NCBI RefSeq assembly: GCF_003402535.2
Contig: NZ_AP025171.1
Location: forward strand, 2,046,001-2,110,000
Reading direction: 5' to 3'
DNA: 64,000 nucleotides
From: Cupriavidus sp. P-10
GTDB taxonomy: Bacteria > Pseudomonadota > Gammaproteobacteria > Burkholderiales > Burkholderiaceae
The number at the start of each line of letters is the position of its first letter. The first letter of the stretch is position 1. Positions 1 to 64,000 of the stretch are shown here, in pieces. The notes beneath the pieces are model-generated. The model saw nothing but the letters and a program-made list of their open reading frames with translations. It did no database searches and was not told the origin of the DNA. The translations under genes were made by a program, and so were the position numbers.

Positions 1-1
1 T

Positions 2-268
2 CGCGTTGAGATCGATAACAACGCAGCGGAGCGTGCGCTGCGGGCCGTTGCCCTCGGTCGAAAGAGCTTCCTGCACTTCGGCTCTGACAGTGGCGGCGAA
101 CGCGGTGCCGCTATCTATTCGCTGGTGGCCTCAGCCAAGTTGAACGGCCTCGACCCCGAGGCCTACCTGCGCCACGTCATTGCGCGCATCGCCGACCACC
201 CCGTCAATCGCGTCAGCGAACTGCTGCCATGGGCCATGGCTGAGCCGATCCGTTCGACCGCCGCCTGA
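2..268 (+). CDS. IS66-family transposase, C-terminal fragment (cut by window edge)
   Basis: An open frame runs in from the left edge and ends at TGA 266-268. It reads [20 protein letters not shown] and then [20 protein letters not shown], the typical C-terminal end of IS66 TnpC transposases, including the conserved NNAAERALR block near the last catalytic Glu. The tail after the stop (about 269-310) is probably the end of the element. Only about 88 codons are visible, so it cannot be said whether the full gene is intact. Family assignment is from recognised motifs; element boundaries are inferred. Confidence 0.85.
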
Positions 269-519
269 AAGCAACCCCGTCGTCAAGAACGCTGTCCGCC
301 GGACGGTTACGCAAGAGTGCAGTTTCGTCGAAAAACGCGGCTACATCGCTGATACCCGTTAGCGACAGGGCCGCGCCTTTTCGGCAAGATCGTCGCATGC
401 ATGCCGCTATCAGTGGCCGCTCTCGGGCGATACGTCAGGCACTAGCCGGCCAGGAAGGGTCGTTGGATTTGCGCTGGAGAGGCGCGGTAGATTCGTCGAA
501 GGCTGAGATAAGGAGGACT

Positions 520-842
520 ATGGCGCTTTATTTTGATCTCGCGCACGGAACCAAGCCGCTAGCTAACGCAGGTAATTTCCCTTGGCCTTACGACATCGCT
601 GTGTGCTTTGAGTTAGTGTCCCGCATCCAATGGCATTCAGCGAGGGCGTTGGTCATGGCGCCGCCGGATGTGTGGTGTCTGCCGCCGAAGCGCTAGAGGA
701 AAAATGGAAGGAGCACTTCGAGATTACCGGGGCGGATTGGCTTATTCCTTACATAGAATTATTGGCCCAGGGCATCCCGTTTTCAAAAGTTGACATCTTG
801 CTTGCCTTCGAAAGGATTCACGGCCGGCCTCCTACCAGCTAG
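520..842 (+). pseudogene. Small hypothetical gene, apparently frameshifted
   Basis: A strong ribosome site (AAGGAGG, about 510-516) precedes ATG 520, which opens the frame MALYFDLAHGTKPLANAGNF; that frame ends at 696. An overlapping frame in another phase (630-842) carries a protein-like end rich in acidic and amphipathic residues (EKWKEHFEITGADW and later DILLAFERIHGRPPTS). The good start in one frame and the good end in the other suggest one gene of roughly 105 codons broken by a single indel near 630-690. I do not recognise the family. It lies between two insertion-sequence fragments, so decay is plausible; two short unrelated frames remain an alternative. Confidence 0.4.
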
Positions 843-1084
843 GAATCAAGAGTCTGGTAGCACCGGCTTGCAAACGTCCGCTTTTGAGAGTTGCAACTGA
901 CCGCTTCGGGTCGACTCCAGCCCTCCATTGCCTCGAAGCGGGAGCTCGACGCCGGCCACCAGCGAGCCTTCGCATACCTACGTGATCCTGATGGCGCAGT
1001 ATGACGGTGCGTTACCGCCCCCCTGCCCCAATCTCGCGCCAGACACTTATGCGTCAAACGACAGGTATTGTGATAAGCAGACTT

Positions 1085-2189
1085 TGGGGTATCCATTTAA
1101 CCGGAGCTATTCCATACTTCGAGCATGGAGCTTCCAACCGCAGACATTGACTACCCCCGTTCCTTCGGTGAATTCCAGACATGGTTTCAGTCCGATGCTG
1201 ACTGCCTGGATTACCTGGAATGGCTGCGCTGGCCGACCGGATTCGTCTGTCCGGCTTGCGGCCAAGCTGGCGGATGGCGACTCGGAGACGGGCGATACAT
1301 GTGCACGCACTGTGACAACAGGACATCCGTGACGGCGGGGACCATCTTCGATCGAACCCGTACGCCACTCACAGTTTGGTTCGCTGCTTGCTGGAACTTC
1401 GCCAGCGGCAAGGACGGAATCTCGGCCCTGAGTCTGAAGCGCTCTTTGCAGATTGGTTCCTATCAGACAGCCTGGGCTATGCTGCATCGGCTGCGATCAG
1501 CGTTGGTACGTCCCGATCGGGAACGCCTGCGCGGAAGGGTAGAGGTAGATGAAACTTACATCGGTGGCATTGAGCCGGGGTTGGTCGGAGGACGCGCTCA
1601 AGGTAAGAAGGTGCTGACCTGTATTGCGGTCGAACTCTTGCAGCCCAGCGGATTCGGGCGCTGCCGTATGGCACCCATTGCAGACGCCTCGTCGGATTCA
1701 CTGCAGGCATTCGTGTTAGCCAACGTGGAACCCGGGGCAACAGTGGTCACCGATGGTTGGCCGCCCTACCGGGGGTTGGAGCAGAAGGGCTACATCCATG
1801 AGCGTCGCAGCCAGCGGGCAGCCCGCGCGCGAGGGGAAGACCCGGGCGCGCTCTTGCCGGGCGTACATCGAATTGCGTCCCTGGCAAAGCGCTGGCTGCT
1901 CGGGACCCACCAAGGAGCGGTGGACGCTGCGCACTTGCCCAGCTATCTCAACGAATTCGTGTTCCGCTTCAACCGCCGACGTTCGCGCAGCCGCGGGCTG
2001 TTGTTTTACCGGATCTTGGAACTGGCTGTTGCTCATGACCCCGTGCGCTACCAAGACCTGACGCGCAAAAAGAGTCCTAAGGCCGTGCGTCCGACGCCAC
2101 CCAAGAAACGTGGACATCCTCCCAGTCTCGATCGCCCCCGGCAGAACCGGCCATGGAGGCGTGTGGACTCCGGTTAAATGGATACCCCA
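1085..2189 (+). mobile_element. Complete IS1595-family insertion sequence (ISXO2-like)
   Basis: A perfect 23-bp inverted repeat occupies 1083-1105 and 2169-2191 (inner part GGGGTATCCATTTAACCGGA) and brackets one transposase gene. The direct repeat AAGCAGACTT flanks the element at 1075-1084 and 2190-2199, as expected for a target-site duplication; IS1595 elements usually make 8 bp, so the true border may sit a base or two away. With the element removed, the target is itself a near-perfect palindrome (GATAAG-CAGA-CTTATC core). Intact ends plus an intact transposase suggest a recent insertion. Confidence 0.88.
1125..2177 (+). CDS. IS1595-family transposase (ISXO2-like)
   Basis: The 350-residue protein starts with a zinc-ribbon region (FVCPACGQAGGW ... 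CTHCDNRTSVTAGTIF, residues about 40-75) typical of IS1595/ISXO2 transposases. The DDE-type nuclease domain follows, with first Asp in VEVDETYIGG, second in VVTDGWPPYRGL and a C-terminal part ending NEFVFRFNRRRSRSRG. Family length is about 300-350 residues, so it is full length. It lies wholly inside the terminal inverted repeats of its element. The last 30 residues are basic and proline-rich. It moves the element by DNA cut-and-paste or copy-paste chemistry; no passenger gene is present. Confidence 0.92.
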   Translation: MELPTADIDYPRSFGEFQTWFQSDADCLDYLEWLRWPTGFVCPACGQAGGWRLGDGRYMCTHCDNRTSVTAGTIFDRTRTPLTVWFAACWNFASGKDGISALSLKRSLQIGSYQTAWAMLHRLRSALVRPDRERLRGRVEVDETYIGGIEPGLVGGRAQGKKVLTCIAVELLQPSGFGRCRMAPIADASSDSLQAFVLANVEPGATVVTDGWPPYRGLEQKGYIHERRSQRAARARGEDPGALLPGVHRIASLAKRWLLGTHQGAVDAAHLPSYLNEFVFRFNRRRSRSRGLLFYRILELAVAHDPVRYQDLTRKKSPKAVRPTPPKKRGHPPSLDRPRQNRPWRRVDSG

Positions 2190-2467
2190 AAGCAGACTTA
2201 TCGCAATAGCATCCCACTTAAGTGTAGAGAGCAGCTTGCCTCGTACTACGGCCTGCGCGGCTCCCGACGAGACGTTGCTGACGTATGCCTATGTGAATGA
2301 TCGCGACAAACTGCATCTCTTTTGGGGCAGCGTGAAGGCCTGGTGCCCATGGGGCGCCTGGCGGTGTTTGCCTAGACGGGTTTTGGAATAGGCGTGGCGC
2401 GCCCGCTGGAATCGCTTATGCGTCTTTGCGTTGATGTTGGCGCTGTCCGGCGTTCGCCGCTCCCCCT

Positions 2468-2614
2468 TACTGCATCGCCAACGTCCCAGCATGTCCGGTT
2501 TGCTTCCGTGACGCTTATGGCCACGTGTGGGACGGCCACGGCGATCTGCCGGACTGGCTGCAGCGCGCCGTGAACGCTGGCCAGTCGATCGAACATTTTC
2601 GCGTAAAGCCGTAG
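2468..2614 (+). pseudogene. Remnant of an H-NS-like nucleoid protein (C-terminal domain)
   Basis: One frame ending at TAG 2612-2614 reads CFRDAYGHVWDGHGDLPDWL followed by about 16 residues ending EHFRVKP. This matches the pattern of the H-NS C-terminal DNA-binding domain in Burkholderiales (YRDP.G..W.G.GR.P.WL ... FRV). No N-terminal oligomerisation domain or convincing start is visible upstream in this frame, and the usual basic G-R-P loop is altered to GDLPDW. It is therefore probably a decayed fragment next to the IS1595 insertion. The assignment rests on motif resemblance only. Confidence 0.5.
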
Positions 2615-2860
2615 GATACTTTTTGCGCCGCCGTAGCCGTCGAAAGTGCGCTGCCCAGCCGGAGACTACGATGGGCCGATTGGCGCTTGGCGGCCGTTCT
2701 CAGTAATCAAGTCAGCCAATGGATCGGCTAACCCGAACAGCGCCCGCCACTGAAGTCAAGCGTATTCATCGAGATCATAAGATACCAAGCAACAGATCAG
2801 CATTACGCATTTCCTGGCATGCCTTGCGTCGGGCATACTGGTCGTAAACACTGACCATAT

Positions 2861-4171
2861 ATGCCAAAGTCAACCATGGACCACCCCTTGCGCGAGACGC
2901 TTGCGCGCGAACTGCACGCCCGCCCCTTTCTGCGTATCGGCGGGTCTGCCTCGCTCACGCACTTCGCCATCTATGCCGACGGCGATACTGCCGTCCACCA
3001 TAGTTTGCTGACCGAGCTGTGCCGGCTGACCGGCTTGGAAGAGCCGGCCGAAGGCGTGACGCACTATTCCGCGCGATGGAGCGATGACAAGCAGTTGAAG
3101 TGGGAGCGGCACACCGAGTTTTCCACTTTCACATTTGTGGCGCGGCGGGATGACTCGGACTATTTCTCCGACCTTGCCATCTCTCATGTCCCGACCGGGT
3201 GGTTTGATAGTTTCGCTGGCAAGCGTCTAGTGGCGCTGCGCATGGAACTTGTTTCCGGCGCGGCCGCGGCCGCCGCGCGCGACAACGTGCGGCAATGGAT
3301 CGACGGCCCCATCCTAGCCGGCAGCCACGTGTTGGGCGGCGGCGAGGTGTTCTGCGACTGGACCATTCCGCCAGATGGCTTTACGCGCTTCCTGGTGATC
3401 GACAACGGCTTTCGCGAGGTGCAAGGCGGACGACTGCTGCAGCGGCTGTATGAAATCGAGACCTATCGAATGATGGCGCTGCTGGCCTTGCCTGTTGCGC
3501 GCGAACTGGGCCGCAGCGTGGACAACCTGCAGGGCTCACTTGCGCCGCTGATGCGCAGCATGGACACCAGCCGGGGCGGACGTCAGGACGCCGAGTTGCT
3601 GGAGCGGCTGACACACCTGGCGGTCCGCATCGAGGCGCTCGCCGAATCCGGTAACCGCTTCAGCGCATCGCGCGCCTACGAGAAGCTGGTGCTGGCGCGT
3701 ATCCAGGAATTGCGTGAAGAACGGATCGAAGGTATACCGACCATCGCCGAATTCATGGAGCGTCGCTTCGCCCCCGCCATGGACACGTGCCGATCGGTAT
3801 GGATGCGGCACGAACAGTTTGGCGATCGCGTGGCGCGCGCGCTCGACCTGCTGCGCACCCGGGTCAACCTCGCCCAAGAGCAGGACACCACGCGCCTGCT
3901 TGAGGGCATGGACCAGACCGCGCGCAACCAGTTGCGGCTGCAGCATGCGGTCGAAGGCCTGTCGGTTGCAGCGATTTCCTACTATGTGCTGTCGCTCGCA
4001 GGCACGGGACTCAAGGCTCTGCATGTGGCGCATTTGCCGCTGGACCCGGATCTGATCAAGGGCGTGTTGATCCTGCCGGTGGTGCTGCTGGTGTTGCACG
4101 CAACTCGGCGCAGCAAGCATGCCGGGCTAAAGAGGGCAGCGCGGCAGCCGGCAGCCAATCCGACGGCCTAG
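2861..4171 (+). CDS. DUF3422 family membrane-anchored protein
   Basis: The 436-residue protein begins HPLRETLARELHARPF, the signature opening of the DUF3422 family found across beta- and alphaproteobacteria. The middle is a mixed alpha/beta domain with a helical segment at about residues 220-350. Two hydrophobic segments near the C-terminus (VAAISYYVLSLAGTGLKAL and LIKGVLILPVVLLVLHA) are likely transmembrane helices. The family function is not established. ATG 2861 is used; ATG 2876 (MDHPLRETL) is an equally good start. The gene stands alone and lacks the palindrome seen further right, so it probably belongs to the host backbone and not to the catabolic region. Confidence 0.85.
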   Translation: MPKSTMDHPLRETLARELHARPFLRIGGSASLTHFAIYADGDTAVHHSLLTELCRLTGLEEPAEGVTHYSARWSDDKQLKWERHTEFSTFTFVARRDDSDYFSDLAISHVPTGWFDSFAGKRLVALRMELVSGAAAAAARDNVRQWIDGPILAGSHVLGGGEVFCDWTIPPDGFTRFLVIDNGFREVQGGRLLQRLYEIETYRMMALLALPVARELGRSVDNLQGSLAPLMRSMDTSRGGRQDAELLERLTHLAVRIEALAESGNRFSASRAYEKLVLARIQELREERIEGIPTIAEFMERRFAPAMDTCRSVWMRHEQFGDRVARALDLLRTRVNLAQEQDTTRLLEGMDQTARNQLRLQHAVEGLSVAAISYYVLSLAGTGLKALHVAHLPLDPDLIKGVLILPVVLLVLHATRRSKHAGLKRAARQPAANPTA

Positions 4172-4441
4172 GAGGCAGGCGCTGGAGTAAGCATGCGATC
4201 GCCTCAGCGTATTGCGCGATCGCAATGCCTCCATTACGCCAGCGTCGGTTTCGATTCCGCAGCATCGTCGACACATTGCGCCGCGCCGACCCCTGCGAGG
4301 GTGCGCGGTTGGTTCAGACGAGAGTCATCCGCGTCCGGCACGTGAAAATGTCAATCACCAATAGCGGCCAGCGCATGCCGGGGCGCCCGAATTCGTCTCC
4401 GCCATTGGTAGAGACGCAGGCTCCGAGACAGGCGTACCACC

Positions 4442-4474
4442 GCTGTCGGGTCATGCTGCCCAAGGCCCGACAGC
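4442..4474 (-). terminator. Hairpin downstream of the 4481-5938 ALDH gene
   Basis: GCTGTCGGG (4442-4450) and CCCGACAGC (4466-4474) form a perfect 9-bp stem with a 15-base loop, just past the stop of the leftward ALDH gene. No strong U-tract follows on the minus strand, so termination efficiency is uncertain. It would close the leftmost transcription unit of the catabolic region. Confidence 0.5.
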
Positions 4475-4480
4475 ACGCAT

Positions 4481-5938
4481 TCAGCGGACGAGTTCTGGCA
4501 GGCCGCCGGCCTCGTCGGCAAACCCATACACCGACTTGATCTCAAGATACTCCTCCAGCCCGAAGACCCCCATGGAGCGGCCAATTCCCGACTGCTTGTA
4601 GCCTCCCATCGGCGTCAGCGAGTTGGTTGCAGCCCCATTAAAGCAGATGCGCCCGGCTCGAAGGCCGCTGGCAAATTCATAGCCCCGCTCGCGGTCGCTC
4701 GAGAAGACATATCCGCCCAGACCGTAGATCGAGTCGTTCGCAATCTGCAGGGCCTCGTCCTCGGTGCGGTAGGGCATCACGGCGAGAACGGGGCCAAAGA
4801 TTTCCTCTTTCGCAATGGTCATGCCCGGGGTTACATCGCTGAACACCGTCGGTTGCACGAAGAAGCCCCGGTCCAGGCCAGCGGGGCGCTCCATGCCGCC
4901 GCAGACCAGTCGGGCGCCTTCATCGATGCCGGACTGAATGTAGCCCCGTACAGTTTCGTATTGCGCCTGGTTGATGACCGGTCCCATCGTGGTCTGGGGA
5001 GCCCTTGGATCACCGATGCGGAATTTGGAAATTTCGTCCACCAGGAAAGGCAGCACAGTTTCGACCTGGCTCTCATGGACCAACATCCGGCTGGGCGCGT
5101 GGCAACTTTGCCCGGTATTGAAGAAGCAGCGGCCAACGTTCCAGCGCGCAGCGGCCTCGAGATCGGCGTCCTGCAGCACGATGTTGGCCGACTTGCCGCC
5201 AAGCTCGAGAGATACACGCTTAACCGTGTGCGCCGCGGCTTCGCCGACTTTGATGCCCGCGGTCGTCGAACCGGTGAAAGACACCAGGTCCACGTCGGGA
5301 TGCGCGGATAGCGCCTCTCCCACTACCCGGCCGCGCCCCAGGATCAAGTTAAAGACGCCCGGGGGCAGACCGGCCTTATCGATGACTTCGGCCAGCAAGA
5401 TGCCACTGAGCGGCGAGGCGTCCGAGCCTTTCATGATCGACGTGCAGCCAGCCGCCAACGCGTAGATGAATTTGATGACTGGCGTCTGGATTGGCCAGTT
5501 CCACGGTGAGATCAGTGCGCAGACCCCGATCGGCTCGCGCCGGATGATGGTATCGCCCATGTGGGTGTCGAACCGGTACGACTGCAACAGTTCGCGCGCG
5601 ACCTTCATGTGCCCGATGGGGCCGGAGACCTGCGCGCGCGCCGAGACCGGCGACCCGAGTTCGCTGGCCACGATGTCGGCGAAATCGTCGACCCGCGCCT
5701 CGTAGGCAGCGATGATGCGATCGATCATGGCGACCCGTTCGGCTACGGTGGTGCGAGAGAAGGTCTCAAACGAACGACGCGCAGCGGCCACGGCACGATC
5801 GACGTCCTCGGCGGTGCCGCCGTTAGCGACCGTGGCAAATACTTCCTCGGTAGCCGGGTTCACCATGTCGCGCTGGCCCGGCCCCGAGGGGGCGACCCAG
5901 CTACCGTTGATGTATTGATGAGGATAGATTTTCTGCAT
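4481..5938 (-). CDS. NAD(P)-dependent aldehyde dehydrogenase
   Basis: A full-length class 3-type ALDH of 485 residues. Oxyanion Asn147 lies in SPWNWP, general base Glu245 in LELGGKSAN and nucleophile Cys279 in FNTGQSCHAPSR. The C-terminus carries the usual GGYKQSGIGRSMGVFGLEEYLE block. It should oxidise an aldehyde to an acid in the cytoplasm; substrate class cannot be read from sequence. It lies 205 bp downstream of the HIBADH-type gene on the same strand, and the pair sits below the 15-bp palindrome at 7274, so the two may be one transcription unit. It is one of four intact ALDHs in the window. Confidence 0.93.
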   Translation of the reverse strand: MQKIYPHQYINGSWVAPSGPGQRDMVNPATEEVFATVANGGTAEDVDRAVAAARRSFETFSRTTVAERVAMIDRIIAAYEARVDDFADIVASELGSPVSARAQVSGPIGHMKVARELLQSYRFDTHMGDTIIRREPIGVCALISPWNWPIQTPVIKFIYALAAGCTSIMKGSDASPLSGILLAEVIDKAGLPPGVFNLILGRGRVVGEALSAHPDVDLVSFTGSTTAGIKVGEAAAHTVKRVSLELGGKSANIVLQDADLEAAARWNVGRCFFNTGQSCHAPSRMLVHESQVETVLPFLVDEISKFRIGDPRAPQTTMGPVINQAQYETVRGYIQSGIDEGARLVCGGMERPAGLDRGFFVQPTVFSDVTPGMTIAKEEIFGPVLAVMPYRTEDEALQIANDSIYGLGGYVFSSDRERGYEFASGLRAGRICFNGAATNSLTPMGGYKQSGIGRSMGVFGLEEYLEIKSVYGFADEAGGLPELVR

Positions 5939-6143
5939 ATACGTTCCAAGCAGGTTCGATGAGGGAAAAAGGCCGTGCGAGGCGCACTGCGACTGATCTA
6001 AAGAAGCCCGTCCGGATTACGAGATGCCGGGCACAGGCGCGCGCGAAGGCCGCTGTCTATTGCTGCCGTGGGCCGTTAGGAAGCTCAGCCGGCGGTCGCT
6101 CCGATCTGACCGCTGGCTCTCCCACCGTTGAACTGGGCGGGTG

Positions 6144-7052
6144 TCATTGGCTGGCTGCTTCCAGGATGGCGCGAGCATCGATGCCGGCTTGCTCTCCCAT
6201 GAACTGGATCAGCAGCATGCTGTCTTTGTCGAGGTACCCTGCCTCGGCGGCCGTTTTCAGGGTCTCAACCATGCGCGGCGCGAGCCAAAGGGGCACGCCG
6301 AGAGCCTCGGCCTCGTCCATCAGCAGGGATTCATCCTTGACACTGTTGGCCAGCCTGGCCCCATAAGCGAAGTCCCCGGACCGAACGGCGGCGGGAATCT
6401 TGTCCGACGTGGTGTGGTTCCGGCCTGTGCTGGTATTGATCACTTCGAGCAAGCGCATGGGATCGATGCCGGCTTTCATGCCCAGTACCAACCCCTCGAA
6501 CGCCGCCAGTCGACCTGCTGCAGAAAGGTGATTGTTGATGAGCTTGGCCAACTGGGCCTGGCCCGCACGATCGCCCACGTGAAAGACATTCTTGGCCATG
6601 ACTGCCAGATATTGCCGTGCCAGCGCAAAAGCCGTCGCGGGCCCGGACACCATGGTCGTCAGTGTCCCCGCCCGAGCGCCGTTCGGCCCGCCGCTCACGG
6701 GCGCATCGAGAAATCCGATCCTATTGGGCAATCCCTCTGCGATGCGCCGGGCAACCTCCATCCCAATCGTCCCGGTGTCGACATACACTTCGACAGCGTG
6801 TCCCTCGCTGATCGGCCCGAGAGCAATGTCCAGCGACAGTTGCGTCGTCGGCAGGCAGGAGAACACCACACGGGCCCGGTCGGCGACCTCGCCGACACTG
6901 GCTACACTTTCGGCGCCCCCCGCAACGAAGGGCGCCACGTTTTCGGCGTTCACGTCATAGACAGTGAGCGGCACGCCCCTGGCGAGCAGCCGCTCTGCCA
7001 TCGCCCCGCCCATGCGTCCCAGCCCTATGAAACCAACCCGATCCTTCGACAT
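6144..7052 (-). CDS. NAD(P)-dependent 3-hydroxyisobutyrate dehydrogenase-like (HIBADH) oxidoreductase
   Basis: The 302-residue protein has the Rossmann motif GFIGLGRMGGAM at residues 7-18, the substrate-binding stretch DAPVSGGPNGARAGTLTTMV near 117-135 and catalytic Lys170 in QAQLAKLINNHLSAA, all diagnostic of the beta-hydroxyacid dehydrogenase family (HIBADH, tartronate-semialdehyde reductase, GLYR). I chose ATG 7052 over the upstream ATG 7136 because it follows an AGGAAGAG ribosome site and puts the Rossmann motif at the usual distance. It likely oxidises a beta-hydroxy acid or reduces a semialdehyde. The palindromic operator at 7274 lies 222 bp upstream and a weaker copy at about 7122-7136 is nearer. 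Confidence 0.92.
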   Translation of the reverse strand: MSKDRVGFIGLGRMGGAMAERLLARGVPLTVYDVNAENVAPFVAGGAESVASVGEVADRARVVFSCLPTTQLSLDIALGPISEGHAVEVYVDTGTIGMEVARRIAEGLPNRIGFLDAPVSGGPNGARAGTLTTMVSGPATAFALARQYLAVMAKNVFHVGDRAGQAQLAKLINNHLSAAGRLAAFEGLVLGMKAGIDPMRLLEVINTSTGRNHTTSDKIPAAVRSGDFAYGARLANSVKDESLLMDEAEALGVPLWLAPRMVETLKTAAEAGYLDKDSMLLIQFMGEQAGIDARAILEAASQ

Positions 7053-7273
7053 GAAACTCTTCCTGTCAGTACTTTCGGCCGCTTCCGACCGACTCTCATC
7101 GCAGCTATTATCTATATAAAGTCCCACATTCTGCAAGTATTTTCAGACCTCCACCGTAGTGCATATTGAGGCACCCATCGCCCAGCGATGCGCCGTATAA
7201 CCGCGTAAAGTGGCTTTTCCTCCGCGAATCCGGGACGACGAGAGAGGAAAAAATTATCGCCATGTAAAGTTAC

Positions 7274-7288
7274 TCCCGTAATATGGGA
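7274..7288. promoter_or_regulatory. Regulon palindrome copy 1
   Basis: TCCCGTAATATGGGA: 7-1-7 inverted repeat with one mismatch. It lies in the 385-bp gap between the Bug gene ending at 7438 and the leftward HIBADH gene, so it most likely controls HIBADH and ALDH. It matches seven other copies in the window. Confidence 0.75.
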
Positions 7289-7437
7289 TTAATGTATGAT
7301 CTCGAAGCGCGAAATGACGCACATCCATAAAGTGGCATACAGGAGGCAGCGACGTCCCTGCAGATCCAATAACGGCCTACATGCCTCCACAAGCAAAATC
7401 GGCGACCACAAAAAGCACCGACTTGCGGACCTTGCTG

Positions 7438-8412
7438 CTATTGCTTGGGAATGCCCAGATCGCTGATCAGCTTGGCCGCCTGTACGGTTTCGCGCGCAAG
7501 GAACTGATTGAACTGGTCAAACTTCATGTCCATCACTTCGGCGCCCTCATCCTTCATCTTTTGCTGTAGCTGCTTGCTCATCACCGCCTGACGAAGTGCG
7601 TCGTGGAGCTTTTTGACGATGTGGGGTGGCGTGCCAGCAGGCGCAAAGAAGGCAACCCAGGTGTACGCACTGTAGTTTGCGATCCCCATTTCAGCGAAGG
7701 TTGGCACGTCCGGTAGCGCGGCGACGCGATGCTGAGCCGTTACGGCTAGCGCTCGAAGTCGCCCGCCCCGCACGTTGGGCGCGGCACTCGCTACGGTGTC
7801 GTACATCATATCGACACGACCACCGATGACGTCAGGAACCGCGGGAGCGTTCCCCTTGTATGGGATGTGGTTGACGCGCAGTCCAGCTTGCTGCAAGAAG
7901 CGCTCTGTGGCCAGGTGGGGGGCAGTGCCAACACCCGCGGAAGCAAAGGTGAGCTTGCCAGGATTCGCTTTGGCCCGTGAAATAAAGTCGCCGAGCTTCT
8001 TGTCCGGCTGGCTGATACTCACGACCATGAGAAACGGTGATCTGCTGACCGGCCCGACACCAATGAAGTCTTTGCCCAGGTCGTAGCCGGCATCGATGCG
8101 CAATGCCATCTGCTGGGTAATAGTGCCGGTAGCGGCGAGCAGTGTGTATCCATCCGCTGGTGCAGCCTTGGCTGCGCGAATGCCGATCAGCCCGTCGGCA
8201 CCTCCCTTATTCTCGATCACCACAGGCTGCCTTAGATAGACGGCCATCTCTTGTGCCGCAACTCTGGCCATCGCATCGGTAAAGCCGCCCGCCGCGGTGT
8301 TGACGATAACCTTAACGGGGCGGTTTGGATAAGGGTCGGCGGCAACGGCTGGCGCGCCGCTCCCTAGCATCAACATGAGCACCGCAGCGCGGCGGGCGAG
8401 ACCTACTGGCAT
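7438..8412 (-). CDS. Bug-family tripartite tricarboxylate transporter substrate-binding protein
   Basis: A 324-residue periplasmic receptor of the Bug/TctC family: signal peptide with hydrophobic core AAVLMLMLGSGAPAVAA, then the family opening PYPNRPVKVIVNTAAGGFTD and later VVIENKGGADGLIG and LPDVPTFAEMGI. ATG 8412 is preferred because it is preceded by GGAG and puts the signal peptide at the N-terminus; longer in-frame starts add an implausible basic extension. Bug proteins bind carboxylates or amides and feed a TctA/TctB pair or act as sensors; no TctA or TctB gene is present in the window. It is the last gene of the leftward Bug-ALDH-MmgE-Bug-GMC-Bug operon, 91 bp after the GMC gene. Confidence 0.93.
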   Translation of the reverse strand: MPVGLARRAAVLMLMLGSGAPAVAADPYPNRPVKVIVNTAAGGFTDAMARVAAQEMAVYLRQPVVIENKGGADGLIGIRAAKAAPADGYTLLAATGTITQQMALRIDAGYDLGKDFIGVGPVSRSPFLMVVSISQPDKKLGDFISRAKANPGKLTFASAGVGTAPHLATERFLQQAGLRVNHIPYKGNAPAVPDVIGGRVDMMYDTVASAAPNVRGGRLRALAVTAQHRVAALPDVPTFAEMGIANYSAYTWVAFFAPAGTPPHIVKKLHDALRQAVMSKQLQQKMKDEGAEVMDMKFDQFNQFLARETVQAAKLISDLGIPKQ

Positions 8413-8503
8413 ATTGTCTCCAGAGCTGTGAGGTTTGATTGAGTCTCTATTGTTTGATGGCGATTGATTTAGTTGCCGCATCCTTTGGCTCCGAGGTCGA
8501 GCA

Positions 8504-10150
8504 TCAAAGCGCGTGTGCCACTTCAGGGTTGGCGACACATCCATCATGCTTGGCCAAGATCATGTCCGCACATTTCTCCCCGATCATCATGCACGGCACA
8601 CTGGTGTTGCCCGAAATGATGGTCGGCATGATGGAGGCATCAGCTATCCGAAGCCCCTCGATGCCGTGCACCCGCAACTGCTCATCGACAACGGCCATGT
8701 CGTCGTGCCCCATCTTGCATGTGCCAACTGGATGAAAAGTGGTGGCGCCGGTTTCGCGAATAAAGTTCAGGATCTCTTCATCGCTCTGGATCTGTATGCC
8801 AGGATGAAGCTCCTCGGCAATAACATCGGCTATCGGCCTGGAGGCGGCAATCTCCCTCGCCTTCCGTACAGCAGCCACCGCAGTCTTGCGATCATTCTCC
8901 GTGTCGAGGAATCTATAGTTAATCGCCGGAGGTGCGAAGGCGTCGGAGGACTGAATATGCGTGCTTCCGGTGCTTTCTGGGCGTTGCACCTGAGCGTAAA
9001 TGAAGAACCCATTAGTGTTCGACATTCGCCGCTTCTGATTCTCGATCTCTAGCAGGAACGGATTGATCAGCAAGCCGATATCTGCTTGCGCCGCCACCTG
9101 TTCGCTTGACCGTGTAAAGACGCGCAGCGTGGCGACGCCCTGCGAGATGAACCCAGAACGGAACAGGGCATAACGGGCGACTTCGAGCAGCAGGCGCCAC
9201 CCTCGACCGCGGCCTGCCAGGGAGAAGCCTCGCCGCTTGAACGCCCACTTCAGGGTTGGTCCATAGTGGTCCCTCATATTCTCGCCAACGCCAGGCAAAC
9301 GCTTGACGACCTTGACGCCGTGGCGCGCGAGAATGCTCGGATTCCCAATGCCGGACAATTCCAATAGCTTCGGGGAGCCGATCGCGCCGGCACAGACGAT
9401 CACTTCTTTGGTCGCGTAAATTTCCTGTGCCTCACCGCGGTAATGAAGTCTTACGCCGCGGCATCGCAGACCGTCCAGAATCAATGAGGTAACTTCGGCG
9501 CCGGCCAGGATAGACAAATTCTTCCTGGCTGCCGCCGGAGCCAGGTACTGAGTTGCAGTGCTTTGGCGCAGCCCCCGGTAGATCGTCTGCTGTGCCATCG
9601 CCACGCCGTATTGGCTTTCCCCACTGTAGTCAGGGTTGAGCGGGTAGCCTACCGCCTGCGCCGATTTGATAAATAGGTCGAAGAACGGTGATGTTTTTGC
9701 AGCCTGCGTGACCTTCACCGGGCCATTGCGTCCCCGGTACCGGTCTGACCCGAGTTCTGTGCTCTCGATCCTCTTGAAGTACGGAAGCACATCACGATAG
9801 GCCCAACCCCTGCAGCCAAGCTCTTCCCACGTATCGTAATCCGTACGCTGTCCACGGTTGTAGATCATCCCGTTGATAGCGCTCGATCCACCGAGGATTT
9901 TCCCGCCCGGCACATAAATGGAGCGGTTACCGGTGGATTCGTTCGGCGTGGAATGTCGACACCAATTGACGGTCGGATTGACTATGGTGAAAGCCGTACC
10001 ACCGGGCGCCCGTGTCCAGATGTAGCTGGCACCCTTCGTGCCAGCCTCGATGCAGAGAACCCGGTACTTCCCACTCTCACTTAGGCGTGCCGCGACCACA
10101 CCACCGGACGATCCTGACCCGACCACAATAAAGTCGTAGCTTGCCGACAT
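8504..10150 (-). CDS. GMC-family FAD-dependent oxidoreductase (choline/alcohol dehydrogenase-like)
   Basis: The 548-residue enzyme has the FAD Rossmann motif VVGSGSSGGVVAARLSESG at the N-terminus, the GMC signature around GGSSAINGMIYNRGQRTDYD, and the C-terminal catalytic His in FHPVGTCKMG and Asn in SGNTSVPCMM. ATG 10150 (MSASYDF) follows a purine-rich GGAGATGGGAGA site and is preferred over ATG 10174. It should oxidise a primary alcohol to an aldehyde with FAD, passing electrons to the quinone pool or oxygen. It sits between two Bug receptors and downstream of an ALDH on the same strand, which fits an alcohol-to-acid sequence. Confidence 0.93.
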   Translation of the reverse strand: MSASYDFIVVGSGSSGGVVAARLSESGKYRVLCIEAGTKGASYIWTRAPGGTAFTIVNPTVNWCRHSTPNESTGNRSIYVPGGKILGGSSAINGMIYNRGQRTDYDTWEELGCRGWAYRDVLPYFKRIESTELGSDRYRGRNGPVKVTQAAKTSPFFDLFIKSAQAVGYPLNPDYSGESQYGVAMAQQTIYRGLRQSTATQYLAPAAARKNLSILAGAEVTSLILDGLRCRGVRLHYRGEAQEIYATKEVIVCAGAIGSPKLLELSGIGNPSILARHGVKVVKRLPGVGENMRDHYGPTLKWAFKRRGFSLAGRGRGWRLLLEVARYALFRSGFISQGVATLRVFTRSSEQVAAQADIGLLINPFLLEIENQKRRMSNTNGFFIYAQVQRPESTGSTHIQSSDAFAPPAINYRFLDTENDRKTAVAAVRKAREIAASRPIADVIAEELHPGIQIQSDEEILNFIRETGATTFHPVGTCKMGHDDMAVVDEQLRVHGIEGLRIADASIMPTIISGNTSVPCMMIGEKCADMILAKHDGCVANPEVAHAL

Positions 10151-10218
10151 TCTCCCATCTCCATGATTGCCCAATGATGTGCGTGCACTGCCGTGGCATC
10201 CACTCTTCGAGTGGTCGC

Positions 10219-11193
10219 CTATTCGTCACTCTTGATGTTGTTCTCCTGCACGACCTTCTTCCAACGTGCAGCTTCCAACTTCAGGTGGGCCTTCGCATCC
10301 TCAGGATTGCGAGTCTCCGCGGCGTAACCGAGCGCCGCCAGCCGCTTGCTGGTCGCCGGATCGTTGATAGCTTTGGCATACGCATCATGCAAGCGCGCCA
10401 CCGTTTCTTTCGGCGTCGCGGACGGGACCATGAACGTGTACCAGACAGATGGCGAAAAATCGGCCAAGCCCAGTTCCGTCATCGTTGGAACACCGGGAAA
10501 GCTCGGCATTCGTTTCTGCGACGTAACACCAAGAACGCGGATCTTGCCTGCCTGCATCAGGGGCAGCGCCTCCGCTGTGGTGGTGAACATGAATTGGACT
10601 TCGTTTGCCAGCAAAGACTGGATTGCATAGGCGTTGCCGCGGAATGGGACATGCATGCCATTGCCACCGAGATCCCTGAGCATGCGCACCGCGGTAAGGT
10701 GCGCGAGGGTTCCAGGTCCTCCCGAGCTATAGTTCAGCCCCCCTTTTGCTTTGGCTGCAGTGGCGAGATCCTGATACGAGCGGAGTCCGGAATTAGCGTT
10801 GACCACCAACGTCATCGGGAACGAGCCGGTACCGATCACTGGCTGAAGATCGCGCTCCGTGTTGTAAGGCAGGTCGTTTCGCATAAGGCCGGCAATCAAG
10901 CCGGAAACTGTAAACTCCAGGATGGTGCAGCCATCCGGCTTGGCGGCAGCCACCACAGCATTGCCAATCGTGGTGGTAGCACCGGGGCGGTTGTCAATCA
11001 CGACGGACTGTCCCAGAATCTCGGTCACTTTTGCGCCAATGATTCGCCCAACCGTGTCTCCCACACCCCCCGGCGGTTGCGGGATAACCATCTTCATGTA
11101 TCGATCCTGGCACGGACTGCCGGCAGTTGCATGACCAATGCCAAGTATCGCCATCACCAGGATACCCATCACCTTTGCACTTCCAGTCATCAT
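10219..11193 (-). CDS. Bug-family substrate-binding protein
   Basis: A 324-residue TctC/Bug receptor: signal peptide (VMGILVMAILGIGHATA), the ligand loop KMVIPQPPGGVGDTVGRIIG, VVIDNRPGATTTIG and MPSFPGVPTMTELGL. The start at ATG 11193 has GGAG a few bases upstream; the ATGATG doublet leaves the start uncertain by one codon. Unlike the usual PVKIVVPF opening it reads RYMKMVIPQPPGG, and the mature N-terminus carries a lone Cys (SPCQDRYM), so it diverges from its neighbours and probably binds a different ligand. It is in the middle of the 15705-7438 operon, 68 bp before the GMC gene. Confidence 0.92.
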   Translation of the reverse strand: MMTGSAKVMGILVMAILGIGHATAGSPCQDRYMKMVIPQPPGGVGDTVGRIIGAKVTEILGQSVVIDNRPGATTTIGNAVVAAAKPDGCTILEFTVSGLIAGLMRNDLPYNTERDLQPVIGTGSFPMTLVVNANSGLRSYQDLATAAKAKGGLNYSSGGPGTLAHLTAVRMLRDLGGNGMHVPFRGNAYAIQSLLANEVQFMFTTTAEALPLMQAGKIRVLGVTSQKRMPSFPGVPTMTELGLADFSPSVWYTFMVPSATPKETVARLHDAYAKAINDPATSKRLAALGYAAETRNPEDAKAHLKLEAARWKKVVQENNIKSDE

Positions 11194-11376
11194 CGTCTCC
11201 TCATCTTGTCGTCCAGCCGTTCCAGGCATCATCCGTTTGCCTGCAGCGTGTGACCGCTCTCCATCGGCAAGCCTAAATCGCCGATAACGGCAGCAACGTT
11301 TTCTTCCGTTGCCCTTCATCCATGAAGGCACAACTGAATCCTTCCAAGCATTACGCGTGAGGCGTCGTGCGCGGCA

Positions 11377-12756
11377 TCAGCCCAAGGCTTCCGAGAGTTC
11401 CGCCACATCCCCGAGCCCCTCAAGTCGCGAAATCAGATCCAACGCCCGGTCGACTTTCGATTCTGTGAGCGGAACCGCCGCGGCATTGGCACAGTCCCGG
11501 AACTTCGCTGCCAGGGAGTCCCAACCCATTGGCGCCTCCGGACTACCTGGCACCTTGTGGCCCAGTTGCGAGAACGTGTGCCCGTCTCGCGTAACGATCT
11601 GTACCCGTCCCACCGCCACTTTTGCCTTCCGCTCAGCACTCTCGTCGTCGACCGCGACTACGCGCGCTGCCATCGCGCGGACGTCGCCGGCCCGTAATGC
11701 CTCGGCAGTGAAATCGCTGAGCCTGATCTCCCCATGCATGGCGGCAAGAGCAATACAGAAGGGAAGGCTGAATTTGGCATCCACGGCAGTTTCCGGCGCA
11801 CGGCGTCGTTCCACCGGCACGCACATCTGCTTCTGGCGCTGCGCCACGAACACCTGAATTTGCTCGATGTCGTCAGCGACGAGCCTGTGCCGCTGCATCA
11901 GTTCCGTGGTGGCGTGAATATAGGTGTGAGCCAAGCCGACGACTGGCCATGGCTTGTAAAGCATATCGGCACCGAGGTAGTCCTCTCCGAGCTCTGCGAG
12001 CATTCCCTCGCGGTCGTAGTCTTGCCGGAAATAGGTCGGAAGAATTCCCCCTCTTCCCTCGAAGGCATCATCAATACCAGTCAGCCCCTTGTCCGCCAAC
12101 AGCGCAGCAATGACGGCAGCCTTGGCACTGAATCCGGCATACATGCCGCGCAAATGACTGCCGCCGTAGATCAATTGCATGGTTCCGCTGGACTGCATGC
12201 TGGCAATGCCAAGCGCATGCGCAGTCTGCGCGGCGCTCAAGCCAAGCACCTGTGCAGCGCCCGCGGCCGCGGCAAACACCCCCATCACGGTGGAGACGTT
12301 CCATTCATGATCCTGCAGCACATTGCACCGTAGCCGCACGAAGATGTCCTGTCCCACAGCGATCGCCGAAATGAGCCGCTTGCCGGAAATGCCACCCTTT
12401 CGCTCGGCAAGCGCAAGCACCGCGGGAATAAGGGAGCTTCCCGCATGCCCCCCCCAGGTTGTCCGGTCATCGAAATCCAGACAATGTGCCAACGCACCAT
12501 TGACCAGTGCCGCCGATGCCGCGGGGAGGCGGCCTCCGAACCCTAGCAGCAGGCTCTCAGGCTTGCCTCCGCTTTCTCGTGCGAGCGCCACCACGCTGCG
12601 CACCGATGGCTCCAGTCCGCTTGCCGCGAGAATGACACCCAGAGTATCGAGAAGGCTCTTCTTCGCAGTGTCCGCCGCTTCGGCAGGCAGGCCTTCATAG
12701 TGGGTGCTGGCGACGTGGCTGGCAAATACATCGCAAAGGTCCTTGGATGGTTGCAT
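11377..12756 (-). CDS. MmgE/PrpD family protein
   Basis: A 459-residue member of the MmgE/PrpD fold (2-methylcitrate dehydratase, cis-aconitate decarboxylase, iminodisuccinate epimerase). Visible hallmarks are KKSLLDTLGVILAASGLEPS near residue 30, ALAHCLDFDDRT with the conserved Asp pair, HAGSSLIPAVLALAERKGG, and the later KPWPVVGLAHTYIHAT. It should act in the cytoplasm on a di- or tricarboxylate by proton abstraction (dehydration, decarboxylation or epimerisation). It lies between an ALDH and a Bug receptor in the same operon. It resembles the copies at 23619 and 47779 more than the one at 40529. Confidence 0.92.
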   Translation of the reverse strand: MQPSKDLCDVFASHVASTHYEGLPAEAADTAKKSLLDTLGVILAASGLEPSVRSVVALARESGGKPESLLLGFGGRLPAASAALVNGALAHCLDFDDRTTWGGHAGSSLIPAVLALAERKGGISGKRLISAIAVGQDIFVRLRCNVLQDHEWNVSTVMGVFAAAAGAAQVLGLSAAQTAHALGIASMQSSGTMQLIYGGSHLRGMYAGFSAKAAVIAALLADKGLTGIDDAFEGRGGILPTYFRQDYDREGMLAELGEDYLGADMLYKPWPVVGLAHTYIHATTELMQRHRLVADDIEQIQVFVAQRQKQMCVPVERRRAPETAVDAKFSLPFCIALAAMHGEIRLSDFTAEALRAGDVRAMAARVVAVDDESAERKAKVAVGRVQIVTRDGHTFSQLGHKVPGSPEAPMGWDSLAAKFRDCANAAAVPLTESKVDRALDLISRLEGLGDVAELSEALG

Positions 12757-13006
12757 GACTTCGTGACTCTATAGTGGTATGCGGCCGGCCTCTGAGCCAC
12801 CCGGCAAGGCGATCGGCCGCGCCTGTTTTTGCGACCTGGCGCGGCGCCATCACTGGCATGCTGGGCGATCTGCCAGATGGGGCGTCCGGCGCTATGCTGC
12901 GGATCACCGAGCAGTGATCGACAGTCCGTCTGCTCGTTGTGTGGCACTGCGATGACGCAGAACTCTCCTATCGGCAGCGCCACTGAACATTCCTGTGAGG
13001 GAAGTC

Positions 13007-14518
13007 TCAGAAGAAGACTTGCACCGATTTTTCCTCGGTATATGAGTAGAGTTCCTCAATCCCTCGCTCGCGTCCCACTCCACTATTCTTGTACCCGCCA
13101 AAGGGCACGGCACGGGCGTTCGAGGCCACTCCATTGATCCAGATGTATCCGGTTTGCAGCCGTCTGGCCGCCCGCATGGCGGTTCCGATGTCCTGCGTCC
13201 AGATCGCTCCCGTCAGCCCCAGATCGACAGAGTTCGCCATGTCGATGACTTCGTCCACTTGCGACCAACGCAGAATGGAGAGCACCGGGCCGAAGATCTC
13301 TTCGCGAGCAATCCGCATGTCCTGCGTGACATCTGCGAAGACGGTCGGCTCATACCAAAAGCCTCGTTCGAAGGATGACCCTGCAGGACGGTGACCGCCG
13401 GTCATCAAACGTGCGCCCTCTGCGTGGCCATGCGCGACATACTGTTCGACCTTCTCGAGCTGCGCTTGTGAGATGATCGCTCCCATCTCCGTCGACCACG
13501 AGAAGGGATCGCCTAAACGAATTGCCTTAGCCTTTTCCGTGACCCGGCTGACGACCTCGTCATACACCGCATCGTGCACGAACAAGCGGCTTGTAGAGCT
13601 GCAGGACTGCCCTTGCCAGATGAAATTCATGCCGAGGACCGCTGCATCCGCCACGCGATCCAGCGGCGCGTCGGGGAAGACAATGAACGGGTTTTTTCCA
13701 CCCAGTTCCAGCGATATGGACTTGACCGCAACTTCGGCGGCACCGCGTTGAATGGCCAAGCCAGTGCGCGCCGAACCGACGAATGACAGTCGCTTGACAC
13801 GAGGGTGCTGGACCAGAGCGTTTCCGACCGCGCCATCACCCGTTACGATGTTGACAATTCCTTCTGGAAACACGGCGTTCGCAATCTCGCCGAGCAGTGT
13901 TGACGACAGCGGGCACTGCTCCGAGGGCTTGAGCACGACGGCGTTGCCAGCCATCAACGGAGCAGCTAGCCCATTGACCGCCATCGCCAGGGGGTGATTG
14001 AAGGCCGCGATTCTGCCAACCACACCGTACGGCTCCCGCACCGTATAGTTCAAACGGTCGGTCCGACCAGGAATGGTGGCGCCCTGCAGTTCGTACCCCA
14101 ACCCTGCAAAATAGCGCAATCGCTCGGCGCAGTTCACTACATCGCCGTGCATCCCGGTAATCGAGTTGCCCGAGTCTGCCACTTCAAGCAGGAGCAGGTC
14201 GTTTGCTCTTGCCGCAATGGCATCGGCGAAACGCACGAGATAGGTAGCACGCTCGGCAACCGAAAGCTCCGCCCAGGACTGCTGCGCACCTTCTGCCACG
14301 CGCACGGCCCTGGCAACATCATTGGCGGTGCCTCGCGGAACCCTGCCAATGGTGCGACCATCTGCGGGATTGACGCATTCGATCCAGCCGCCCTCACTCT
14401 CGACAAACTGTCCGCCGATCAGCATCCGGCCAATGTGTGGATGGTCGTGCAAGGAACTGCCCGAGAGCACTGGTCGCACATCCGCCTGCGTCTTTGTTGA
14501 TCCCCGATCTGAACTCAT
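13007..14518 (-). CDS. NAD(P)-dependent aldehyde dehydrogenase
   Basis: The 503-residue enzyme carries all ALDH hallmarks: Asn174 (IAAFNHP), Glu271 (LELGGKNPF), Cys306 (WQGQSCSSTSR), the EEIFGPVLSI motif and the C-terminal PFGGYKNSGVGRERG. The Asn motif is FNHP instead of the common WNxP, a divergence shared with betaine-aldehyde-type enzymes. I chose ATG 14518, which follows a GGAAG site; ATG 14566 is possible. It is the second gene of the 15705-7438 operon, between a Bug receptor and MmgE/PrpD, and would oxidise the aldehyde made by the GMC enzyme encoded downstream. Confidence 0.93.
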   Translation of the reverse strand: MSSDRGSTKTQADVRPVLSGSSLHDHPHIGRMLIGGQFVESEGGWIECVNPADGRTIGRVPRGTANDVARAVRVAEGAQQSWAELSVAERATYLVRFADAIAARANDLLLLEVADSGNSITGMHGDVVNCAERLRYFAGLGYELQGATIPGRTDRLNYTVREPYGVVGRIAAFNHPLAMAVNGLAAPLMAGNAVVLKPSEQCPLSSTLLGEIANAVFPEGIVNIVTGDGAVGNALVQHPRVKRLSFVGSARTGLAIQRGAAEVAVKSISLELGGKNPFIVFPDAPLDRVADAAVLGMNFIWQGQSCSSTSRLFVHDAVYDEVVSRVTEKAKAIRLGDPFSWSTEMGAIISQAQLEKVEQYVAHGHAEGARLMTGGHRPAGSSFERGFWYEPTVFADVTQDMRIAREEIFGPVLSILRWSQVDEVIDMANSVDLGLTGAIWTQDIGTAMRAARRLQTGYIWINGVASNARAVPFGGYKNSGVGRERGIEELYSYTEEKSVQVFF

Positions 14519-14736
14519 CTCTTCCGTATCCTTACAGTCCTTAACATGCGTTTGCCAAGCATCCATGGCGTGACGCCGACGCGCTCAGCGCCAGCACCAT
14601 GCCAGTCGTTTCCTGGTTCTGCGGAATGCCGAAGTGCGCCGCCTCATTGCCCCGGGATTCACCCGCCAGGCCAGCACCGTGCCAGCATTGGTGGCGCATA
14701 GGCGCATTTGAAACAGCCGGGAGCGCGTCCCACTCC

Positions 14737-15705
14737 TTATGGGGAAGGCTGGATGCCAACCCGTTGAAATGCGGCCTGCCACTTCCTCTGATCGCTGGCA
14801 ACAAACTGCGCGAAATCACTGGCGCCCTGGCGCGGGCTGGCGGGTCGATAGCCGTTGTTTGAGATCTCTTGTCCGCCTGAGCCCCGCAGCATCTGATCCA
14901 CTTGGTCTCTGAGTCTCGCCTGAATCTCAGGCGGCGTTCCTTTGGGCGCGAACACCCCGGTCCAACCAGCGTACTGCTCGGCGAATACGCCGAGTTCGAC
15001 CAGACTTGGCACATTCGGGAGCCGCTGATCTCGCGACTTTTGCGTGACTGCAATCGGACGAAGTTTTCCGGCGGAAATGAGTTGCATAGATAGCGGAACA
15101 ACATCGATGGAGAAATCGACACGTCCCGCCACGAGATCGGCGCGAAAGGCGGCCGCTCCCGGATAGGGAAAGTGCACGGCTTTGATCCCAAGTTCCTTTG
15201 CGAGATGCTCCGACATCACGTGTGCTGTGGTGCCAACCCCTGAGGTGGCGTAGGTGATTGAGCCCTGCGCCCTGGCGTACGCGACAAACTCCTGCCAACT
15301 GCTCACCTTCAGTGAAGCCGGTACCACCAGGACATAGTCCTGGTCCATCAACTTAGCGATAGGCACGAAATCCCGGTCGATGTCATAGGGAGGCTTGAGT
15401 CGGTTGGACTTAAGCATGGTCGTTTCGGACTGGGAGGCCACCAGCAGGGTCCCGCCATTTGCTGCAGACCGGGAAACGTGGGCCGCTCCCACAGTGCCCC
15501 CTGCACCAGGCTTGTTCTCCACGACCACCGGAATCGGCAACGAGGCCTTCATCGAGTTGGCGAGGATGCGGGCGGCAAGGTCGGTATTGCCGCCAGCGGC
15601 AAACCCAACGACGAGCGTAATCGCGCGTGGTGGCCACGGATCGGCCGCATAAGCAGCTCCGAACAGACACACCGCACCGAGGGCGGCGACGAAGCGTTTC
15701 AGCAC
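14737..15705 (-). CDS. Bug-family substrate-binding protein
   Basis: A 322-residue TctC/Bug receptor: signal peptide LKRFVAALGAVCLFGAAYAA, then WPPRAITLVVGFAAGGNTDL, VVVENKPGAGGTVGAAHV and LPNVPSLVELGVF. The start is GTG 15705, supported by GGAG eight bases upstream. It is the first gene of the six-gene leftward operon and lies 66 bp from the palindrome at 15772, so it marks the promoter of that operon. A second imperfect copy (15937) lies nearer the divergent cyclase gene. Confidence 0.93.
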   Translation of the reverse strand: MLKRFVAALGAVCLFGAAYAADPWPPRAITLVVGFAAGGNTDLAARILANSMKASLPIPVVVENKPGAGGTVGAAHVSRSAANGGTLLVASQSETTMLKSNRLKPPYDIDRDFVPIAKLMDQDYVLVVPASLKVSSWQEFVAYARAQGSITYATSGVGTTAHVMSEHLAKELGIKAVHFPYPGAAAFRADLVAGRVDFSIDVVPLSMQLISAGKLRPIAVTQKSRDQRLPNVPSLVELGVFAEQYAGWTGVFAPKGTPPEIQARLRDQVDQMLRGSGGQEISNNGYRPASPRQGASDFAQFVASDQRKWQAAFQRVGIQPSP

Positions 15706-15771
15706 AGGTTGTCTCCTTGTGTCAGACCCACCGAACAGCGCACTTTCCCACCGGCGGGATCAACAATCTTT

Positions 15772-15786
15772 TCTCGTATTATGCGA
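15772..15786. promoter_or_regulatory. Regulon palindrome copy 2
   Basis: TCTCGTATTATGCGA, two mismatches from the consensus TCCCGTANTAYGGGA. It sits 66 bp upstream of the GTG start of the leftward Bug-ALDH-MmgE-Bug-GMC-Bug operon, in the divergent promoter region shared with the cyclase gene. Confidence 0.65.
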
Positions 15787-15936
15787 CTACTTTAGCAACA
15801 CGAATAGGCCAGGTCAACACTGCGAAGTGCGGGTTCGCGTGCCCACTGGTAATCGCTCGCTGAATTGCGGGCAGGAAGTGGCGATGGATATGGCGCACGC
15901 GCACAATCTCACCAGAAAATCGAAGCAAAAGTGTTA

Positions 15937-15951
15937 TCTCATATTGCGGGA
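15937..15951. promoter_or_regulatory. Regulon palindrome copy 3
   Basis: TCTCATATTGCGGGA, the right half perfect and the left half with two mismatches. It lies 143 bp upstream of the chosen start of the rightward cyclase/ATPase gene (only 14 bp from an alternative in-frame ATG at 15966) and 150 bp from copy 2, a spacing compatible with paired binding across a divergent promoter. Confidence 0.6.
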
Positions 15952-16094
15952 TATATTTTTATGAAATGATCGCCCACCGCGTACTTCCCGGAGGTGCCCG
16001 AGGCCCATATGAAGCCGCAGCAGCCCCGGCCATGACCTACGATTCATGTGGCGTCCGGGAGAGACATGCCCCGGCACGAGGTCGGAAGAGGGAC

Positions 16095-19000
16095 ATGCGC
16101 TGCTTAACCTGCGGATATGAGAATTCTCCGGGCGGCAACTTTTGCGAGGCCTGCGGGGCCTCCATGCCGGCAGACTCGCTGCACCGGCGCGCCGACCCCG
16201 GTTCCCCCGCCAGATTTTGCCGCTCATGTGGTCGGCCATTTGCGGCCGGCACGCCGCACGTAGGCATCGGCTTGTGGAGTGCTGCCGGTACAGACCTTGC
16301 CCCAGCCCTTTACACCCCGCTGCATCTCGCCGAACGCATCCGTGCGCAACAAGCGGCGACGGGAGGCGGGGACAATATGACCGGTGAGCGCAAGACCATT
16401 ACAGCGCTCTTTTCCGACATGGCCGCATCGACGGCGCTCATCCAGGACTTGGATCCGGAGGATGCCCGTGGGCTGATTGATCCGGTGGTGGCGCTAATGA
16501 TGGAGGCGGTCCACCACTACGAGGGATATGTCGCCAAGTCGCTTGGCGATGGCATTCTTGCGCTCTTCGGCGCACCGATCGCCCATGAGGACCACCCCCA
16601 TAGAGCGATCTATGCTGCACTTCGAATGCAAGAGGCGATGCGCCGTCACAGCGACAAGATCCGGGCAAAGCAAGGCATCCCGTTGCAGATACGGGTCGGC
16701 GTCCACACTGGGGAAGTGGTGGTGCGGCCCATTTGCAGAGACGACTTGCGCGCGGACTACGATCCAGTCGGGCACACGATCCACATCGCGTCACGCATGG
16801 AAGGCGTGGCCGCACCGTCGACAATCCTAGTCAGCGAGACCACAAAAAAACTGGCGGAAGGATATTTCGAGTTCAAGTCCTTGGGCACCATCCAGGTGAA
16901 GGGAGTGCGCAACCCGCTCACCGTGTATGAGGTGATGGGGCTCGGCGCCCTGCGCACGCGGTTGCAAGTGTCGGCCTATCGCGGCTTGGTACGGTTCGTC
17001 GGCCGGCAGCTTGAAATGGACTCTTTGCATGACGCGTGGGACAAGACGCGCGCCGGCCACGGCCAGATCGTCGGCGTGTCCGGAGAAGCCGGTGTGGGCA
17101 AATCTCGCTTGTTCCACGAGTTTAAGGCGCGCTTCCAGCAAGGTTGCATGGTCCTTGAAACCTATTCTGTTTCGCATGGAAAGGCGTTTCCCTATCTGCC
17201 ACTGTTTGATTTACTGAGAAACTATTTCGACCTGACAGGGCTGGATGACGACCGCCTGTCGCGCGAGAGGGTCACCGGCCGCCTTCTGGCCCTGGACCGC
17301 GATCTTGAGGAATACCTTCCTTATCTCCTGTACCTGCTTGGCACCAGCGAAGCGGGATCGGCGCTGCCTGGGATGGATCCAGGCATCCGGCGCCAGCGTA
17401 CCCTAAAGGCAATTGTCGAATTGTTCTTGCGCGAGAGTGTGAAGCAGCCCCTGCTGGTGTTGTTCGAAGACCTGCAATGGCTCGACCGCGAGACCGAGGC
17501 CTTCCTCAACATGCTCATGGCGCATGTGCCACATGCCAGAATTCTTCTGCTTTTGAACTATCGCCCGGAGTACGTGCCAAGTTGGGGCAGCACGACCCGC
17601 TATGCCCAGATCGATCTCAAACCGCTGGGTGGCGGGGAGGCGCAAGGCATGCTGGCGGCGCTGCTGGGCAGCCAGCCTTCCCTCGCACCGTTGAAGGCGC
17701 TGATCATGTCGAAGACCGATGGCAACCCGTTGTTTATCGAAGAGGTGGTTAAGACGCTAGCGGAAGAGCACGTCCTGTTAGGCGCTCCCGGCCACTACTG
17801 GGTCGACAAGCCCCCCCTGACACTCCATATCCCGACCAGCGTGCAAGGGGTGCTGTCGGCGCGCATGGACAGGCTACCCCACGCGCAAAAGGAGCTTCTC
17901 CAGACCTTGGCGGTCATCGGCACGGAGTTCCCCTTCAGTCTGGTCCAGCATGTCACTGCCCTGTCCGAAGCCGTATTGCGTTCGCTTTTGCACGATCTCC
18001 AGGAAGGAGACTTCATTCACGAACGCCCCTCGTTCCCCGAGGTCGACTATGCATTCAAGCACGCATTAACCCAAGAGGTTGCGGGCCAAGCCTTGCTTTC
18101 GACAAGACGGAGTGCGCTGCATGAGCGTACGGCCGAGGCGATCGAGGCATTATTCCCCGGCCGGCTGAAGGAATACTGCAACGAGCTCGCGCATCATTAC
18201 AGCAAAAGCGGAAAAGTCGCCAAGGCTGTCGAATACCTGCATCTGGCCGCACGCCAAGCGTTGCAGCGGTCAGCCCACGTCCAAGCGATCCAACATCTGC
18301 AAGACGCGCTTGCGCTGCTCAAGTCCGCGCCCGACGCTTCGCAGCGCTCTCGCGCCGAACTCTCGCTGCTGCTAAGCCTTGGCCAGGCGTGGATGGCGGT
18401 CCGCGGGCAAGCATCCGTGGAAGTGGAATCGGCTTACCGACGTGCCGCTGCCTTGTGCCAGCAAGGCGAAAAAACACAAGAGTTCTTCTCCGCGCAATTG
18501 GGTCTTTGGTCCTTCCATCAATTGCGCGCGCAATATGGGACCGCACGATCTCTGGCCGTACGCTTGTTTCGCATTGCCAAAGCCACGAAGAATTCCGAGC
18601 AACTCACAGAGGCCCATCGCGCTCTTGGTAGCACCTTGTTCCGCTTAGGCGACATCAAGGCGGCACGTATCCACATGGAACATGCGCTGACGCAACAGCG
18701 AAGCGATCAGCAAGACTACGACCAGCTCATGCGCTATATGAGGAACCCAGCGGTTCATACCCGCAGCGCTTTGAGTTGGATTCTTTGGTATCTAGGCATG
18801 CCCGACCAGTCGCGCGCCTGCAGCCAGGACGCATTGGCGCTTGCAAGGAAGGGCTCCGATCCATTTAGCCTCGCGCTGGGCCTCGCCTTTGCGGCGCAGT
18901 TGTACCAATGTCGGCGTGAAGCGTACCGGACCATGGAATATGCCGAAGCGGCTGTCAGTGTTTCATCTGAACAGGGATATCCGCATTATCTCGCCTGGGG

Positions 19001-19532
19001 CACGGTACTTAGAGGCTGGGCGTTGTCAGCCCAAGGCGCCGTGGACGAAGGGCTTGTGCAAATTCGCCAGGGTCTGTCGGCGCACCAAGCCACGGGAGCG
19101 GCGCTGGGACGCCCAACTCTCTTGGCTTTGCTGGCTGAGACCTATGCTAACGCTGGACAAGTCCAGGCGGGGCTTGACGTACTGACCGAGGCAATTGACC
19201 TGGTAGCCGAAACGTGCGAGCGGTTCAGCGAGCCAACGCTGCTTCGCCTCAAGGGTGACCTGCTGCTGCGCTTGCCATCACAAGGCAGGTCTGCGCATGT
19301 CACGGAGAAAGACGCGGAATCCCATCTTGTGCGAGCCATTGCACTAGCGCGCCAACAAGCATCCAGGTCAGTCGAACTGCAAGCCGCCCTTAGCCTGGCC
19401 GCGCTATGGCAGCGTCAGGACAAACGGCATGCCGCGCACGAGATGCTAGCCGCGGTTCATGGCGCGTTCACTGAAGGCTATGACACCGTGGATTGGCGTC
19501 ACGGAGATGCACTGCTGAAGGAACTCTCCTGA
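16095..19532 (+). CDS. Zinc-ribbon / class III nucleotidyl cyclase / AAA ATPase / TPR signalling protein
   Basis: A 1145-residue cytoplasmic multidomain protein. Residues 3-20 form a zinc ribbon (C3, C6, C17, C20), and a second CxxC follows at C42/C45. Residues about 98-275 are a class III adenylate/guanylate cyclase domain (metal Asp in TALFSDMAAST, and KSLGDGILALFG). A large AAA/STAND-type ATPase follows, with Walker A GEAGVGKSR near 330 and Walker B LLVLFEDLQWLD near 455, and the C-terminal half is helical TPR-like repeats. Such proteins are common in Burkholderiales, but their output is poorly known. ATG 16095 has a GAAGAGGG site and starts cleanly at the zinc ribbon; ATG 15966 would add 43 residues. 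It is divergent from a Bug operon and flanked by palindromes. Confidence 0.9.
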   Translation: MRCLTCGYENSPGGNFCEACGASMPADSLHRRADPGSPARFCRSCGRPFAAGTPHVGIGLWSAAGTDLAPALYTPLHLAERIRAQQAATGGGDNMTGERKTITALFSDMAASTALIQDLDPEDARGLIDPVVALMMEAVHHYEGYVAKSLGDGILALFGAPIAHEDHPHRAIYAALRMQEAMRRHSDKIRAKQGIPLQIRVGVHTGEVVVRPICRDDLRADYDPVGHTIHIASRMEGVAAPSTILVSETTKKLAEGYFEFKSLGTIQVKGVRNPLTVYEVMGLGALRTRLQVSAYRGLVRFVGRQLEMDSLHDAWDKTRAGHGQIVGVSGEAGVGKSRLFHEFKARFQQGCMVLETYSVSHGKAFPYLPLFDLLRNYFDLTGLDDDRLSRERVTGRLLALDRDLEEYLPYLLYLLGTSEAGSALPGMDPGIRRQRTLKAIVELFLRESVKQPLLVLFEDLQWLDRETEAFLNMLMAHVPHARILLLLNYRPEYVPSWGSTTRYAQIDLKPLGGGEAQGMLAALLGSQPSLAPLKALIMSKTDGNPLFIEEVVKTLAEEHVLLGAPGHYWVDKPPLTLHIPTSVQGVLSARMDRLPHAQKELLQTLAVIGTEFPFSLVQHVTALSEAVLRSLLHDLQEGDFIHERPSFPEVDYAFKHALTQEVAGQALLSTRRSALHERTAEAIEALFPGRLKEYCNELAHHYSKSGKVAKAVEYLHLAARQALQRSAHVQAIQHLQDALALLKSAPDASQRSRAELSLLLSLGQAWMAVRGQASVEVESAYRRAAALCQQGEKTQEFFSAQLGLWSFHQLRAQYGTARSLAVRLFRIAKATKNSEQLTEAHRALGSTLFRLGDIKAARIHMEHALTQQRSDQQDYDQLMRYMRNPAVHTRSALSWILWYLGMPDQSRACSQDALALARKGSDPFSLALGLAFAAQLYQCRREAYRTMEYAEAAVSVSSEQGYPHYLAWGTVLRGWALSAQGAVDEGLVQIRQGLSAHQATGAALGRPTLLALLAETYANAGQVQAGLDVLTEAIDLVAETCERFSEPTLLRLKGDLLLRLPSQGRSAHVTEKDAESHLVRAIALARQQASRSVELQAALSLAALWQRQDKRHAAHEMLAAVHGAFTEGYDTVDWRHGDALLKELS

Positions 19533-20137
19533 ACTGTGCCGTATCGATGTCGCAGAAGAGCCACAGACTTAAGTATTACTTGGAAGCCCCGAAACACGGC
19601 GATTCCCTCGGCTCGATCACTCGATCAGTTGTAGCCGAGAATTGCCACCTTAGCGACATCCGGTCTATCGTTCGAGTTCTCCATGAGAACCTGTGTCGGC
19701 CGATTCGGCCGCTTAACCCAAGCGCGGCCGTCTATCGGCACAAAGCGTTCGATGGATTCAGCGGAAGTGCCTGGTTTGCCGTAATGGTCGGACAAGGGGA
19801 AAGTGTTCATCATCAATGCCTTAGCGGGGTGAAGCCAAAATCAGGTCGTGACCCGAGCGTCTGCGGAGCCACGTCGGCAAATGGAAGGACGATTAGGAGC
19901 GCAGTGCGGGAGACTCGCGCACGCCGGTACTGAGCAAATTACTCCAGCGGCACCTCATGTATAACATAGTCCCTTATTATGGGACAACTTTATATGCGAT
20001 CTCGGCTAACTGCAAGTGCGACAGCGGCGCCCAACCTTTACGCGGCGCGCACGTCACACCCCATTTCATTCGACCAGCCACGCCCGCCCTTCGGATCGAG
20101 CCACCGCGCGCCCTCCTGTCCCGGATGAGGGTCCAGG
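19533..20137. other. 605-bp stretch without a convincing gene; holds palindrome copy 4
   Basis: No supported gene is seen. On the minus strand 19625-19816 an open frame reads NTFPLSDHYGKPGTSAESIE and ends VAKVAILGYN, which looks protein-like, but it has no good start and I cannot assign it; it could be the decayed tail of a gene once controlled by the palindrome at 19970. Confidence 0.4.
19970..19984. promoter_or_regulatory. Regulon palindrome copy 4
   Basis: TCCCTTATTATGGGA, a 7-1-7 repeat with one position off consensus in the left arm. No intact gene now starts beside it: to the left is the 3' end of the cyclase gene, to the right the lysR remnant. It may be the relic promoter of a lost operon. 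Confidence 0.6.
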
Positions 20138-20374
20138 CTACTTCGCCAATTCCCTGACGATCTCGATCATCCGATCCAGAATGGGCGTCCGCTCACCTTT
20201 TACCCAACCGAATATAAAACTGGTTGGGTAGTTAAGGCTTTCAAGCGGCACGACGGCAAGGTTGTTCGGATAGGTAAAGCCCTTACCCATTACTGCGAGG
20301 CCGATCCCCATTCCTACGGAAATAAGGTTGAGCTGAGCAGCAATGGTGCTCACTTCCTGTACAACATTGGGGTT
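20138..20374 (-). pseudogene. LysR-type regulator, C-terminal remnant cut by an IS3-family element
   Basis: The last 70-75 codons of a LysR effector domain are readable: VVQEVSTIAAQLNLISVGMG, then LAVVPLESLNYP and a tail ending MIEIVRELAK before TAG. The frame is cut at about 20374, where the IS3-family terminal repeat begins. The N-terminal HTH half is not on the other side of the element; instead the 3' end of an MmgE/PrpD gene is found there on the opposite strand. The lysR gene was therefore truncated by insertion plus deletion, not by simple insertion. Confidence 0.8.
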
Positions 20375-20408
20375 ACCCCGTTTCATCGGACAGATTCGCA
20401 TTGGAATT

Positions 20409-21363
20409 TTATGTCGATGGGTTTTCTCCTTGTGATGGGGCAGTGTAGGCCCGGTGTAGCGCCGGATTCCTGCCATTGACGGGCAGCTTTTCAAATTCCT
20501 GCGGAGACCGATAGCCCAGAGCGCTGTGCAAGCGATGCGGGTTGTACCAGCCCTCGATCCAAGTAAACAGTGCCCGGCGTGCGTGATCGTGCGTGGCGAA
20601 GCGCGAACGCATCAGCAGCTCGCATTCGAGCGTGGCGAAGAAGGACTCACACATGGCGTTGTCGTAGGCATCGCCCACCGAGCCCATCGAAGGCTGAACA
20701 CCGGCGTCCCGGCAACGTCGCCCGAAGGCGACAGACGTGTATTGGGCAGCCTTGATCCGAGTGGTGAATGACATCCTCTGGGCGGCGCTGCGCGAGCGCC
20801 ATATCCAGTGCCTGCAACATCAGCGCGGTACGCAGATGGCTGCCCATGGCCCAACCAACAATGCGCCGGCTGTACACATCCAACACCACTGTGAGATAGA
20901 AGAAGCCCGCTGCGGTCGGAATGCAGGTCGCATCGGCGACCCACAGACGGTTTGGCACGTCAGCTTGGAAGTGGCGCTGGACCAGATCCGGAGCCGGTCT
21001 TGCACCAGGTGCTCGTCGCGTGGTCTTTACCCAGCGTCGCCGGCTCACGCCGCGCAGGCCCGCTTCACGCATCAGGCGTGCCACGCGTTTGCGCCCGACG
21101 TGTATGCCTTGCCGGGCCAGCGTCGCATGAATGCGCGGCATGCCATAGGTGCCGTGCGAGCGCGTGTAGATGGCCCGGATTCGTGCCAGCAGGTCCCTAT
21201 CCTGCTGTGCATGGGCCGATGGACGGCGTTGATTCCACGCATGGAAACCGCTGCGCGAGACCTTGAGCAGCCGTGCCATGGTCGCCAAGGGCCAGGTGGC
21301 CTGATTCGCCTTCATGAATTCGAACCCTTGTCGGGTACCGTTCCGGCCTCCCGGGCGAACCAA
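20409..21363 (-). pseudogene. IS3-family transposase OrfB, frameshifted
   Basis: The first frame holds the HTH_21 region (MKANQATWPLATMARLLKVS, GFHAWNQRRP) and the DDE domain start (WVADATCIPTAAGFFYLTVV), running to DVIHHSDQG. There the frame jumps: the second frame continues QYTSVAFGRRCRDAGVQPSM, DNAMCESFFATLECELL and HRLHSALGYRSPQEFE. An extra base in the GGG run at about 20744-20746 (plus strand) explains the shift. The C-terminal extension after RSPQEFEKLP runs beyond the usual end. The protein would be inactive unless supplied in trans. Confidence 0.88.
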
Positions 21364-21375
21364 GACGCGGCTTTC

Positions 21376-22722
21376 CTAAGAAACACCATCAATGGCTTCG
21401 AGGCGGAACCCGAAGTTTGCCGCTCGCCGCTGAAGCTGCTTGACGACACGGTCTCGGTAAGCCGCCTCGTAATAATCGGCACCGGGATCTTTATAGTCGG
21501 CCCCGTAGCGCATTGTGTTATAGAACAGCACGGCAATCTTCCGTGCTGTCGCCGTCACCGCCTTTGCCTTGCCGAGGCGGGCCGCAAGGCGCCGATAAAA
21601 GGCGCCAAGCGCAGTATCGGTGCGGCCCACCGTCACTGCTGCCAAGCGAAGATGGGCGGCGACGGGATTGCTCGACCTGCGTGTTCGCGAAGACAGGACC
21701 TTGCCGCCACTGATTTTGCAACCTGGCGACAGGGACAGCCAAGACGTAAAGTGCTTAGCAGTCGGCCAACGGCTCAGATCAGTGCCGCATTCTGAGACCA
21801 GGCGCAGCGCGAGGTAGGGGCCAATGCCATGGATTTGAGTCAGATCAGTGCCCGTGATCTGATGCAGCAGTGGTCGCGTGTCGAAATCGACGGCGTTGGG
21901 CTGTTTGGTTCGATGACGTGGTTTAGGCAGCGGTGCGGTGGGCGCAGGGGATTGCGCAGCAAGCCTCGTCAGTACTTGCTCGATCTGCCGGTCGCATTGC
22001 TCGACCTGTCGCTGATAGAAGTCATACAGTTCGAGTGCCTGCTGTAGCGCAAAGACGTGTTCGGGCTGATAGTTGCCTTGCAACGCGGCTTCGATCACCT
22101 CGTGCGTCGCCTTGCATCGGAGATCACGCATGCGTGCCAGTACTTTAGTGTCACGCTCGCCGGCGATGATGGCCCGCACGATCCTCAGCCCGGTCGCCCC
22201 CGTTACATCGCTGACGACGTGATGAAGGTGCAGATTCATGAACGTCAATGCCTTCTGCATATGCTGGATATGGGCGGCAGCGTAATCCAGATGCCTTTCT
22301 CTAAGCCGCAGGTACGCGCGTAGCGCCGCGATCTCCCGGCCCGGACGAAAGCTGGCCCGCAGAAGACCGCAAGCATGCAAGCGCTGTAACCATTGGGCGT
22401 CCTTGATATCGCTCTTGCGGCCGGGCACGGCGCGCGCTTCGCGCGCATTGGTGACGATGACCTCCAGCCCCGCGTCCTCCAGCACCTCATACACCGGGAT
22501 CCAATACACGCCGGTGGATTCCATTGCCACCGTCGTGATCCCCAGCGCGGACAACCAGTTGGCCATTCGGTGCAAGTCACCGGTGAAGGCTTGAAACGTC
22601 TGCACTGGCTCGGCACACAATTCGCTGGGCACCGCCACGACATGGAAGCGGGCACCGATATCGACGGCCGCAGCACGTGCGTTGAGAATTGGTAGACCTA
22701 CCGCCTTGGATCGCCTGCTCAT
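21376..22722 (-). CDS. IS110-family DEDD transposase
   Basis: A 448-residue transposase with the RuvC-like DEDD tetrad: Asp21 (AAAVDIGARFHVV), Glu68 (VAMESTGVYWIP), Asp105 and Asp108 (KSDIKDAQWLQ). The C-terminal Transposase_20 domain reads LTQIHGIGPYLALRLVSECG and SWLSLSPGCKISGGKVLSSR. ATG 22722 follows a perfect AGGAGG; the longer frame from 22764 lacks such a site. The stop codon TAG lies at the inferred element edge and may be completed by target DNA. The gene appears intact and could be mobile, unlike the IS3 element it split. Confidence 0.93.
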   Translation of the reverse strand: MSRRSKAVGLPILNARAAAVDIGARFHVVAVPSELCAEPVQTFQAFTGDLHRMANWLSALGITTVAMESTGVYWIPVYEVLEDAGLEVIVTNAREARAVPGRKSDIKDAQWLQRLHACGLLRASFRPGREIAALRAYLRLRERHLDYAAAHIQHMQKALTFMNLHLHHVVSDVTGATGLRIVRAIIAGERDTKVLARMRDLRCKATHEVIEAALQGNYQPEHVFALQQALELYDFYQRQVEQCDRQIEQVLTRLAAQSPAPTAPLPKPRHRTKQPNAVDFDTRPLLHQITGTDLTQIHGIGPYLALRLVSECGTDLSRWPTAKHFTSWLSLSPGCKISGGKVLSSRTRRSSNPVAAHLRLAAVTVGRTDTALGAFYRRLAARLGKAKAVTATARKIAVLFYNTMRYGADYKDPGADYYEAAYRDRVVKQLQRRAANFGFRLEAIDGVS

Positions 22723-22953
22723 GGTCACCTCCTGCGTTGAGCGCCCGGACGGGGACACGGACAAGCATCACTTTCCTAAACGGGGTCACCGAAGCGCCAC
22801 CAAAATCGGGTCCGCAGATCCCCTGGACCATGTTTGCCGACGGGGTGGAATATCGCCAAAAAGCTGACGGCCTCGGGCCCGGGTGCCACGACAGTGTAGG
22901 CGCCGCGTGTTTCTTCTGCCCGGGCCGCGACGGGTCGCGAAGTCAGTTTGCCA
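21378..22953 (-). mobile_element. IS110-family insertion sequence nested in IS3 orfA
   Basis: Element limits are inferred from where the IS3 OrfA frame breaks and resumes: OrfA reads ...KMERDIL at 22950 and continues ..RKAASWFAREAGTVPDKGSNS from about 21377 down to 21312. The segment between contains one IS110 transposase gene, about 230 bp of upstream non-coding DNA and almost no downstream DNA. No target duplication or long terminal repeat is obvious, as expected of IS110. Exact borders are good to a few bases only. Confidence 0.8.
22723..22953 (-). ncRNA. Candidate bridge-RNA region of the IS110 element
   Basis: About 230 bp of non-coding DNA sits between the inferred element end and the transposase start. 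In IS110-group elements this position encodes the bridge RNA that pairs with target and donor. Short hairpins are visible (for example GCGACCCGTCGC near the outer end). The near absence of DNA downstream of the transposase favours the IS110 arrangement over IS1111. No loops complementary to the target were verified, so this is inference from family knowledge. Confidence 0.3.
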
Positions 22954-23200
22954 ATATATCGCGCTCCATCTTGACCTGCCGAAGCTCTCTACGAAGATGG
23001 GTCAGTTCCTGGCGCTCGGCAGTGCTCAGGCCATCGTGACGTTTGCCCGCGTCACGGTCAGCCTGTGCGACCCAGTTGTAGATGGTCTGGGCAGTGGGTT
23101 CAAACTCCTTGGCCAGGTCTTCCGGCGTCCGGCCGGCATGGACGAGGTCAATCATTTGCTGCCGGAAAGCAGCGGCATACGGCGCTCGAGTCTTGGCCAT
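22943..23200 (-). pseudogene. IS3-family OrfA, split by the IS110 insertion
   Basis: ATG 23200 opens a typical IS3 OrfA: HTH region AAFRQQMIDLVHAGRTPEDL, TAQTIYNWVAQADRDAG, and a leucine-zipper segment ELTHLRRELRQVKMERDIL. The frame then runs into IS110 DNA and stops. The missing tail (RKAASWFAREAGTVPDKGSNS in part) is found at 21312-21377 on the far side of the IS110 element. The two pieces together give about 106 codons, the normal OrfA length. Confidence 0.88.
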
Positions 23201-23256
23201 GATGGGTACCCCCTACGGTTCAAGATAGCGGGTGTCCAAAAAAACGGGTCATCTCC

Positions 23257-23376
23257 AATTGTGCCTCTGTCGCCATCGAACCCCTGTCCGCCGACCAGAT
23301 CAAGGCCGTGCATAGGATGGTGCAGACATTGGAGCGTGCGGATGACGCGACCGAGGTATTGCAGGCGCTTTCGTGA
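23257..23376 (+). pseudogene. 3' remnant of an MmgE/PrpD gene next to the IS3 element
   Basis: The frame ending at TGA 23374-23376 reads NCASVAIEPLSADQIKAVHR followed by MVQTLERADDATEVLQALS. It aligns residue by residue with the C-terminus of the intact MmgE/PrpD protein at 23619-25013 (DCASFSAVPRSTDQTKAVCG, MVQRLESLEDATDVLRALA). It is on the opposite strand to that gene, so it is the tail of a fifth paralogue whose first 420 or so codons are gone. The cut coincides with the end of the IS3 element at about 23251. Confidence 0.8.
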
Positions 23377-23588
23377 AGTGGGATCCAAGCCTCAGCTAGC
23401 AATCGAACGCCCGGCGCATCTCTTCCGGTGGTGGCGCCCGGCACCCCAAGCTGTCAGATAGCAACGGGGCCTAGTTAAACAGGAAATAGTCCGCGCTCCC
23501 CCACGCAATGCCGGACAATGCAGCCTACCTACCGAGGCGTCCCCCCGACCAGCGATACTCGGTGCGACCGCCTCCAACTTCTGATGCT

Positions 23589-23614
23589 GGCGTGCCGGGA
23601 TTTCCCGGCACGCC
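23589..23614 (-). terminator. Strong hairpin at the end of the MmgE-isomerase-ALDH-GMC-MFS operon
   Basis: GGCGTGCCGGGA and TCCCGGCACGCC form a perfect 12-bp inverted repeat with a 2-base centre, five bases past the MmgE/PrpD stop at 23619. There is no clear U-tract on the minus strand, so it may end transcription by another route or protect the 3' end. Confidence 0.6.
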
Positions 23615-23618
23615 CTCT

Positions 23619-25013
23619 TCATGCCAGAGCCCGCAGAACGTCGGTAGCGTCCTCCAACGACTCCAGGCGCTGCACCATGCCGCATACGGCTTTCGTCTGG
23701 TCGGTCGATCGGGGAACCGCAGAGAACGAAGCGCAGTCTTTAAACTTCATCACGATATCGTCCCAGCCCATCGGCGCTTCTGCGCTACCAGGGACCCCTG
23801 TACCCACTCTTTCGAACCTGCGACCATCGTTCGTAACGATCTCGACGCGGCCGGGAGGAAGTTCGAGTTTCCAGTCCAACGCCGCGTCGTTGACCGGCAC
23901 AACCTTCCTTGCCGCCTCCAGCACAGCGGGGCTCTTCAGAGCCTCGTCGGTAAAGTCCTTCAGTCCCATCTCGCGGCGAGCCGCGGCGACGCCAACGAGA
24001 AACGGTAGACTAAACTTCGCGTCAACGAGCGTCGACGGCGCGCGGCGCTTCTCAAGCGGGTCGCACATGAGCTGATGGTAATCGCCCACGAATACGCGGA
24101 TTTCCGAGATTTCCGCCAGATTGAGATTGTGGTCCTTGATCAAGCCGATGGTAGCGTGGATATGGCTATGCGCTGTACCCACGGCAGGCCAACGCTTGTA
24201 GAGGGTCCGCCCGCCAGAAAAGTCCTCGCCAAGACCGGCGACGAGCTTCTCTCGGTTGTATCGGCCGCCGAAATACAACGACAGAATGCCATACTTGCCT
24301 TCGAACAATGTGGGGACGCCGCTTAGGCCTTTCTCGGCCAGCAGCGCCGCCATTACGGCACCTTTGGCTGGAAATCCAGCGTACACGGCCCGCAGGTCAC
24401 TTCCCGTAGCGTTGATCATCTCCGTCGTGCCGCCCGACTGCAGGCTAGCGATACCCAAGGCGTTAGCGATTTGATCAGACGAAAGCTTGAGGATACGGCC
24501 CGCTGCAGCGGTGGCTGAAAACACGCCCATGACGGTGGAAAAGAACCAGTCTTTTTTCCAATCCGTAAATTGCCGGAATCGATTGAATATATCCTGGCCG
24601 ATAGCGACCGCGGCGATCATATCCTGGCCGGACACCCGCCCCCTTCGCTCAGCGACCGCAAAAATTGCCGGCAACAAGGAACTTGCAGCATGTTGACCCC
24701 AGGGGGTCTGATCGTCGTAGTCCAGACTGTGCGCCATCGCACCGTTCGCAAATGCAGCCATGACAGCGGACACCTTGGTTCCGAAACCCAATATTGTGCT
24801 TTCGGGCTTTCCTCCACAGTCCTTCGCCAGTTCCACAGCGATGCGAGACGCCGGTTCCATCCCGCTCGCAGCCAGGATCACGCCTAGCGTGTCTAGTGTA
24901 CTGCGCTTTGCACCCTCGATTGCCTCTCGCGGCAGTCTTTCATAGGGAGTGTTGGCGGCAAAGTCTGCCAGTACCTGACACAGATCCCGCTCTATGGTCC
25001 TACTTTCACTCAT
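23619..25013 (-). CDS. MmgE/PrpD family protein
   Basis: A 464-residue MmgE/PrpD protein: STLDTLGVILAASGMEPASR near residue 33, AHSLDYDDQTPWGQHAASSL with the conserved Asp pair, LSSDQIANALGIASLQSGGT and KRWPAVGTAHSHIHATIGLI. The predicted reaction is dehydration, decarboxylation or epimerisation of a carboxylate. It is the last gene of a leftward operon (MFS, GMC, ALDH, isomerase, MmgE/PrpD) and follows the isomerase gene by 18 bp. It is the closest relative in the window of the truncated copy at 23257-23376. No 15-bp palindrome precedes this operon; the LysR gene at 30751 is the nearest candidate regulator. Confidence 0.92.
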   Translation of the reverse strand: MSESRTIERDLCQVLADFAANTPYERLPREAIEGAKRSTLDTLGVILAASGMEPASRIAVELAKDCGGKPESTILGFGTKVSAVMAAFANGAMAHSLDYDDQTPWGQHAASSLLPAIFAVAERRGRVSGQDMIAAVAIGQDIFNRFRQFTDWKKDWFFSTVMGVFSATAAAGRILKLSSDQIANALGIASLQSGGTTEMINATGSDLRAVYAGFPAKGAVMAALLAEKGLSGVPTLFEGKYGILSLYFGGRYNREKLVAGLGEDFSGGRTLYKRWPAVGTAHSHIHATIGLIKDHNLNLAEISEIRVFVGDYHQLMCDPLEKRRAPSTLVDAKFSLPFLVGVAAARREMGLKDFTDEALKSPAVLEAARKVVPVNDAALDWKLELPPGRVEIVTNDGRRFERVGTGVPGSAEAPMGWDDIVMKFKDCASFSAVPRSTDQTKAVCGMVQRLESLEDATDVLRALA

Positions 25014-25030
25014 ATCTGAAAAAAATGCTG

Positions 25031-25816
25031 TTAGTGTGGGTTTAGATCCAACTCGCGGGCCAGCGGCACACCATCCAGAATCGATCTGGTCGGCACATAC
25101 TCCAGGCCGATGGAGCCGGTGTAATCGAGCTGTCGCAAGGCCCTGAAAAGAAGGGGAAAATCAATCATAGCCGTGCCGGGCTCGTGCCTTCCGGGATAGT
25201 CGGCAAGCTGTATATGGGCGACCTTATCCGCATGCTTTGCGAGGAAATCGATTGGATCCTCGCCGTTTACGTGGGCGTGATAGACATCCAAGATGATCTT
25301 CACCGCAGGTCGGTTGATCTGAGCGATCGCGCGGAGCACGAGCCCAAGATGATCGATGAAGTACCCTTTGAAATCCCTCGCATTTACCGCCTCGATCACG
25401 ACGGTCAGGCCCTCCGCCTGAAGCCGGTCATGTGCCTGCGCGACACGATCGCAGTAGGTATCGAAAGCTACCGCCTCGGAAACGTCTGCCGCCTTGGGTC
25501 CGGCGAACACGTGTACCTGGGAGCACTCGATAATCTTGGCATACTCGATGACAGTATCGATCGAGCGGTCGAACTCGGACTTCTTACTGGGCGTCAGCGA
25601 GAAGCCGGGCTCTCCCCCTTTGTAATCACAGGCTGGCGCCCCGATAGAGATTTGCCGTAGGCCGTTATCGGAGAGCAGCCTGGCATACTCTGATGCCGGC
25701 ATTTCATAGGGAAACGGATACTCCACGGCACTAAAGCCAAGCTGTCTTGCCGCGACAAATCGTTCTTCAAAAGGCAGCGCCCCAAGAACATAGCTGAGGT
25801 GAATTGAGGTGTGCAT
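25031..25816 (-). CDS. Hydroxypyruvate isomerase-like / sugar-phosphate isomerase-epimerase TIM barrel protein
   Basis: A 261-residue AP-endonuclease-2-type TIM barrel. The opening HLSYVLGALPFEERFVAARQ and GFSAVEYPFPYEMPASEY match hydroxypyruvate isomerase and OtnI proteins (family length about 258-265). Likely metal and catalytic acids are Glu in VVIEAVNARDFKGYFID, Asp in KIILDVYHAHVNGEDP, His in HIQLADYPGRHEPG and the C-terminal Glu in GSIGLEYVPT. It should interconvert a keto and an aldehyde or epimeric hydroxy acid in the cytoplasm. It lies in the operon between ALDH and MmgE/PrpD. Start ATG 25816 has GGGGAAAG upstream. Confidence 0.88.
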   Translation of the reverse strand: MHTSIHLSYVLGALPFEERFVAARQLGFSAVEYPFPYEMPASEYARLLSDNGLRQISIGAPACDYKGGEPGFSLTPSKKSEFDRSIDTVIEYAKIIECSQVHVFAGPKAADVSEAVAFDTYCDRVAQAHDRLQAEGLTVVIEAVNARDFKGYFIDHLGLVLRAIAQINRPAVKIILDVYHAHVNGEDPIDFLAKHADKVAHIQLADYPGRHEPGTAMIDFPLLFRALRQLDYTGSIGLEYVPTRSILDGVPLARELDLNPH

Positions 25817-25887
25817 AGCTTTCCCCGCTGATCATGCGAACCCGCACAAGGCGACTGAAGTCGCCGTCACGGGCTGCGGTGAGTAGC

Positions 25888-25909
25888 GGTGGCGACATAT
25901 GTCGCCACC
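25888..25909. repeat. Perfect 22-bp palindrome between two operon genes
   Basis: The half GGTGGCGACAT is followed directly by its reverse complement with no spacer. It lies 12 bp past the ALDH stop and 72 bp before the isomerase start. A related hairpin (GCGGTGG-TCG-CCACCGC) occurs in the next upstream gap at 27416-27432; both contain GTCGCCACC. They could be mRNA-stabilising or processing hairpins, or protein sites. Confidence 0.7.
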
Positions 25910-25920
25910 ATCGTTAAGGT

Positions 25921-27396
25921 TCAGACTCTTGCGGTAGATTGCAGGATCGTCTTTGTGACCAGGTATGCGTCAAGACTCGATGGACCGCCCTCGCGACCGA
26001 TTCCGCTGTCCTTGACACCGCCGAACGGCGTATCCGCATCTGGGGTACCAAAGTGGTTGATTGCCAGCACCCCACACTCCAGCCCTCGGGAAATGCGTTC
26101 AGCATCCTCCAGCGAGTTTGTGAAGGCGTACGCGGCAAGCCCCACCGACATGTCATTCGCGATAGAGAGCGCCTGATCGAGATCCGGGACCGAAACGCAA
26201 GCTGCCACGGGACCGAACGGCTCCAGCGTCATGGCCTCTGCGTCCAGCGGCACATCTGCCAAGAGCGTGGGCGCGAAGAAGTAGCCGCGCTCTCCGATTC
26301 GGTAGCCGCCGGCCGCAATGCGCGCGCCTCGCTGTTTAGCGTCCTGGACCATGGATTGCGCGGCGGCGAGTCTGCGAGCGTTCGCAACCGGCCCCATCTG
26401 CACGCCCGGTGCAAATCCGTCTCCGACCCTCAGCCCATTCAAGGTATCCGCACAGGAGCCGACGAAATCATCATAGGAATTGCGATGGACAATGAATCGC
26501 GAGACCGAGGCGCAAATCTGCCCCGACGCGCGCACTTTTGCCATTGCGGCGAGCTTGCCAATCTCGACCGCGTTTACCCCATCAGCGATCAGCACCGGTG
26601 CGTGCCCGCCCAATTCCATCAGTACTGGCTTCATGGCTTGCGCAGCAAGCTGCATCAAGTGCTTTCCGACCCGCACCGAGCCGGTGAAGGTGACCAGCCG
26701 TGTAATCGGTGACGCGATCAGGGTCGACGAAACATGTTCCGGATCGCCGAATACAAGGTTGAGAACGCCCGACGGCAGTCCTGCCTCCTCGAAGCATCTG
26801 ACCAGCTCGCAGGCCGTGCCAGGTGTTTCCTCGGCCGCTTTGAGAATGACGGAACACCCCGCGGCGAGCGCCGCACTGGTCTTGCGGGCTGCCGCGCTCA
26901 TCGGCACGTTCCACGGTGTAATAGCGACCACGGGACCGATCGGTTGCCGTATCACAAACTTTTGCATTTGCGGCTCACCGGGAACAATGGTTCCGAAGGC
27001 ACGAAGCGACTGCCCTGCGTCCCATTCAAAGAAATTGCCGCACCGCTCAATCTCCGCAATTGCATCCTCAACATGCTTGCCGTGCTCGAGAGTCAGCACC
27101 CGGGCGATGGCGCTCGTCCGATCACGCAGCAATTTCACCGCCCGTTGAATCACCCGAACACGCTCTTGCGCGGGTGTGTCGCGCCAAGCCAAAAATCCGC
27201 GCGCTGTGGAACTCAAGGCGCGCGACAGATCGTCGTCAGTCGCCTTTGGCACGGTCCCCAGAACCTCTTCCGTGCTCGGATTGATGACATTCGCGCAAGG
27301 CGCTCGGTCGTAGATCCACCTTCCATCAATGAACAGACCGATCTTGGGGTATGCAGAACTGTTCACCACCAAGGGCTGATTCTCTTGTTCAGACAT
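25921..27396 (-). CDS. NAD(P)-dependent aldehyde dehydrogenase (semialdehyde dehydrogenase-like)
   Basis: A 491-residue ALDH: Asn163 (ITPWNVPMS), Glu261 (LMELGGHAPVL), Cys295 (SGQICASVSRF) and C-terminal PFGGVKDSGIGREGG. The GQICxxxxR context resembles succinate-semialdehyde dehydrogenases (GabD-like), which act on small omega-oxo acids; this hint is weak. ATG 27396 is preceded by AAAGGA. It is third in the operon after MFS and GMC. The gene order (transporter, alcohol oxidase, aldehyde dehydrogenase, isomerase, lyase) reads as a stepwise pathway. Confidence 0.92.
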   Translation of the reverse strand: MSEQENQPLVVNSSAYPKIGLFIDGRWIYDRAPCANVINPSTEEVLGTVPKATDDDLSRALSSTARGFLAWRDTPAQERVRVIQRAVKLLRDRTSAIARVLTLEHGKHVEDAIAEIERCGNFFEWDAGQSLRAFGTIVPGEPQMQKFVIRQPIGPVVAITPWNVPMSAAARKTSAALAAGCSVILKAAEETPGTACELVRCFEEAGLPSGVLNLVFGDPEHVSSTLIASPITRLVTFTGSVRVGKHLMQLAAQAMKPVLMELGGHAPVLIADGVNAVEIGKLAAMAKVRASGQICASVSRFIVHRNSYDDFVGSCADTLNGLRVGDGFAPGVQMGPVANARRLAAAQSMVQDAKQRGARIAAGGYRIGERGYFFAPTLLADVPLDAEAMTLEPFGPVAACVSVPDLDQALSIANDMSVGLAAYAFTNSLEDAERISRGLECGVLAINHFGTPDADTPFGGVKDSGIGREGGPSSLDAYLVTKTILQSTARV

Positions 27397-27415
27397 TTCC
27401 TTTCCTCATTATGGC

Positions 27416-27432
27416 GCGGTGGTCGCCACCGC
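27416..27432. repeat. Intercistronic hairpin related to that at 25888
   Basis: GCGGTGG-TCG-CCACCGC, perfect 7-bp arms with a 3-base loop, between the GMC and ALDH genes of the same operon. It shares the core GTCGCCACC with the 22-bp palindrome 1.5 kb downstream in the transcript. Confidence 0.55.
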
Positions 27433-27467
27433 CGTCGACCACCGCGGCGACTATCGCGAAGTGCTAG

Positions 27468-29090
27468 TCACGCATGAATACGGCGACGCGGCACTGCGTC
27501 CTGGCTGATCATGTCGGCACCCTTTGCACCAATCATCAACGAAGGGGCATTGGTGTTGCCGGAGGTAACGTGCGGCATGATGGAGGCGTCAACGACGCGC
27601 AATCGCTCTACTCCCCGGACCCGGAGGCGTTCATCGACCACTGCCAATGGATCGCGACCCATCCTGCAGGTACTTGTCTGGTGGGCGGCGGTGTTCCCGG
27701 TTTCAGCCATGAAGTCGAGCAATTGCGTATCGGTTTGGACGTGCGGCCCCGGGATGTGCTCGCTGATGACGTGCGAGGCAATCGGCTCTGTGGTCATGAT
27801 CTTCCGGATTTGCCTGAGGCCACTCATCATCGCACGGACATCGTCTTCATCCGTCAGGAAATTGGGAGTGAGCTTGGGTGTGTCGGCGGGATTCGCAGAA
27901 CGAAGGGTAACGGCTCCGGTCGTTCGAGGGCGCAAGATGAATACCGACACACCCATACCAGGCTCAGAATCGACCTCCACCTGCCCAGTGGAGTGATATG
28001 TGAAGGTCATGGGACGGAAGCTGATCTGAAGATCGGCGTACTCCACGTCAGGCCTGCTCTTCACAAACGCCGCGACCTGTGATGTTCCAAGCGCGAGGTA
28101 GCCGCCGTGGGTGGCCAAATAGCGCGCGCCTTCAAGATACTTCCATAAGCCGCGGATGTTCCGGTTATAGGAGCTCGACTCAGTGGAGCGCCAAGCGGTG
28201 TGTACGTAGAAGTGGTCCTGCAGACTTTGGCCGACGCCGGGCAGATCGTGGACTTGCCTGATCCCGTGTCGTTGCAGTTCCTCATGGGGACCGATCCCGG
28301 ACAGCATCAACACCTGAGGAGAATTCAAAGAGCCGGCCGAGAGGATGACTTCCCGGGCGGCCAGGATGGTCTTCTTCTCCCCGTTCGCCGACACCTCGAC
28401 GCCCGTGGCTTGCTTGTTTTGAAACAGAATGCGCTCCACCAGACATCCGGTACGTACCGTGAGGTTGGGACGATCGAGAACCGGCTTCACGAACGCGACA
28501 TAGGCGGACTGCCGCTTGCCGTCGCGAATGGTGTGCTGCATAAAGCCAACGCCATCATGCAGGACACCATTGAGATCCTCCGTGCGAGGAATTCCCATGC
28601 GATGCGCCGATTCGATGAAATCGAACGAGCTGGACATCTTTACCGCAGGATCACTGATCCATAAGGGACCACCCACCCCGCGATATTCGTCCGCACCGCG
28701 CTCGTTGTGTTCGATGGCTTTGAAGTATGGCAGGACATCGTCGTAACCCCAGCCGGGGTTGCCAAGCGCCCTCCAGTTGTCGAAGTCGCTCCGATGTCCG
28801 CGGATATAGATCATCCCATTGATCGAACTCGATCCGCCCAACCCCTTGCCACGCGGCCAGTACATCTTTCGGCCGCGCAGTGCCGGCATCGGTTCGGTGA
28901 AGTAATTCCAGTTCAGCTCCTTATCGAAGTAGAGCTTCGCCATCCCGGCAGGGGTATCCACCCAGAATCGGTCTGAATGCGGACCCACTTCCAGCAACAA
29001 GACTTTGTTCTCGGGGTTATCGGTGAGCGCTCGGGCCAGCACGCACCCGGCCGATCCGGCACCAATGATGATGTAGTCGTAGATTTCCAT
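27468..29090 (-). CDS. GMC-family FAD-dependent oxidoreductase
   Basis: A 540-residue GMC enzyme: FAD motif YIIIGAGSAGCVLARALTDN, signature GKGLGGSSSINGMIYIRGHR, and second GMC signature GSLNSPQVLMLSGIGP. The C-terminal active site has the His in AAHQTSTCRMG where most relatives have YHPVGTCRMG, so the Pro-Val-Gly is replaced, while Asn in SGNTNAPSLM is kept. This could change the substrate pocket. ATG 29090 is chosen because the FAD motif then starts at residue 6; the longer frame overlaps the MFS gene. It is second in the operon, 37 bp after the MFS transporter. Confidence 0.92.
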   Translation of the reverse strand: MEIYDYIIIGAGSAGCVLARALTDNPENKVLLLEVGPHSDRFWVDTPAGMAKLYFDKELNWNYFTEPMPALRGRKMYWPRGKGLGGSSSINGMIYIRGHRSDFDNWRALGNPGWGYDDVLPYFKAIEHNERGADEYRGVGGPLWISDPAVKMSSSFDFIESAHRMGIPRTEDLNGVLHDGVGFMQHTIRDGKRQSAYVAFVKPVLDRPNLTVRTGCLVERILFQNKQATGVEVSANGEKKTILAAREVILSAGSLNSPQVLMLSGIGPHEELQRHGIRQVHDLPGVGQSLQDHFYVHTAWRSTESSSYNRNIRGLWKYLEGARYLATHGGYLALGTSQVAAFVKSRPDVEYADLQISFRPMTFTYHSTGQVEVDSEPGMGVSVFILRPRTTGAVTLRSANPADTPKLTPNFLTDEDDVRAMMSGLRQIRKIMTTEPIASHVISEHIPGPHVQTDTQLLDFMAETGNTAAHQTSTCRMGRDPLAVVDERLRVRGVERLRVVDASIMPHVTSGNTNAPSLMIGAKGADMISQDAVPRRRIHA

Positions 29091-29127
29091 GGCGATGACC
29101 GCCTCTCCTGCTAAGTTGCTCTTTTGC

Positions 29128-30456
29128 TTATCGACGCGCGATCGCCGCGCCCGCTTTGATGGTGACTGACTTCGCTGCCGATGCATCTACCGACGTACTC
29201 AGGTCAACATCCTTGGTTTCCGGTACAAAGCGAACAAGAATGAAGCACAGGACCGCCATGAACGTCACGTACCAACCGGGTGCGAGCGGGGAGCCGGACG
29301 CGTTGACGAGCCACGCCGAGATCAGCGGCGTCGTGCCACCCAGGGCCGCGACAACGGTTTGATAGGCGATCGCATGGCCAGTAGCCCTGAACGACGTCGG
29401 AAAGAATTCTGGCGCGGCGGCAAAGCAAGGACCGGAATAAATGCCAGCGCCGATCGCGATCAGAATCTGGCCGATGAAAAGTTCTGGCAGCGTCCCGACC
29501 GATGCCATCCGGATGGAGAAGTATGCGAAGACGGCAATCCATAGCGCGCCAAACGACAGGACAGTCTTTCTTCCATAGCGATCGCTCAGATGACCGCCAA
29601 TCGGAATGAAAATCGCGTAGACAAAAATGGCAAGTGCGTTGGAGAACAGTGCCACCCGGGAATCCACGCCCGCCTGCTTTACCAGGAAGGTGTACATGAA
29701 GCCAATCAGCAGATACGCAGACACCGTCTGTACCGGCTGAATCATCGCCACATACAGCATGGACTTGAAACCTGATTTGGTTACTGCACGCAAGGGATTC
29801 TGAAATTCTGACTTCCGTGCCGCCTTGTACTCTTCCGGATCATCCAGATTGCGTCGCAGCCAATAGCCAACGACACCAATGAGTCCGCCAATCAGGAACG
29901 GAACCCTCCAGGCCCAGTCCAGGTAGGTTTCCTTGCCAACAGACAGTTGCAGTCCAAGCAGCATGACTGCTACCACCGCATTAGGGAGTGTCGCGAACGC
30001 AAAGATCACTCCCACCCATCGCCCTCGGTTTTGTTTCGGCGCGGATTCCAAAACGAAGCTGGTGCTACCCGTGGTCTCGCCCCCCATCGCCAGGCCTTGA
30101 CATAGCCGGCACACGACCAGCAACACCGGCGCAGCCAATCCAATACTTGCGTAGGTCGGTAGCATACCGATGACGGCCGTACCCAGGGCCATCAGCCAGA
30201 TAGTAATGGCGAGGACTTTGACCCGGCCGACCCGGTCTGACATATAACCAAACAACAACCCACCCACCGGTCTTGCCACAAACGCCACCGCATACACGGC
30301 AAAGGTGCTCAGCAGGCCGGCCTTCGGATCACTGCTCGGAAAGAAATGTGCTGCAATGAACGGGACCGAAAATCCGAATACCGCGAAGTCGTAGATTTCA
30401 CCGAAGTTTCCGATTGAAGCTGCCCCTAAGGTCCGCTTGGAACTACTTTGTCTCAC
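29128..30456 (-). CDS. MFS transporter, metabolite:H+ symporter (MHS) type
   Basis: A 442-residue carrier with about 12 hydrophobic segments. The opening SIGNFGEIYDFAVFGFSVPF and the loop GYMSDRVGRVKVLAITIWLM (MFS motif A) are typical of MHS carriers such as those for alpha-ketoglutarate, proline/betaine and shikimate. RLCQGLAMGGETTGSTSFVL is the MHS motif in helix 5. It sits in the inner membrane and likely imports the acid or alcohol handled by the genes that follow it. It is the first gene of the 30456-23619 operon; the LysR gene upstream reads the same way, 294 bp away. Confidence 0.92.
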   Translation of the reverse strand: MRQSSSKRTLGAASIGNFGEIYDFAVFGFSVPFIAAHFFPSSDPKAGLLSTFAVYAVAFVARPVGGLLFGYMSDRVGRVKVLAITIWLMALGTAVIGMLPTYASIGLAAPVLLVVCRLCQGLAMGGETTGSTSFVLESAPKQNRGRWVGVIFAFATLPNAVVAVMLLGLQLSVGKETYLDWAWRVPFLIGGLIGVVGYWLRRNLDDPEEYKAARKSEFQNPLRAVTKSGFKSMLYVAMIQPVQTVSAYLLIGFMYTFLVKQAGVDSRVALFSNALAIFVYAIFIPIGGHLSDRYGRKTVLSFGALWIAVFAYFSIRMASVGTLPELFIGQILIAIGAGIYSGPCFAAAPEFFPTSFRATGHAIAYQTVVAALGGTTPLISAWLVNASGSPLAPGWYVTFMAVLCFILVRFVPETKDVDLSTSVDASAAKSVTIKAGAAIARR

Positions 30457-30750
30457 TTCTGTCTCCTGACAAATCCGCCGCCGGGTGGCGGCGTTTTATT
30501 GGCAGACTACGGCTGATCCGGGGAGCGGCTGCTTACGTATCCGAGGGATGCGAGGTCGACGACAAGCGAGTCAGCGTAGTCATCCGCCCTGCTGTCCGGG
30601 CGTGCGAGGTATTATGAAAGTCAAGCTAGACGAACGGAAATGAAGAGATCGGATGCACGCATAAGCAAATTTGCATGACCCGTGACGTCTGTGGCAGCGG
30701 GGCTTGGCTTGATGGGGATCCCCGGCGCAAGCGCTCGGATCATCCACCGC

Positions 30751-31686
30751 TTACGCTACGTCCAGACCTGGCTGCGACTCTGCTCGCAGCGCCTCCAGAA
30801 GATGCGACACAAGGGGACTGGCTCGCTCGCCGTCCCAGATAGCCCCGATATCGGGAAAAGATATGCCCGGAGTGAGCGACACATTCTGAAGTCCGAGGGG
30901 GCTGTACAAAAGCACTTCCGAGGCCAGGAGAATCGACAAGTAGTTTCGTTCCCCCATCAGAAGCTGTGCGCGAATCGATGAACCCGCTTCTACGCATGGC
31001 AGTGGCGGCGCCACACGCTGTGCGGCAAACGCGGCGTCGAAGATCGTCCGCATCTCGGCCCCGCGCGGAGGAAGAATCCATGGGAAGCTGATGATATCTT
31101 CCCAGCTACAGGACACTTTCTGAAGACACGGATGTCCCGCCCGGGCCACCACCTGTATGCTATCGGGTATCAACGCTTCGCAGGCATAGCCAGTTGTGAG
31201 CGCTTGCGAGCCCAGCGCGCCGATGATGACATCGATCGACCGATTGCCGAGCATGTCGATCAATGCAGCAAAAGGTGCCTCTACGACGGAAACGAATATT
31301 CCGGGCCGACTTTCCTGTAAGCGGGCGATTGCTTTCGGTAGCAGAACCCGCGGCAGGCCGCTGCCAACGTTCAGCCGTCCTTGCAAACCACTTTGGACGG
31401 CCTTCAGTTCCGCGTCCGTACGGTAGACGTCCCCAAGCATTCTCTCCGCGTGCCGGCGCAGCACTTCGCCCTCAGCCGTCAAGGCGAGGCGACGGTTGCG
31501 CAAGAACAGCGGACGGCCAATGACCGCCTCGACGTCGGACAGCCAGTGCGACAACGCCGGTTGAGTCATGTGAAGCTGGGCGGCGGCTGCAGTGAGTCCC
31601 CCAGATTGATGCACCGCCAGGAAGACCTCAAGGTGCCGCAGCTTCAACTTGCGCGCCCACGGGATGCTTTCAAGGGTGTTCTCCAC
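30751..31686 (-). CDS. LysR-type transcriptional regulator
   Basis: A 311-residue LysR protein. The winged HTH is at residues 15-75: LKLRHLEVFLAVHQSGGLTA, QLHMTQPALSHWLSDVEAVI and LFLRNRRLALTAEGEVLRRH. The effector-binding domain follows and is full length. It lies 13 bp after the AbrB-family gene on the same strand and upstream of the MFS-GMC-ALDH-isomerase-MmgE operon, so it is the best candidate regulator of that operon, which lacks the 15-bp palindrome. The 294-bp gap below it (30457-30750) holds no gene; a GGGGATCCCC palindrome within a GCTTG/CAAGC stem lies at about 30708-30732. Confidence 0.93.
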   Translation of the reverse strand: MENTLESIPWARKLKLRHLEVFLAVHQSGGLTAAAAQLHMTQPALSHWLSDVEAVIGRPLFLRNRRLALTAEGEVLRRHAERMLGDVYRTDAELKAVQSGLQGRLNVGSGLPRVLLPKAIARLQESRPGIFVSVVEAPFAALIDMLGNRSIDVIIGALGSQALTTGYACEALIPDSIQVVARAGHPCLQKVSCSWEDIISFPWILPPRGAEMRTIFDAAFAAQRVAPPLPCVEAGSSIRAQLLMGERNYLSILLASEVLLYSPLGLQNVSLTPGISFPDIGAIWDGERASPLVSHLLEALRAESQPGLDVA

Positions 31687-31699
31687 TTTAGTCTCCCAA

Positions 31700-32764
31700 C
31701 TAAGCGTTCGCCGCTTCCTTGGTCCTCGCCAGCATCTTGGCCAGCAAAGGGCCGATCGACACCACTGTCAACAATCGCAGCGTTTGGGCGGCGACTACAA
31801 AATTCATATCGGCGCTGGTCCCCATCGCAATGGCGACAACAGAATCCAGGCCGCCGGGTGTCGTGGCGAGGTATGCAGTAAGGAAGCTGATGGAAGCGAT
31901 GCCCGACAGCAGCCATGCGCAGCATCCGCAAAGAATCAGCATTGCGAGAATCGCAAGGAGCATTTCGGGAAGCGAGCGAAACATGGACATGGCCAACTCG
32001 CGCCGGAATTGCAATCCGATCGCCCAGCCCAGGATCGTAAAGCAGCCCGCCAGAAGCAGCGTCGGCACGTGCAAGGCAAGGGAAAAACCGCCGGTGCATA
32101 CGGTGCCCAGCAGAAGTGGCACTAGGAATGCACCGGCGAGAATCCGACATTTCTTACCGACCCAGCATCCCAGCAAGCTTACGGCGATCGCCAAGAAAAC
32201 GCTCCCTGTCAGCGATGGCGCAGTCGCATGGCTCGCCGCTGAAGTCGCAATCACGGCTGGTCTGGCCCCGTCCAGCGCATGGGCGATGACCGGTCCGGTC
32301 GCCACCACAAGTACCACACGAAGGTATTGCATGAGCGACACAAGAATGCCGTCGGCGCCGTGGTCCATACCCAACGGCCCCATGACAGAGGCAGCCCCCG
32401 GCAAACTGCCCCACGCCCCCGTGGTTCCAGGGAGAGAGCCAAAGCGTACGATTACCCAGCCGACGACGACAGGGATCGCGACCGTCAACAGTACAGCCAC
32501 GAACACCCATCCATCGGTCGCGGCTTTCACCAGACCTCGCGTGTCAATCGTACTCGCGATCGCGACGGCAGTGATCGCTTGTGCTATCAATACAAACCTG
32601 GGTGGCACTATTAGCCGGCCGCCGGACAAGCCAACGCACATCGCGCTCAACATTGCCGCAACCAAGACGCCGGCCGTGGACATCCAATGCTCCAGCGCTA
32701 TGGCAAGCATCGAAGAACCGACTACAAGTAGGCACCATTGCAGCGCTTTAGCAAAATGACGCAT
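31700..32764 (-). CDS. AbrB-family putative membrane transporter (COG3180)
   Basis: A 354-residue polytopic membrane protein with an internal duplication. Each half carries the family pattern with a Gly-Pro-rich loop (SLPGAASVMGPLGMDHGADG; ATTPGGLDSVVAIAMGTSAD followed by NFVVAAQTLRLL). The family is often misannotated as ammonia monooxygenase; its function is unknown, but it is thought to be a transporter or regulator. ATG 32764 (MRHFAKALQWCLLVV) is preferred because it starts just before the first membrane helix; an in-frame ATG at 32992 would add 76 residues with no homology features. The 316 bp between this start and the porin end contain nothing I recognise. Confidence 0.85.
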   Translation of the reverse strand: MRHFAKALQWCLLVVGSSMLAIALEHWMSTAGVLVAAMLSAMCVGLSGGRLIVPPRFVLIAQAITAVAIASTIDTRGLVKAATDGWVFVAVLLTVAIPVVVGWVIVRFGSLPGTTGAWGSLPGAASVMGPLGMDHGADGILVSLMQYLRVVLVVATGPVIAHALDGARPAVIATSAASHATAPSLTGSVFLAIAVSLLGCWVGKKCRILAGAFLVPLLLGTVCTGGFSLALHVPTLLLAGCFTILGWAIGLQFRRELAMSMFRSLPEMLLAILAMLILCGCCAWLLSGIASISFLTAYLATTPGGLDSVVAIAMGTSADMNFVVAAQTLRLLTVVSIGPLLAKMLARTKEAANA

Positions 32765-33080
32765 GCTCCTTTTCCGCTGTACCCATAGCGTTTGCTCTGT
32801 CGCATTGCCGATCCACTGAGCTGGGTCGGCAACAGGAGCGAAATCCGGGCTCCGATCAGCGCTACAGTTAGCCCCAGGTGCTGATATCGCGAAGCGGCAG
32901 AGGCACGTGTAAGCGGTCGACCAATCCAAGGCGCGAAGTGTCCTCGCCCCCAAACGCGGAAGTAAAGCCATCCGCGATTCCCAACGGCACATCCCGAGGG
33001 GGTGTGCCGCAGGAACGCCTACTTGCCAGCCGGTCTCACTGAAGCGAGACTTATGGACCGCTACTGGCGCTCGAACACCA

Positions 33081-34136
33081 TTAGAACTTATGACGCAACC
33101 CCAGCATCACGCCCAGCCGCGTGCTGTTTCCAAAGGTGTTGCCGCTGTTTGTGAAGGTGGGCATGCTGTTCAGCGCGATCCAGCCGCCCTTCAGATTGGT
33201 ATAGTCGACTTCGATGTACGCATCGGTCCGCTTGCTGAAGTTGTAGTCCAGCATGGCTGCTGTGGTGAGGCGCTTGCCACCGGTACCAGCGTGCTTGAGC
33301 CAGTCATAATAGAACTGGCCGATCAAGACAAGCGATGGAGCAAGCTCATACTTCGCACCTACATAGGCAGAATCATTTCTGTAGTCCGCGACGTCAAGAC
33401 GGTTGTTGGTGTAGCCGAGGAAGTACTGGCCGCGACCGACCTTGTACTTGCCACCTGCCGCCCACACCGTTTGCTTGCTGGCCTGGCTGCTCGGCAAGCC
33501 AAAGTAGGCCGACGAAACATTATGCGAGACCTGATAAACTGCGCCCACCTCAAAAGGCCCGGAGCTGTAAGCAACACTCCCCCCTGCAGCATTGTTGGTG
33601 GAGAAGCTTCCCGGCACTTCACCAAACGTATAGGCTGCTGCCAACTGCAAGCCACCAAACGACTTGATGTACTTGACCGTGTTGTCATAGCGAACCCCGG
33701 TATACGCCGCCTGGTAACCGACGATGCCATTGTTGGGAATTCCCATGGCATCGTATGACCCGATCATTTCGTGGGCAAGGGTAAATTGGCGACCAAAGGC
33801 CACCTTCCCGAAGTCGCCATCGAGGCCGAGGACGGACATCCGTCCAAACAGGCGGCCACCTTGAAGACTGGTCCCCGTATCCGGTGCAAAGCCCGATTCA
33901 AGGATGTACCAGGCCTTCAGGTTGCCACCGAGATCCTCCGTGCCACGCAAGCCCCAGCGACTTCCGGTCAGCGCCCCGTCGGTCATCTGGACTTTGTTGT
34001 CCCCGGCAGCATTCTCGTTGGTACTGAACCGGATGGTGGTATCAATCAGACCATATAACTGCACATCTGCGGCATTTGCCACGCATGGCAGGCTTGCCAT
34101 GCAAGTTGCAGCCAATGCCACCAGCTTCTTATTCAT
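33081..34136 (-). CDS. Gram-negative general porin (Burkholderia type)
   Basis: A 351-residue outer-membrane trimeric porin: signal peptide KKLVALAATCMASLPCVANA, opening DVQLYGLIDTTIRFSTNEN, the classic SRWGLRGTEDLGGNLKAWYI block, and a C-terminal strand ending LGLRHKF with the terminal Phe needed for outer-membrane assembly. Family length is 340-390 residues. A strong GGAGGAGAGG site precedes ATG 34136. It is the fourth gene leftward from the palindrome at 38055 (Asp-box protein, GMC, SDR, porin) and may admit the pathway substrate. Confidence 0.95.
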   Translation of the reverse strand: MNKKLVALAATCMASLPCVANAADVQLYGLIDTTIRFSTNENAAGDNKVQMTDGALTGSRWGLRGTEDLGGNLKAWYILESGFAPDTGTSLQGGRLFGRMSVLGLDGDFGKVAFGRQFTLAHEMIGSYDAMGIPNNGIVGYQAAYTGVRYDNTVKYIKSFGGLQLAAAYTFGEVPGSFSTNNAAGGSVAYSSGPFEVGAVYQVSHNVSSAYFGLPSSQASKQTVWAAGGKYKVGRGQYFLGYTNNRLDVADYRNDSAYVGAKYELAPSLVLIGQFYYDWLKHAGTGGKRLTTAAMLDYNFSKRTDAYIEVDYTNLKGGWIALNSMPTFTNSGNTFGNSTRLGVMLGLRHKF

Positions 34137-34224
34137 CCTCTCCTCCGTAGTTAATCGTTATTTGAGGCGCCTTCCGAATCTGTCGATTGCCGAGCGCCTC
34201 TGGGGTGATGGCGAAAGACTCGCC

Positions 34225-35013
34225 TTAAACGATCATTGGCCGCGCGCCGCCGTCCATCGAAACGATGGCGCCCGAGATGTAGCCCGCACGCGGCGAGGCC
34301 AGGAACACCACGGCATTGGCTACGTCTTGTGGGGTCGCCAGCCTGCCTAGTGGCAGCGCTTCCTTCGCCTTCGACAAGGCCTCGTCAACTGAAATGTTGC
34401 TCTGCTTGGCCTCGGCCTCCACTCCGTGGGCCAGACGGGCGGTGGCGGTTTTGGTCGGGTTGATGGCATTGACACGAACCCCTTGCGGGCCGTACGCCAT
34501 GGCGAGTCCGGCGGTCGCCAACATCAGTGCAGCATTCGCAGAGCCGCCCACCAAATGCGTGGTGATGGGCATCTTGCCCCCCATCCCCACAATGTTCACG
34601 ATCGCACCGCTGCCCCGTGACCCCATGCGCTTGATCAAGGGGTCCATCATGTTGATGTAGGTAAAGAACTTGGCATCCATCGCATCGCGCCAATCCTGCG
34701 GCTGCAATTCCGCGAACGGCTTCTGCCGTGCGGCGCCCGCAGCGTTGACAAGGATATCGACCGGGCCGTTCGCCGCCTCTGCGTCGTTGATCACCTTCAA
34801 TGCCTGTGCCGCATCGGCAAGTTCGGCGAGGAACGCCTTCACACGCTTGCCTTCCGGATCGAGAGTCGCCTGTGCAGTTTCAAGTTGCAGTTGATCACGA
34901 CCCACAAGCGAAATGACGCAGCCTTCCTTATAGAATTCCTCCGCACACGCAAAGCCAATGCCGCCGGAACCACCGGTAATCAAGACATGCTTGCCTTGGA
35001 GTTGCAGATCCAT
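34225..35013 (-). CDS. Short-chain dehydrogenase/reductase fold protein lacking the YxxxK motif
   Basis: A 262-residue SDR with a normal dinucleotide motif (VLITGGSGGIGFACAEEF) and DILVNAAGAARQ. The catalytic region is altered: where Tyr-x-x-x-Lys is expected (YSASKAAL), this protein has GGSANAALMLATAGLAMAYG, and the Ser segment reads IVNIVGMGGKM. Classical SDR proton transfer therefore looks impossible as drawn, though a divergent mechanism or a binding role is conceivable. The C-terminus is conserved (DVANAVVFLASPRAGYISGA). It lies 23 bp after the GMC gene and before the porin in the operon read from 37892. Confidence 0.9.
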   Translation of the reverse strand: MDLQLQGKHVLITGGSGGIGFACAEEFYKEGCVISLVGRDQLQLETAQATLDPEGKRVKAFLAELADAAQALKVINDAEAANGPVDILVNAAGAARQKPFAELQPQDWRDAMDAKFFTYINMMDPLIKRMGSRGSGAIVNIVGMGGKMPITTHLVGGSANAALMLATAGLAMAYGPQGVRVNAINPTKTATARLAHGVEAEAKQSNISVDEALSKAKEALPLGRLATPQDVANAVVFLASPRAGYISGAIVSMDGGARPMIV

Positions 35014-35036
35014 TGAATGTCTCCTTTCGACAATCG

Positions 35037-36734
35037 CTACGCGGCTTGACGCTCGCGGAGAATCTGGTCCGCGATCTTTTCTGCCAGCATGATGGTGGGA
35101 ATATTGGTATTGCCTCGCGGAATCGACGGCATGATCGACGCATCGACCACGCGCAGCCCCTCGACGCCAAGCACACGGCCATGCGGGTCGACGACCGCAT
35201 CAGGATCGTCGGATCGCCCCATCCGGCATGTACCGACGGGGTGATAAACACCCGTCACCTCTCGCCGCACGAACTCCACCAACGCTTCCTGGTTGTTCGA
35301 CAGGGCCTCCAGGTCGACGGCTTCGCCAGTCATGCGAGCCAGCAGGCGATCCGCAACCGACAGCGGCAGCGCATCAAGTACCGCTGCAAAGGCGGCGGCC
35401 TGTAACGCATTCTTCCGCGTATAGGTATTCCACTTGCGGATCCGATCGCCTAGTCGTACAACGAACGGCTTCCCGATGTGCGGGGCAACGTAAGACGAGC
35501 GCAACACACGGAAGGTCTGGCGCAGGCCGACTGCGAGGCGTTGCATGTCGCGCGCATGGTCACCGAATCCAAACTCGACGATAGGCTCGCGATCGGGATC
35601 CTGCGGCGCCAGGCGCACGGTGCCAGTTCCTTCCGGCTTTAGAAGCACCGCATTCAGGCTCGCCAAGCGGTTCCCCATCGCATTCCATGAGGTCTTGCTT
35701 TGGATGTTGACGTACAGGTCCGATGCCGGTGCCCCCGGCAACCCGGACGACAGGCGCATACAAGTTGTCGGATGCGTACGCAGTGTTTGCTGTTGGCGAA
35801 ATCCACGCGGGAGAATCGCACCGACGAACAATGCCGCATGGTTCTGCAGGTTTTTCCCCACCCCGGGGCGATTGACGAGCACCGGGATGCGAAGATCCTG
35901 CAATTCCTTTGCGTCGCCGATACCAGCGCGCTGCAACATCGCAGGCGAATGGATCGCGCCGGCCGACAGAATCACCTCCCGCGCTTGATAAACGACGGTC
36001 TGTCCCTCGGCGACGACGACGACTCCCGTGGCGCGCCGTGCTTCAAAGATCAGCGAGCGAACAAACGTGTTCGACAGAATCTTCAGGTTCGGTCGCTGGC
36101 GCACAACCTGTGTCAGATAGCCGGAGGCAGTGGTCACACGGCCAGCCTCGGTATTACTGATCGGCGTCATGCCAAAGCCGTCACGGAAATCGGCGTTCAT
36201 ATCCGCGACGAAAGGCATGCCGGCGCCCTGTGCGTATTGCTCAATGGCGCGCGTCAGCGGCGGCCATTGTTCGCGCGGGACACGACGAATCGGGATCGGC
36301 CCACCCGAACCATGCGCTTCGCCGTTGAAATCCTGGTCCGCTTCCAACTTGCGGAAGTAAGGCAAGACATCGTCCCACGACCACCCGCGCGCCCCGGCAG
36401 CTTCCCATTCCTGGTAATCCTCCGCTGTGCCGCGGAAGGCAACCATGCCCGCAACGCAGGATCCCCCGCCCATGACTTGCGCCTGCGGAAACTTGACAGC
36501 GCTACCGGCCGACCTGTTCCGCCAATACGCTTTGACGTCAGGCCAGAAGTACGAAGCGTTGTATGAAGACAGTGGATAGGGATCCCGAATGTCTGCCGGC
36601 TCGTTGCCGGGCGGGTTCGCTTTCCCCGCCTCTACCAACAGAACCGTGCAATTCGGATTGGCCGAAAGCCGGCTAGCCAGTACACAGCCAGCCGATCCCG
36701 CGCCCACGATGATGTAGTCGTACTTGGTTTCCAT
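35037..36734 (-). CDS. GMC-family FAD-dependent oxidoreductase
   Basis: A 565-residue GMC enzyme: FAD motif YIIVGAGSAGCVLASRLSAN, a QVMGGGSCVAGMVAFRGTAE region where the usual GGSSxIN is GGGSCVAG, second signature GAIHSPAMLQRAGIGD, and active-site His in VYHPVGTCRMG with Asn in RGNTNIPTIML. ATG 36734 is used because the FAD motif then starts five residues in. The predicted reaction is alcohol to aldehyde. It follows the Asp-box protein by 48 bp and precedes the SDR by 23 bp, in the operon that begins near the palindrome at 38055. Confidence 0.92.
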   Translation of the reverse strand: METKYDYIIVGAGSAGCVLASRLSANPNCTVLLVEAGKANPPGNEPADIRDPYPLSSYNASYFWPDVKAYWRNRSAGSAVKFPQAQVMGGGSCVAGMVAFRGTAEDYQEWEAAGARGWSWDDVLPYFRKLEADQDFNGEAHGSGGPIPIRRVPREQWPPLTRAIEQYAQGAGMPFVADMNADFRDGFGMTPISNTEAGRVTTASGYLTQVVRQRPNLKILSNTFVRSLIFEARRATGVVVVAEGQTVVYQAREVILSAGAIHSPAMLQRAGIGDAKELQDLRIPVLVNRPGVGKNLQNHAALFVGAILPRGFRQQQTLRTHPTTCMRLSSGLPGAPASDLYVNIQSKTSWNAMGNRLASLNAVLLKPEGTGTVRLAPQDPDREPIVEFGFGDHARDMQRLAVGLRQTFRVLRSSYVAPHIGKPFVVRLGDRIRKWNTYTRKNALQAAAFAAVLDALPLSVADRLLARMTGEAVDLEALSNNQEALVEFVRREVTGVYHPVGTCRMGRSDDPDAVVDPHGRVLGVEGLRVVDASIMPSIPRGNTNIPTIMLAEKIADQILRERQAA

Positions 36735-36782
36735 GGATTTCCGCTCTGCCACGCCGCCCCCCTTCTTCGACAGGGTGCTGGC

Positions 36783-37892
36783 TCAGGCCTCCAACACGAT
36801 CTTCGGCGCGATGGGCCGGGTTATCGAATGCGGGGCACCCCGCGTGCCTTTGGGAACTGCGCGCCAATGCAGGGCGCGAATCTCGCCGAACTCGTGCGGC
36901 AACCGTACCCAGGAGTCCCCGCCATCGACGCTCCGGAATAGCTGGCCGAGGTTCGTACAGACAAACATCAGGGAAGGATTCGACGGATGGACGGAAATGC
37001 ACCACACCGTGCTATTCACATCGCCAGGCAGTTCCAAGCGCTCCCAAGTGTCACCACCGTCCCTGCTGCGCAACAGTCGTCCATCGTTGCCGGGAGGCCC
37101 GTTTCCGTTAGCGAGGAACACCGTCGACGGATCATCCGGACGCACCACGACGCCACGGCCGTATTGCCACGGTGAATCGAGTTCCACGAAGCGCCACGTC
37201 TCACCCTGGTCTTCACTGACATGCAAGCCGCGATTAGTGGTCGCCAGTACGCGCGGCACCCCTTCCCGCGTTTTGGTCACCGCAATACCATGGACGTCGC
37301 CCGAAATCAGGCCGTTGGTCAGCAGACGCCAGGTAACTCCCCGATCGTCGCTTCGGTAAATGCCACCGATCTCTACCGTTGCCCAGAGCGTATCTTCGGC
37401 AAACGGGTCGAACAGCAGTTGTGTCACCCGCGTCGGTCCCATGTTGACTTCAGAGAACTGGGCAATCCCCGGCGCATTCAATTGACTCCATGTCACGCCA
37501 CCGTCTTGCGAGCGGTAAAGCCCCGCGGGGCGCGTCCCGGCAAACAGCGTATTGGGATCCTTCGGATCATGAACAATGGCCCATACGTCACTCAGCTCGG
37601 TGGAGATATGTTCCCAGCGCGCAGTGGTCTCGCTCCACTGATACACACCATCGTCCGCGCCCGCGTGCAGGGATGCGGGAGTTGCGTCGTGGCTGCTGAT
37701 GGCCCACACCCGAGCTTCCAGATACATCCCCGAATGGCTGTTCGGATGCACCCAGGTCATTCCCAGGTCATCGCTGAACCATGCCGAGTGGCCTGCGGTG
37801 CCGGCATAAACGTGAATCTCGCCGCAATCCGCATCCGGACTCCCGGTCCAGTGCAGGCGACTTACTTTGTCTGATGTCATATACGGCCTCAT
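36783..37892 (-). CDS. Asp-box (BNR) repeat beta-propeller protein, sialidase/VPS10-like fold
   Basis: A 369-residue protein with at least six Asp-box repeats of pattern S-x-D-x-G-x-T-W: SDDLGMTW, SQDGGVTW, SDDRGVTW, SEDQGETW, SRDGGDTW and SVDGGDSW. This fits a six- or seven-bladed propeller like WD40/YVTN/BNR-repeat proteins. No sialidase FRIP motif or Arg triad is evident, and no signal peptide is seen from ATG 37892; a longer frame from 38036 adds an unlikely cysteine- and arginine-rich leader. The role is unknown; it is the first gene after the operator at 38055 in a catabolic operon, so it may be a scaffold or a lactonase-like enzyme. A half-site copy of the palindrome lies at 37912. Confidence 0.85.
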   Translation of the reverse strand: MRPYMTSDKVSRLHWTGSPDADCGEIHVYAGTAGHSAWFSDDLGMTWVHPNSHSGMYLEARVWAISSHDATPASLHAGADDGVYQWSETTARWEHISTELSDVWAIVHDPKDPNTLFAGTRPAGLYRSQDGGVTWSQLNAPGIAQFSEVNMGPTRVTQLLFDPFAEDTLWATVEIGGIYRSDDRGVTWRLLTNGLISGDVHGIAVTKTREGVPRVLATTNRGLHVSEDQGETWRFVELDSPWQYGRGVVVRPDDPSTVFLANGNGPPGNDGRLLRSRDGGDTWERLELPGDVNSTVWCISVHPSNPSLMFVCTNLGQLFRSVDGGDSWVRLPHEFGEIRALHWRAVPKGTRGAPHSITRPIAPKIVLEA

Positions 37893-38054
37893 GGGAAGGT
37901 TTAGAAGATTGTCTCGTATGGTGACACTTTGTGCAAGACGATTTTTTGCAAGGGGCTGGGATGAGAAGCGCCATACGCACCATGGGCGCAGCAGATGGCG
38001 TCCGCGCGGGCGGCATGTCGAGAATAAGCCGCGCACCTTCGGATAATCACGTTA

Positions 38055-38069
38055 TCCCGTATTTCGGGA
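38055..38069. promoter_or_regulatory. Regulon palindrome copy 5
   Basis: TCCCGTATTTCGGGA, perfect TCCCG/CGGGA arms. It lies in the 240-bp divergent region between the Asp-box operon (leftward) and the BKACE operon (rightward, 63 bp to its start), so it could control both. A weak extra half-site TCTCGTA lies at 37912. Confidence 0.78.
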
Positions 38070-38132
38070 CTTCTTGACTTCGTCGGTGCTGGCACAGACA
38101 ATGTTCTCGACAACCCTCACAGGAGAAATACC

Positions 38133-39014
38133 TTGCAGCAGCCCGTTATCCTTACGTGCGCCGTTACCGGCGGCGACGATACCGCTGGACGTTTCCCCGC
38201 CGTCCCCGTCACCCCCCAACAGATCGCCGTTGCCGCCATCGAGGCCTGCAAGGCAGGTGCAGCCATCGCCCACATTCACGTACGCGACCCCCAAACCGGA
38301 AAGCCCAGCATGGCAACCGAGCTGTATCGGGAAGTGGTGGAGCGAATTCGCGACAGCGGCAGCCCGGTCATCATCAATCTGACCACGGGCCCCGGCGCCC
38401 GCTTCGTTCCCAGCAACGTCGAAACCAACCGGGCCGAGCCCAGCTCCAACCTTCGTCCGCCGGCTGAACGCGTTCAGCACATTCTTGAGCTGAAGCCCGA
38501 GATCTGTAGCCTGGACATGGGCTCGCTGAACTTCGGCAAAGGCGCGCTCATCAACGTGCCGGCACACGTCGAAATCATCGCCGCCGCGATCCGTGAAGCA
38601 GGCGTGAAGCCGGAGCTCGAAGTCTTCGACAGCGGCCACATCGCACTGTCTGTTGACATGATTCGTCGCGGCCTGCTGGATCCGAAGCCGCTCTTTCAGA
38701 TGGTCACGGGGGTGCCGTGGGGCGCGCCGGCGAACAGCGAGGTGCTGGCGGCGATGAAGAGCCTGCTGCCTGTCGGCTCGCCGTGGGCTGCGTTCGGTGT
38801 GGGCCGCTCGCAGTTCCCCATGGTGGCGCAGGCGTTCCTGCTCGGCGGCCATATCCGTGTCGGGCTGGAGGACAATCTCTACATTGCCAAGGGTGAACTC
38901 GCGCCGGACAACGCCTCGCTGGTTCGCAAGGCCGCAACGATCATCGATCTGCTGGGGAGCCGCCTCGCCACCCCGGCCGAAGCCCGCGACCTGCTCGGAC
39001 TTCCTCAGCAATGA
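38133..39014 (+). CDS. BKACE-family beta-keto acid cleavage enzyme (DUF849, 3-keto-5-aminohexanoate cleavage-like)
   Basis: A 293-residue DUF849/BKACE TIM barrel. These Zn enzymes condense a beta-keto acid with acetyl-CoA and split it to acetoacetate plus a new acyl-CoA. Visible hallmarks are VILTCAVTGG at the start, the zinc motif AAIAHIHVRDPQTGKPS, PVIINLTTGPGARF, PEICSLDMGSLNFG, LEVFDSGHIALS and MVTGVPWGAPA. The start codon is TTG 38133, supported by AGGAGA 38121-38126. It is the first gene of a four-gene rightward cassette and overlaps the next gene by four bases (ATGA). It predicts a beta-keto acid intermediate in the pathway. Confidence 0.92.
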   Translation: MQQPVILTCAVTGGDDTAGRFPAVPVTPQQIAVAAIEACKAGAAIAHIHVRDPQTGKPSMATELYREVVERIRDSGSPVIINLTTGPGARFVPSNVETNRAEPSSNLRPPAERVQHILELKPEICSLDMGSLNFGKGALINVPAHVEIIAAAIREAGVKPELEVFDSGHIALSVDMIRRGLLDPKPLFQMVTGVPWGAPANSEVLAAMKSLLPVGSPWAAFGVGRSQFPMVAQAFLLGGHIRVGLEDNLYIAKGELAPDNASLVRKAATIIDLLGSRLATPAEARDLLGLPQQ

Positions 39015-39874
39015 GCGCCAGCAGCTTGATTGTCGGGTGCGTGCAGGTCAACCCAGGCGATGACCGGAAGGTCAACATCGAGAACGCCTCCGCGGCGGTC
39101 TGCACCGCAGTGCGCCGCGGCGCCTCTCTCGTCGTATTGCCGGAATATTTCAGCTTCCTGCACGCCAGCGGGCGCGCCATGCGCGGCAATGCGCTGCGCG
39201 AGGAAGAGGAACCCACCCTTTCTCACTTCCGCACGCTTGCCAAGGAGCAAGGCGCCTGGATCCTGCTGGGGTCGATTGCCACGGCAATCGATGACGACAG
39301 GCTCGCCAACCGCTCGTTCCTGATCTCGGCAGATGGCGATATCGTTGCTCGCTATGACAAGATTCATATGTTCGATGCAACCCTGCCAGGCGGAAGGGTG
39401 ATCAACGAGTCCTCCAGCTATCGCCCCGGCAACGAGGCGGTGGTCGCCAGCACGCCCTGGGCACACCTCGGCTTGTCCATCTGCTACGACGTACGGTTTC
39501 CCGCGTTGTATCGCGCGTTGTCGCAAGCCGGGGCGGAACTGCTGGCAGTTCCCGCTGCTTTCACCAAGGCGACCGGTACGCTGCATTGGAAAGCCCTGCT
39601 CCAAGCTCGCGCAATTGAAAACGGCGCTTATGTGGTGGCCGCCGCAACCTGCGGCGAGCACCCTGGCGGGCACCAGACGTACGGGCATGCCATGATCATT
39701 GACCCCAATGGTCAGGTTGTCGCCGAGGCAGGTGATGAACCCGAGGTTCTCTGCGCACCAATTGATCTGTCCTTGGTACACACAGCGCGTTCGCGTATCC
39801 CCTCGTTGCAACATGATCGCGAGTTTGACCTGCAGCGCCCCACCGGGAACAAGGAGCACCATGACACGGTTTGA
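39011..39874 (+). CDS. Nitrilase-superfamily amidase (Nit1/Nit2, omega-amidase-like)
   Basis: A 287-residue carbon-nitrogen hydrolase with the full Glu-Lys-Cys triad: Glu45 (VVLPEYFSF), Lys117 (YDKIHMFD) and Cys158 (LSICYDVRFP). The DKIHMFD and CYDVRFP sequences are typical of the Nit1/Nit2 branch (deaminated glutathione amidase, omega-amidase), so an amide of a short dicarboxylate is a better guess than a nitrile. Translation is coupled to the BKACE gene by an ATGA overlap and it overlaps the CMD gene by 14 bp, so the three proteins are made together. An amide-containing substrate or intermediate is implied. Confidence 0.92.
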   Translation: MSASSLIVGCVQVNPGDDRKVNIENASAAVCTAVRRGASLVVLPEYFSFLHASGRAMRGNALREEEEPTLSHFRTLAKEQGAWILLGSIATAIDDDRLANRSFLISADGDIVARYDKIHMFDATLPGGRVINESSSYRPGNEAVVASTPWAHLGLSICYDVRFPALYRALSQAGAELLAVPAAFTKATGTLHWKALLQARAIENGAYVVAAATCGEHPGGHQTYGHAMIIDPNGQVVAEAGDEPEVLCAPIDLSLVHTARSRIPSLQHDREFDLQRPTGNKEHHDTV

Positions 39875-40415
39875 AATTCTCGAGCGCGAAGAAATGTCCG
39901 AGCGGCAGCGCGAAGTTGCCGACGCCATCGCAAGCGGCCCGCGTGGTGCATTGAAGGGCCCTTTCCTTGCGTTGATCCACAATCCCGAACTGGCCGCCCG
40001 CGTTCAGGCGCTCGGTGAACATCTTCGCTATGGCACCGGCCTGTCACAGGCCCTGGTCGAGATCGCCATCCTGGTCACGGCCCGGCGTTGGAGTTGCGAC
40101 TATGAATGGGCCGCGCATTCGCGCATTGCCCGGGAGGCGGGGCTGCGTGAAGGGATCATTAGCGCAATTGCAGTGCGCGCACGCCCGCAAGACCTATCCG
40201 CGGACGAGGCACTGCTCCACGACTTTGCCATTGAGACGGTGTGGAACGGCGAGCCCTCGGACGCCTCCTTCGACGCGGTGGTAGCGCGATTCGGCCGTGC
40301 GACGGCACTGGACCTGCTTTCGGTGTGCGGATATTACTCGCTACTAGCCTTTGTTCTGAACGCGGCCAAGCTGCCCTTGCCGCCGGGCTCTACAGCACTG
40401 GCGTCCATTTCCTGA
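39861..40415 (+). CDS. Carboxymuconolactone decarboxylase (CMD) family protein
   Basis: A 184-residue CMD-like helical protein: GPFLALIHNPELAARVQALG, LRYGTGLSQALVEIAILVTA, EWAAHSRIAREAGLREGIIS with the conserved His, and VARFGRATALDLLSVCGYYS. There is no AhpD CxxC, so decarboxylase or lactonase-like activity is more likely than peroxidase activity. ATG 39861 follows AAGGAG at 39851-39856, which fixes the start despite the upstream open frame. It overlaps the amidase gene. In annotated genomes such proteins occur beside nitrilases and BKACE enzymes, but the substrate is unknown. Confidence 0.88.
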   Translation: MTRFEILEREEMSERQREVADAIASGPRGALKGPFLALIHNPELAARVQALGEHLRYGTGLSQALVEIAILVTARRWSCDYEWAAHSRIAREAGLREGIISAIAVRARPQDLSADEALLHDFAIETVWNGEPSDASFDAVVARFGRATALDLLSVCGYYSLLAFVLNAAKLPLPPGSTALASIS

Positions 40416-40528
40416 AGAGCATCGCGACGAGGCGAGCGTGACGGTGTACAACTTAGTGCTTGAACAGTCTTTACCGGAATATGGCGCACAATTGGCGCCG
40501 AAATGGCAGACGAAAGACAGTAGAAACG

Positions 40529-41893
40529 ATGGCTGAACCAAGTAATGCGCAGGGCGCAACGGAAGTACTTGCGCACTTTATCCAAGAATTGCATTTCGCC
40601 GCCCTCCCCGAATCGACGCGTCATGCCGCGCGTCGGGCATTGGTCAATATTATTGGCTGCTGCCTGAGCGGCGCACGGCACGAAATCGTCGACATTACGG
40701 CGCGCTCGCTCTTGCCTTTTGGCGGTAAGGAAACTTCCAGCCTGGTTGGCCGGGGCGAGCGAACGGACGCGCTTACTGCAGCACTGCTAAACTGCCTGAG
40801 TTCCGCCGCGTACTCGTTTGACGACACGCACGCCGAAACGATTCTCCATCCAAGCGGCGCCGTCACGGCTGCGCTATTAAGCCTCGCGGAGCAGCAACCG
40901 ATGAGCGGGCCGGAGTTCATGGTTTCCTTCGTCGTAGGCGTGGACATCGCATCCAGACTGAGCAAAGCCGTTTCTACGCCGCCGGCAACGGCAGACATCG
41001 GTTGGTCCCAGACCGGGATTGCCGCAGGGATCGGTGCTGCGGCGGCAGCGTCCCGGGCACTGCGATTGGGACCTGAAGCGACAGTCGCAGCGCTCGGTAT
41101 TGCCGCGCTCCAGGCATCGGGCCTACGAGTAGCGCATGGGACCATGGCCGCCACCCTGATCTTCGGGCATGCCGCTCAGTGCGGGCTGCGCGCTGCGTTG
41201 CTCGCACGAGATGGTATTACGGCCCCCTCCTCACCGCTTGAAGGCAAACACGGTTTCGCCAGTCTCTTCGCCAATCGCGCACACCTGCCGTACCTCACCG
41301 ACTCCCTCGGTGAGCAATTCGAAGTCGAAGCTCTTACCTTCAAGCCCTACCCATCCGGGATTGTGATTCACCCGGCAGTGGATGCGGCACTGGAATGGTA
41401 TCGGACTGCGCGTGAGGAAAGCACTGCCATCGACGAGATCCGCTTGCACGCGCACCCCAGCGCCCTCGCGCTGGGGTCGCGACGACATCCGGCTAATCCT
41501 CTTGAAGCCAAGGTCAGCTTGTGCCATTGGATCGCCGCCGCGCTCCGGTATGGTCGCGCAAGCCTTGCCGAGGTGGGAGAATCGGTGATCGCGGAACCTG
41601 AAGTCGGCCGACTTCGCGACATCATCGAACTCGTCGACGACCCAACCCAGACAGCAGAGAGCGCGTTGCTGACAGTCACCGAACGGGATGTCCCGCCGAG
41701 GACGATTTCGATCGAACATTGCAAAGGCAGCATCGCCAACCCGATGACCGACGAAGACCTTACCGAGAAATTCCGCGGCCAGGCTCACTTGAGCTTGTCA
41801 GCGCAACGTACGGCGGAATTGCTCGAAAACTGCTGGCGAGTCGACCAACTTGCCGATGTGGCTTCTCTGCTGCCCTTGACACTGCCGGCGTGA
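40529..41893 (+). CDS. MmgE/PrpD family protein (divergent copy)
   Basis: A 454-residue MmgE/PrpD protein: VLAHFIQELHFAALPESTRH, RRALVNIIGCCLSGARHEIV, SSAAYSFDDTHAETILHPSG with Asp pair and His, and FKPYPSGIVIHPAVDAALEW where other copies have KPWPVVG.AH.YIHA. It is clearly more distant from the three other intact copies, which resemble each other, so it should have a different substrate. ATG 40529 (MAEPSN) is chosen over upstream starts because it fits the family length; no strong ribosome site is visible. It is the last gene of the BKACE-amidase-CMD-MmgE cassette, 113 bp after CMD and upstream of iclR. Confidence 0.9.
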   Translation: MAEPSNAQGATEVLAHFIQELHFAALPESTRHAARRALVNIIGCCLSGARHEIVDITARSLLPFGGKETSSLVGRGERTDALTAALLNCLSSAAYSFDDTHAETILHPSGAVTAALLSLAEQQPMSGPEFMVSFVVGVDIASRLSKAVSTPPATADIGWSQTGIAAGIGAAAAASRALRLGPEATVAALGIAALQASGLRVAHGTMAATLIFGHAAQCGLRAALLARDGITAPSSPLEGKHGFASLFANRAHLPYLTDSLGEQFEVEALTFKPYPSGIVIHPAVDAALEWYRTAREESTAIDEIRLHAHPSALALGSRRHPANPLEAKVSLCHWIAAALRYGRASLAEVGESVIAEPEVGRLRDIIELVDDPTQTAESALLTVTERDVPPRTISIEHCKGSIANPMTDEDLTEKFRGQAHLSLSAQRTAELLENCWRVDQLADVASLLPLTLPA

Positions 41894-41957
41894 AATGCTT
41901 TGGAAGCAGGTCATGCGGGGCCGCAGGCTGACGGGGCTTTTCAGAATGGTTATAATG

Positions 41958-41972
41958 TTCCGCAGTATGGGA
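41958..41972. promoter_or_regulatory. Regulon palindrome copy 6, in front of the iclR gene
   Basis: TTCCGCAGTATGGGA: two mismatches from consensus in the left arm, right arm TATGGGA identical to copies 1 and 4. It lies 101 bp upstream of the chosen IclR start (35 bp from an alternative GTG), which suggests autoregulation by that protein. Confidence 0.68.
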
Positions 41973-42073
41973 AAATTTCCCGCACCTGATCTTTTCTGAA
42001 TGCAGGGGTGTACCGTCTGAGCACGTTCACCGAGCATTCGGAATCGCCAATCAGCCAATTCCGGATACAAAAC

Positions 42074-42961
42074 ATGGTGAAACGCGCTACGCCGCGAGCA
42101 TCGACCGACGGCGCCGAAGCCAAGGCACCCAAAGCGACCAAAAAGGAAGCGGATTCGCAGAGCAGTTTCGAGCGGATGCTCGGCCTGCTTGACCTTTTCA
42201 CGCATTCAGCGCCGGTTCGTCCGGTAACCGACCTGGTCAGCTACCTGGGCACATCCCGGTCCACATCCTATCGGTACATTAAGGCGCTGCATGCCGCCGG
42301 CCTGATCGAAGCCGTTGCAAACGGCAAGTATGTCCTGGGTCCCCGCATCGTTGAATTCGATCGTCAGATCCGGATGAGCGATCCGCTGTATAAGGGTGGC
42401 GGGCATGTACTCCATTCCCTGATGAAACTCACCGGTCACTCGGCCTTGCTGTGCGGCCTCTACAGCGACTCAGTGATGTGCATTCGGGAAGAGCTGGCCG
42501 AAAACAGCCCGCCGAACCTGTTTTCACGCGGGCAACGCAGGCCATTGTTCTCCGGGGCGGCCTCCAAGGTCATTCTGCCGTATCTCCCGCCACACCGCCT
42601 GCGCAGCATCTTTCAGCAGCATCAGCGCGCGATCGCCCTGGCGGGGCTTGGCACCGATTGGCAGAGCTTCCGTGACAACATGACTGCGATCCGGCGCGAT
42701 GGTTATCTGATGAGCCACGGCGAGTTCAATCCCGGCGTATTCGGCATATCCGCACCGGTATTCAATGCCGATGGCCTGGTTGTGGGCAGCATCGGGATAG
42801 CAGGTGCTGAAGAGAGGCTCGACCGCAAGAAGGTCTCGGCTTACGCTGAAGCGGTGGTCGAAGCGGGCAAGAAGCTTAACGACATTCTCACCGATTCGGA
42901 TGCGGCCCTGGTGAATCCGCCTCGGGCGTACGGTTCAGTCTCGGCCCGAGGTGGGCGCTAG
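42074..42961 (+). CDS. IclR-family transcriptional regulator
   Basis: A 295-residue IclR protein. After a basic, Ala/Lys-rich leader comes the winged HTH: SFERMLGLLDLFTHSAPVRP, TDLVSYLGTSRSTSYRYIKA and GKYVLGPRIVEFDRQI. The effector domain follows (PPNLFSRGQRRPLFSGAASK, ALAGLGTDWQSFRDNMTAIR, GVFGISAPVFNADGLVVGSI). The long N-terminal leader is unusual but not rare. ATG 42074 is used; GTG 42008 is also open. IclR dimers bind palindromes of about 15 bp, and a copy of the regulon palindrome lies in its own promoter, so it is the leading candidate for the regulator of all eight sites. Confidence 0.94.
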   Translation: MVKRATPRASTDGAEAKAPKATKKEADSQSSFERMLGLLDLFTHSAPVRPVTDLVSYLGTSRSTSYRYIKALHAAGLIEAVANGKYVLGPRIVEFDRQIRMSDPLYKGGGHVLHSLMKLTGHSALLCGLYSDSVMCIREELAENSPPNLFSRGQRRPLFSGAASKVILPYLPPHRLRSIFQQHQRAIALAGLGTDWQSFRDNMTAIRRDGYLMSHGEFNPGVFGISAPVFNADGLVVGSIGIAGAEERLDRKKVSAYAEAVVEAGKKLNDILTDSDAALVNPPRAYGSVSARGGR

Positions 42962-43215
42962 CGCCACGAAGTGTAGTCGCGGTGTCCCCGCCCTTGGGCC
43001 AGCTCCGGCTGAGGGAAGCCAAAAACCTGGCCTTCGCCTCGAGGTACTCCCCAAGGCCCTCCCCTTCTCGACGCTTGCCGGATTGCTTGTAGCCCGCCCA
43101 TGGGCGGGCCGGGACTGCTTCCAGCGCCATTCACGCACTCGCCCGGCCCGATTGCCCTTTGCGCAGATCGGTCGTGACCAGGTATCCGTGGCAAACCTAG
43201 CCGCGGGGACGGCGT
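42960..43215 (-). pseudogene. C-terminal remnant of an aldehyde dehydrogenase gene
   Basis: On the minus strand one frame reads GYLVTTDLRKGQSGRASA, a stop, then AVPARPWAGYKQSGKRREGE and GLGEYLEAKA. This is recognisable as the ALDH end (P.GGYKQSG.GREGG...LEEYLE.K). It contains an in-frame stop, lacks upstream sequence and has lost the usual FGGYK phrasing (PWAGYK). It is a decayed fifth ALDH lying tail-to-tail with iclR, further evidence of repeated duplication and loss in this region. Confidence 0.65.
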
Positions 43216-43313
43216 CACAAGTTCAAAGGATCGGGGCGATTGGGTTTCAACCCATTCGCACCCGACATTGATCTGCCCTTAGTGCTTCATTGCGCCGCGT
43301 GCAGCGCCGCCGG

Positions 43314-44138
43314 TTAACTGCTGTGCGTCAGGCCGCCGTCGCAGGCAATGGTTTGGCCGCTAATGAAGGCCGACGCCGGAGTCGTCAGGAACATGACGAT
43401 GCCGACCAGGTCGGTCGGCACCTGGCCCTTGGGCACACACTGCTGTGCCAACATCTGCTGGCGGCGCTCTTGCGTGGGATTCACCGTGCGCTCGACCTCG
43501 GTGGCCACGCCACCAGGACGGATGCAGTTGACCGTAATACCATGCGGACCGAGCTCGCGCGCCAGGGAAGCGGTCATGCCGATCAGCGCAGACTTCGAGG
43601 TGACGTAGTGCAGATAGTTGGCCACGCCAAGTCGAACGGAATCCGACGAGATGTTGACGATGCGACCCCAACCGGCTTCCCGCATTACCGGTGCGACTGC
43701 ACTTGCACAGTTGAACACGCCGGTGATGTTGATCCGCATGACTTGCTCCCACTCCTGCAGCGGAATCTGATCAAACGGGCGCTTTTGCAGCGTCGCGAAG
43801 ATTGCCGCATTGTTGATGAGGCTGTCAATGCGACCATAGTTGGCCAGGACTGCAGCGACCATTGCGTCCACGGATGCCCGGTCGCCCACATCAACTTTCA
43901 ACGCCATCGCCTTGCCGCCGGCGGCCTGAATCTCGGCCTGCACGCGTTCGGCATTGGCAATGTTCAGATCAGCAACCACCGCTACGGCACCGGCCGCCGC
44001 GAACTGCCTTGCGAACTCGCGCCCAATGCCTTGCCCCGCGCCGGTAATGATGACCACGCGATTCTCAACACTGAAATCTCGCGCCGAAGCGGGCACGCCG
44101 GAATCGTCGGGTGCGTGGATGAATACATCTTGGGTCAT
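43314..44138 (-). CDS. SDR-family NAD(P)-dependent oxidoreductase
   Basis: A 274-residue classical SDR: VVIITGAGQGIGREFARQFA, DSLINNAAIFA, catalytic Ser in IVNISSDSVRLG, Tyr-Lys in LHYVTSKSALIG, and end FISGQTIACDGG. All catalytic residues are present, unlike the SDR at 34225. The first 25 residues precede the Rossmann strand and read DVFIHAPDDSGVPASARDF. It has its own copy of the palindrome 87 bp upstream (44226), so it may be transcribed apart from the large operon that ends at 44330. It likely oxidises a secondary alcohol or reduces a ketone. Confidence 0.93.
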   Translation of the reverse strand: MTQDVFIHAPDDSGVPASARDFSVENRVVIITGAGQGIGREFARQFAAAGAVAVVADLNIANAERVQAEIQAAGGKAMALKVDVGDRASVDAMVAAVLANYGRIDSLINNAAIFATLQKRPFDQIPLQEWEQVMRINITGVFNCASAVAPVMREAGWGRIVNISSDSVRLGVANYLHYVTSKSALIGMTASLARELGPHGITVNCIRPGGVATEVERTVNPTQERRQQMLAQQCVPKGQVPTDLVGIVMFLTTPASAFISGQTIACDGGLTHSS

Positions 44139-44225
44139 TTGCGACTACCTGTCTAAGTCTGAAGAAGTGATGAAGTCAGCCTTGACCTGCCTTCGGCTCC
44201 GCCAAGGACTGGACTCATAAAAATG

Positions 44226-44240
44226 TACCGTAATACGGGA
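44226..44240. promoter_or_regulatory. Regulon palindrome copy 7
   Basis: TACCGTAATACGGGA, one mismatch from a perfect 7-1-7 palindrome. It lies between the two leftward SDR genes, 87 bp upstream of the 43314-44138 gene, and is the site closest to the right-arm ideal TACGGGA. Confidence 0.78.
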
Positions 44241-44329
44241 TTTGATTCAATCAGGAATGTCCCGCTTGGAGCTTCGTCGGGTGCGCGTGCCGCAGTGGCG
44301 CCGCGCCTGAAGGGTACAGGCCCGAAGCA

Positions 44330-45094
44330 TTAGTGGAACGATCGACCGCCATCGGCAGCCAGCGCGGCACCTGTGATGTACGAAGATTCACTGCTGGTCA
44401 GGAACAGAATGGCCTGTGCAATCTCCGCAGCATCGGCCATCCGCTTGAGCGCATAGTTACCCACGTTCCCGCGAAAGCCGTCTGCCATGGGGGTATCGAC
44501 CATTCCCGGACAAACACTGTTGGCACGAATTCGCGGTGCCAGCTCGGCCGCCAGCGCCCGAGTGAGGTTGATTACGCCACCTTTGGATGCCGCGTACGCG
44601 GTGAGTCCGGGGGCGTTTGGCAACAAGCCCGCGGCCGAAGCAATGTTGACAATGGTGGCCGCAGGCTCTTGCGCCATCCACCGCAGGCAGCTTTGCGTAA
44701 CGATGTAGGTGCCCGTGAGATTGACCTCCAGGACTCGCCGCCACGCCGATGCTGGCACATCCCCCACCGGGCTCGAGCACATCACTCCCGCGGCATTGAC
44801 CACACCGTCAATCCCACCCAATACAACGCTGGCTTTTTCGATAACCGCGGCGACGAGTTCCTCGTTGGTGATATCGACTTGATACGGGTGGCCGCCCGTT
44901 TCGCGCGCAATCTCGGCCAGCCCCCCTTCGTCCCGGTCGAGCAGCGCGAGCGATGCACCTTCGCGCGAAAATAGCCGTGCGGTAGCACGCCCGATACCGG
45001 ATGCAGCTCCTGTAATCACAATGCGGCGCCCGCGAAGTTGGCCGCGCGACGTCTCGGTCGTAGATTCATTCATTTCCAAAACGCTGTCTGTCAT
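44330..45094 (-). CDS. SDR-family NAD(P)-dependent oxidoreductase
   Basis: A 254-residue classical SDR: RIVITGAASGIGRATARLFS, DGVVNAAGVMCS, Ser in IVNIASAAGLL, Tyr-Lys in TAYAASKGGVINLT, and end YITGAALAADGGRSFH. ATG 45094 gives this length; ATG 45073 (MNESTTE) preceded by GGAA is also possible. It is the last gene of the leftward operon read from the palindrome at 52458, 53 bp after a Bug receptor. The predicted reaction is oxidation or reduction of a hydroxyl or keto group in the cytoplasm. Confidence 0.92.
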   Translation of the reverse strand: MTDSVLEMNESTTETSRGQLRGRRIVITGAASGIGRATARLFSREGASLALLDRDEGGLAEIARETGGHPYQVDITNEELVAAVIEKASVVLGGIDGVVNAAGVMCSSPVGDVPASAWRRVLEVNLTGTYIVTQSCLRWMAQEPAATIVNIASAAGLLPNAPGLTAYAASKGGVINLTRALAAELAPRIRANSVCPGMVDTPMADGFRGNVGNYALKRMADAAEIAQAILFLTSSESSYITGAALAADGGRSFH

Positions 45095-45147
45095 GGGTGT
45101 TTGGCCCGTGGTGAGTGAATTCGTTATCGAACTTGCAGCGATCGCCG

Positions 45148-46128
45148 CTAGACCGGCGACTGGATCTTGTTCTCCGTGATGACGGTGCGCCACCGGCTAG
45201 CTTCTGCATTGATGTAGGAGTTAAGCGCCGCGCCCGACTTAAGCTCTTCCTGAAACGCCAATGGCTTGAACCGGTTCTGGAACGCCGGCGCATTGACGGA
45301 TCGGGTAATCGCCTCGGCGAGCTTGCCGACGATGTCTGCCGGCGTACCGGCTGGTGCGACAAAGCCATGCCAAAGCGTTGAATTAATGCCGGGAAAGCCG
45401 AGTTCGCGCATTGTCGGCACATCCGGAAGATTCGCCGCACGCTGGTTCGAGGTAACGGCCAAAACCCGCAGCTTGCCCTCGCTTCGAAGTGCCGCCACTT
45501 CGGACGCGGAAGCGAACATCATTTGGGTAAAGCCCCCCGCGAGCGCCTGCAAGCCTTCCGGGTTGTTCTTGTAGGCAACGTCCACCCCTTTACCGTGCAC
45601 CGTGTTAAGAAACATCACAGAAGTCAGGTGGGCGACGGTGCCGACCCCACCGCTGGCAAACGTCACGCCCTCTGGAGATTTCGCCACCGCGATGAGATCC
45701 TGGATGCTATTGAGTCTCGCCTTCGATGTTGCCGAGACGGCCAGCGCCAACGGGAAGCCGCCCACGCCAACGATTGGCGCAAAACTGCTGAGACCGTACT
45801 TGAGTTTGTCTCGCAGAACCGTTTGCACGATGCCAGCGCTGATAAGGCAAAGAATCGTGTAGCCATCCGGAGCCGCCGATGCCACCATGGAGCCCGCGAT
45901 CGTGGTCGACCCGCCACCGCGATTCTCGATGATCACACTCTGCCCAAACTGCCCCGCGATCTCATGGGCTACCGAGCGGCTGATGGCATCATCGGTTCCG
46001 CCCGCTGCATTTCCTACAACGATCCGGATCAGGCGCTCCGGATATGGCGTCCGCGCGAGCGCCGGGTTTAGCATGCCTAATGACATCAAACCGGCGGATG
46101 CACCAAGAAGGCCCCTTCGTGAAACCAT
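45148..46128 (-). CDS. Bug-family substrate-binding protein
   Basis: A 326-residue TctC/Bug receptor. The signal peptide starts VSRRGLLGASAGLMSLGML; the RRGLLG pattern resembles a Tat signal and departs from the Sec signals of its neighbours. The mature part has YPERLIRIVVGNAAGGTDD, VIIENRGGGSTTIAGSM and LPDVPTMRELGFP. ATG 46128 follows AGGAGA. It sits between ALDH and SDR in the leftward operon. The fold and ligand loops resemble the receptor at 10219, so the two modules may share a ligand class. Confidence 0.92.
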   Translation of the reverse strand: MVSRRGLLGASAGLMSLGMLNPALARTPYPERLIRIVVGNAAGGTDDAISRSVAHEIAGQFGQSVIIENRGGGSTTIAGSMVASAAPDGYTILCLISAGIVQTVLRDKLKYGLSSFAPIVGVGGFPLALAVSATSKARLNSIQDLIAVAKSPEGVTFASGGVGTVAHLTSVMFLNTVHGKGVDVAYKNNPEGLQALAGGFTQMMFASASEVAALRSEGKLRVLAVTSNQRAANLPDVPTMRELGFPGINSTLWHGFVAPAGTPADIVGKLAEAITRSVNAPAFQNRFKPLAFQEELKSGAALNSYINAEASRWRTVITENKIQSPV

Positions 46129-46233
46129 GGTGTCTCCTGTTGGGATGCGCGTGGTGGGTGCTGGGTGAATAGCGATCACCCTTCCCCACCGGCGCTCAAT
46201 CCTGCTTTTCGTTGTGTTTTATGAAAAAGTGCC

Positions 46234-47721
46234 TTAGCGCTGCACAAAGGGATTGGCCGGTACACTGGTGGCGGTGGAGATCATGACGCTCTTGGTCTCG
46301 AGGTAATCGTCCACCGCTTCAATGCCGCTCTCCCGTCCGAGGCCGGACTGCTTCATGCCACCGATTGGCACCAGGAAGCTGTACGCCCGGTAGGTATTCA
46401 CCCAGACCATCCCGGCCTTCAACGCTTTCGACATCCGGATTGCCCTGCCGACGTCGCGTGTCCACACTCCTGCTGCGAGGCCGTAGATCACGTCATTGCC
46501 GATGGACACGGCCTCCTCTTCACTGTCAAAGCCGATGATCGACAGCACCGGCCCAAAGACTTCTTCCTGCGCAATGCGCATACGGCTGAAAACGTCGACG
46601 AAAATCGTCGGCTCGACAAACTGACCGACGCCTAGGCCATCGCCACGCGCGGGGTTGCCTCCGAGCACGCAGCGTGCGCCTTCGGCCTTGGCCAGGTCGA
46701 TGTAGTGGAGAACTTTCTCGTATTGAGGACGCGTCGCAATGGGCCCGATGTCAGTGTCTGCCGCCATCGGGTTCCCGAGGCGCAAATGGCGCGCCATCTC
46801 AAGAAGCCGCTCTGTGAACGCCTCGCGGATAGAGTTCTGCACCAGCAGCCGGGAGCCCGCCGTACACATCTGGCCCGCGGCGCCAAAGATGCCGGCGACT
46901 GCGCCCACGCAGGCGCTATCCAGATCTGCATCCTCAAACACGATGTTGGGCGACTTTCCGCCGAGTTCCATCGAAACCCGCTTCATCGTCCGCGCCGCGG
47001 TTTCATACACCTTGGCACCCGTCGTGTCGGAGCCGGTAAATGTAACCTTTGCCACATCCGGATGCTCGACCAGAGGCGTGCCAAGTTCCTGACCAAGCCC
47101 GGTCACCACATTGATGACACCGTCCGGGAGCCCGGCTTCCTTGACCAGTGCGGCAAGCTCCAAAGAGCTTGCCGAGGCAAACTCCGAAGGCTTGAGTACC
47201 ACCGAGCAGCCGGCAGCCAGAGCAGGCGCACACTTGATCGTGAAGAACATCAGCGGCGAGTTCCACGCCGTCAACGCGACCACCACCCCCACCGGCTCAC
47301 GATACGTCATGGCGAGCATGTCAGGCTTGTCCACTGGCAGGACGGCCCCTTCAATCTTGTCGGCGAGGCCGGCGAAGTAATACCAGTGTTCGGGGAGATA
47401 CTTAAGCTGTCCCTGCATTTCGGCAAGGATTTTGCCGTTGTCACGAGACTCGATCTCGGCCAGCCGCCTGGCATGCTCCGGATCGGAAAGCAGATCGCCG
47501 ATCCGGCGCAAGATCCTGCCGCGCTCGGTTGCAGTCATGCTTGCCCATGGGCCTTTCTGCATGGCATCCCGAGCCGCGGCTACGGCACGATCCGCATCTT
47601 CCTTGTTCCCTCTCGGAATTCTGGCCCATACCTCTCCGCTGTAAGGGTCCACCGTATCGAGCCACTCGCCGCTCGCAGGCGCGATGTGTGCGCCATTTAT
47701 CCAATGCTGGTAAGTTTTCAT
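46234..47721 (-). CDS. NAD(P)-dependent aldehyde dehydrogenase
   Basis: A 495-residue ALDH: Asn154 (LTAWNSPLMF), Glu252 (SMELGGKSPNI), Cys286 (AAGQMCTAGSRL), EEVFGPVLSIIGF and the C-terminal PIGGMKQSGLGRESGIEAVD. The GQMCTAGSR context is like that of many aromatic- and terpenoid-aldehyde dehydrogenases, a weak hint. ATG 47721 (MKTYQHWING) is the natural ALDH start; the longer frame adds 17 residues without a ribosome site. It lies 57 bp after MmgE/PrpD and 105 bp before a Bug gene in the leftward operon. Confidence 0.93.
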   Translation of the reverse strand: MKTYQHWINGAHIAPASGEWLDTVDPYSGEVWARIPRGNKEDADRAVAAARDAMQKGPWASMTATERGRILRRIGDLLSDPEHARRLAEIESRDNGKILAEMQGQLKYLPEHWYYFAGLADKIEGAVLPVDKPDMLAMTYREPVGVVVALTAWNSPLMFFTIKCAPALAAGCSVVLKPSEFASASSLELAALVKEAGLPDGVINVVTGLGQELGTPLVEHPDVAKVTFTGSDTTGAKVYETAARTMKRVSMELGGKSPNIVFEDADLDSACVGAVAGIFGAAGQMCTAGSRLLVQNSIREAFTERLLEMARHLRLGNPMAADTDIGPIATRPQYEKVLHYIDLAKAEGARCVLGGNPARGDGLGVGQFVEPTIFVDVFSRMRIAQEEVFGPVLSIIGFDSEEEAVSIGNDVIYGLAAGVWTRDVGRAIRMSKALKAGMVWVNTYRAYSFLVPIGGMKQSGLGRESGIEAVDDYLETKSVMISTATSVPANPFVQR

Positions 47722-47778
47722 CGATCTGTCCAGGAAGCTACATGTGATCAAATTCATGTACGGTCTGTTCAACTGTCC

Positions 47779-49161
47779 TTAGGACAGCGTCTTGACAAGC
47801 GTGTTGGTGCTGTCGAGAAACTCGAGGTGGCGGACCATTTCGGTGGCACTCCGGATCTTGTCCTCACACACCGGCACCGCCGCCACCGAGGCGCAATCGC
47901 GGAATTTTGCGCTGAGGGCTTCCCACGACATCGGCGCTTCGGGACTGCCGGGTACGTTGTCACCCACCCGCTCAAGTCTTCGGCCGTCACGGGTGATGAT
48001 CTCCATACGCCCATCAGGGATCTTCACCTTCCAGTCCAGATTGCTGTCTTCCACCGGGACGACCTTCTGCGCGATGGCAAGTACCTCGGGATCCCGGAGC
48101 GCTGCGGCGCTGAAGTCGGCGATGCGGATCTGGCCGCGCGCAGCGGCCAGCGCCACGCAGAAGGGAAGGCTGAACTTGGCATCGACGAGTGTCTCCGGCG
48201 CCCGCCGGATATCGATAGGGGTGCACATACGTTGGTGGAAGTCCCCCACGAACACGCGGATTTCCTCGATATCGCTGGCATTCAGGCGATACTGCTTCAT
48301 CAGTTCGATGGTGGCGTGGATGTAGGTGTGCACATTGCCAACCGCCGGCCACGCCTTGTAAAGCATCGCGGAACCGAGATACTCCTTGCCCAGGTTTTCG
48401 ACCATCTTCGCCCGCTCGTACTTGCCGCCGAAGTAGACGTTGAAGATCCCTGCCTTGCCTTCGAACAAGTTCGTAATACCCGTGATCCCCTTCTGTGCCA
48501 GCAACGCTGCCAGCACTGCGCCCTGCGCCGTGAAGCCCGCGTACATACCGCGCAGGTCGCTACCGATGCCGAAAATCACTTCCATAGTGCCGCTCGATTG
48601 CATGCTGGCAATGCCCAGGGCATGCGCGACCTGTTCGCGACTGAGACCCAATACCCACGACGCCGCAGCAGCAGCCGAAAAGGCGCCGACCACCGACGAG
48701 AGATTCCAGTCCTGGCGCCATCCCACGTTGCAACGCAGCCGCACGAAAAGATCCTGCCCCAGCGCCACCGCAGTGATCAGATCCCGCCCCGTGATGCCAC
48801 CTGTTCGCTCGGCCATCGCCAACACTGCCGGCACCAGGGAGCTGTCGGGGTGGGCGCCCCATGGCGTCTGATCATCGAAATCCAGGCAGTGCGCCATCAC
48901 CCCATTGGCAAAAGCGGCCGCCGGCGCCGGCACGCGACCGCCGAAGCCCAACACCGAGGCTTCCGGGCGGCCGCCGCCTTCCAGCACGACCTCGGCTACG
49001 CCGCGTACTGCTGGCTCCATACCGCTGCCCGCGAGGATCACGCCCAGCGTGTCCAAGATGGATTTTTTTGCAGCTTCGACCGCCTCGTCAGAAAGATCCT
49101 CATAGCTGGTGTGGACCACATGGCTTGCAAACAGGTGACACAGATCGGTGTCAGGGGACAT
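47779..49161 (-). CDS. MmgE/PrpD family protein
   Basis: A 460-residue MmgE/PrpD protein: KKSILDTLGVILAGSGMEPA, MAHCLDFDDQTPWGAHPDSS, VAHALGIASMQSSGTMEVIF and YKAWPAVGNVHTYIHATIEL. It resembles the copy at 11377 strongly through these blocks (LDTLGVILA, AHCLDFDD, ALGIASMQSSGTM), so those two are probably recent paralogues in parallel modules. The predicted activity is a carboxylate dehydratase, decarboxylase or epimerase. It lies between a Bug receptor and ALDH in the operon under palindrome copy 8. Confidence 0.93.
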   Translation of the reverse strand: MSPDTDLCHLFASHVVHTSYEDLSDEAVEAAKKSILDTLGVILAGSGMEPAVRGVAEVVLEGGGRPEASVLGFGGRVPAPAAAFANGVMAHCLDFDDQTPWGAHPDSSLVPAVLAMAERTGGITGRDLITAVALGQDLFVRLRCNVGWRQDWNLSSVVGAFSAAAAASWVLGLSREQVAHALGIASMQSSGTMEVIFGIGSDLRGMYAGFTAQGAVLAALLAQKGITGITNLFEGKAGIFNVYFGGKYERAKMVENLGKEYLGSAMLYKAWPAVGNVHTYIHATIELMKQYRLNASDIEEIRVFVGDFHQRMCTPIDIRRAPETLVDAKFSLPFCVALAAARGQIRIADFSAAALRDPEVLAIAQKVVPVEDSNLDWKVKIPDGRMEIITRDGRRLERVGDNVPGSPEAPMSWEALSAKFRDCASVAAVPVCEDKIRSATEMVRHLEFLDSTNTLVKTLS

Positions 49162-49294
49162 GGGGATACGGTGGTAGGACAGTGGATAAAAGCCCGGCTC
49201 GCGCCTTCATTTGCATACAAACGGCAGGACGCCGGCAATGGATGCGCCTCGGCATTGCTTGCGATGCCCTCGCCGATATCGCAGTTCTCCTGAC

Positions 49295-50284
49295 TCAGGA
49301 GTCACCGATCTTGACCTTGCCGCGCAGTTGCTTCCATGTAGCAAGATCCTTCGCCAACTGTCGCGCAAATGCCTCGGGCGAGTCGGTGTGCGGCCGTAGG
49401 CTGACCTCGCGCATACGCTGAGCCACGTCAGGCATCGCGATGGCCTTGTTGAACGCTTCGTTGATTCGCTTGACGATTGGCTGTGGCATGCCGGCTGGCC
49501 CCATCACGGCATAGAAGGTGTAGCTGCCGACGGCTTCCAGCCCAGGCACACCGGTCTGCGCGATCGTGGGCAGATCAGGCATCGACTTCAGGCGCTCCGT
49601 ACCTGTCACGGCAATCGGCTTGAGCTTTCCCGCCGTGATCAGGGGCACGGCGGTCTGGACCATGGCCAACACGACGTCAACGTTGCCGGCCATCGCATCC
49701 CGCGTCGACTCGGCCTCCCCCTTGTACGGGATGTGTAGCATGGATGCCCCCGTGAGGGCGATCATGTATTCCATCGCCAGGTGGCTGCCAGAGCCGACTC
49801 CGGCCGAACCATACGTCAGCTTGCCCCGATTGTTCTTTGAGTAGGCAACCAGTTCGCTCATGGTATTGCCGGGCGCCTGCTTGCGCGCAAGAAGGACCGC
49901 CTCGCCGTCAGCAATCATCGCGATAGGCGTGAAATTCTTGACCGGATCATATGGCAAATCGGTCCTGACAGCGGGCCCCTGCACCATCGCACCGGCCGAA
50001 CCCAGCCACAGGGTATAGCCGTCTGGCGCGGCGTGGAGCACGGGCTGTGAAGCCATCAACTCGGAAGCGCCGGGCTTGTTCTCAATCACAACCGGAACTT
50101 TCAGAATCTCGGTGAGCTTTGGCGCCAGCAGTCGTGCCAGACTGTCCATGCCGCCACCCGGGGAATAGCCGATCAGGATCCGGATCGGCTTGGAAGGAAA
50201 CTGCTCGGCCAAGGCAGCACCAGGGACCAGTGCGACAGTTGCGCATAGCCATAGGAATGCGCGGGCGATCTTTGAAGTAAGCAT
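49295..50284 (-). CDS. Bug-family substrate-binding protein
   Basis: A 329-residue TctC/Bug receptor with signal peptide (AFLWLCATVALVPGAALA), the opening FPSKPIRILIGYSPGGGMDS, VVIENKPGASELMASQPVLH and MPDLPTIAQTGVPG. It is the second Bug gene in the leftward operon, separated by 272 bp from the one upstream (50557-51588); that gap holds no gene and only a short AGAGC/GCTCT hairpin near 50464. The large gap might contain an internal promoter, but no copy of the palindrome is there. Confidence 0.93.
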   Translation of the reverse strand: MLTSKIARAFLWLCATVALVPGAALAEQFPSKPIRILIGYSPGGGMDSLARLLAPKLTEILKVPVVIENKPGASELMASQPVLHAAPDGYTLWLGSAGAMVQGPAVRTDLPYDPVKNFTPIAMIADGEAVLLARKQAPGNTMSELVAYSKNNRGKLTYGSAGVGSGSHLAMEYMIALTGASMLHIPYKGEAESTRDAMAGNVDVVLAMVQTAVPLITAGKLKPIAVTGTERLKSMPDLPTIAQTGVPGLEAVGSYTFYAVMGPAGMPQPIVKRINEAFNKAIAMPDVAQRMREVSLRPHTDSPEAFARQLAKDLATWKQLRGKVKIGDS

Positions 50285-50556
50285 TGTCTCGGATTAGTAG
50301 TAGTTGTGTCGGATCCGCGAGTTGCGTTTGCAGATCTGGGTAAAGCCTCCCGAAACGCGCGGGAGCCAACAAGACTGTCCACAACTAACAAGAGCGCCAT
50401 CACAAGCGCGCCGCGCTGGCTAAACCTACTCTCGTCGCGAAACGAAATTGACTAGGGAATTGAGAGCAGCGCTCTTGAGATTGCTCAGACTGGTGTGGCC
50501 ATACTTCGGTACGGCAGGCACAAGAGACTCTAAGCCCCTTTTGCCTGCTCATGCTT

Positions 50557-51588
50557 TTAGTTGGTGATGTTTGCCATCTTGACCACGGGTCGCCACTTGG
50601 CCATTTCAGCTTCCAGTCCCTGCTTGACCTCTGCAGGCGTGGTGCGCTTCGCAGCTTCCACCCCGGCGGCCAGCAAACGCGCCCGCAACTGCTCATCGGC
50701 CAGAACGTCATTCAGTGCCGCATTGACCTTCTTGACCACCTCGGCAGGGGTCCCCTTCGGCGCTGCGAGGTAGTACCAGGTGCCGACCTCTACTCCGGGC
50801 ACACCCGCTTCGGCCATCGTTGGCACATCCGGCAGCGCCTTCGAGCGCTCCTTGGCAGTAACTGCTAGCGCTCTGAGGCTGCCGTCCTTGATACGCGGGC
50901 CGCAAATCAGCGGAGCGCAAAGCTGAAAGGTAATCTGCCCACCAAGGAGGTCATTGAGGGCCGCGCTCTCGCCCTTGTAAGGGACATGCAGCGCACTGGA
51001 CTTGGTGACAAGGCGGAAGAGCTCACCGCCAAGATGCGCCGGGGCCCCGATGCCGGGCGAACCAAACTGGACCTTACCGGGCTGCGTCTTCATGAGATTT
51101 ACCAGGTCCTGCAGGTTGCGAATCGAAGATTGCCCGCGCACCACCACCACAAGATCGATCTTGCCTAGCTTGCCAATGAATTCGAAATCCTTCAGCAGAT
51201 CGAACGGGGTCTTCATGCCCTCGACGACAGAGCTTGCCGCAAGCGCCGCAGTGCCAACCAGTAGCGTATAGCCATCCGGCTTCTCCCGTGCTACTGCGCC
51301 TGCGCCAATCGCGCCACTGGCGCCCGGCCGGTTATCAATGATGAGGCTCTGTCCCAGCTTGCGTCCTAGCTGCTCGGCGACCAGCCGGGAAGTAACGTCA
51401 GTTCCGCCGCCAGCGGTGAAGGGAACCACCAGTCGGATCGGCCGCGACGGATACTCATCTGCGGTTGCTACTGCAGCGCTCAACGACAACATCATTCCGG
51501 TTGCCGCCATCAGCAGACTCCGGGTCAGTTTCTGCTTGAATGTCGTGCTGATGTGAAAAGCCGGCGAACGCCGGTTAAACGTGCTCAC
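50557..51588 (-). CDS. Bug-family substrate-binding protein
   Basis: A 343-residue TctC/Bug receptor: signal region RSLLMAATGMMLSLSAAVATA, then YPSRPIRLVVPFTAGGGTDV, LIIDNRPGASGAIGAGAVAR and LPDVPTMAEAGVPG. The start GTG 51588 is chosen because GGAG lies nine bases upstream; ATG 51606 six codons earlier has no site. Its binding loop VPFTAGGGTD is the textbook Bug form. It follows the VOC gene by 45 bp, so the two are likely cotranscribed from the promoter near 52458. Confidence 0.92.
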   Translation of the reverse strand: MSTFNRRSPAFHISTTFKQKLTRSLLMAATGMMLSLSAAVATADEYPSRPIRLVVPFTAGGGTDVTSRLVAEQLGRKLGQSLIIDNRPGASGAIGAGAVAREKPDGYTLLVGTAALAASSVVEGMKTPFDLLKDFEFIGKLGKIDLVVVVRGQSSIRNLQDLVNLMKTQPGKVQFGSPGIGAPAHLGGELFRLVTKSSALHVPYKGESAALNDLLGGQITFQLCAPLICGPRIKDGSLRALAVTAKERSKALPDVPTMAEAGVPGVEVGTWYYLAAPKGTPAEVVKKVNAALNDVLADEQLRARLLAAGVEAAKRTTPAEVKQGLEAEMAKWRPVVKMANITN

Positions 51589-51633
51589 GTACTTGTCTCC
51601 GTGCATCTCGTATTTGTTGACACAGTTGAGTGG

Positions 51634-52239
51634 TCAGCCGCCCGACTCGGCGATGGACTTAAGGAAGTCGTGCTTGTCCTTGAACCGCAACGCCTTCTGA
51701 TTACCTGCGGCCTGCTCGCACAGTGCCTTGATCTGCGAGAAATAGACGCGCCTGGCAGAGTTCATTGGTACGACCTCCAACATCAGTCCGAGCGCTGGCG
51801 GGGATTTGAAGTAATAGACATCGACCTCGCCAGTCGGCGCACAAATGGAGGCGATCTCTTCGAAGCCCTTCGAAACGAGGTCAAGACGCGCCGCCTCCAT
51901 GTCGTCGGGCCAGAAAGCTATATGGTGTGCCGCGCCGCTGCCAAAGCCTTCATGCATGACTTCGGTATAGATCGACGGCGCATCGTTCCTGGGGCAGATC
52001 AGTTCGATCTGCGTTTCGCCGACGTACGACAAGGCAAGCGACAGATCGACCGGACTGCGCTTGCCCCGGTAGACAAAGTGACGATCGCCCAGTGCATGTT
52101 CGAAAACAACGAACGGCCCAATCTTGAGTTTGTCTGTCCAGACTTCTAGCGCGGCCTCCATGTCTTTCACCAAGAAGGCCAGTTGTAGCTTGCGCCCGAG
52201 GAAGAACGGGCCATCAAAGCCGGCGGGGACTGTGTTCAA
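51634..52239 (-). CDS. VOC-superfamily protein (glyoxalase/epimerase-like)
   Basis: A 201-residue vicinal-oxygen-chelate protein: KLQLAFLVKDMEAALEVWTD in the first beta-alpha-beta unit, then VGETQIELICPRND, AAHHIAFWPDDMEAARLDLV and LGLMLEVVPMNSARRVYF in the second. The His in AAHHIAF and Glu in LMLEVVP are likely metal ligands; family relatives include methylmalonyl-CoA epimerase and glyoxalase-like dioxygenase/isomerase proteins. It is the first gene leftward from the palindrome at 52458. The role may be epimerisation or ring/lactone chemistry; not assignable further. Confidence 0.88.
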   Translation of the reverse strand: MNTVPAGFDGPFFLGRKLQLAFLVKDMEAALEVWTDKLKIGPFVVFEHALGDRHFVYRGKRSPVDLSLALSYVGETQIELICPRNDAPSIYTEVMHEGFGSGAAHHIAFWPDDMEAARLDLVSKGFEEIASICAPTGEVDVYYFKSPPALGLMLEVVPMNSARRVYFSQIKALCEQAAGNQKALRFKDKHDFLKSIAESGG

Positions 52240-52457
52240 AGCTCCACTCCTTTTGCGCCGATTGCCAGCACTGTCGCACAGCGCTCGATCGCGTTAATTT
52301 GTCTCTGTATGTGCGATTAGTTTATACGCATCCTCCAGCCACGGCAAGTTTACGATGAAGGCTGGAAGGTGTGACGACGGCGCTTTTTGCGTCAGATCTA
52401 CATGGGCGCCGGGGTTCTCCGTCACCTACGCACCACATCGGTACGCTTTGACAATGA

Positions 52458-52472
52458 TCCCGCAATACGGGA
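52458..52472. promoter_or_regulatory. Regulon palindrome copy 8
   Basis: TCCCGCAATACGGGA, perfect TCCCG/CGGGA arms. It lies in the 308-bp divergent region between the VOC-Bug-Bug-MmgE-ALDH-Bug-SDR operon (leftward) and the small CMD-like gene plus GMC (rightward). Confidence 0.78.
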
Positions 52473-52547
52473 CAATTTTCAACATAAACGCCGAAAGACG
52501 ACGGCGTGGACCAACACCCTCCACAACACGTTACGGAAACTACGCAA

Positions 52548-52865
52548 ATGAAGGCCTCTACCATTCGAGTCGCGGAAGTCAATGCTGCAGCGGTTGAACG
52601 CTATAAAGAAATGCGTTCGGTCTTGATGGCGGCTTCAGGCGACGATCGAACGATGTGTGAAATCGTCGTGACCTCTCAGTTGGGCCTTCTGGGGCATGAA
52701 GTGCCCTTCAAACTGCATGCAAAGCGCCTGTTCGAGCTCAGCATATCCAAGCAGCAGTTGCAGAATGTGATCCTGGCGGGAGTTGGCGTTACTTTTGTAC
52801 TGCCACAGGCCGCGCTGGTTCTGGATTGGATCGATGAGGCCTACCAGCAATATCAGCAAAGCTAG
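52548..52865 (+). CDS. Small CMD/AhpD-fold-like protein
   Basis: A 105-residue all-helical protein: VERYKEMRSVLMAASGDDRT, CEIVVTSQLGLLGHEVPFKL with a conserved-type His, and LQNVILAGVGVTFVLPQAAL. The order E..V..Q....G.E.....H follows the carboxymuconolactone decarboxylase fold, but there is no CxxC and the protein is short. ATG 52548 is used; an in-frame GTG at 52506 is possible. It starts 76 bp from palindrome copy 8 and precedes the GMC gene by 289 bp. That gap contains a minus-strand protein-like frame (ending ITRFGRARRLN at 52926) that I could not assign. Confidence 0.65.
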   Translation: MKASTIRVAEVNAAAVERYKEMRSVLMAASGDDRTMCEIVVTSQLGLLGHEVPFKLHAKRLFELSISKQQLQNVILAGVGVTFVLPQAALVLDWIDEAYQQYQQS

Positions 52866-53154
52866 TGTGAGCTAAAGCCGCTCCTAGATCTCTTCTGGGG
52901 CGGCCACCGCCGTCTCTTGATGGCCTCAATTGAGGCGCCTAGCTCGCCCAAAACGTGTGATCCCGTCACCGACCTTCGGCGCCGGCACGGACCCTTTCTG
53001 GACATGTGCAGGAAATCGTTCCGGTCCAATCTTGAACGCTTCCATTGAGAGATGACGGGCAGTGCCATATTCCCTACCGCTGGTAGGAGAACACCAGTGT
53101 CGGACAGATGCCGCCGGCACCTGAACATAGTTGCACCCAAGGACTGGAGACAAA

Positions 53155-54780
53155 GTGAATTACACGGAGCGAGATTCAAATTTGTGGGACGACATCGTCG
53201 TTGGAGCGGGAAGCGCGGGCAGCGTCGTCGCAGCTCGACTAAGCGAGAACACCTCGCGGCGCGTTCTTGTCCTTGAGGCCGGCCCTCGGGAAGTGTGGCT
53301 GATGAAACCGTTCGGCCTCAGCTATTACCTTGACTTCTCGCGCTTCGAGTGGGGTTATTGGTCCCAGCCCGACGCCACACGTAATCTGCGAACCGACCAT
53401 TGGCGGCGCGGACGCGTGGTGGGCGGCAGCGGCAGCATCAATGGCATGAACTACGTGCGCGGTGCCCGTGCCGACTACGACCGTTGGGCTGCCATGGGCA
53501 ACGTCGGCTGGTCGGCCGATGACGTCATGCCTCTGTTCCGGGACATGGAGCGTTGCGAGCCCGGCTACCACTCGCCGCCTGACTACTCAATTCGTGGCAA
53601 TTCTGGTCCACTGCCCATCCGCGAGGTGCGACACTGCCATCCGCTCACGGAGGCGTTTCTCGAAGCTGCACAAGCGGCCGGCATTCCGCGCACACACGAT
53701 TTCAACGGTGCGCAGCAAGAAGGAGTTGGCTACGGACAATTCAACCAGCGCCGAGGAATGCGGGTGAGTTCGGCGGATGCATGGCTCAAACCGGCGCTGC
53801 GGCGCAAGAACCTGAAGCTGATTACGGAGGCGCTCGTACACAAGCTGCTGGTAAAGGAAGGTAGGGTTACGGGCGTCAAGTACGAACGCGATGGCGTCGT
53901 GCACGAGGCTCGGGCTGGCCGCGTCATCTTGTGCGGCGGAGCGATCAATACGCCGCAGCTTCTGATGCTATCGGGCATCGGCGGTGGAGAGGAACTGCAA
54001 GCGCTTGGCATCGATGTTGTGCTGCACCAGCCTGGGGTCGGACGGAACCTGATGGAGCATCCCCTGATTAGGCCCACTTGGCGTGTTAAGCGGCCGAGCT
54101 ACAGCCCTACGAACAACTTGTTGCGGATGGCAGGCTTTGGAGCCAAGTTCTTGTTGACAGGGCAAGGGCCGCTGGCCACGATTACAGAGGCCATGGGATT
54201 CCTGAGAACTTCACCGGCGGAACCCATGCCGGATGTTCACATGCTTTTCTCGGTCGCTGGCGCGGTCAACGACGACGAACTCAAGTTCTACAAGAGCCTC
54301 AAGGTGCTGCCATATCCGTCGTTCTCAATGGTGCTCGACAAGAGCTATCCCTTGAGCCGCGGCACCATCCGCCTCGCCAGCGCGGATCCTAAGGCTGCAC
54401 CGTTAATCGACCCCAACCTTCTGGGGGATTATGGCGATGTGGAAACGCTGGTGAAAGCGATAAAAATTCTGCGTCGTATCGTCTCCAAGTCGCCGTTGGC
54501 CGATATGGTGATGGAGGAGGTAGAGCCAGGCCCACACGTGACATCCGAAGCAGCGTTGGTCGAGTACGTCAAGGCCCGCGCCGGGCTGGCATACCATGCG
54601 TCGGGCACCTGCCGCATGGGAGTCGACGAAAAGGCAGTAGTGACTCCCGACCTCAAGGTAAGGGGACTGGAGAACCTCTGGATCGCCGATGCGTCGGTGA
54701 TGCCTGACCTGATCAGCGGAAACATCAACGCGGCGTGCATGATGATCGGAGAGAAGCTGGGGCGGCAGCTCCGAAACTGA
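53155..54780 (+). CDS. GMC-family FAD-dependent oxidoreductase
   Basis: A 541-residue GMC enzyme: FAD motif DIVVGAGSAGSVVAARLSEN, signature RVVGGSGSINGMNYVRGARA, second signature GAINTPQLLMLSGIGG, and active-site His in AYHASGTCRMG with Asn in SGNINAACMM. The start is GTG 53155, supported by GGAG seven bases upstream; the earlier in-frame ATG 53131 lacks a site. It is the only GMC gene on the plus strand and the rightmost gene of the catabolic region. It probably oxidises a primary alcohol. Confidence 0.93.
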   Translation: MNYTERDSNLWDDIVVGAGSAGSVVAARLSENTSRRVLVLEAGPREVWLMKPFGLSYYLDFSRFEWGYWSQPDATRNLRTDHWRRGRVVGGSGSINGMNYVRGARADYDRWAAMGNVGWSADDVMPLFRDMERCEPGYHSPPDYSIRGNSGPLPIREVRHCHPLTEAFLEAAQAAGIPRTHDFNGAQQEGVGYGQFNQRRGMRVSSADAWLKPALRRKNLKLITEALVHKLLVKEGRVTGVKYERDGVVHEARAGRVILCGGAINTPQLLMLSGIGGGEELQALGIDVVLHQPGVGRNLMEHPLIRPTWRVKRPSYSPTNNLLRMAGFGAKFLLTGQGPLATITEAMGFLRTSPAEPMPDVHMLFSVAGAVNDDELKFYKSLKVLPYPSFSMVLDKSYPLSRGTIRLASADPKAAPLIDPNLLGDYGDVETLVKAIKILRRIVSKSPLADMVMEEVEPGPHVTSEAALVEYVKARAGLAYHASGTCRMGVDEKAVVTPDLKVRGLENLWIADASVMPDLISGNINAACMMIGEKLGRQLRN

Positions 54781-54849
54781 TAGGTGCGAAAACAAGGCAG
54801 CCTGCAACCATTCTTTCAATTGCCCGGACATCCAACGGTGCCGAATGTC

Positions 54850-54930
54850 ATCACTTTCGTGGACGGTTCCGGCACGGACATCAGAGTGCGCCCGGCCACC
54901 CAACAGCACGACATTCTTCATGATGCTCAT
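54850..54930 (-). pseudogene. Truncated 5' end of an unknown gene at a module junction
   Basis: ATG 54930 overlaps the TGA of the RibD-C gene (ATGA coupling) and opens SIMKNVVLLGGRAHSDVRAG, which looks like the first strand of a nucleotide-binding protein. After about 25 codons the frame loses protein character and runs antisense into the GMC gene. The arrangement suggests that a coupled gene was cut off where the two genomic modules were joined, near 54.8 kb. Confidence 0.4.
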
Positions 54931-55649
54931 CCTTTGTTGACCTGGTAGCGCAGCCACACCGTGCTGTCCTTCATTGGCTTCACGTCGAGCAGGGAGAACG
55001 AGCGTGGCTGAACCGACGTCAGCGGTTCTTTGGCCGTGAACAGGCCAGGTGCTTGGGGCGAGGCGTCGGTGACGGGCGCCATCAGGATGCTCACCTCGTC
55101 CACCAGTCCATCCTGTAGGTAGGTCCAGTTCAGGACACCGCCGCCGCCGATCATCACGCGCTGCATCCCGAACAACGTGGCCAGCTTGTGCAGCACCAGG
55201 GCGTTGTCCAGCTTGTCCTGGCCGGCGATGACGTAGGAGATGCCCAGGCGCCTCAGCAAGTCCTTGTAGGCATTGCTGGCCTTCTCGGTCAGCACCGAGA
55301 CCACGTGCGCCCTGCGGGTGCCGTAGTTTACGAAGTTCTCCTGCCAGCCCAGCCGCCCGCTCGGGTCGATCGAGACGTAGTACATCGTCGCCTCGGCGTC
55401 CGCCACGAAGTCGCCATCGGGCACCTGCGCGGCCGATTCGTTCACGTCGGGCTTGCGATAGAACGTGTTGTTGTCGTCGGTGGTGACGCGGCCGTTCAGG
55501 TATCCGTTGATGTTGAAAACCTGCTGGTCGGTGTGCAGCGCCAGTTGCTCGTACAGGAGGGCCGCGGAGTCGAACTCCGGCAGGTCGATGTTGTGAATTC
55601 GGCCATCCAGAGTCGTCAGCGTATGGATGATAACGTAAGGCTTTTGCAT
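54927..55649 (-). CDS. RibD C-terminal / dihydrofolate reductase-fold family protein
   Basis: A 240-residue RibD_C-like reductase: YVIIHTLTTLDGRIHNIDLP, FVADAEATMYYVSIDPSGRL, AHVVSVLTEKASNAYKDLLR and VMIGGGGVLNWTYLQDGLVD with the conserved GGGG.LN...L..GLVDE. It binds NAD(P)H and probably reduces a carbonyl or imine. ATG 55649 fits the family start. It is last in the leftward group read from 59598, 27 bp after the cyclophilin-like gene, and its stop overlaps a truncated downstream gene. Confidence 0.88.
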   Translation of the reverse strand: MQKPYVIIHTLTTLDGRIHNIDLPEFDSAALLYEQLALHTDQQVFNINGYLNGRVTTDDNNTFYRKPDVNESAAQVPDGDFVADAEATMYYVSIDPSGRLGWQENFVNYGTRRAHVVSVLTEKASNAYKDLLRRLGISYVIAGQDKLDNALVLHKLATLFGMQRVMIGGGGVLNWTYLQDGLVDEVSILMAPVTDASPQAPGLFTAKEPLTSVQPRSFSLLDVKPMKDSTVWLRYQVNKG

Positions 55650-55676
55650 GGAGGTCTCCCTGTCCTTCATCGGAAG

Positions 55677-56228
55677 CTAGTTCTTGGAAAACACCACCCG
55701 CACATCGCCCCGGCCGAGCGCCTGGGCCAGGCCGGCAGGGTCGTCCACGCGGCCAAGACGGGTGTACGAGTAGGGTGAATCGAAGGTCTTGTAGAAGACG
55801 ACCACGGTGCGCGCTCCCCACAGCAGAAGGTCGCCGGTGCGGATGGTTCCCGGCTGGAACGTGGCGGTGGGCAGCGCCTGGGGCAGTTCCTTCTTCTTCT
55901 CGTTGCCGTTGAGCTCTTCCATGTCCAGCGTCAGCGGCAGCTTGGCGGACAATGCGCAGGCGGCCTCGGTGTCGGCCAGGGTGATGGCGAAGCGGCGTTC
56001 GCCGACGGTCATCCACATGCGTGATTCCTCCGATTGGCTTGCGGTCCGCGCGGCATCCGGTCCCGCGGGACTGGCCGCCTGGGCGGCATGGCTGCCAGTC
56101 AGTGCAAGGAGAAGCAGCGGCAGCCCGAGCAGCCGTATGGCCCGCGCGCGCCAGGAATGGCCGTGGGTTGCCGCACCCATCGAGACGCCGGTGCTGATTG
56201 CATCCACATCAAAGGTTCTGATGGCCAT
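55677..56228 (-). CDS. Exported cyclophilin-like fold protein
   Basis: A 183-residue protein: hydrophobic signal region RLLGLPLLLLALTGSHAAQA, then WMTVGERRFAITLADTEAAC, KLPLTLDMEELNGNEKK and RTGDLLLWGARTVVVFYKTF, followed by YTRLGRVDDPAGLAQALG. This is the cyclophilin-like fold (PF18050-type), whose members lack proven isomerase activity. The N-terminus before the hydrophobic stretch is unusually long (about 33 residues). It sits between an MFS exporter and the RibD-C gene in the right-hand module. Confidence 0.83.
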   Translation of the reverse strand: MAIRTFDVDAISTGVSMGAATHGHSWRARAIRLLGLPLLLLALTGSHAAQAASPAGPDAARTASQSEESRMWMTVGERRFAITLADTEAACALSAKLPLTLDMEELNGNEKKKELPQALPTATFQPGTIRTGDLLLWGARTVVVFYKTFDSPYSYTRLGRVDDPAGLAQALGRGDVRVVFSKN

Positions 56229-56255
56229 GGGTTCCCCTTGCAATACGGACAGGGA

Positions 56256-57470
56256 TCAGGCCGCTTGACGCGCTTGCGCGCGCGAGGTCTGAAAGGTCAG
56301 GAAGGCGGCAAACAGCAACACCACCGCGCTGGCGATGAAAGTGCTCTGATAGCCGCTGGCATCGAAAAGCAGGCCGCCAACCGTCGAGCCGAGGGCAATG
56401 GCGAACTGGATGACCGCCACCATCAGGCCGCCGCCCGCTTCGGCGTCGTGCGGCATGGCCTTTGCGATCCAGCTCCACCAGCCCACGGGGGTGGCAGTCG
56501 CCATCAATCCCCACAGGCCCAGCAACACGGCCACGGGAAGCACCCAGGCGCCCACCGGAATCAGCGCCACGGCGATCACCGACATGAGGATCGGAATGGT
56601 GATGAGCGGGCCGTACAGGCCGCGCTTGAGAATCGTGCCGATGACCGCGGTGCCGATGAAGCCCGCGATGCCGATCACCAGCAGCAGCAGCGACAGCGTT
56701 GACACGCTGACATGCGTCACCGTTTCAAGGAAGGGACGCAGGTAGGTGAACAACGCGAACTGGCCCATGAAGAAGGCCCCGCAGCCGGCCATGCCGTAGG
56801 CGACGGTGCGGCTCTTGAGCACCTTGAAGACGTTGCCGGAGCCGGGGGCGCGTGCTTGCGTCTTCATGGCGGGCAAGGCGAACCATTGCCAAACCAATGC
56901 GATCAGCGCCACGGGCACCAGAGCGAAGAAGGCACCGCGCCATCCGATGATGGAACCCAGCCAGGCACCCAGCGGAGCTGCGATCACCGTCGCCAGCGCG
57001 TTGCCTCCGTTGAAGATTGCCAGGGCCTTCGGCACGTCACGGGAGGGCACCAGGCGGATCGCCATAGCTGCCGACATCGACCAGAAGCCACCGATCACCA
57101 CGCCAATGAGCGCGCGCCCGATCATGTAGATCAGGTAGTTCGGCGCCATCGCGACGATGGCGCCAGAAACGCCCATCAGGACGGTCAGGACGAGCAGCAG
57201 CTTCTTGCGGTCCATGGTGCCGGCCAGGGCCGAGATCGACAGGCTGGTCAGTACCGCGAAGGCGCCGGAGATCGCAATGCCCTGACCAGCCATCCCCTCG
57301 GTGATCCGCAGGTCGTCAGCGATCGGCGTCAGCAGGCTCACGGGCATGAATTCGGAGGCCACGAGTGCGAACACGCACAGGGATAGGGCGAAGACGCCGC
57401 TCCAGTAAGCGGGCCGGTCTTCAGTTTCGGTTTGTGCCCCGACAGGAGTGTCAGATGTGTTGGGTGTCAT
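56256..57470 (-). CDS. MFS transporter, DHA1 drug/sugar efflux type
   Basis: A 404-residue inner-membrane carrier with about 12 helices: ALSLCVFALVASEFMPVSLL, AISGAFAVLTSLSISALAGT, GRALIGVVIGGFWSMSAAMA and PLGAWLGSIIGWRGAFFALV. This matches AraJ/NepI-type DHA1 exporters. ATG 57470 is used; longer starts exist. It follows the alpha/beta hydrolase gene by 204 bp; in that gap at 57544-57558 there is a sequence resembling the LysR-type palindrome found near 59764, so the MFS gene may have its own regulated promoter. Confidence 0.9.
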   Translation of the reverse strand: MTPNTSDTPVGAQTETEDRPAYWSGVFALSLCVFALVASEFMPVSLLTPIADDLRITEGMAGQGIAISGAFAVLTSLSISALAGTMDRKKLLLVLTVLMGVSGAIVAMAPNYLIYMIGRALIGVVIGGFWSMSAAMAIRLVPSRDVPKALAIFNGGNALATVIAAPLGAWLGSIIGWRGAFFALVPVALIALVWQWFALPAMKTQARAPGSGNVFKVLKSRTVAYGMAGCGAFFMGQFALFTYLRPFLETVTHVSVSTLSLLLLVIGIAGFIGTAVIGTILKRGLYGPLITIPILMSVIAVALIPVGAWVLPVAVLLGLWGLMATATPVGWWSWIAKAMPHDAEAGGGLMVAVIQFAIALGSTVGGLLFDASGYQSTFIASAVVLLFAAFLTFQTSRAQARQAA

Positions 57471-57543
57471 GAAATTCTTTGTTTTGTCCCGAGGCTCATA
57501 GGAAATCGCCATGCGCATCCGTTGGACGGGCATGGCGACGTAA

Positions 57544-57558
57544 ATAACAGTCGCTAAT
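57544..57558. promoter_or_regulatory. Possible second LysR-type site of the right-hand module
   Basis: ATAACAGTCGCTAAT followed by CAAAGG. The right half CTAATCAAAGG is identical to the sequence at 59774-59784, next to the palindrome between the SDR and LysR genes; the left half is degenerate. It lies 74 bp upstream of the MFS gene. Confidence 0.4.
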
Positions 57559-57674
57559 CAAAGGACCGGCGCTCCCCGGTCCTTGCCGTGGGATTGCGGC
57601 AGTCGCCTTCCCACTGAGGCAGATGGCGCACCATCCGCCTCATCCCTGATGATTCAACCGGCCAATCGGCGCGC

Positions 57675-58781
57675 TCAGGCCAGGTGTTGCTTGAAGAACG
57701 CCGTCAGCTTGTCGAACGGAATCTTGTCCACCTGGTCGTACAGATCCACGTGGACGGCTCCAGGGACGATCAAGAGTTCCTTCGGCTCTGCCGCAGCCGC
57801 GTAGGCGGTTTCGCTGAAGTAGCGCGAATGCGCGTTCTCGCCGTGGACGAAGAGGACGGGCCGCGGCGCGATCTCCTTGATGTAGGTGAGGATCGGCATG
57901 TTCATGAACGACAGCGGCGTGGTGAACGTCCAGGCGTTGCCCGAGTTGACTGAGCGCGCGTGGTAGCCGCGCTTCGTCCGGTAGTAGTCGGCGTATTCGA
58001 CCAGGAACTGTGCCTCGCCACCTTTCAGCTCGTTGTAGGGCGGCTGGTAGGCGGGCTTGCCGGCTTCCGCGTCCTTCCAGCGTTGCTGGCTCAGTTGCTC
58101 CAGCGTCTGCGTGCGCTGTTCGAGGGTCACGCTGTCGTTGTAGCCCTTGGACATGACGCGGGTCATGTCGTACATGGTGCTGGCAACGACCGCCTTCACG
58201 CGCTTGTCCACGGCGACGGCATTGAGCACCATGCCGCCCCAGCCGCAGATGCCGATGACCCCGATGCGCTCACGGTCCACGTTGGGTTGCAGGCCGAGGC
58301 AGTCCACGGCGGCGCTCACGTCTTCGGTGTTGATGTCCGGCGAGGCGACATTGCGCGGTTCGCCGCCGCTTTCGCCGGTATAGGATGGATCGAACGCGAG
58401 GGTGACGAAGCCACGCTCGGCCATGGTCTGCGCATACAGGCCCGAGGACTGCTCCTTCACCGCGCCGAACGGACCGCAGACAACCAGGGCCGCCTGCTTG
58501 CCGCTGGCGCCTTTGGGTTGATACAGATCGCCCGCTAGGGTGATGCCGTAGCGGTTCTTGAAAGTGACCTTCTTGTGATCAACCTTGTCACTCTTGGGGA
58601 AGGTCTTGTCCCATTTGTCGCTGAGCTTCAAGCGCGTCTGCGCGGCGGCAGGGCCCGTGGCGATTGCTCCCACGCCCAATGCGGCGATCCCGGTAGCCGT
58701 CATCTTCAGCACGTTGCGACGGCCGACGTTGGCGTCGTCTTGATGGGCAACGGCGGTGCCAATTTCATTGTTCTTCTCCAT
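57675..58781 (-). CDS. Tat-exported alpha/beta hydrolase (dienelactone hydrolase-like)
   Basis: A 368-residue alpha/beta hydrolase. Residues about 20-48 form a twin-arginine signal (GRRNVLKMTATGIAALGVGA ... AAAQT). The mature protein has YGITLAGDLYQPKGASGKQA, oxyanion-region GPFGAVKEQSSG and DPSYTGESGGEPRN. The nucleophile elbow reads GICGWGG, with Cys in the nucleophile position instead of Ser, as in dienelactone hydrolases. The last part holds FVHGENAHSRYFSETAY and the His in PGAVHVDLYDQ. It follows the frameshifted SDR by 53 bp. Confidence 0.9.
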   Translation of the reverse strand: MEKNNEIGTAVAHQDDANVGRRNVLKMTATGIAALGVGAIATGPAAAQTRLKLSDKWDKTFPKSDKVDHKKVTFKNRYGITLAGDLYQPKGASGKQAALVVCGPFGAVKEQSSGLYAQTMAERGFVTLAFDPSYTGESGGEPRNVASPDINTEDVSAAVDCLGLQPNVDRERIGVIGICGWGGMVLNAVAVDKRVKAVVASTMYDMTRVMSKGYNDSVTLEQRTQTLEQLSQQRWKDAEAGKPAYQPPYNELKGGEAQFLVEYADYYRTKRGYHARSVNSGNAWTFTTPLSFMNMPILTYIKEIAPRPVLFVHGENAHSRYFSETAYAAAAEPKELLIVPGAVHVDLYDQVDKIPFDKLTAFFKQHLA

Positions 58782-58834
58782 GGTGAAAGTCCTTTCCTGC
58801 TCGAAATTGAATTGATTGGGTGTGATAGAAGACG

Positions 58835-59598
58835 TCAAACGGTCTGTCCGCCATCGACGACGAGGTTGGAGCCCGTCGAGAAGGCAGCTTTCTCCGAGCA
58901 CAGCCAGAGCACTGTCGCTGCAAGCTCCTCGGGGCGGCCCGGGCGGCCGACGGGTTCGTTGGCGACCACCGTCCGCAGGCCTTCTTCCGTGCCGCCCGTG
59001 AAGCGTTCCATCATGGGCGTGGCGACGAAGCCGGGCGAGACGACATTCACGCGGGTGCCCTTGGCAGCGTAGTCGAGCGCCGCAGCCTTGCTCATGCCGA
59101 TGACGCCCCATTTGGAGGCGCAGTAGGCGGCCTGCCCGGCAAAGCCCTTGACGCCAGCGCCCGACGAGATGTTGACGATGGAGCCGCCGTCTTGCTTGAG
59201 CACCTGCGGGATCTGGTGCTTCATGCTGAAGAAGACGCCGCCCAGGTTGATGCCGATCTGGCGCTCCCATTCCTCGGTGGAAATGTCGGCCAGGGCGATG
59301 ACCTCGTGTTCGACGCCGGCGTTGTTCAGGACGAAGTCGAGCCGGCCGAAGGTGGAGATCGTCTTGGCAACCGCCGCCTGGATTTCATCCTCCTTCGCCA
59401 CGTCGCAGCGGATGGAGATCGCACGGCCACCGGCCTGCTCGTTCATTTGAACGGTTTCTGCGTGCTCGCCTCGGTGCGACCCACCACGGCGACGCTGGCG
59501 CCTGCCTTGGCGAAGGCCAGTGCGGTGGCGCGGCCGATGCCCGTGCCGCCGCCGGTGACGAAGGCGACCTTGCCCGCGAAATCAAATTGGATGGCCAT
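58835..59598 (-). pseudogene. SDR-family oxidoreductase broken by a 1-bp deletion
   Basis: ATG 59598 with a strong AAGGAG opens FAGKVAFVTGGGTGIGRATA and runs to VVGRTEASTQKPFK, where it stops. The next frame starts at once with NEQAGGRAISIRCDVAKEDE and continues with normal SDR blocks (LDFVLNNAGVEHEV, IVNISSGAGVKGF, AAYCASKWGVIG, GSNLVVDGGQTV). Adding one base after the TTT at about 59465-59467 (plus strand) restores a 254-codon gene, and the span of 764 bp is one short of a multiple of three. It may be a real null mutation or a sequencing error. It is the first gene divergent from LysR. Confidence 0.85.
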
Positions 59599-59763
59599 GT
59601 GAACTCCTTTGCAGTCTTCGGTTGAAAGACATGGAAGGAGCACGCTTCAGCTCGCGCGGGCGTCAGTGAATTCGCATGCCCTAAACGCAGACCTCCATCG
59701 GTATGTGGCAAATTTTCCCGCTTCTCGCGCACCTTGACTACCTAATGAATGCTTAAAAGGTAT

Positions 59764-59778
59764 ATTAGTTGCACTAAT
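59764..59778. promoter_or_regulatory. LysR-type operator between divergent SDR and lysR genes
   Basis: ATTAGT-TGC-ACTAAT, a perfect 6-3-6 palindrome fitting the LysR T-N11-A pattern. It lies 25 bp before the lysR ATG at 59804 and 165 bp before the SDR start, the usual position for a regulator acting on itself and its divergent target. Confidence 0.7.
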
Positions 59779-59803
59779 CAAAGGTGGGTGAGAAACTGCA
59801 AGC

Positions 59804-60718
59804 ATGGTCAGACGAAACCTCAACGATCTACTCTCATTTGTCACGGTGGCGCGAGAAGGCAGCTTCACGCGCGCGGCCGCGCTCTTGGGTGTCACACAAT
59901 CGGCTCTGAGCCAGGCCATCAGCGGGCTGGAAGCCCGACTGGAGATTCGCTTGCTCACCCGTACCACGCGCAGCGTCTCGCCCACGGCGGCCGGGGAGCG
60001 GCTGTTGCAAGCCATCGGGTACCGCTTCGACGAGATCGAAGCGGAGTTGGATGAGTTGTCGGGACTGCGCGACAAGCCGGCCGGCACGGTGCGCATCACC
60101 TGCGGCGACCATGTGCTCAAGACGACGCTCCTGCCGAAGATCGCGCCGCTGCTGCACCAATATCCCGACGTGAAAGTGGAGTTCGACGTCAACTACGGGT
60201 TCCGGGACATCGTGGCCGACCGCTTCGATGCGGGCGTGCGCCTGGGCGACACCATCGACAAGGACATGATCGCGGCGCCGATCGGCCCGAAGCTGCGCAT
60301 GGCGGCGGTCGCCGCGCCGGACTACTTCGCCAAGCATCCGAAGCCGAAGACGCCGGAAGACCTGACCAAGCACAGTTGCATCAACCTGCGATTTCCCACG
60401 CATGGCGGGTTGTACGTTTGGGAGTTCGGACGCCGGGGCAAGGAACTGAACGTGCGTGTCGAGGGACAGGTCACGCTCAACAGCACCCCGCACATCGTTC
60501 AGGCGGCGCTGGAGGGCCTGGGTGTCGCCTTTCTCCCGGAAGAAGAGTTCGCGCCCCACATCGAGGAAGGCCGGCTCATCCGCGTGCTGGACGACTGGTG
60601 CGCGCCGTTCGAGGGGTATTACCTCTATTACCCGAGCCGGCGGCAACCATCGCCCGCGTTTTCGTTGGTGGTCGATGCGCTTCGCTCGCACGAAGCTACT
60701 GGAAAGAAACGGCGATAG
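59804..60718 (+). CDS. LysR-type transcriptional regulator
   Basis: A 304-residue LysR protein of the CrgA/YafC-like branch: HTH residues 5-65 (NLNDLLSFVTVAREGSFTRA, LGVTQSALSQAISGLEARLE, RLLTRTTRSVSPTAAGERLL), then the effector domain with GTVRITCGDHVLKTTLLPKI and LRMAAVAAPDYFAKHPKP. It is divergent from the SDR-hydrolase-MFS-cyclophilin-RibD group and has a perfect palindrome 25 bp upstream. Regulators of this branch near SDR and hydrolase genes often respond to small electrophiles or aldehydes; that is inference only. Confidence 0.94.
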   Translation: MVRRNLNDLLSFVTVAREGSFTRAAALLGVTQSALSQAISGLEARLEIRLLTRTTRSVSPTAAGERLLQAIGYRFDEIEAELDELSGLRDKPAGTVRITCGDHVLKTTLLPKIAPLLHQYPDVKVEFDVNYGFRDIVADRFDAGVRLGDTIDKDMIAAPIGPKLRMAAVAAPDYFAKHPKPKTPEDLTKHSCINLRFPTHGGLYVWEFGRRGKELNVRVEGQVTLNSTPHIVQAALEGLGVAFLPEEEFAPHIEEGRLIRVLDDWCAPFEGYYLYYPSRRQPSPAFSLVVDALRSHEATGKKRR

Positions 60719-60728
60719 CGCCCGCTAG

Positions 60729-61170
60729 ATGAAGTCCATGACTCGGTACATGGCAGCGTTTCTGGCTGCCGCCGTGGCGACTGGCGCTATTGCCAGCATC
60801 TTCCAGACGCAGATCGTCCTCGGTCAACTCGTCGAGTTCGGCGCGCCGGTGACGCGGTTCGGGCCTGGAGCACATTGGAAGACTTGGCGAGGTTCGGGCC
60901 GGTCATGGTCGGCATGGCGGTTACTGTGCTGCTGCCTGCGGTTCTCGCGGGGCATCTGGTCCTTCGCGCTGTTCCTCCTGCCTGGCGCAGGATTGTTTTC
61001 GCTGTCGCGGGTGTGGCTGTGTTGTGACTGGCGTTCTGGCTGATGCGCTCGGTGATCCCCATGCCTGCGATCCCTGGCACAAGGGGGCAGCTCGGCCATG
61101 CGCTGATGTCTCTGTCCGGGGGCGTCGGCGGTCTGCTGTATGCAAGCCTTACTTCGCCAGCACGGTGGTC
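60729..61170 (+). pseudogene. Decayed inner-membrane protein gene
   Basis: The frame opens KSMTRYMAAFLAAAVATGAI and continues to LGQLVEFGAPVT. After an apparent frameshift near 60850-60880 another frame continues DLARFGPVMVGMAVTVLLPA and GHLVLRAVPPAWRRIVFAVA, meets a TGA at 61025-61027, then goes on LAFWLMRSVIPMPAIPGTRG and ALMSLSGGVGGLLYASLTSP. The pieces form a plausible protein of about 145 residues with four hydrophobic segments. Two lesions make it a pseudogene. I do not recognise the family. The rest of the gap to 61422 shows no gene. Confidence 0.6.
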
Positions 61171-61422
61171 CCAACAAGCTTCGGGTCGCCAGCAATGGCG
61201 CCATGTTGCCGCAGCCACGCTCGTGTTCGTCCCGCCATCCTCTTCTTCGCCATGGCACCGATCGCTGGCGACAAGCCCGCAGCCGTTGACCCTCAAAGCT
61301 ATGAGGTTCAGACCGTCGCCACTGGACAGGCGCCTAGACACGGCGAAGCGCCGAAGGCACACGGCGCTTGAAAGGATGGCACCAGTCTTTCCAGAGGAAC
61401 GCATCCCCCTAATGGGGTGGCC

Positions 61423-63618
61423 TTAAGTGGTTTTCAGATCGTCCCGCGTCATGGGCAGCCTGCGGATGCGCTTGCCCGTCGCGTCGTGGATGGCGTTGAG
61501 CAAGGCCGGCGTGATGAGGACCGTGGCAAGCTCGCCAATGCCGGTGGGGTCTTCGTTGCTGGGCAATATGTGAGTTTCCATCGCCGGAATCTCGTTCATG
61601 CGCAGCACGCGATAGTCGTGGAAATTCGACTGTTCGACGCGCCCGTCCTTGATCGTGATGTTGCCGAACAGCGCGGCTGACAAACCGAAGATCGTCCCGC
61701 CCTGTACCTGGGCCTCCACCGAACCGGGCGACACCACCCGGCCGCAGTCCACCACCGTGACGACGCGCTCGATCTTCACGTTGCCGTCGGCATCGACGCT
61801 GACCTCCACCACTTGGGCCGCATAGGTGTGGAAGGCGAACGTGAGCGCCACGCCGCGCCCACGGCCCTTGGGCAGTGGGCGAGTCCAGCCGGATTTCTCG
61901 ACCAGCGCGTCCAGCACGCGCACTGCGCTCGGGTGCTTGTGCAGCAGAGGCTTGCGGAAGGCGATGGTGTCCTGGCCCGCGGCTCGGGCCAGTTCGTCGA
62001 TGAAGCTCTCCACGGGGATGGCGTTCTGCATGTGCCCGACGCCGCGCCACCAACTGGTCAGAAAACCCGGCAGCTTCGGTTCCTGGCGGACGTACTGGAT
62101 GAGCACGTTGGGAAACGCATAAGGCCCTGCGGCATCGCGGGTGGCGTCCGCGTCGATGTTGTCCTTGAAGGCCGCCGGTGCAAACCGGGCCATGATGGAC
62201 GATCCGGTGACGCGGTGCTGCCAAGCGATAGGACGCCCCTGCGCATCAAGTGTCGCGCTCAGGCGGTTGTAGTGGTAGGGGCGATAGGCGCTGTGCTGCA
62301 TGTCCTCCTCGCGGCTCCAGACCACCTTGACCGGCCCCTTGACCTCGCGAGCGATGCGTACCGCCTGCGTGATGAAGTCCACCTCAAGACGGCGGCCAAA
62401 CCCGCCGCCCAGCAACTGGTTGTGAACCTGCACCTTTTCCTGGGGCAGTCCTACCACCTCGGCCGCCGCAGCCTGGGCGCGGGTGGGCACCTGGGTGCCT
62501 GTCCAGATCTCGCAGCCGTCCGGCCCGAGGCGTACCGTGCAGTTCATCGGCTCCATGGTGGCGTGAGCGAGCAAGGGCTGCTGGTAGATGGCCTCGATGG
62601 TGCGATGGCCTTTGGAGGCGGCATCCTTGCGCACGGCCGCCACATCGCCTTCCTTGCGGGCTATGGCGCCGTCCTGCTCCGATGCCTTGGCCAGTTCGTC
62701 GATCATGGCTTGCGTCGAATAGCCGGCGGCTGGGCCGTCGTCCCATTCCACTTTGGCGGCCGCGAGGCCTTTGCGCGCTGCGCCCATGTGGTCCGCCACG
62801 ACGGCAACCACGTCATCGAGCCGCACCACCTGCCGCACACCCCGTACCGCCATCGCTGCCTGTGTGTCCACGCTCTTGACGCGCCCGCCAAATACGGGGC
62901 TGGCTGCGACGGTGGTCACGCGCAGGCCAGGCAACTTCACGTCGATGCCGAACTGTGCGCTGCCGTTGACCTTGGCAGGACCGTCAAGGCGCTTGAGTCC
63001 GCTGCCGATGATCTGGAACTGCTCGGGCTTCTTGAGGGGAATGTCGGTGGGAACCGGCAATTGCGCCGCGCGCGTGGCAAGCTCGCCGTAAGTCGCTCGG
63101 CGGCCGCTGGCTTCGTGCAGTACAACTCCATTCTTCGCCGTACAGGTGGAGGCTTCGACCTTCCAGGCCCGCGCAGCGGCATCAATCAGCATCATGCGGG
63201 CGGCGGCACCAGCACGTCGCATGGGCAGCCAGGCGGTACGTACCGAATCGGAGCCTCCCGTCACCTGCTGGCCGCCAGGAGTGGGGGCGTAGAGCTTGTC
63301 ATTGGCTGAGGCGTGCTCCAACTGGACGCGCGTGGGATCGATCTCCAACTCTTCGGCGAGGAGCATCGATAGCGCAGTATAGGTGGCTTGCCCCATTTCG
63401 ACGCGAGGCATCACCAGCGTCACGACATCACTGGAGTCAATGCGTACGAAAGCGTTGAAGGTGGCAGGCGCGGAACCACCAGGCGCCGCGAGCGTCTTCG
63501 CAACCGCCATCGGCAGGTCCACGCTCAGCAGCAAGGCGCCGCCAACGCCAGCGGCCTTGAGGAAGTTGCGCCGCGAGAAGCCCGCAGGACCGTTGACCGA
63601 ATGATCGATTTTCATCAT
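61423..63618 (-). CDS. iorB: Molybdopterin-binding subunit of an isoquinoline 1-oxidoreductase-type hydroxylase
   Basis: A 731-residue xanthine-oxidase-family large subunit of the IorB branch. The Tat signal FSRRNFLKAAGVGGALLLSV fits periplasmic export. Moco-binding features include VMPRVEMGQATYTALSMLLA, GGQQVTGGSDSVRTAW, QLLGGGFGRRLEVDFITQAV and WWRGVGHMQNAIPVESF; the catalytic Glu is in PTGIGELATVLITPAL. Its ATG overlaps the TGA of the [2Fe-2S] subunit gene (ATGA), so the two are coupled. Such enzymes hydroxylate N-heterocycles or oxidise aldehydes with electron transfer to cytochrome c. The natural substrate here is unknown. Confidence 0.92.
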   Translation of the reverse strand: MMKIDHSVNGPAGFSRRNFLKAAGVGGALLLSVDLPMAVAKTLAAPGGSAPATFNAFVRIDSSDVVTLVMPRVEMGQATYTALSMLLAEELEIDPTRVQLEHASANDKLYAPTPGGQQVTGGSDSVRTAWLPMRRAGAAARMMLIDAAARAWKVEASTCTAKNGVVLHEASGRRATYGELATRAAQLPVPTDIPLKKPEQFQIIGSGLKRLDGPAKVNGSAQFGIDVKLPGLRVTTVAASPVFGGRVKSVDTQAAMAVRGVRQVVRLDDVVAVVADHMGAARKGLAAAKVEWDDGPAAGYSTQAMIDELAKASEQDGAIARKEGDVAAVRKDAASKGHRTIEAIYQQPLLAHATMEPMNCTVRLGPDGCEIWTGTQVPTRAQAAAAEVVGLPQEKVQVHNQLLGGGFGRRLEVDFITQAVRIAREVKGPVKVVWSREEDMQHSAYRPYHYNRLSATLDAQGRPIAWQHRVTGSSIMARFAPAAFKDNIDADATRDAAGPYAFPNVLIQYVRQEPKLPGFLTSWWRGVGHMQNAIPVESFIDELARAAGQDTIAFRKPLLHKHPSAVRVLDALVEKSGWTRPLPKGRGRGVALTFAFHTYAAQVVEVSVDADGNVKIERVVTVVDCGRVVSPGSVEAQVQGGTIFGLSAALFGNITIKDGRVEQSNFHDYRVLRMNEIPAMETHILPSNEDPTGIGELATVLITPALLNAIHDATGKRIRRLPMTRDDLKTT

Positions 63619-64000
63619 CTGGCTCCCTTGCTTGGCTGCTGAACGATGCGTGCCGCCTGCTTCACGGCCGCGTGGATGCGCTCATAAGTGCCACAGCGGC
63701 AGATGTTGCCGGCCATGCCGTCGCGAATCTGATCGTCCGTGGGGGAAGGCGTCTGCATCAGCAGCGCCGTGGCCGACATGATCTGGCCCGGTTGGCAGTA
63801 GCCACACTGAACCACGTCCACGTCCAGCCAGGCCTCTTGCACGGCACGGCCTGCCGCGGTGGTATGCACGGCTTCGATGGTGGTGATGGATTTGCCAGCG
63901 GCGGCCTCCACCGGCGTCACACAGGAACGGATGGCGGCACCCTCCATATGCACCGTGCAGGCGCCACACAGCGCCATGCCACAGCCGAACTTCGTTCCCG
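63615..64000 (-). CDS. iorA: [2Fe-2S]-binding subunit of the same hydroxylase (partial, runs off the window)
   Basis: About 128 C-terminal residues are visible. The plant-type [2Fe-2S] motif reads FGCGMALCGACTVHMEG (first cluster), and the second cluster ligands are in CGYCQPGQIMSATALL and NICRCGTYERIHAAVK. The 5' end with the start codon lies beyond 64000. It passes electrons from the Mo centre of the IorB-like subunit to the acceptor. The overlap of its stop with the iorB start shows a two-gene operon. Confidence 0.93.
   Translation of the reverse strand, partial: GTKFGCGMALCGACTVHMEGAAIRSCVTPVEAAAGKSITTIEAVHTTAAGRAVQEAWLDVDVVQCGYCQPGQIMSATALLMQTPSPTDDQIRDGMAGNICRCGTYERIHAAVKQAARIVQQPSKGAR

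Follow-up and report, generated by a model that had tools for sequence, protein, structure and literature searches.

The 64-kb stretch of DNA analysed here (the window) carries runs of genes for Bug, ALDH, MmgE, GMC, SDR, VOC and CMD-like proteins, a beta-keto acid cleavage enzyme (BKACE) and an IclR-family regulator, together with eight copies of a 15-bp palindrome (Table 1). The CMD-like gene is followed by GMC3 (53131-54780), whose best PDB match is a chloramphenicol-inactivating oxidoreductase. Two LysR genes are located at 30751-31686 and 59804-60718. In a Pfam scan of the iclR product, read from an upstream GTG at 42008, PF01614 was matched with 77.6 bits (cut-off 24) and PF09339 with 29.2 bits (cut-off 22); both HTH_IclR and IclR_C domains are present, which makes the protein a member of the IclR family. 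About 40 other genes of the genome encode IclR_C domains (43 matches in all, two genes being split in two). Tyr66 of the iclR product aligns with a tyrosine of 1mkm, which we take to be TM0065. The residue pattern fits Tyr38 of PMC8222616.

Table 1. Predicted operators, the proposed regulator and proposed target genes in the window
Feature	Sequence	Position	Strand	Context
Predicted operator	TCCCGTAATATGGGA	7274-7288		upstream of HIBADH-like gene 6144-7136 (-)
Predicted operator	TCTCGTATTATGCGA	15772-15786		upstream of Bug-ALDH-MmgE-Bug-GMC-Bug run 7438-15705 (-)
Predicted operator	TCTCATATTGCGGGA	15937-15951		before cyclase-AAA-TPR gene 15966-19532 (+)
Predicted operator	TCCCTTATTATGGGA	19970-19984		adjoins decayed DNA
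Predicted operator	TCCCGTATTTCGGGA	38055-38069		between Asp-box gene 36783-38036 (-) and BKACE (+)
Predicted operator	TTCCGCAGTATGGGA	41958-41972		predicted start point of iclR
Predicted operator	TACCGTAATACGGGA	44226-44240		SDR promoter, gene 43314-44138 (-)
Predicted operator	TCCCGCAATACGGGA	52458-52472		between VOC and CMD-like genes
BKACE		38133-39014	+	proposed regulon target
iclR, IclR-family regulator, 295 aa		42074-42961	+	proposed owner of the operators
VOC (Glyoxalase_4) gene		51634-52239	-	heads VOC-Bug-Bug-MmgE-ALDH-Bug-SDR run; proposed target
CMD-like gene		52506-52865	+	proposed target; label from first-pass annotation, no Pfam match

The first-pass annotation had described the eight copies as intergenic 7-1-7 inverted repeats. 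All eight are present, and all eight are noncoding by our gene list, which leaves 15.8% of the window noncoding; an antisense ORF of BKACE, 38052-39011 (-), overlaps site 38055 and was not counted as a gene. The symmetry stands but is imperfect, with 6/7 arm positions paired in five sites, 5/7 in 15772 and 4/7 in 15937 and 41958. When up to three mismatches are allowed, both strands of the window contain 23 strand matches, against a mean of 5.35 (sd 2.67, largest 13) in 100 dinucleotide shuffles. Scored with a matrix of their own, the eight sites take ranks 1-8 within the window (15.7-23.7 bits; next position 12.9), and a site omitted from the matrix still ranks between 1 and 10. The annotation had seen no copies at 23.6-33 kb or 55-64 kb. 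This agrees with the 25 best listed positions of both matrices used, which include none in 55-64 kb and only 27402 (6.2 bits) in the LysR-linked operon at 23.6-33 kb.

Clustering upstream of these genes, the outcome that the annotation had hoped for from a genome scan, was borne out. In the 9.08-Mb genome, the 41 strand matches with at most two mismatches represent 25 places (counted from the match list), nine of which fall in the window, that is in 0.7% of the genome (binomial P 8e-14). These nine are the eight sites and 7851, the latter inside a Bug gene. With at most one mismatch, 5/6 places are in the window (binomial P 1e-10). There is no genome-wide excess of the motif (20+21 matches vs 44+43 for the reversed control pattern); it is clustering, not genome-wide abundance, that sets the motif apart. 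Twelve of the 16 places outside the window were examined for open frames: nine are within long GC3-rich frames, and C4:248526, C1:823129 and C3:1222183 are not, or are unclear. C4:248526 (TCCCGGAATACGGGA) has no long frame across it and lies upstream of an Oxidored_FMN gene; because TTGA at -10 is missing from the sequence inspected, it is kept as a candidate only. The relaxed pattern TCYCRNANTNYGRGA occurs without mismatch at six genome places, and four of these fall in the window. Allowing up to one mismatch gives 132 matches per strand, near the control level of 117, and makes the pattern too loose for genome-wide use. The composite promoter-operator pattern, with at most one mismatch, has two genome places, both in the window.

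It is very improbable that the copies represent a dispersed palindromic repeat of the REP type, or chance. A repeat with a similar core does exist in another genome (G009), where five places share CTCTCCCGCANTGCGGGAGAGGGG; those palindromes were set aside as a REP-like repeat. The window copies, by contrast, have flanks that differ from one another, all lie in DNA that is noncoding by our gene list and in several cases share a common promoter geometry.

Promoters were called with a simple score of our own, whose null 95% value is 9.2. Site 52458 lies within the 17-bp spacers of two overlapping promoter matches placed face to face, TTGACA (52448-52453) / GACAAT (52471-52476) on the + strand and TTGAAA (52477-52482) / GATCAT (52454-52459) on the - strand. 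Site 44226 likewise sits between the two boxes of a - strand match, TTGAAT / TACATT, whose spacer is 17 bp long. Site 41958 comes directly after the TATAAT (41951-41956) of the best promoter match (score 13.3) and overlaps the regulator's own predicted promoter; the E. coli IclR operator is said, going by a 1996 title of Pan et al., to overlap the aceBAK promoter. On the - strand, a TTGACC-17-TAAAGT match ends 2 nt before site 15772, so that this operator covers the predicted start point. Four nt after site 38055 begins TTGACT (38074-38079), followed over a 17-bp spacer by GACAAT (38097-38102). Thus two sites are in spacers, two at predicted start points and one abuts a -35 box. For 7274, 15937 and 19970, the other three of the eight, no promoter match exceeds 9.2. 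The centre of 7274 and the start codon used are 145 nt apart, and the best match nearby (7.9) is not strong; the centre of 15937 is 22 nt before the cyclase gene start, with weak matches. Beside 19970, where decayed DNA had been noticed, a 3' remnant of a lysR gene and IS elements were indeed found, and an intact target gene was not seen nearby. No tandem second site was found 18-22 nt from any of the eight; at distances of 16-45 nt, the null 95% value of 4.4 is exceeded only by neighbours of 7274, one at 26 nt (5.3) and one at -45 (4.5).

We propose that the eight palindromes are probably operators of the IclR-family protein encoded at 42074-42961, acting as an autoregulated repressor by promoter occlusion. 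An IclR dimer would bind the 15-bp palindrome TCYCRNANTNYGRGA, which occupies the -35/-10 spacer in the predicted CMD/VOC and SDR promoters, covers the predicted transcription start of iclR and of the Bug-ALDH operon, and abuts the predicted -35 box at BKACE. Bound IclR would keep RNA polymerase off the target promoters, its own included, until a pathway metabolite, presumably seated on the C-terminal domain, released it, and the scattered modules would thereby be induced together.

PcaU- and PobR-type IclR proteins are activators or dual regulators. That the same IclR owns the sites and mainly activates, or represses iclR, CMD/VOC and SDR and activates BKACE, is unlikely. In its favour, only 4 nt separate the BKACE operator from the TTGACT downstream of it in the window, and from TTGACA at the ortholog locus L092, in both cases with a 17-bp spacer and GACAAT, and an activator could sit there too. 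Operators located in a spacer (44226; 52458 for both strands) or at a predicted start point (41958, 15772) would instead block polymerase, and these positions favour repression.

Orthologs of the IclR protein (46-78% identical) occur in other genera of beta- and alphaproteobacteria, and at most of the ortholog loci examined the window-site matrix finds related palindromes before iclR, BKACE, CMD/VOC or MmgE genes. BKACE orthologs (63-85%) lie near the iclR orthologs in L092, L094, L095, L097, L106 and L107. The ortholog tests omit L095 and L097 (Caballeronia), which nearly duplicate L094; L106 is, like L094, from Caballeronia and not independent of it, and 4/6 plasmid matches were used, the weakest two (41.5%, 35.8%) being left out. 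The best score of the locus lies before iclR or its partner genes in 7/9 loci: four (L093, L096, L094, L082) have it before iclR, L092 has it in the CMD/VOC spacer, L106 in the CMD/Asp-box spacer and L109 upstream of MmgE. In L107 it is at 17441, with paoC on one side and an SMP-30 gene on the other (the site in the MmgE/iclR spacer is fourth), and in L108 at 9307 (21.8 bits), in a stretch assigned to no gene (the iclR-upstream site ranks 12). Good scores inside coding DNA also occur, at 4227 and 15734 in L109 and 35990 in L106. Best scores within 300 bp upstream of iclR, summed over nine loci, give 96.7, a value reached by 0/3000 shuffled palindromic matrices (mean 25.7, sd 11.5, largest 87.7); taken singly, L107 (0.459 of shuffles as good) and L092 (0.10) are unremarkable. 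Three of nine remote IclR homologs have no similar palindrome.

When a motif was learned without the window, from 21 ortholog regions, it ranked the eight window sites 1-7 and 9 in the 64 kb. TTGA[ACT][AT] stands exactly 10 nt before the operator in 6/52 oriented sites (0.054 expected), three of the six cases coming from 36 oriented ortholog sites (0.037 expected). These statistics are optimistic, as the 21 regions and the 18 ortholog sites of the TTGA count were picked by hand after viewing matrix hits and gene maps. When the upstream regions were chosen mechanically, the width-15 motif was TCGCATANTATGCGA, which places three window sites among the first 7 and the remaining five at ranks 44-969; widths 14 and 16 yielded different, A/T-rich motifs. 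The iclR site overlaps the best promoter match in L094 and L109; those of L092, L093, L096 and L082 have no strong promoter match, and 12/24 ortholog site-gene pairs have none above 9.2. The composite pattern was scanned with at most two mismatches on both strands of nine ortholog genomes or records, giving, against control, 12/15 (G040), 8/18 (G482), 21/12 (G483), 20/7 (G484), 15/13 (G485), 10/6 (W01), 3/1 (W02), 11/1 (W03) and 4/1 (W04). Its matches gather at the iclR locus on small plasmids only (4/4 in W04, 2/3 in W02; 1/10 in W01, 0/11 in W03).

The tie between the iclR gene and the palindromes, suggested in the first-pass annotation, thus finds support of a comparative kind, from co-occurrence with orthologs and from the group 1 core described below. 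Another owner, either a second IclR paralog acting in trans or a LysR of the window, with iclR as one target among others, is improbable. The many further IclR_C genes and the two LysR genes supply candidates for it; yet related palindromes recur with the orthologs of this very iclR across genera, and nothing comparable is present in the LysR-linked operon at 23.6-33 kb. In the two ortholog loci that carry annotation (27 and 20 features) the iclR gene is the sole annotated regulator, and on the alphaproteobacterial plasmids no other is annotated in the 25 kb covered.

If the proposed repressor does own the operators, five or more transcription units coding for uncharacterised enzymes and solute-binding proteins are joined in one inducible unit, and these proteins would therefore serve one pathway; 52448-52482 would give a reporter for screening its substrate, and a variant edge would be added to the IclR operator code. 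More tentatively, and with the odds rather against it, an IclR clade spread horizontally through beta- and alphaproteobacteria may control an undescribed GMC/ALDH/SDR/MmgE/BKACE pathway via a promoter and operator fused into one cassette (TTGACA-N4-TCYCRNANTNYGRGA-AT), the TC/GA edge of which is non-canonical, one window operator silencing two overlapping face-to-face promoters; the regulon may also have taken in a nucleotide cyclase-ATPase-TPR protein, through which substrate sensing could be linked to a second messenger. Our literature search found no paper joining IclR with BKACE or with MmgE plus BKACE-type cleavage, none joining IclR with MmgE, tripartite tricarboxylate and regulon, and none joining BKACE-type cleavage with GMC and aldehyde dehydrogenase.

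The sites resemble operators of IclR-family group 1, whose consensus, in the part of the source available, is GKTYCRYW3-4RYGRAMC (PMC8222616, Suvorova and Gelfand 2021). An odd-centred palindrome is common to both, and each position (4-14) of the core YCRYWWWRYGR is matched by 14-16/16 oriented window sites; the L092 iclR site GTTCCGCATTGCGAACC matches the consensus at 17/17 positions. The centre of the cyclase site corresponds to the commonest group 1 centre, -22 from the gene start. They depart from it at a single symmetric position, mostly by C in place of T: group 1 and its four listed subgroups have T/A at 10/22, whereas the window sites have C/G in 14/16, T/A in 1/16 and another pair in 1/16. 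Their edge, TC-11-GA, is none of those given there for group 1 (TGT-11-ACA, GTT-11-AAC, WTT-11-AAW, NGT-12-ACN). In the same portion, subgroup iv is the only one listed with both Tyr at HTH position 32 and G/C at 10/22; tandem sites 18-22 nt apart are listed there for 94 ortholog groups and are no requirement for group 1.

As excerpted in PMC8222616 and PMC13273656, the E. coli IclR operator TGGAAATNATTTCCA has 15 bp in 7-1-7 arrangement, like the window sites; its half-site is A/T-rich, unlike TCCCGTA, and the pathway differs. PheR of Sphingobium sp. SHPJ-2 (PMC13273656, seen in part) likewise belongs to the IclR family and, as proposed here, represses a catabolic operon until substrate relieves the repression; it differs in its GC-rich 44-bp footprint, an essential GCAACG and its pathway. 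Within the accessible part of PMC13400229, BKACE and MmgE are not among the named genes of the ChdR-chd chloramphenicol cluster of Nocardia testacea CS1, unlike in the window; that part describes no operator either. As here, an IclR-family gene accompanies a GMC oxidoreductase and an aldehyde dehydrogenase. The proposed regulon would be new, but of a familiar type.

Eight 15-bp palindromes (7-1-7 inverted repeats), at 7274, 15772, 15937, 19970, 38055, 41958, 44226 and 52458, are putative operators of the IclR-family regulator encoded in the window. The positions given in the first-pass annotation proved exact for all eight, and all are noncoding, as it had claimed; by our own gene list, coding sequence makes up 84% of the window. 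With a matrix built from these sites, they take the window's eight top scores (lowest 15.7 bits, next site 12.9 bits); in leave-one-out matrices, the left-out sites rank 1 to 10. Allowing at most two mismatches, the whole genome (9,083,096 bases, 5 contigs) contains 25 places, 9 of them inside the window; at most one mismatch leaves six, five of them inside. The ninth window place, 7851, is located within a Bug gene and was left out of the operator count. A reversed control pattern is commoner genome-wide (44+43 vs. 20+21 for the motif), and 9/12 outside places (12 examined out of 16) fall in long GC3-rich frames. The annotation had named background frequency across the genome as an outcome that would refute it; it is only outside the window that the motif does not rise above background. 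The sole outside copy with at most one mismatch, TCCCGGAATACGGGA (C4:248526; L018 8527-8541), is found 5' of an Oxidored_FMN gene, with luciferase-like monooxygenases near.

Features around the palindromes in the window
Feature	Position	Basis or domains
HIBADH	6144-7136	Pfam scan
Bug-ALDH-MmgE-Bug-GMC-Bug run	7438-15705	Pfam scan
Cyclase-AAA-TPR protein, 1188 aa	15966-19532	Pfam scan; zinc ribbon, class III cyclase domain, AAA ATPase, TPR repeats
LysR-type gene 3' remnant, 92 residues	20141-20416	Weak Pfam match under family cut-off
Two transposase genes	20647-22764	rve/HTH_21 and IS110-type domains
Asp-box-GMC-SDR-porin	33081-38036	Pfam scan
BKACE and CN hydrolase	38133-39874	Pfam scan
MmgE	40460-41893	Pfam scan
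IclR	42074-42961	Pfam scan
SDR	43314-44138	Pfam scan
VOC-Bug-Bug-MmgE-ALDH-Bug-SDR run	44330-52239	Pfam scan
CMD-like gene	52506-52865	First-pass label; without Pfam match
GMC3 oxidoreductase	53131-54780	Placed by PDB matches

Site 19970, described earlier as lying beside decayed DNA, is indeed flanked by the cyclase gene's 3' end on one side and, on the other, by the LysR remnant, which adjoins the two transposase genes. Matrix scans likewise found no comparable site in the 23.6-33 kb operon, which has a LysR gene of its own, or in the 55-64 kb module, in neither of which copies had been noticed before. The centre of one putative operator is 22 nt 5' of the cyclase-AAA-TPR gene start; no homolog of this protein was found by tblastn in the ortholog loci scanned. 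The 64 kb also hold four MmgE/PrpD paralogs (11377-12756, 23619-25013, 40460-41893, 47779-49161), at least four GMC oxidoreductases and six TctC/Bug receptors. Since the best PDB match of GMC3 is a chloramphenicol-inactivating oxidoreductase (8b7s, 385 bits), an aryl-propanediol-like substrate is suggested.

No close relative of IclR was found across 35 congeneric genomes, the best by E-value being 37% identical; the regulator's own genome was the only one to pass E 1e-90 out of 399 from the order. Orthologs of 67-78% identity are present in Pseudorhodoferax sp. Leaf267 (locus L092), Verticiella sediminum (L093), Caballeronia species (L094, L095, L097) and an Alcaligenaceae bacterium (L096). 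Plasmids of Caballeronia sp. NK8 (L106, 75%), Sinorhizobium meliloti (L107, 55%), Paracoccus versutus (L108, 56%) and Sphingobium sp. EP60837 (L109, 46%) encode further relatives; two weaker plasmid ones were left out of the locus comparison. Partner genes as in the window recur at several ortholog loci. In L092, MmgE-Bug-Bug-VOC faces CMD, BKACE-CN hydrolase runs via MmgE to iclR, and Asp-box-GMC-SDR is present; in L107, iclR is faced by MmgE-BKACE-CN hydrolase. L093 and L096 share little besides iclR and Bug-type genes. The catabolic unit looks horizontally spread.

When these loci were scanned with the window-only matrix, as the annotation had proposed, most had their best score near iclR or partner genes, L107 and L108 elsewhere. 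The four best scores of L092 (20.9 kb) fall in its CMD/VOC and Bug/BKACE spacers, which correspond to window 52458 and 38055. The locus-best score is 5' of iclR in L093, L094, L096 and a further locus, L082; L109 has it 5' of MmgE, and L106 in its CMD/Asp-box spacer. The MmgE/iclR spacer site of L107 is only fourth-best there; the top one, TCTCGTCACACGGGA (17441-17455), lies between paoC and a SMP-30 gene. The top score of L108 (21.8 bits) belongs to TCTCATATTACGGGA (9307-9321), after TTGACA in a stretch without assigned gene. Both may be further targets. Summed over these nine loci, the best scores within 300 bp 5' of iclR reach 96.7, vs. 25.7 (sd 11.5) for shuffled palindromic matrices, none of 3000 attaining that value; singly, neither L107 (shuffle fraction 0.459) nor L092 (0.10) stands out. 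Whole-locus counts are in only moderate excess over shuffles: 41 vs. 21.9 at 9 bits, 20 vs. 7.8 at 11 bits and 9 vs. 2.8 at 13 bits (reached by 14, 6 and 9 of 300 shuffles, respectively).

The best palindromic motif learned from 21 hand-picked ortholog regions, window sequence excluded, is TCNCANANTNTGNGA; it places the eight window sites at ranks 1-7 and 9, rank 8 being 21783, within a transposase gene. Mechanical region choice (17 loci, nine remote homologs among them) gave TCGCATANTATGCGA at width 15, scoring 76.9 vs. 34.8-40.6 in six shuffled sets, and ranked three of the window sites within its first 7 hits, the other five at 44-969; width 17 gave TTCNCANANTNTGNGAA, widths 14 and 16 A/T-rich motifs. 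Related palindromes 5' of iclR exceed the null 95% value in six of the nine remote homologs (31-37% identity) and do not in three; five of the six have a near-identical helix and are not independent. Congeneric homologs with helix SISSAYRYLS (L083-L087) carry palindromes such as TCGCATAATATGCGA and TGTCATATTTTGACA 5' of iclR, a short distance before the gene start (start approximate), possibly a sister operator class. Other palindromes, all in one congeneric genome (L110 9554/9713, L111 9073, L112 2060, L113 9372), were rejected as a REP-like repeat with shared core CTCTCCCGCANTGCGGGAGAGGGG, unrelated to the regulon.

At 52458 two opposed promoter matches overlap, and the putative operator takes up the 17-bp spacer of both; at 44226 it takes up the spacer of a single match. 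TTGA[ACT][AT] starts exactly 10 nt 5' of the operator in 3/16 oriented window sites (0.017 expected) and, sought afterwards, in 3/36 oriented ortholog sites (0.037 expected). At iclR and 15772 the putative operator follows the -10 box, over the predicted start; at BKACE it is 4 nt 5' of TTGACT, an arrangement recurring in L092. For sites 7274, 15937 and 19970, no promoter match scores higher than 9.2, the null 95% value; matches are likewise weak in 12/24 ortholog site-gene pairs. The composite promoter-operator element occurs with at most one mismatch at two genome places, both in the window, and with at most two at 23+18 vs. 11+10 for the control.

Site clustering, ortholog recurrence, promoter geometry and the fit to consensus and Tyr66 together make the iclR product the probable owner of the palindromes, and promoter occlusion with autorepression its probable mode of action. 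By alignment to 1mkm, which we take to be TM0065, Tyr66 occupies HTH position 32; all 18 homologs compared retain the YRY run. Palindromic operators are a familiar feature of IclR regulons; searches of the open-licence literature did not turn up the present regulon, and its ortholog group may figure in supplementary regulon tables of PMC8222616. In the available part of that paper, the group 1 IclR consensus has T/A at symmetric position 10/22, and Tyr at HTH position 32 goes with G/C there in a single subgroup only. Against the full consensus, the iclR site of L092 matches 17/17; the window sites agree in their core, whereas 14/16 oriented sites have C/G at position 10/22 instead of T/A.
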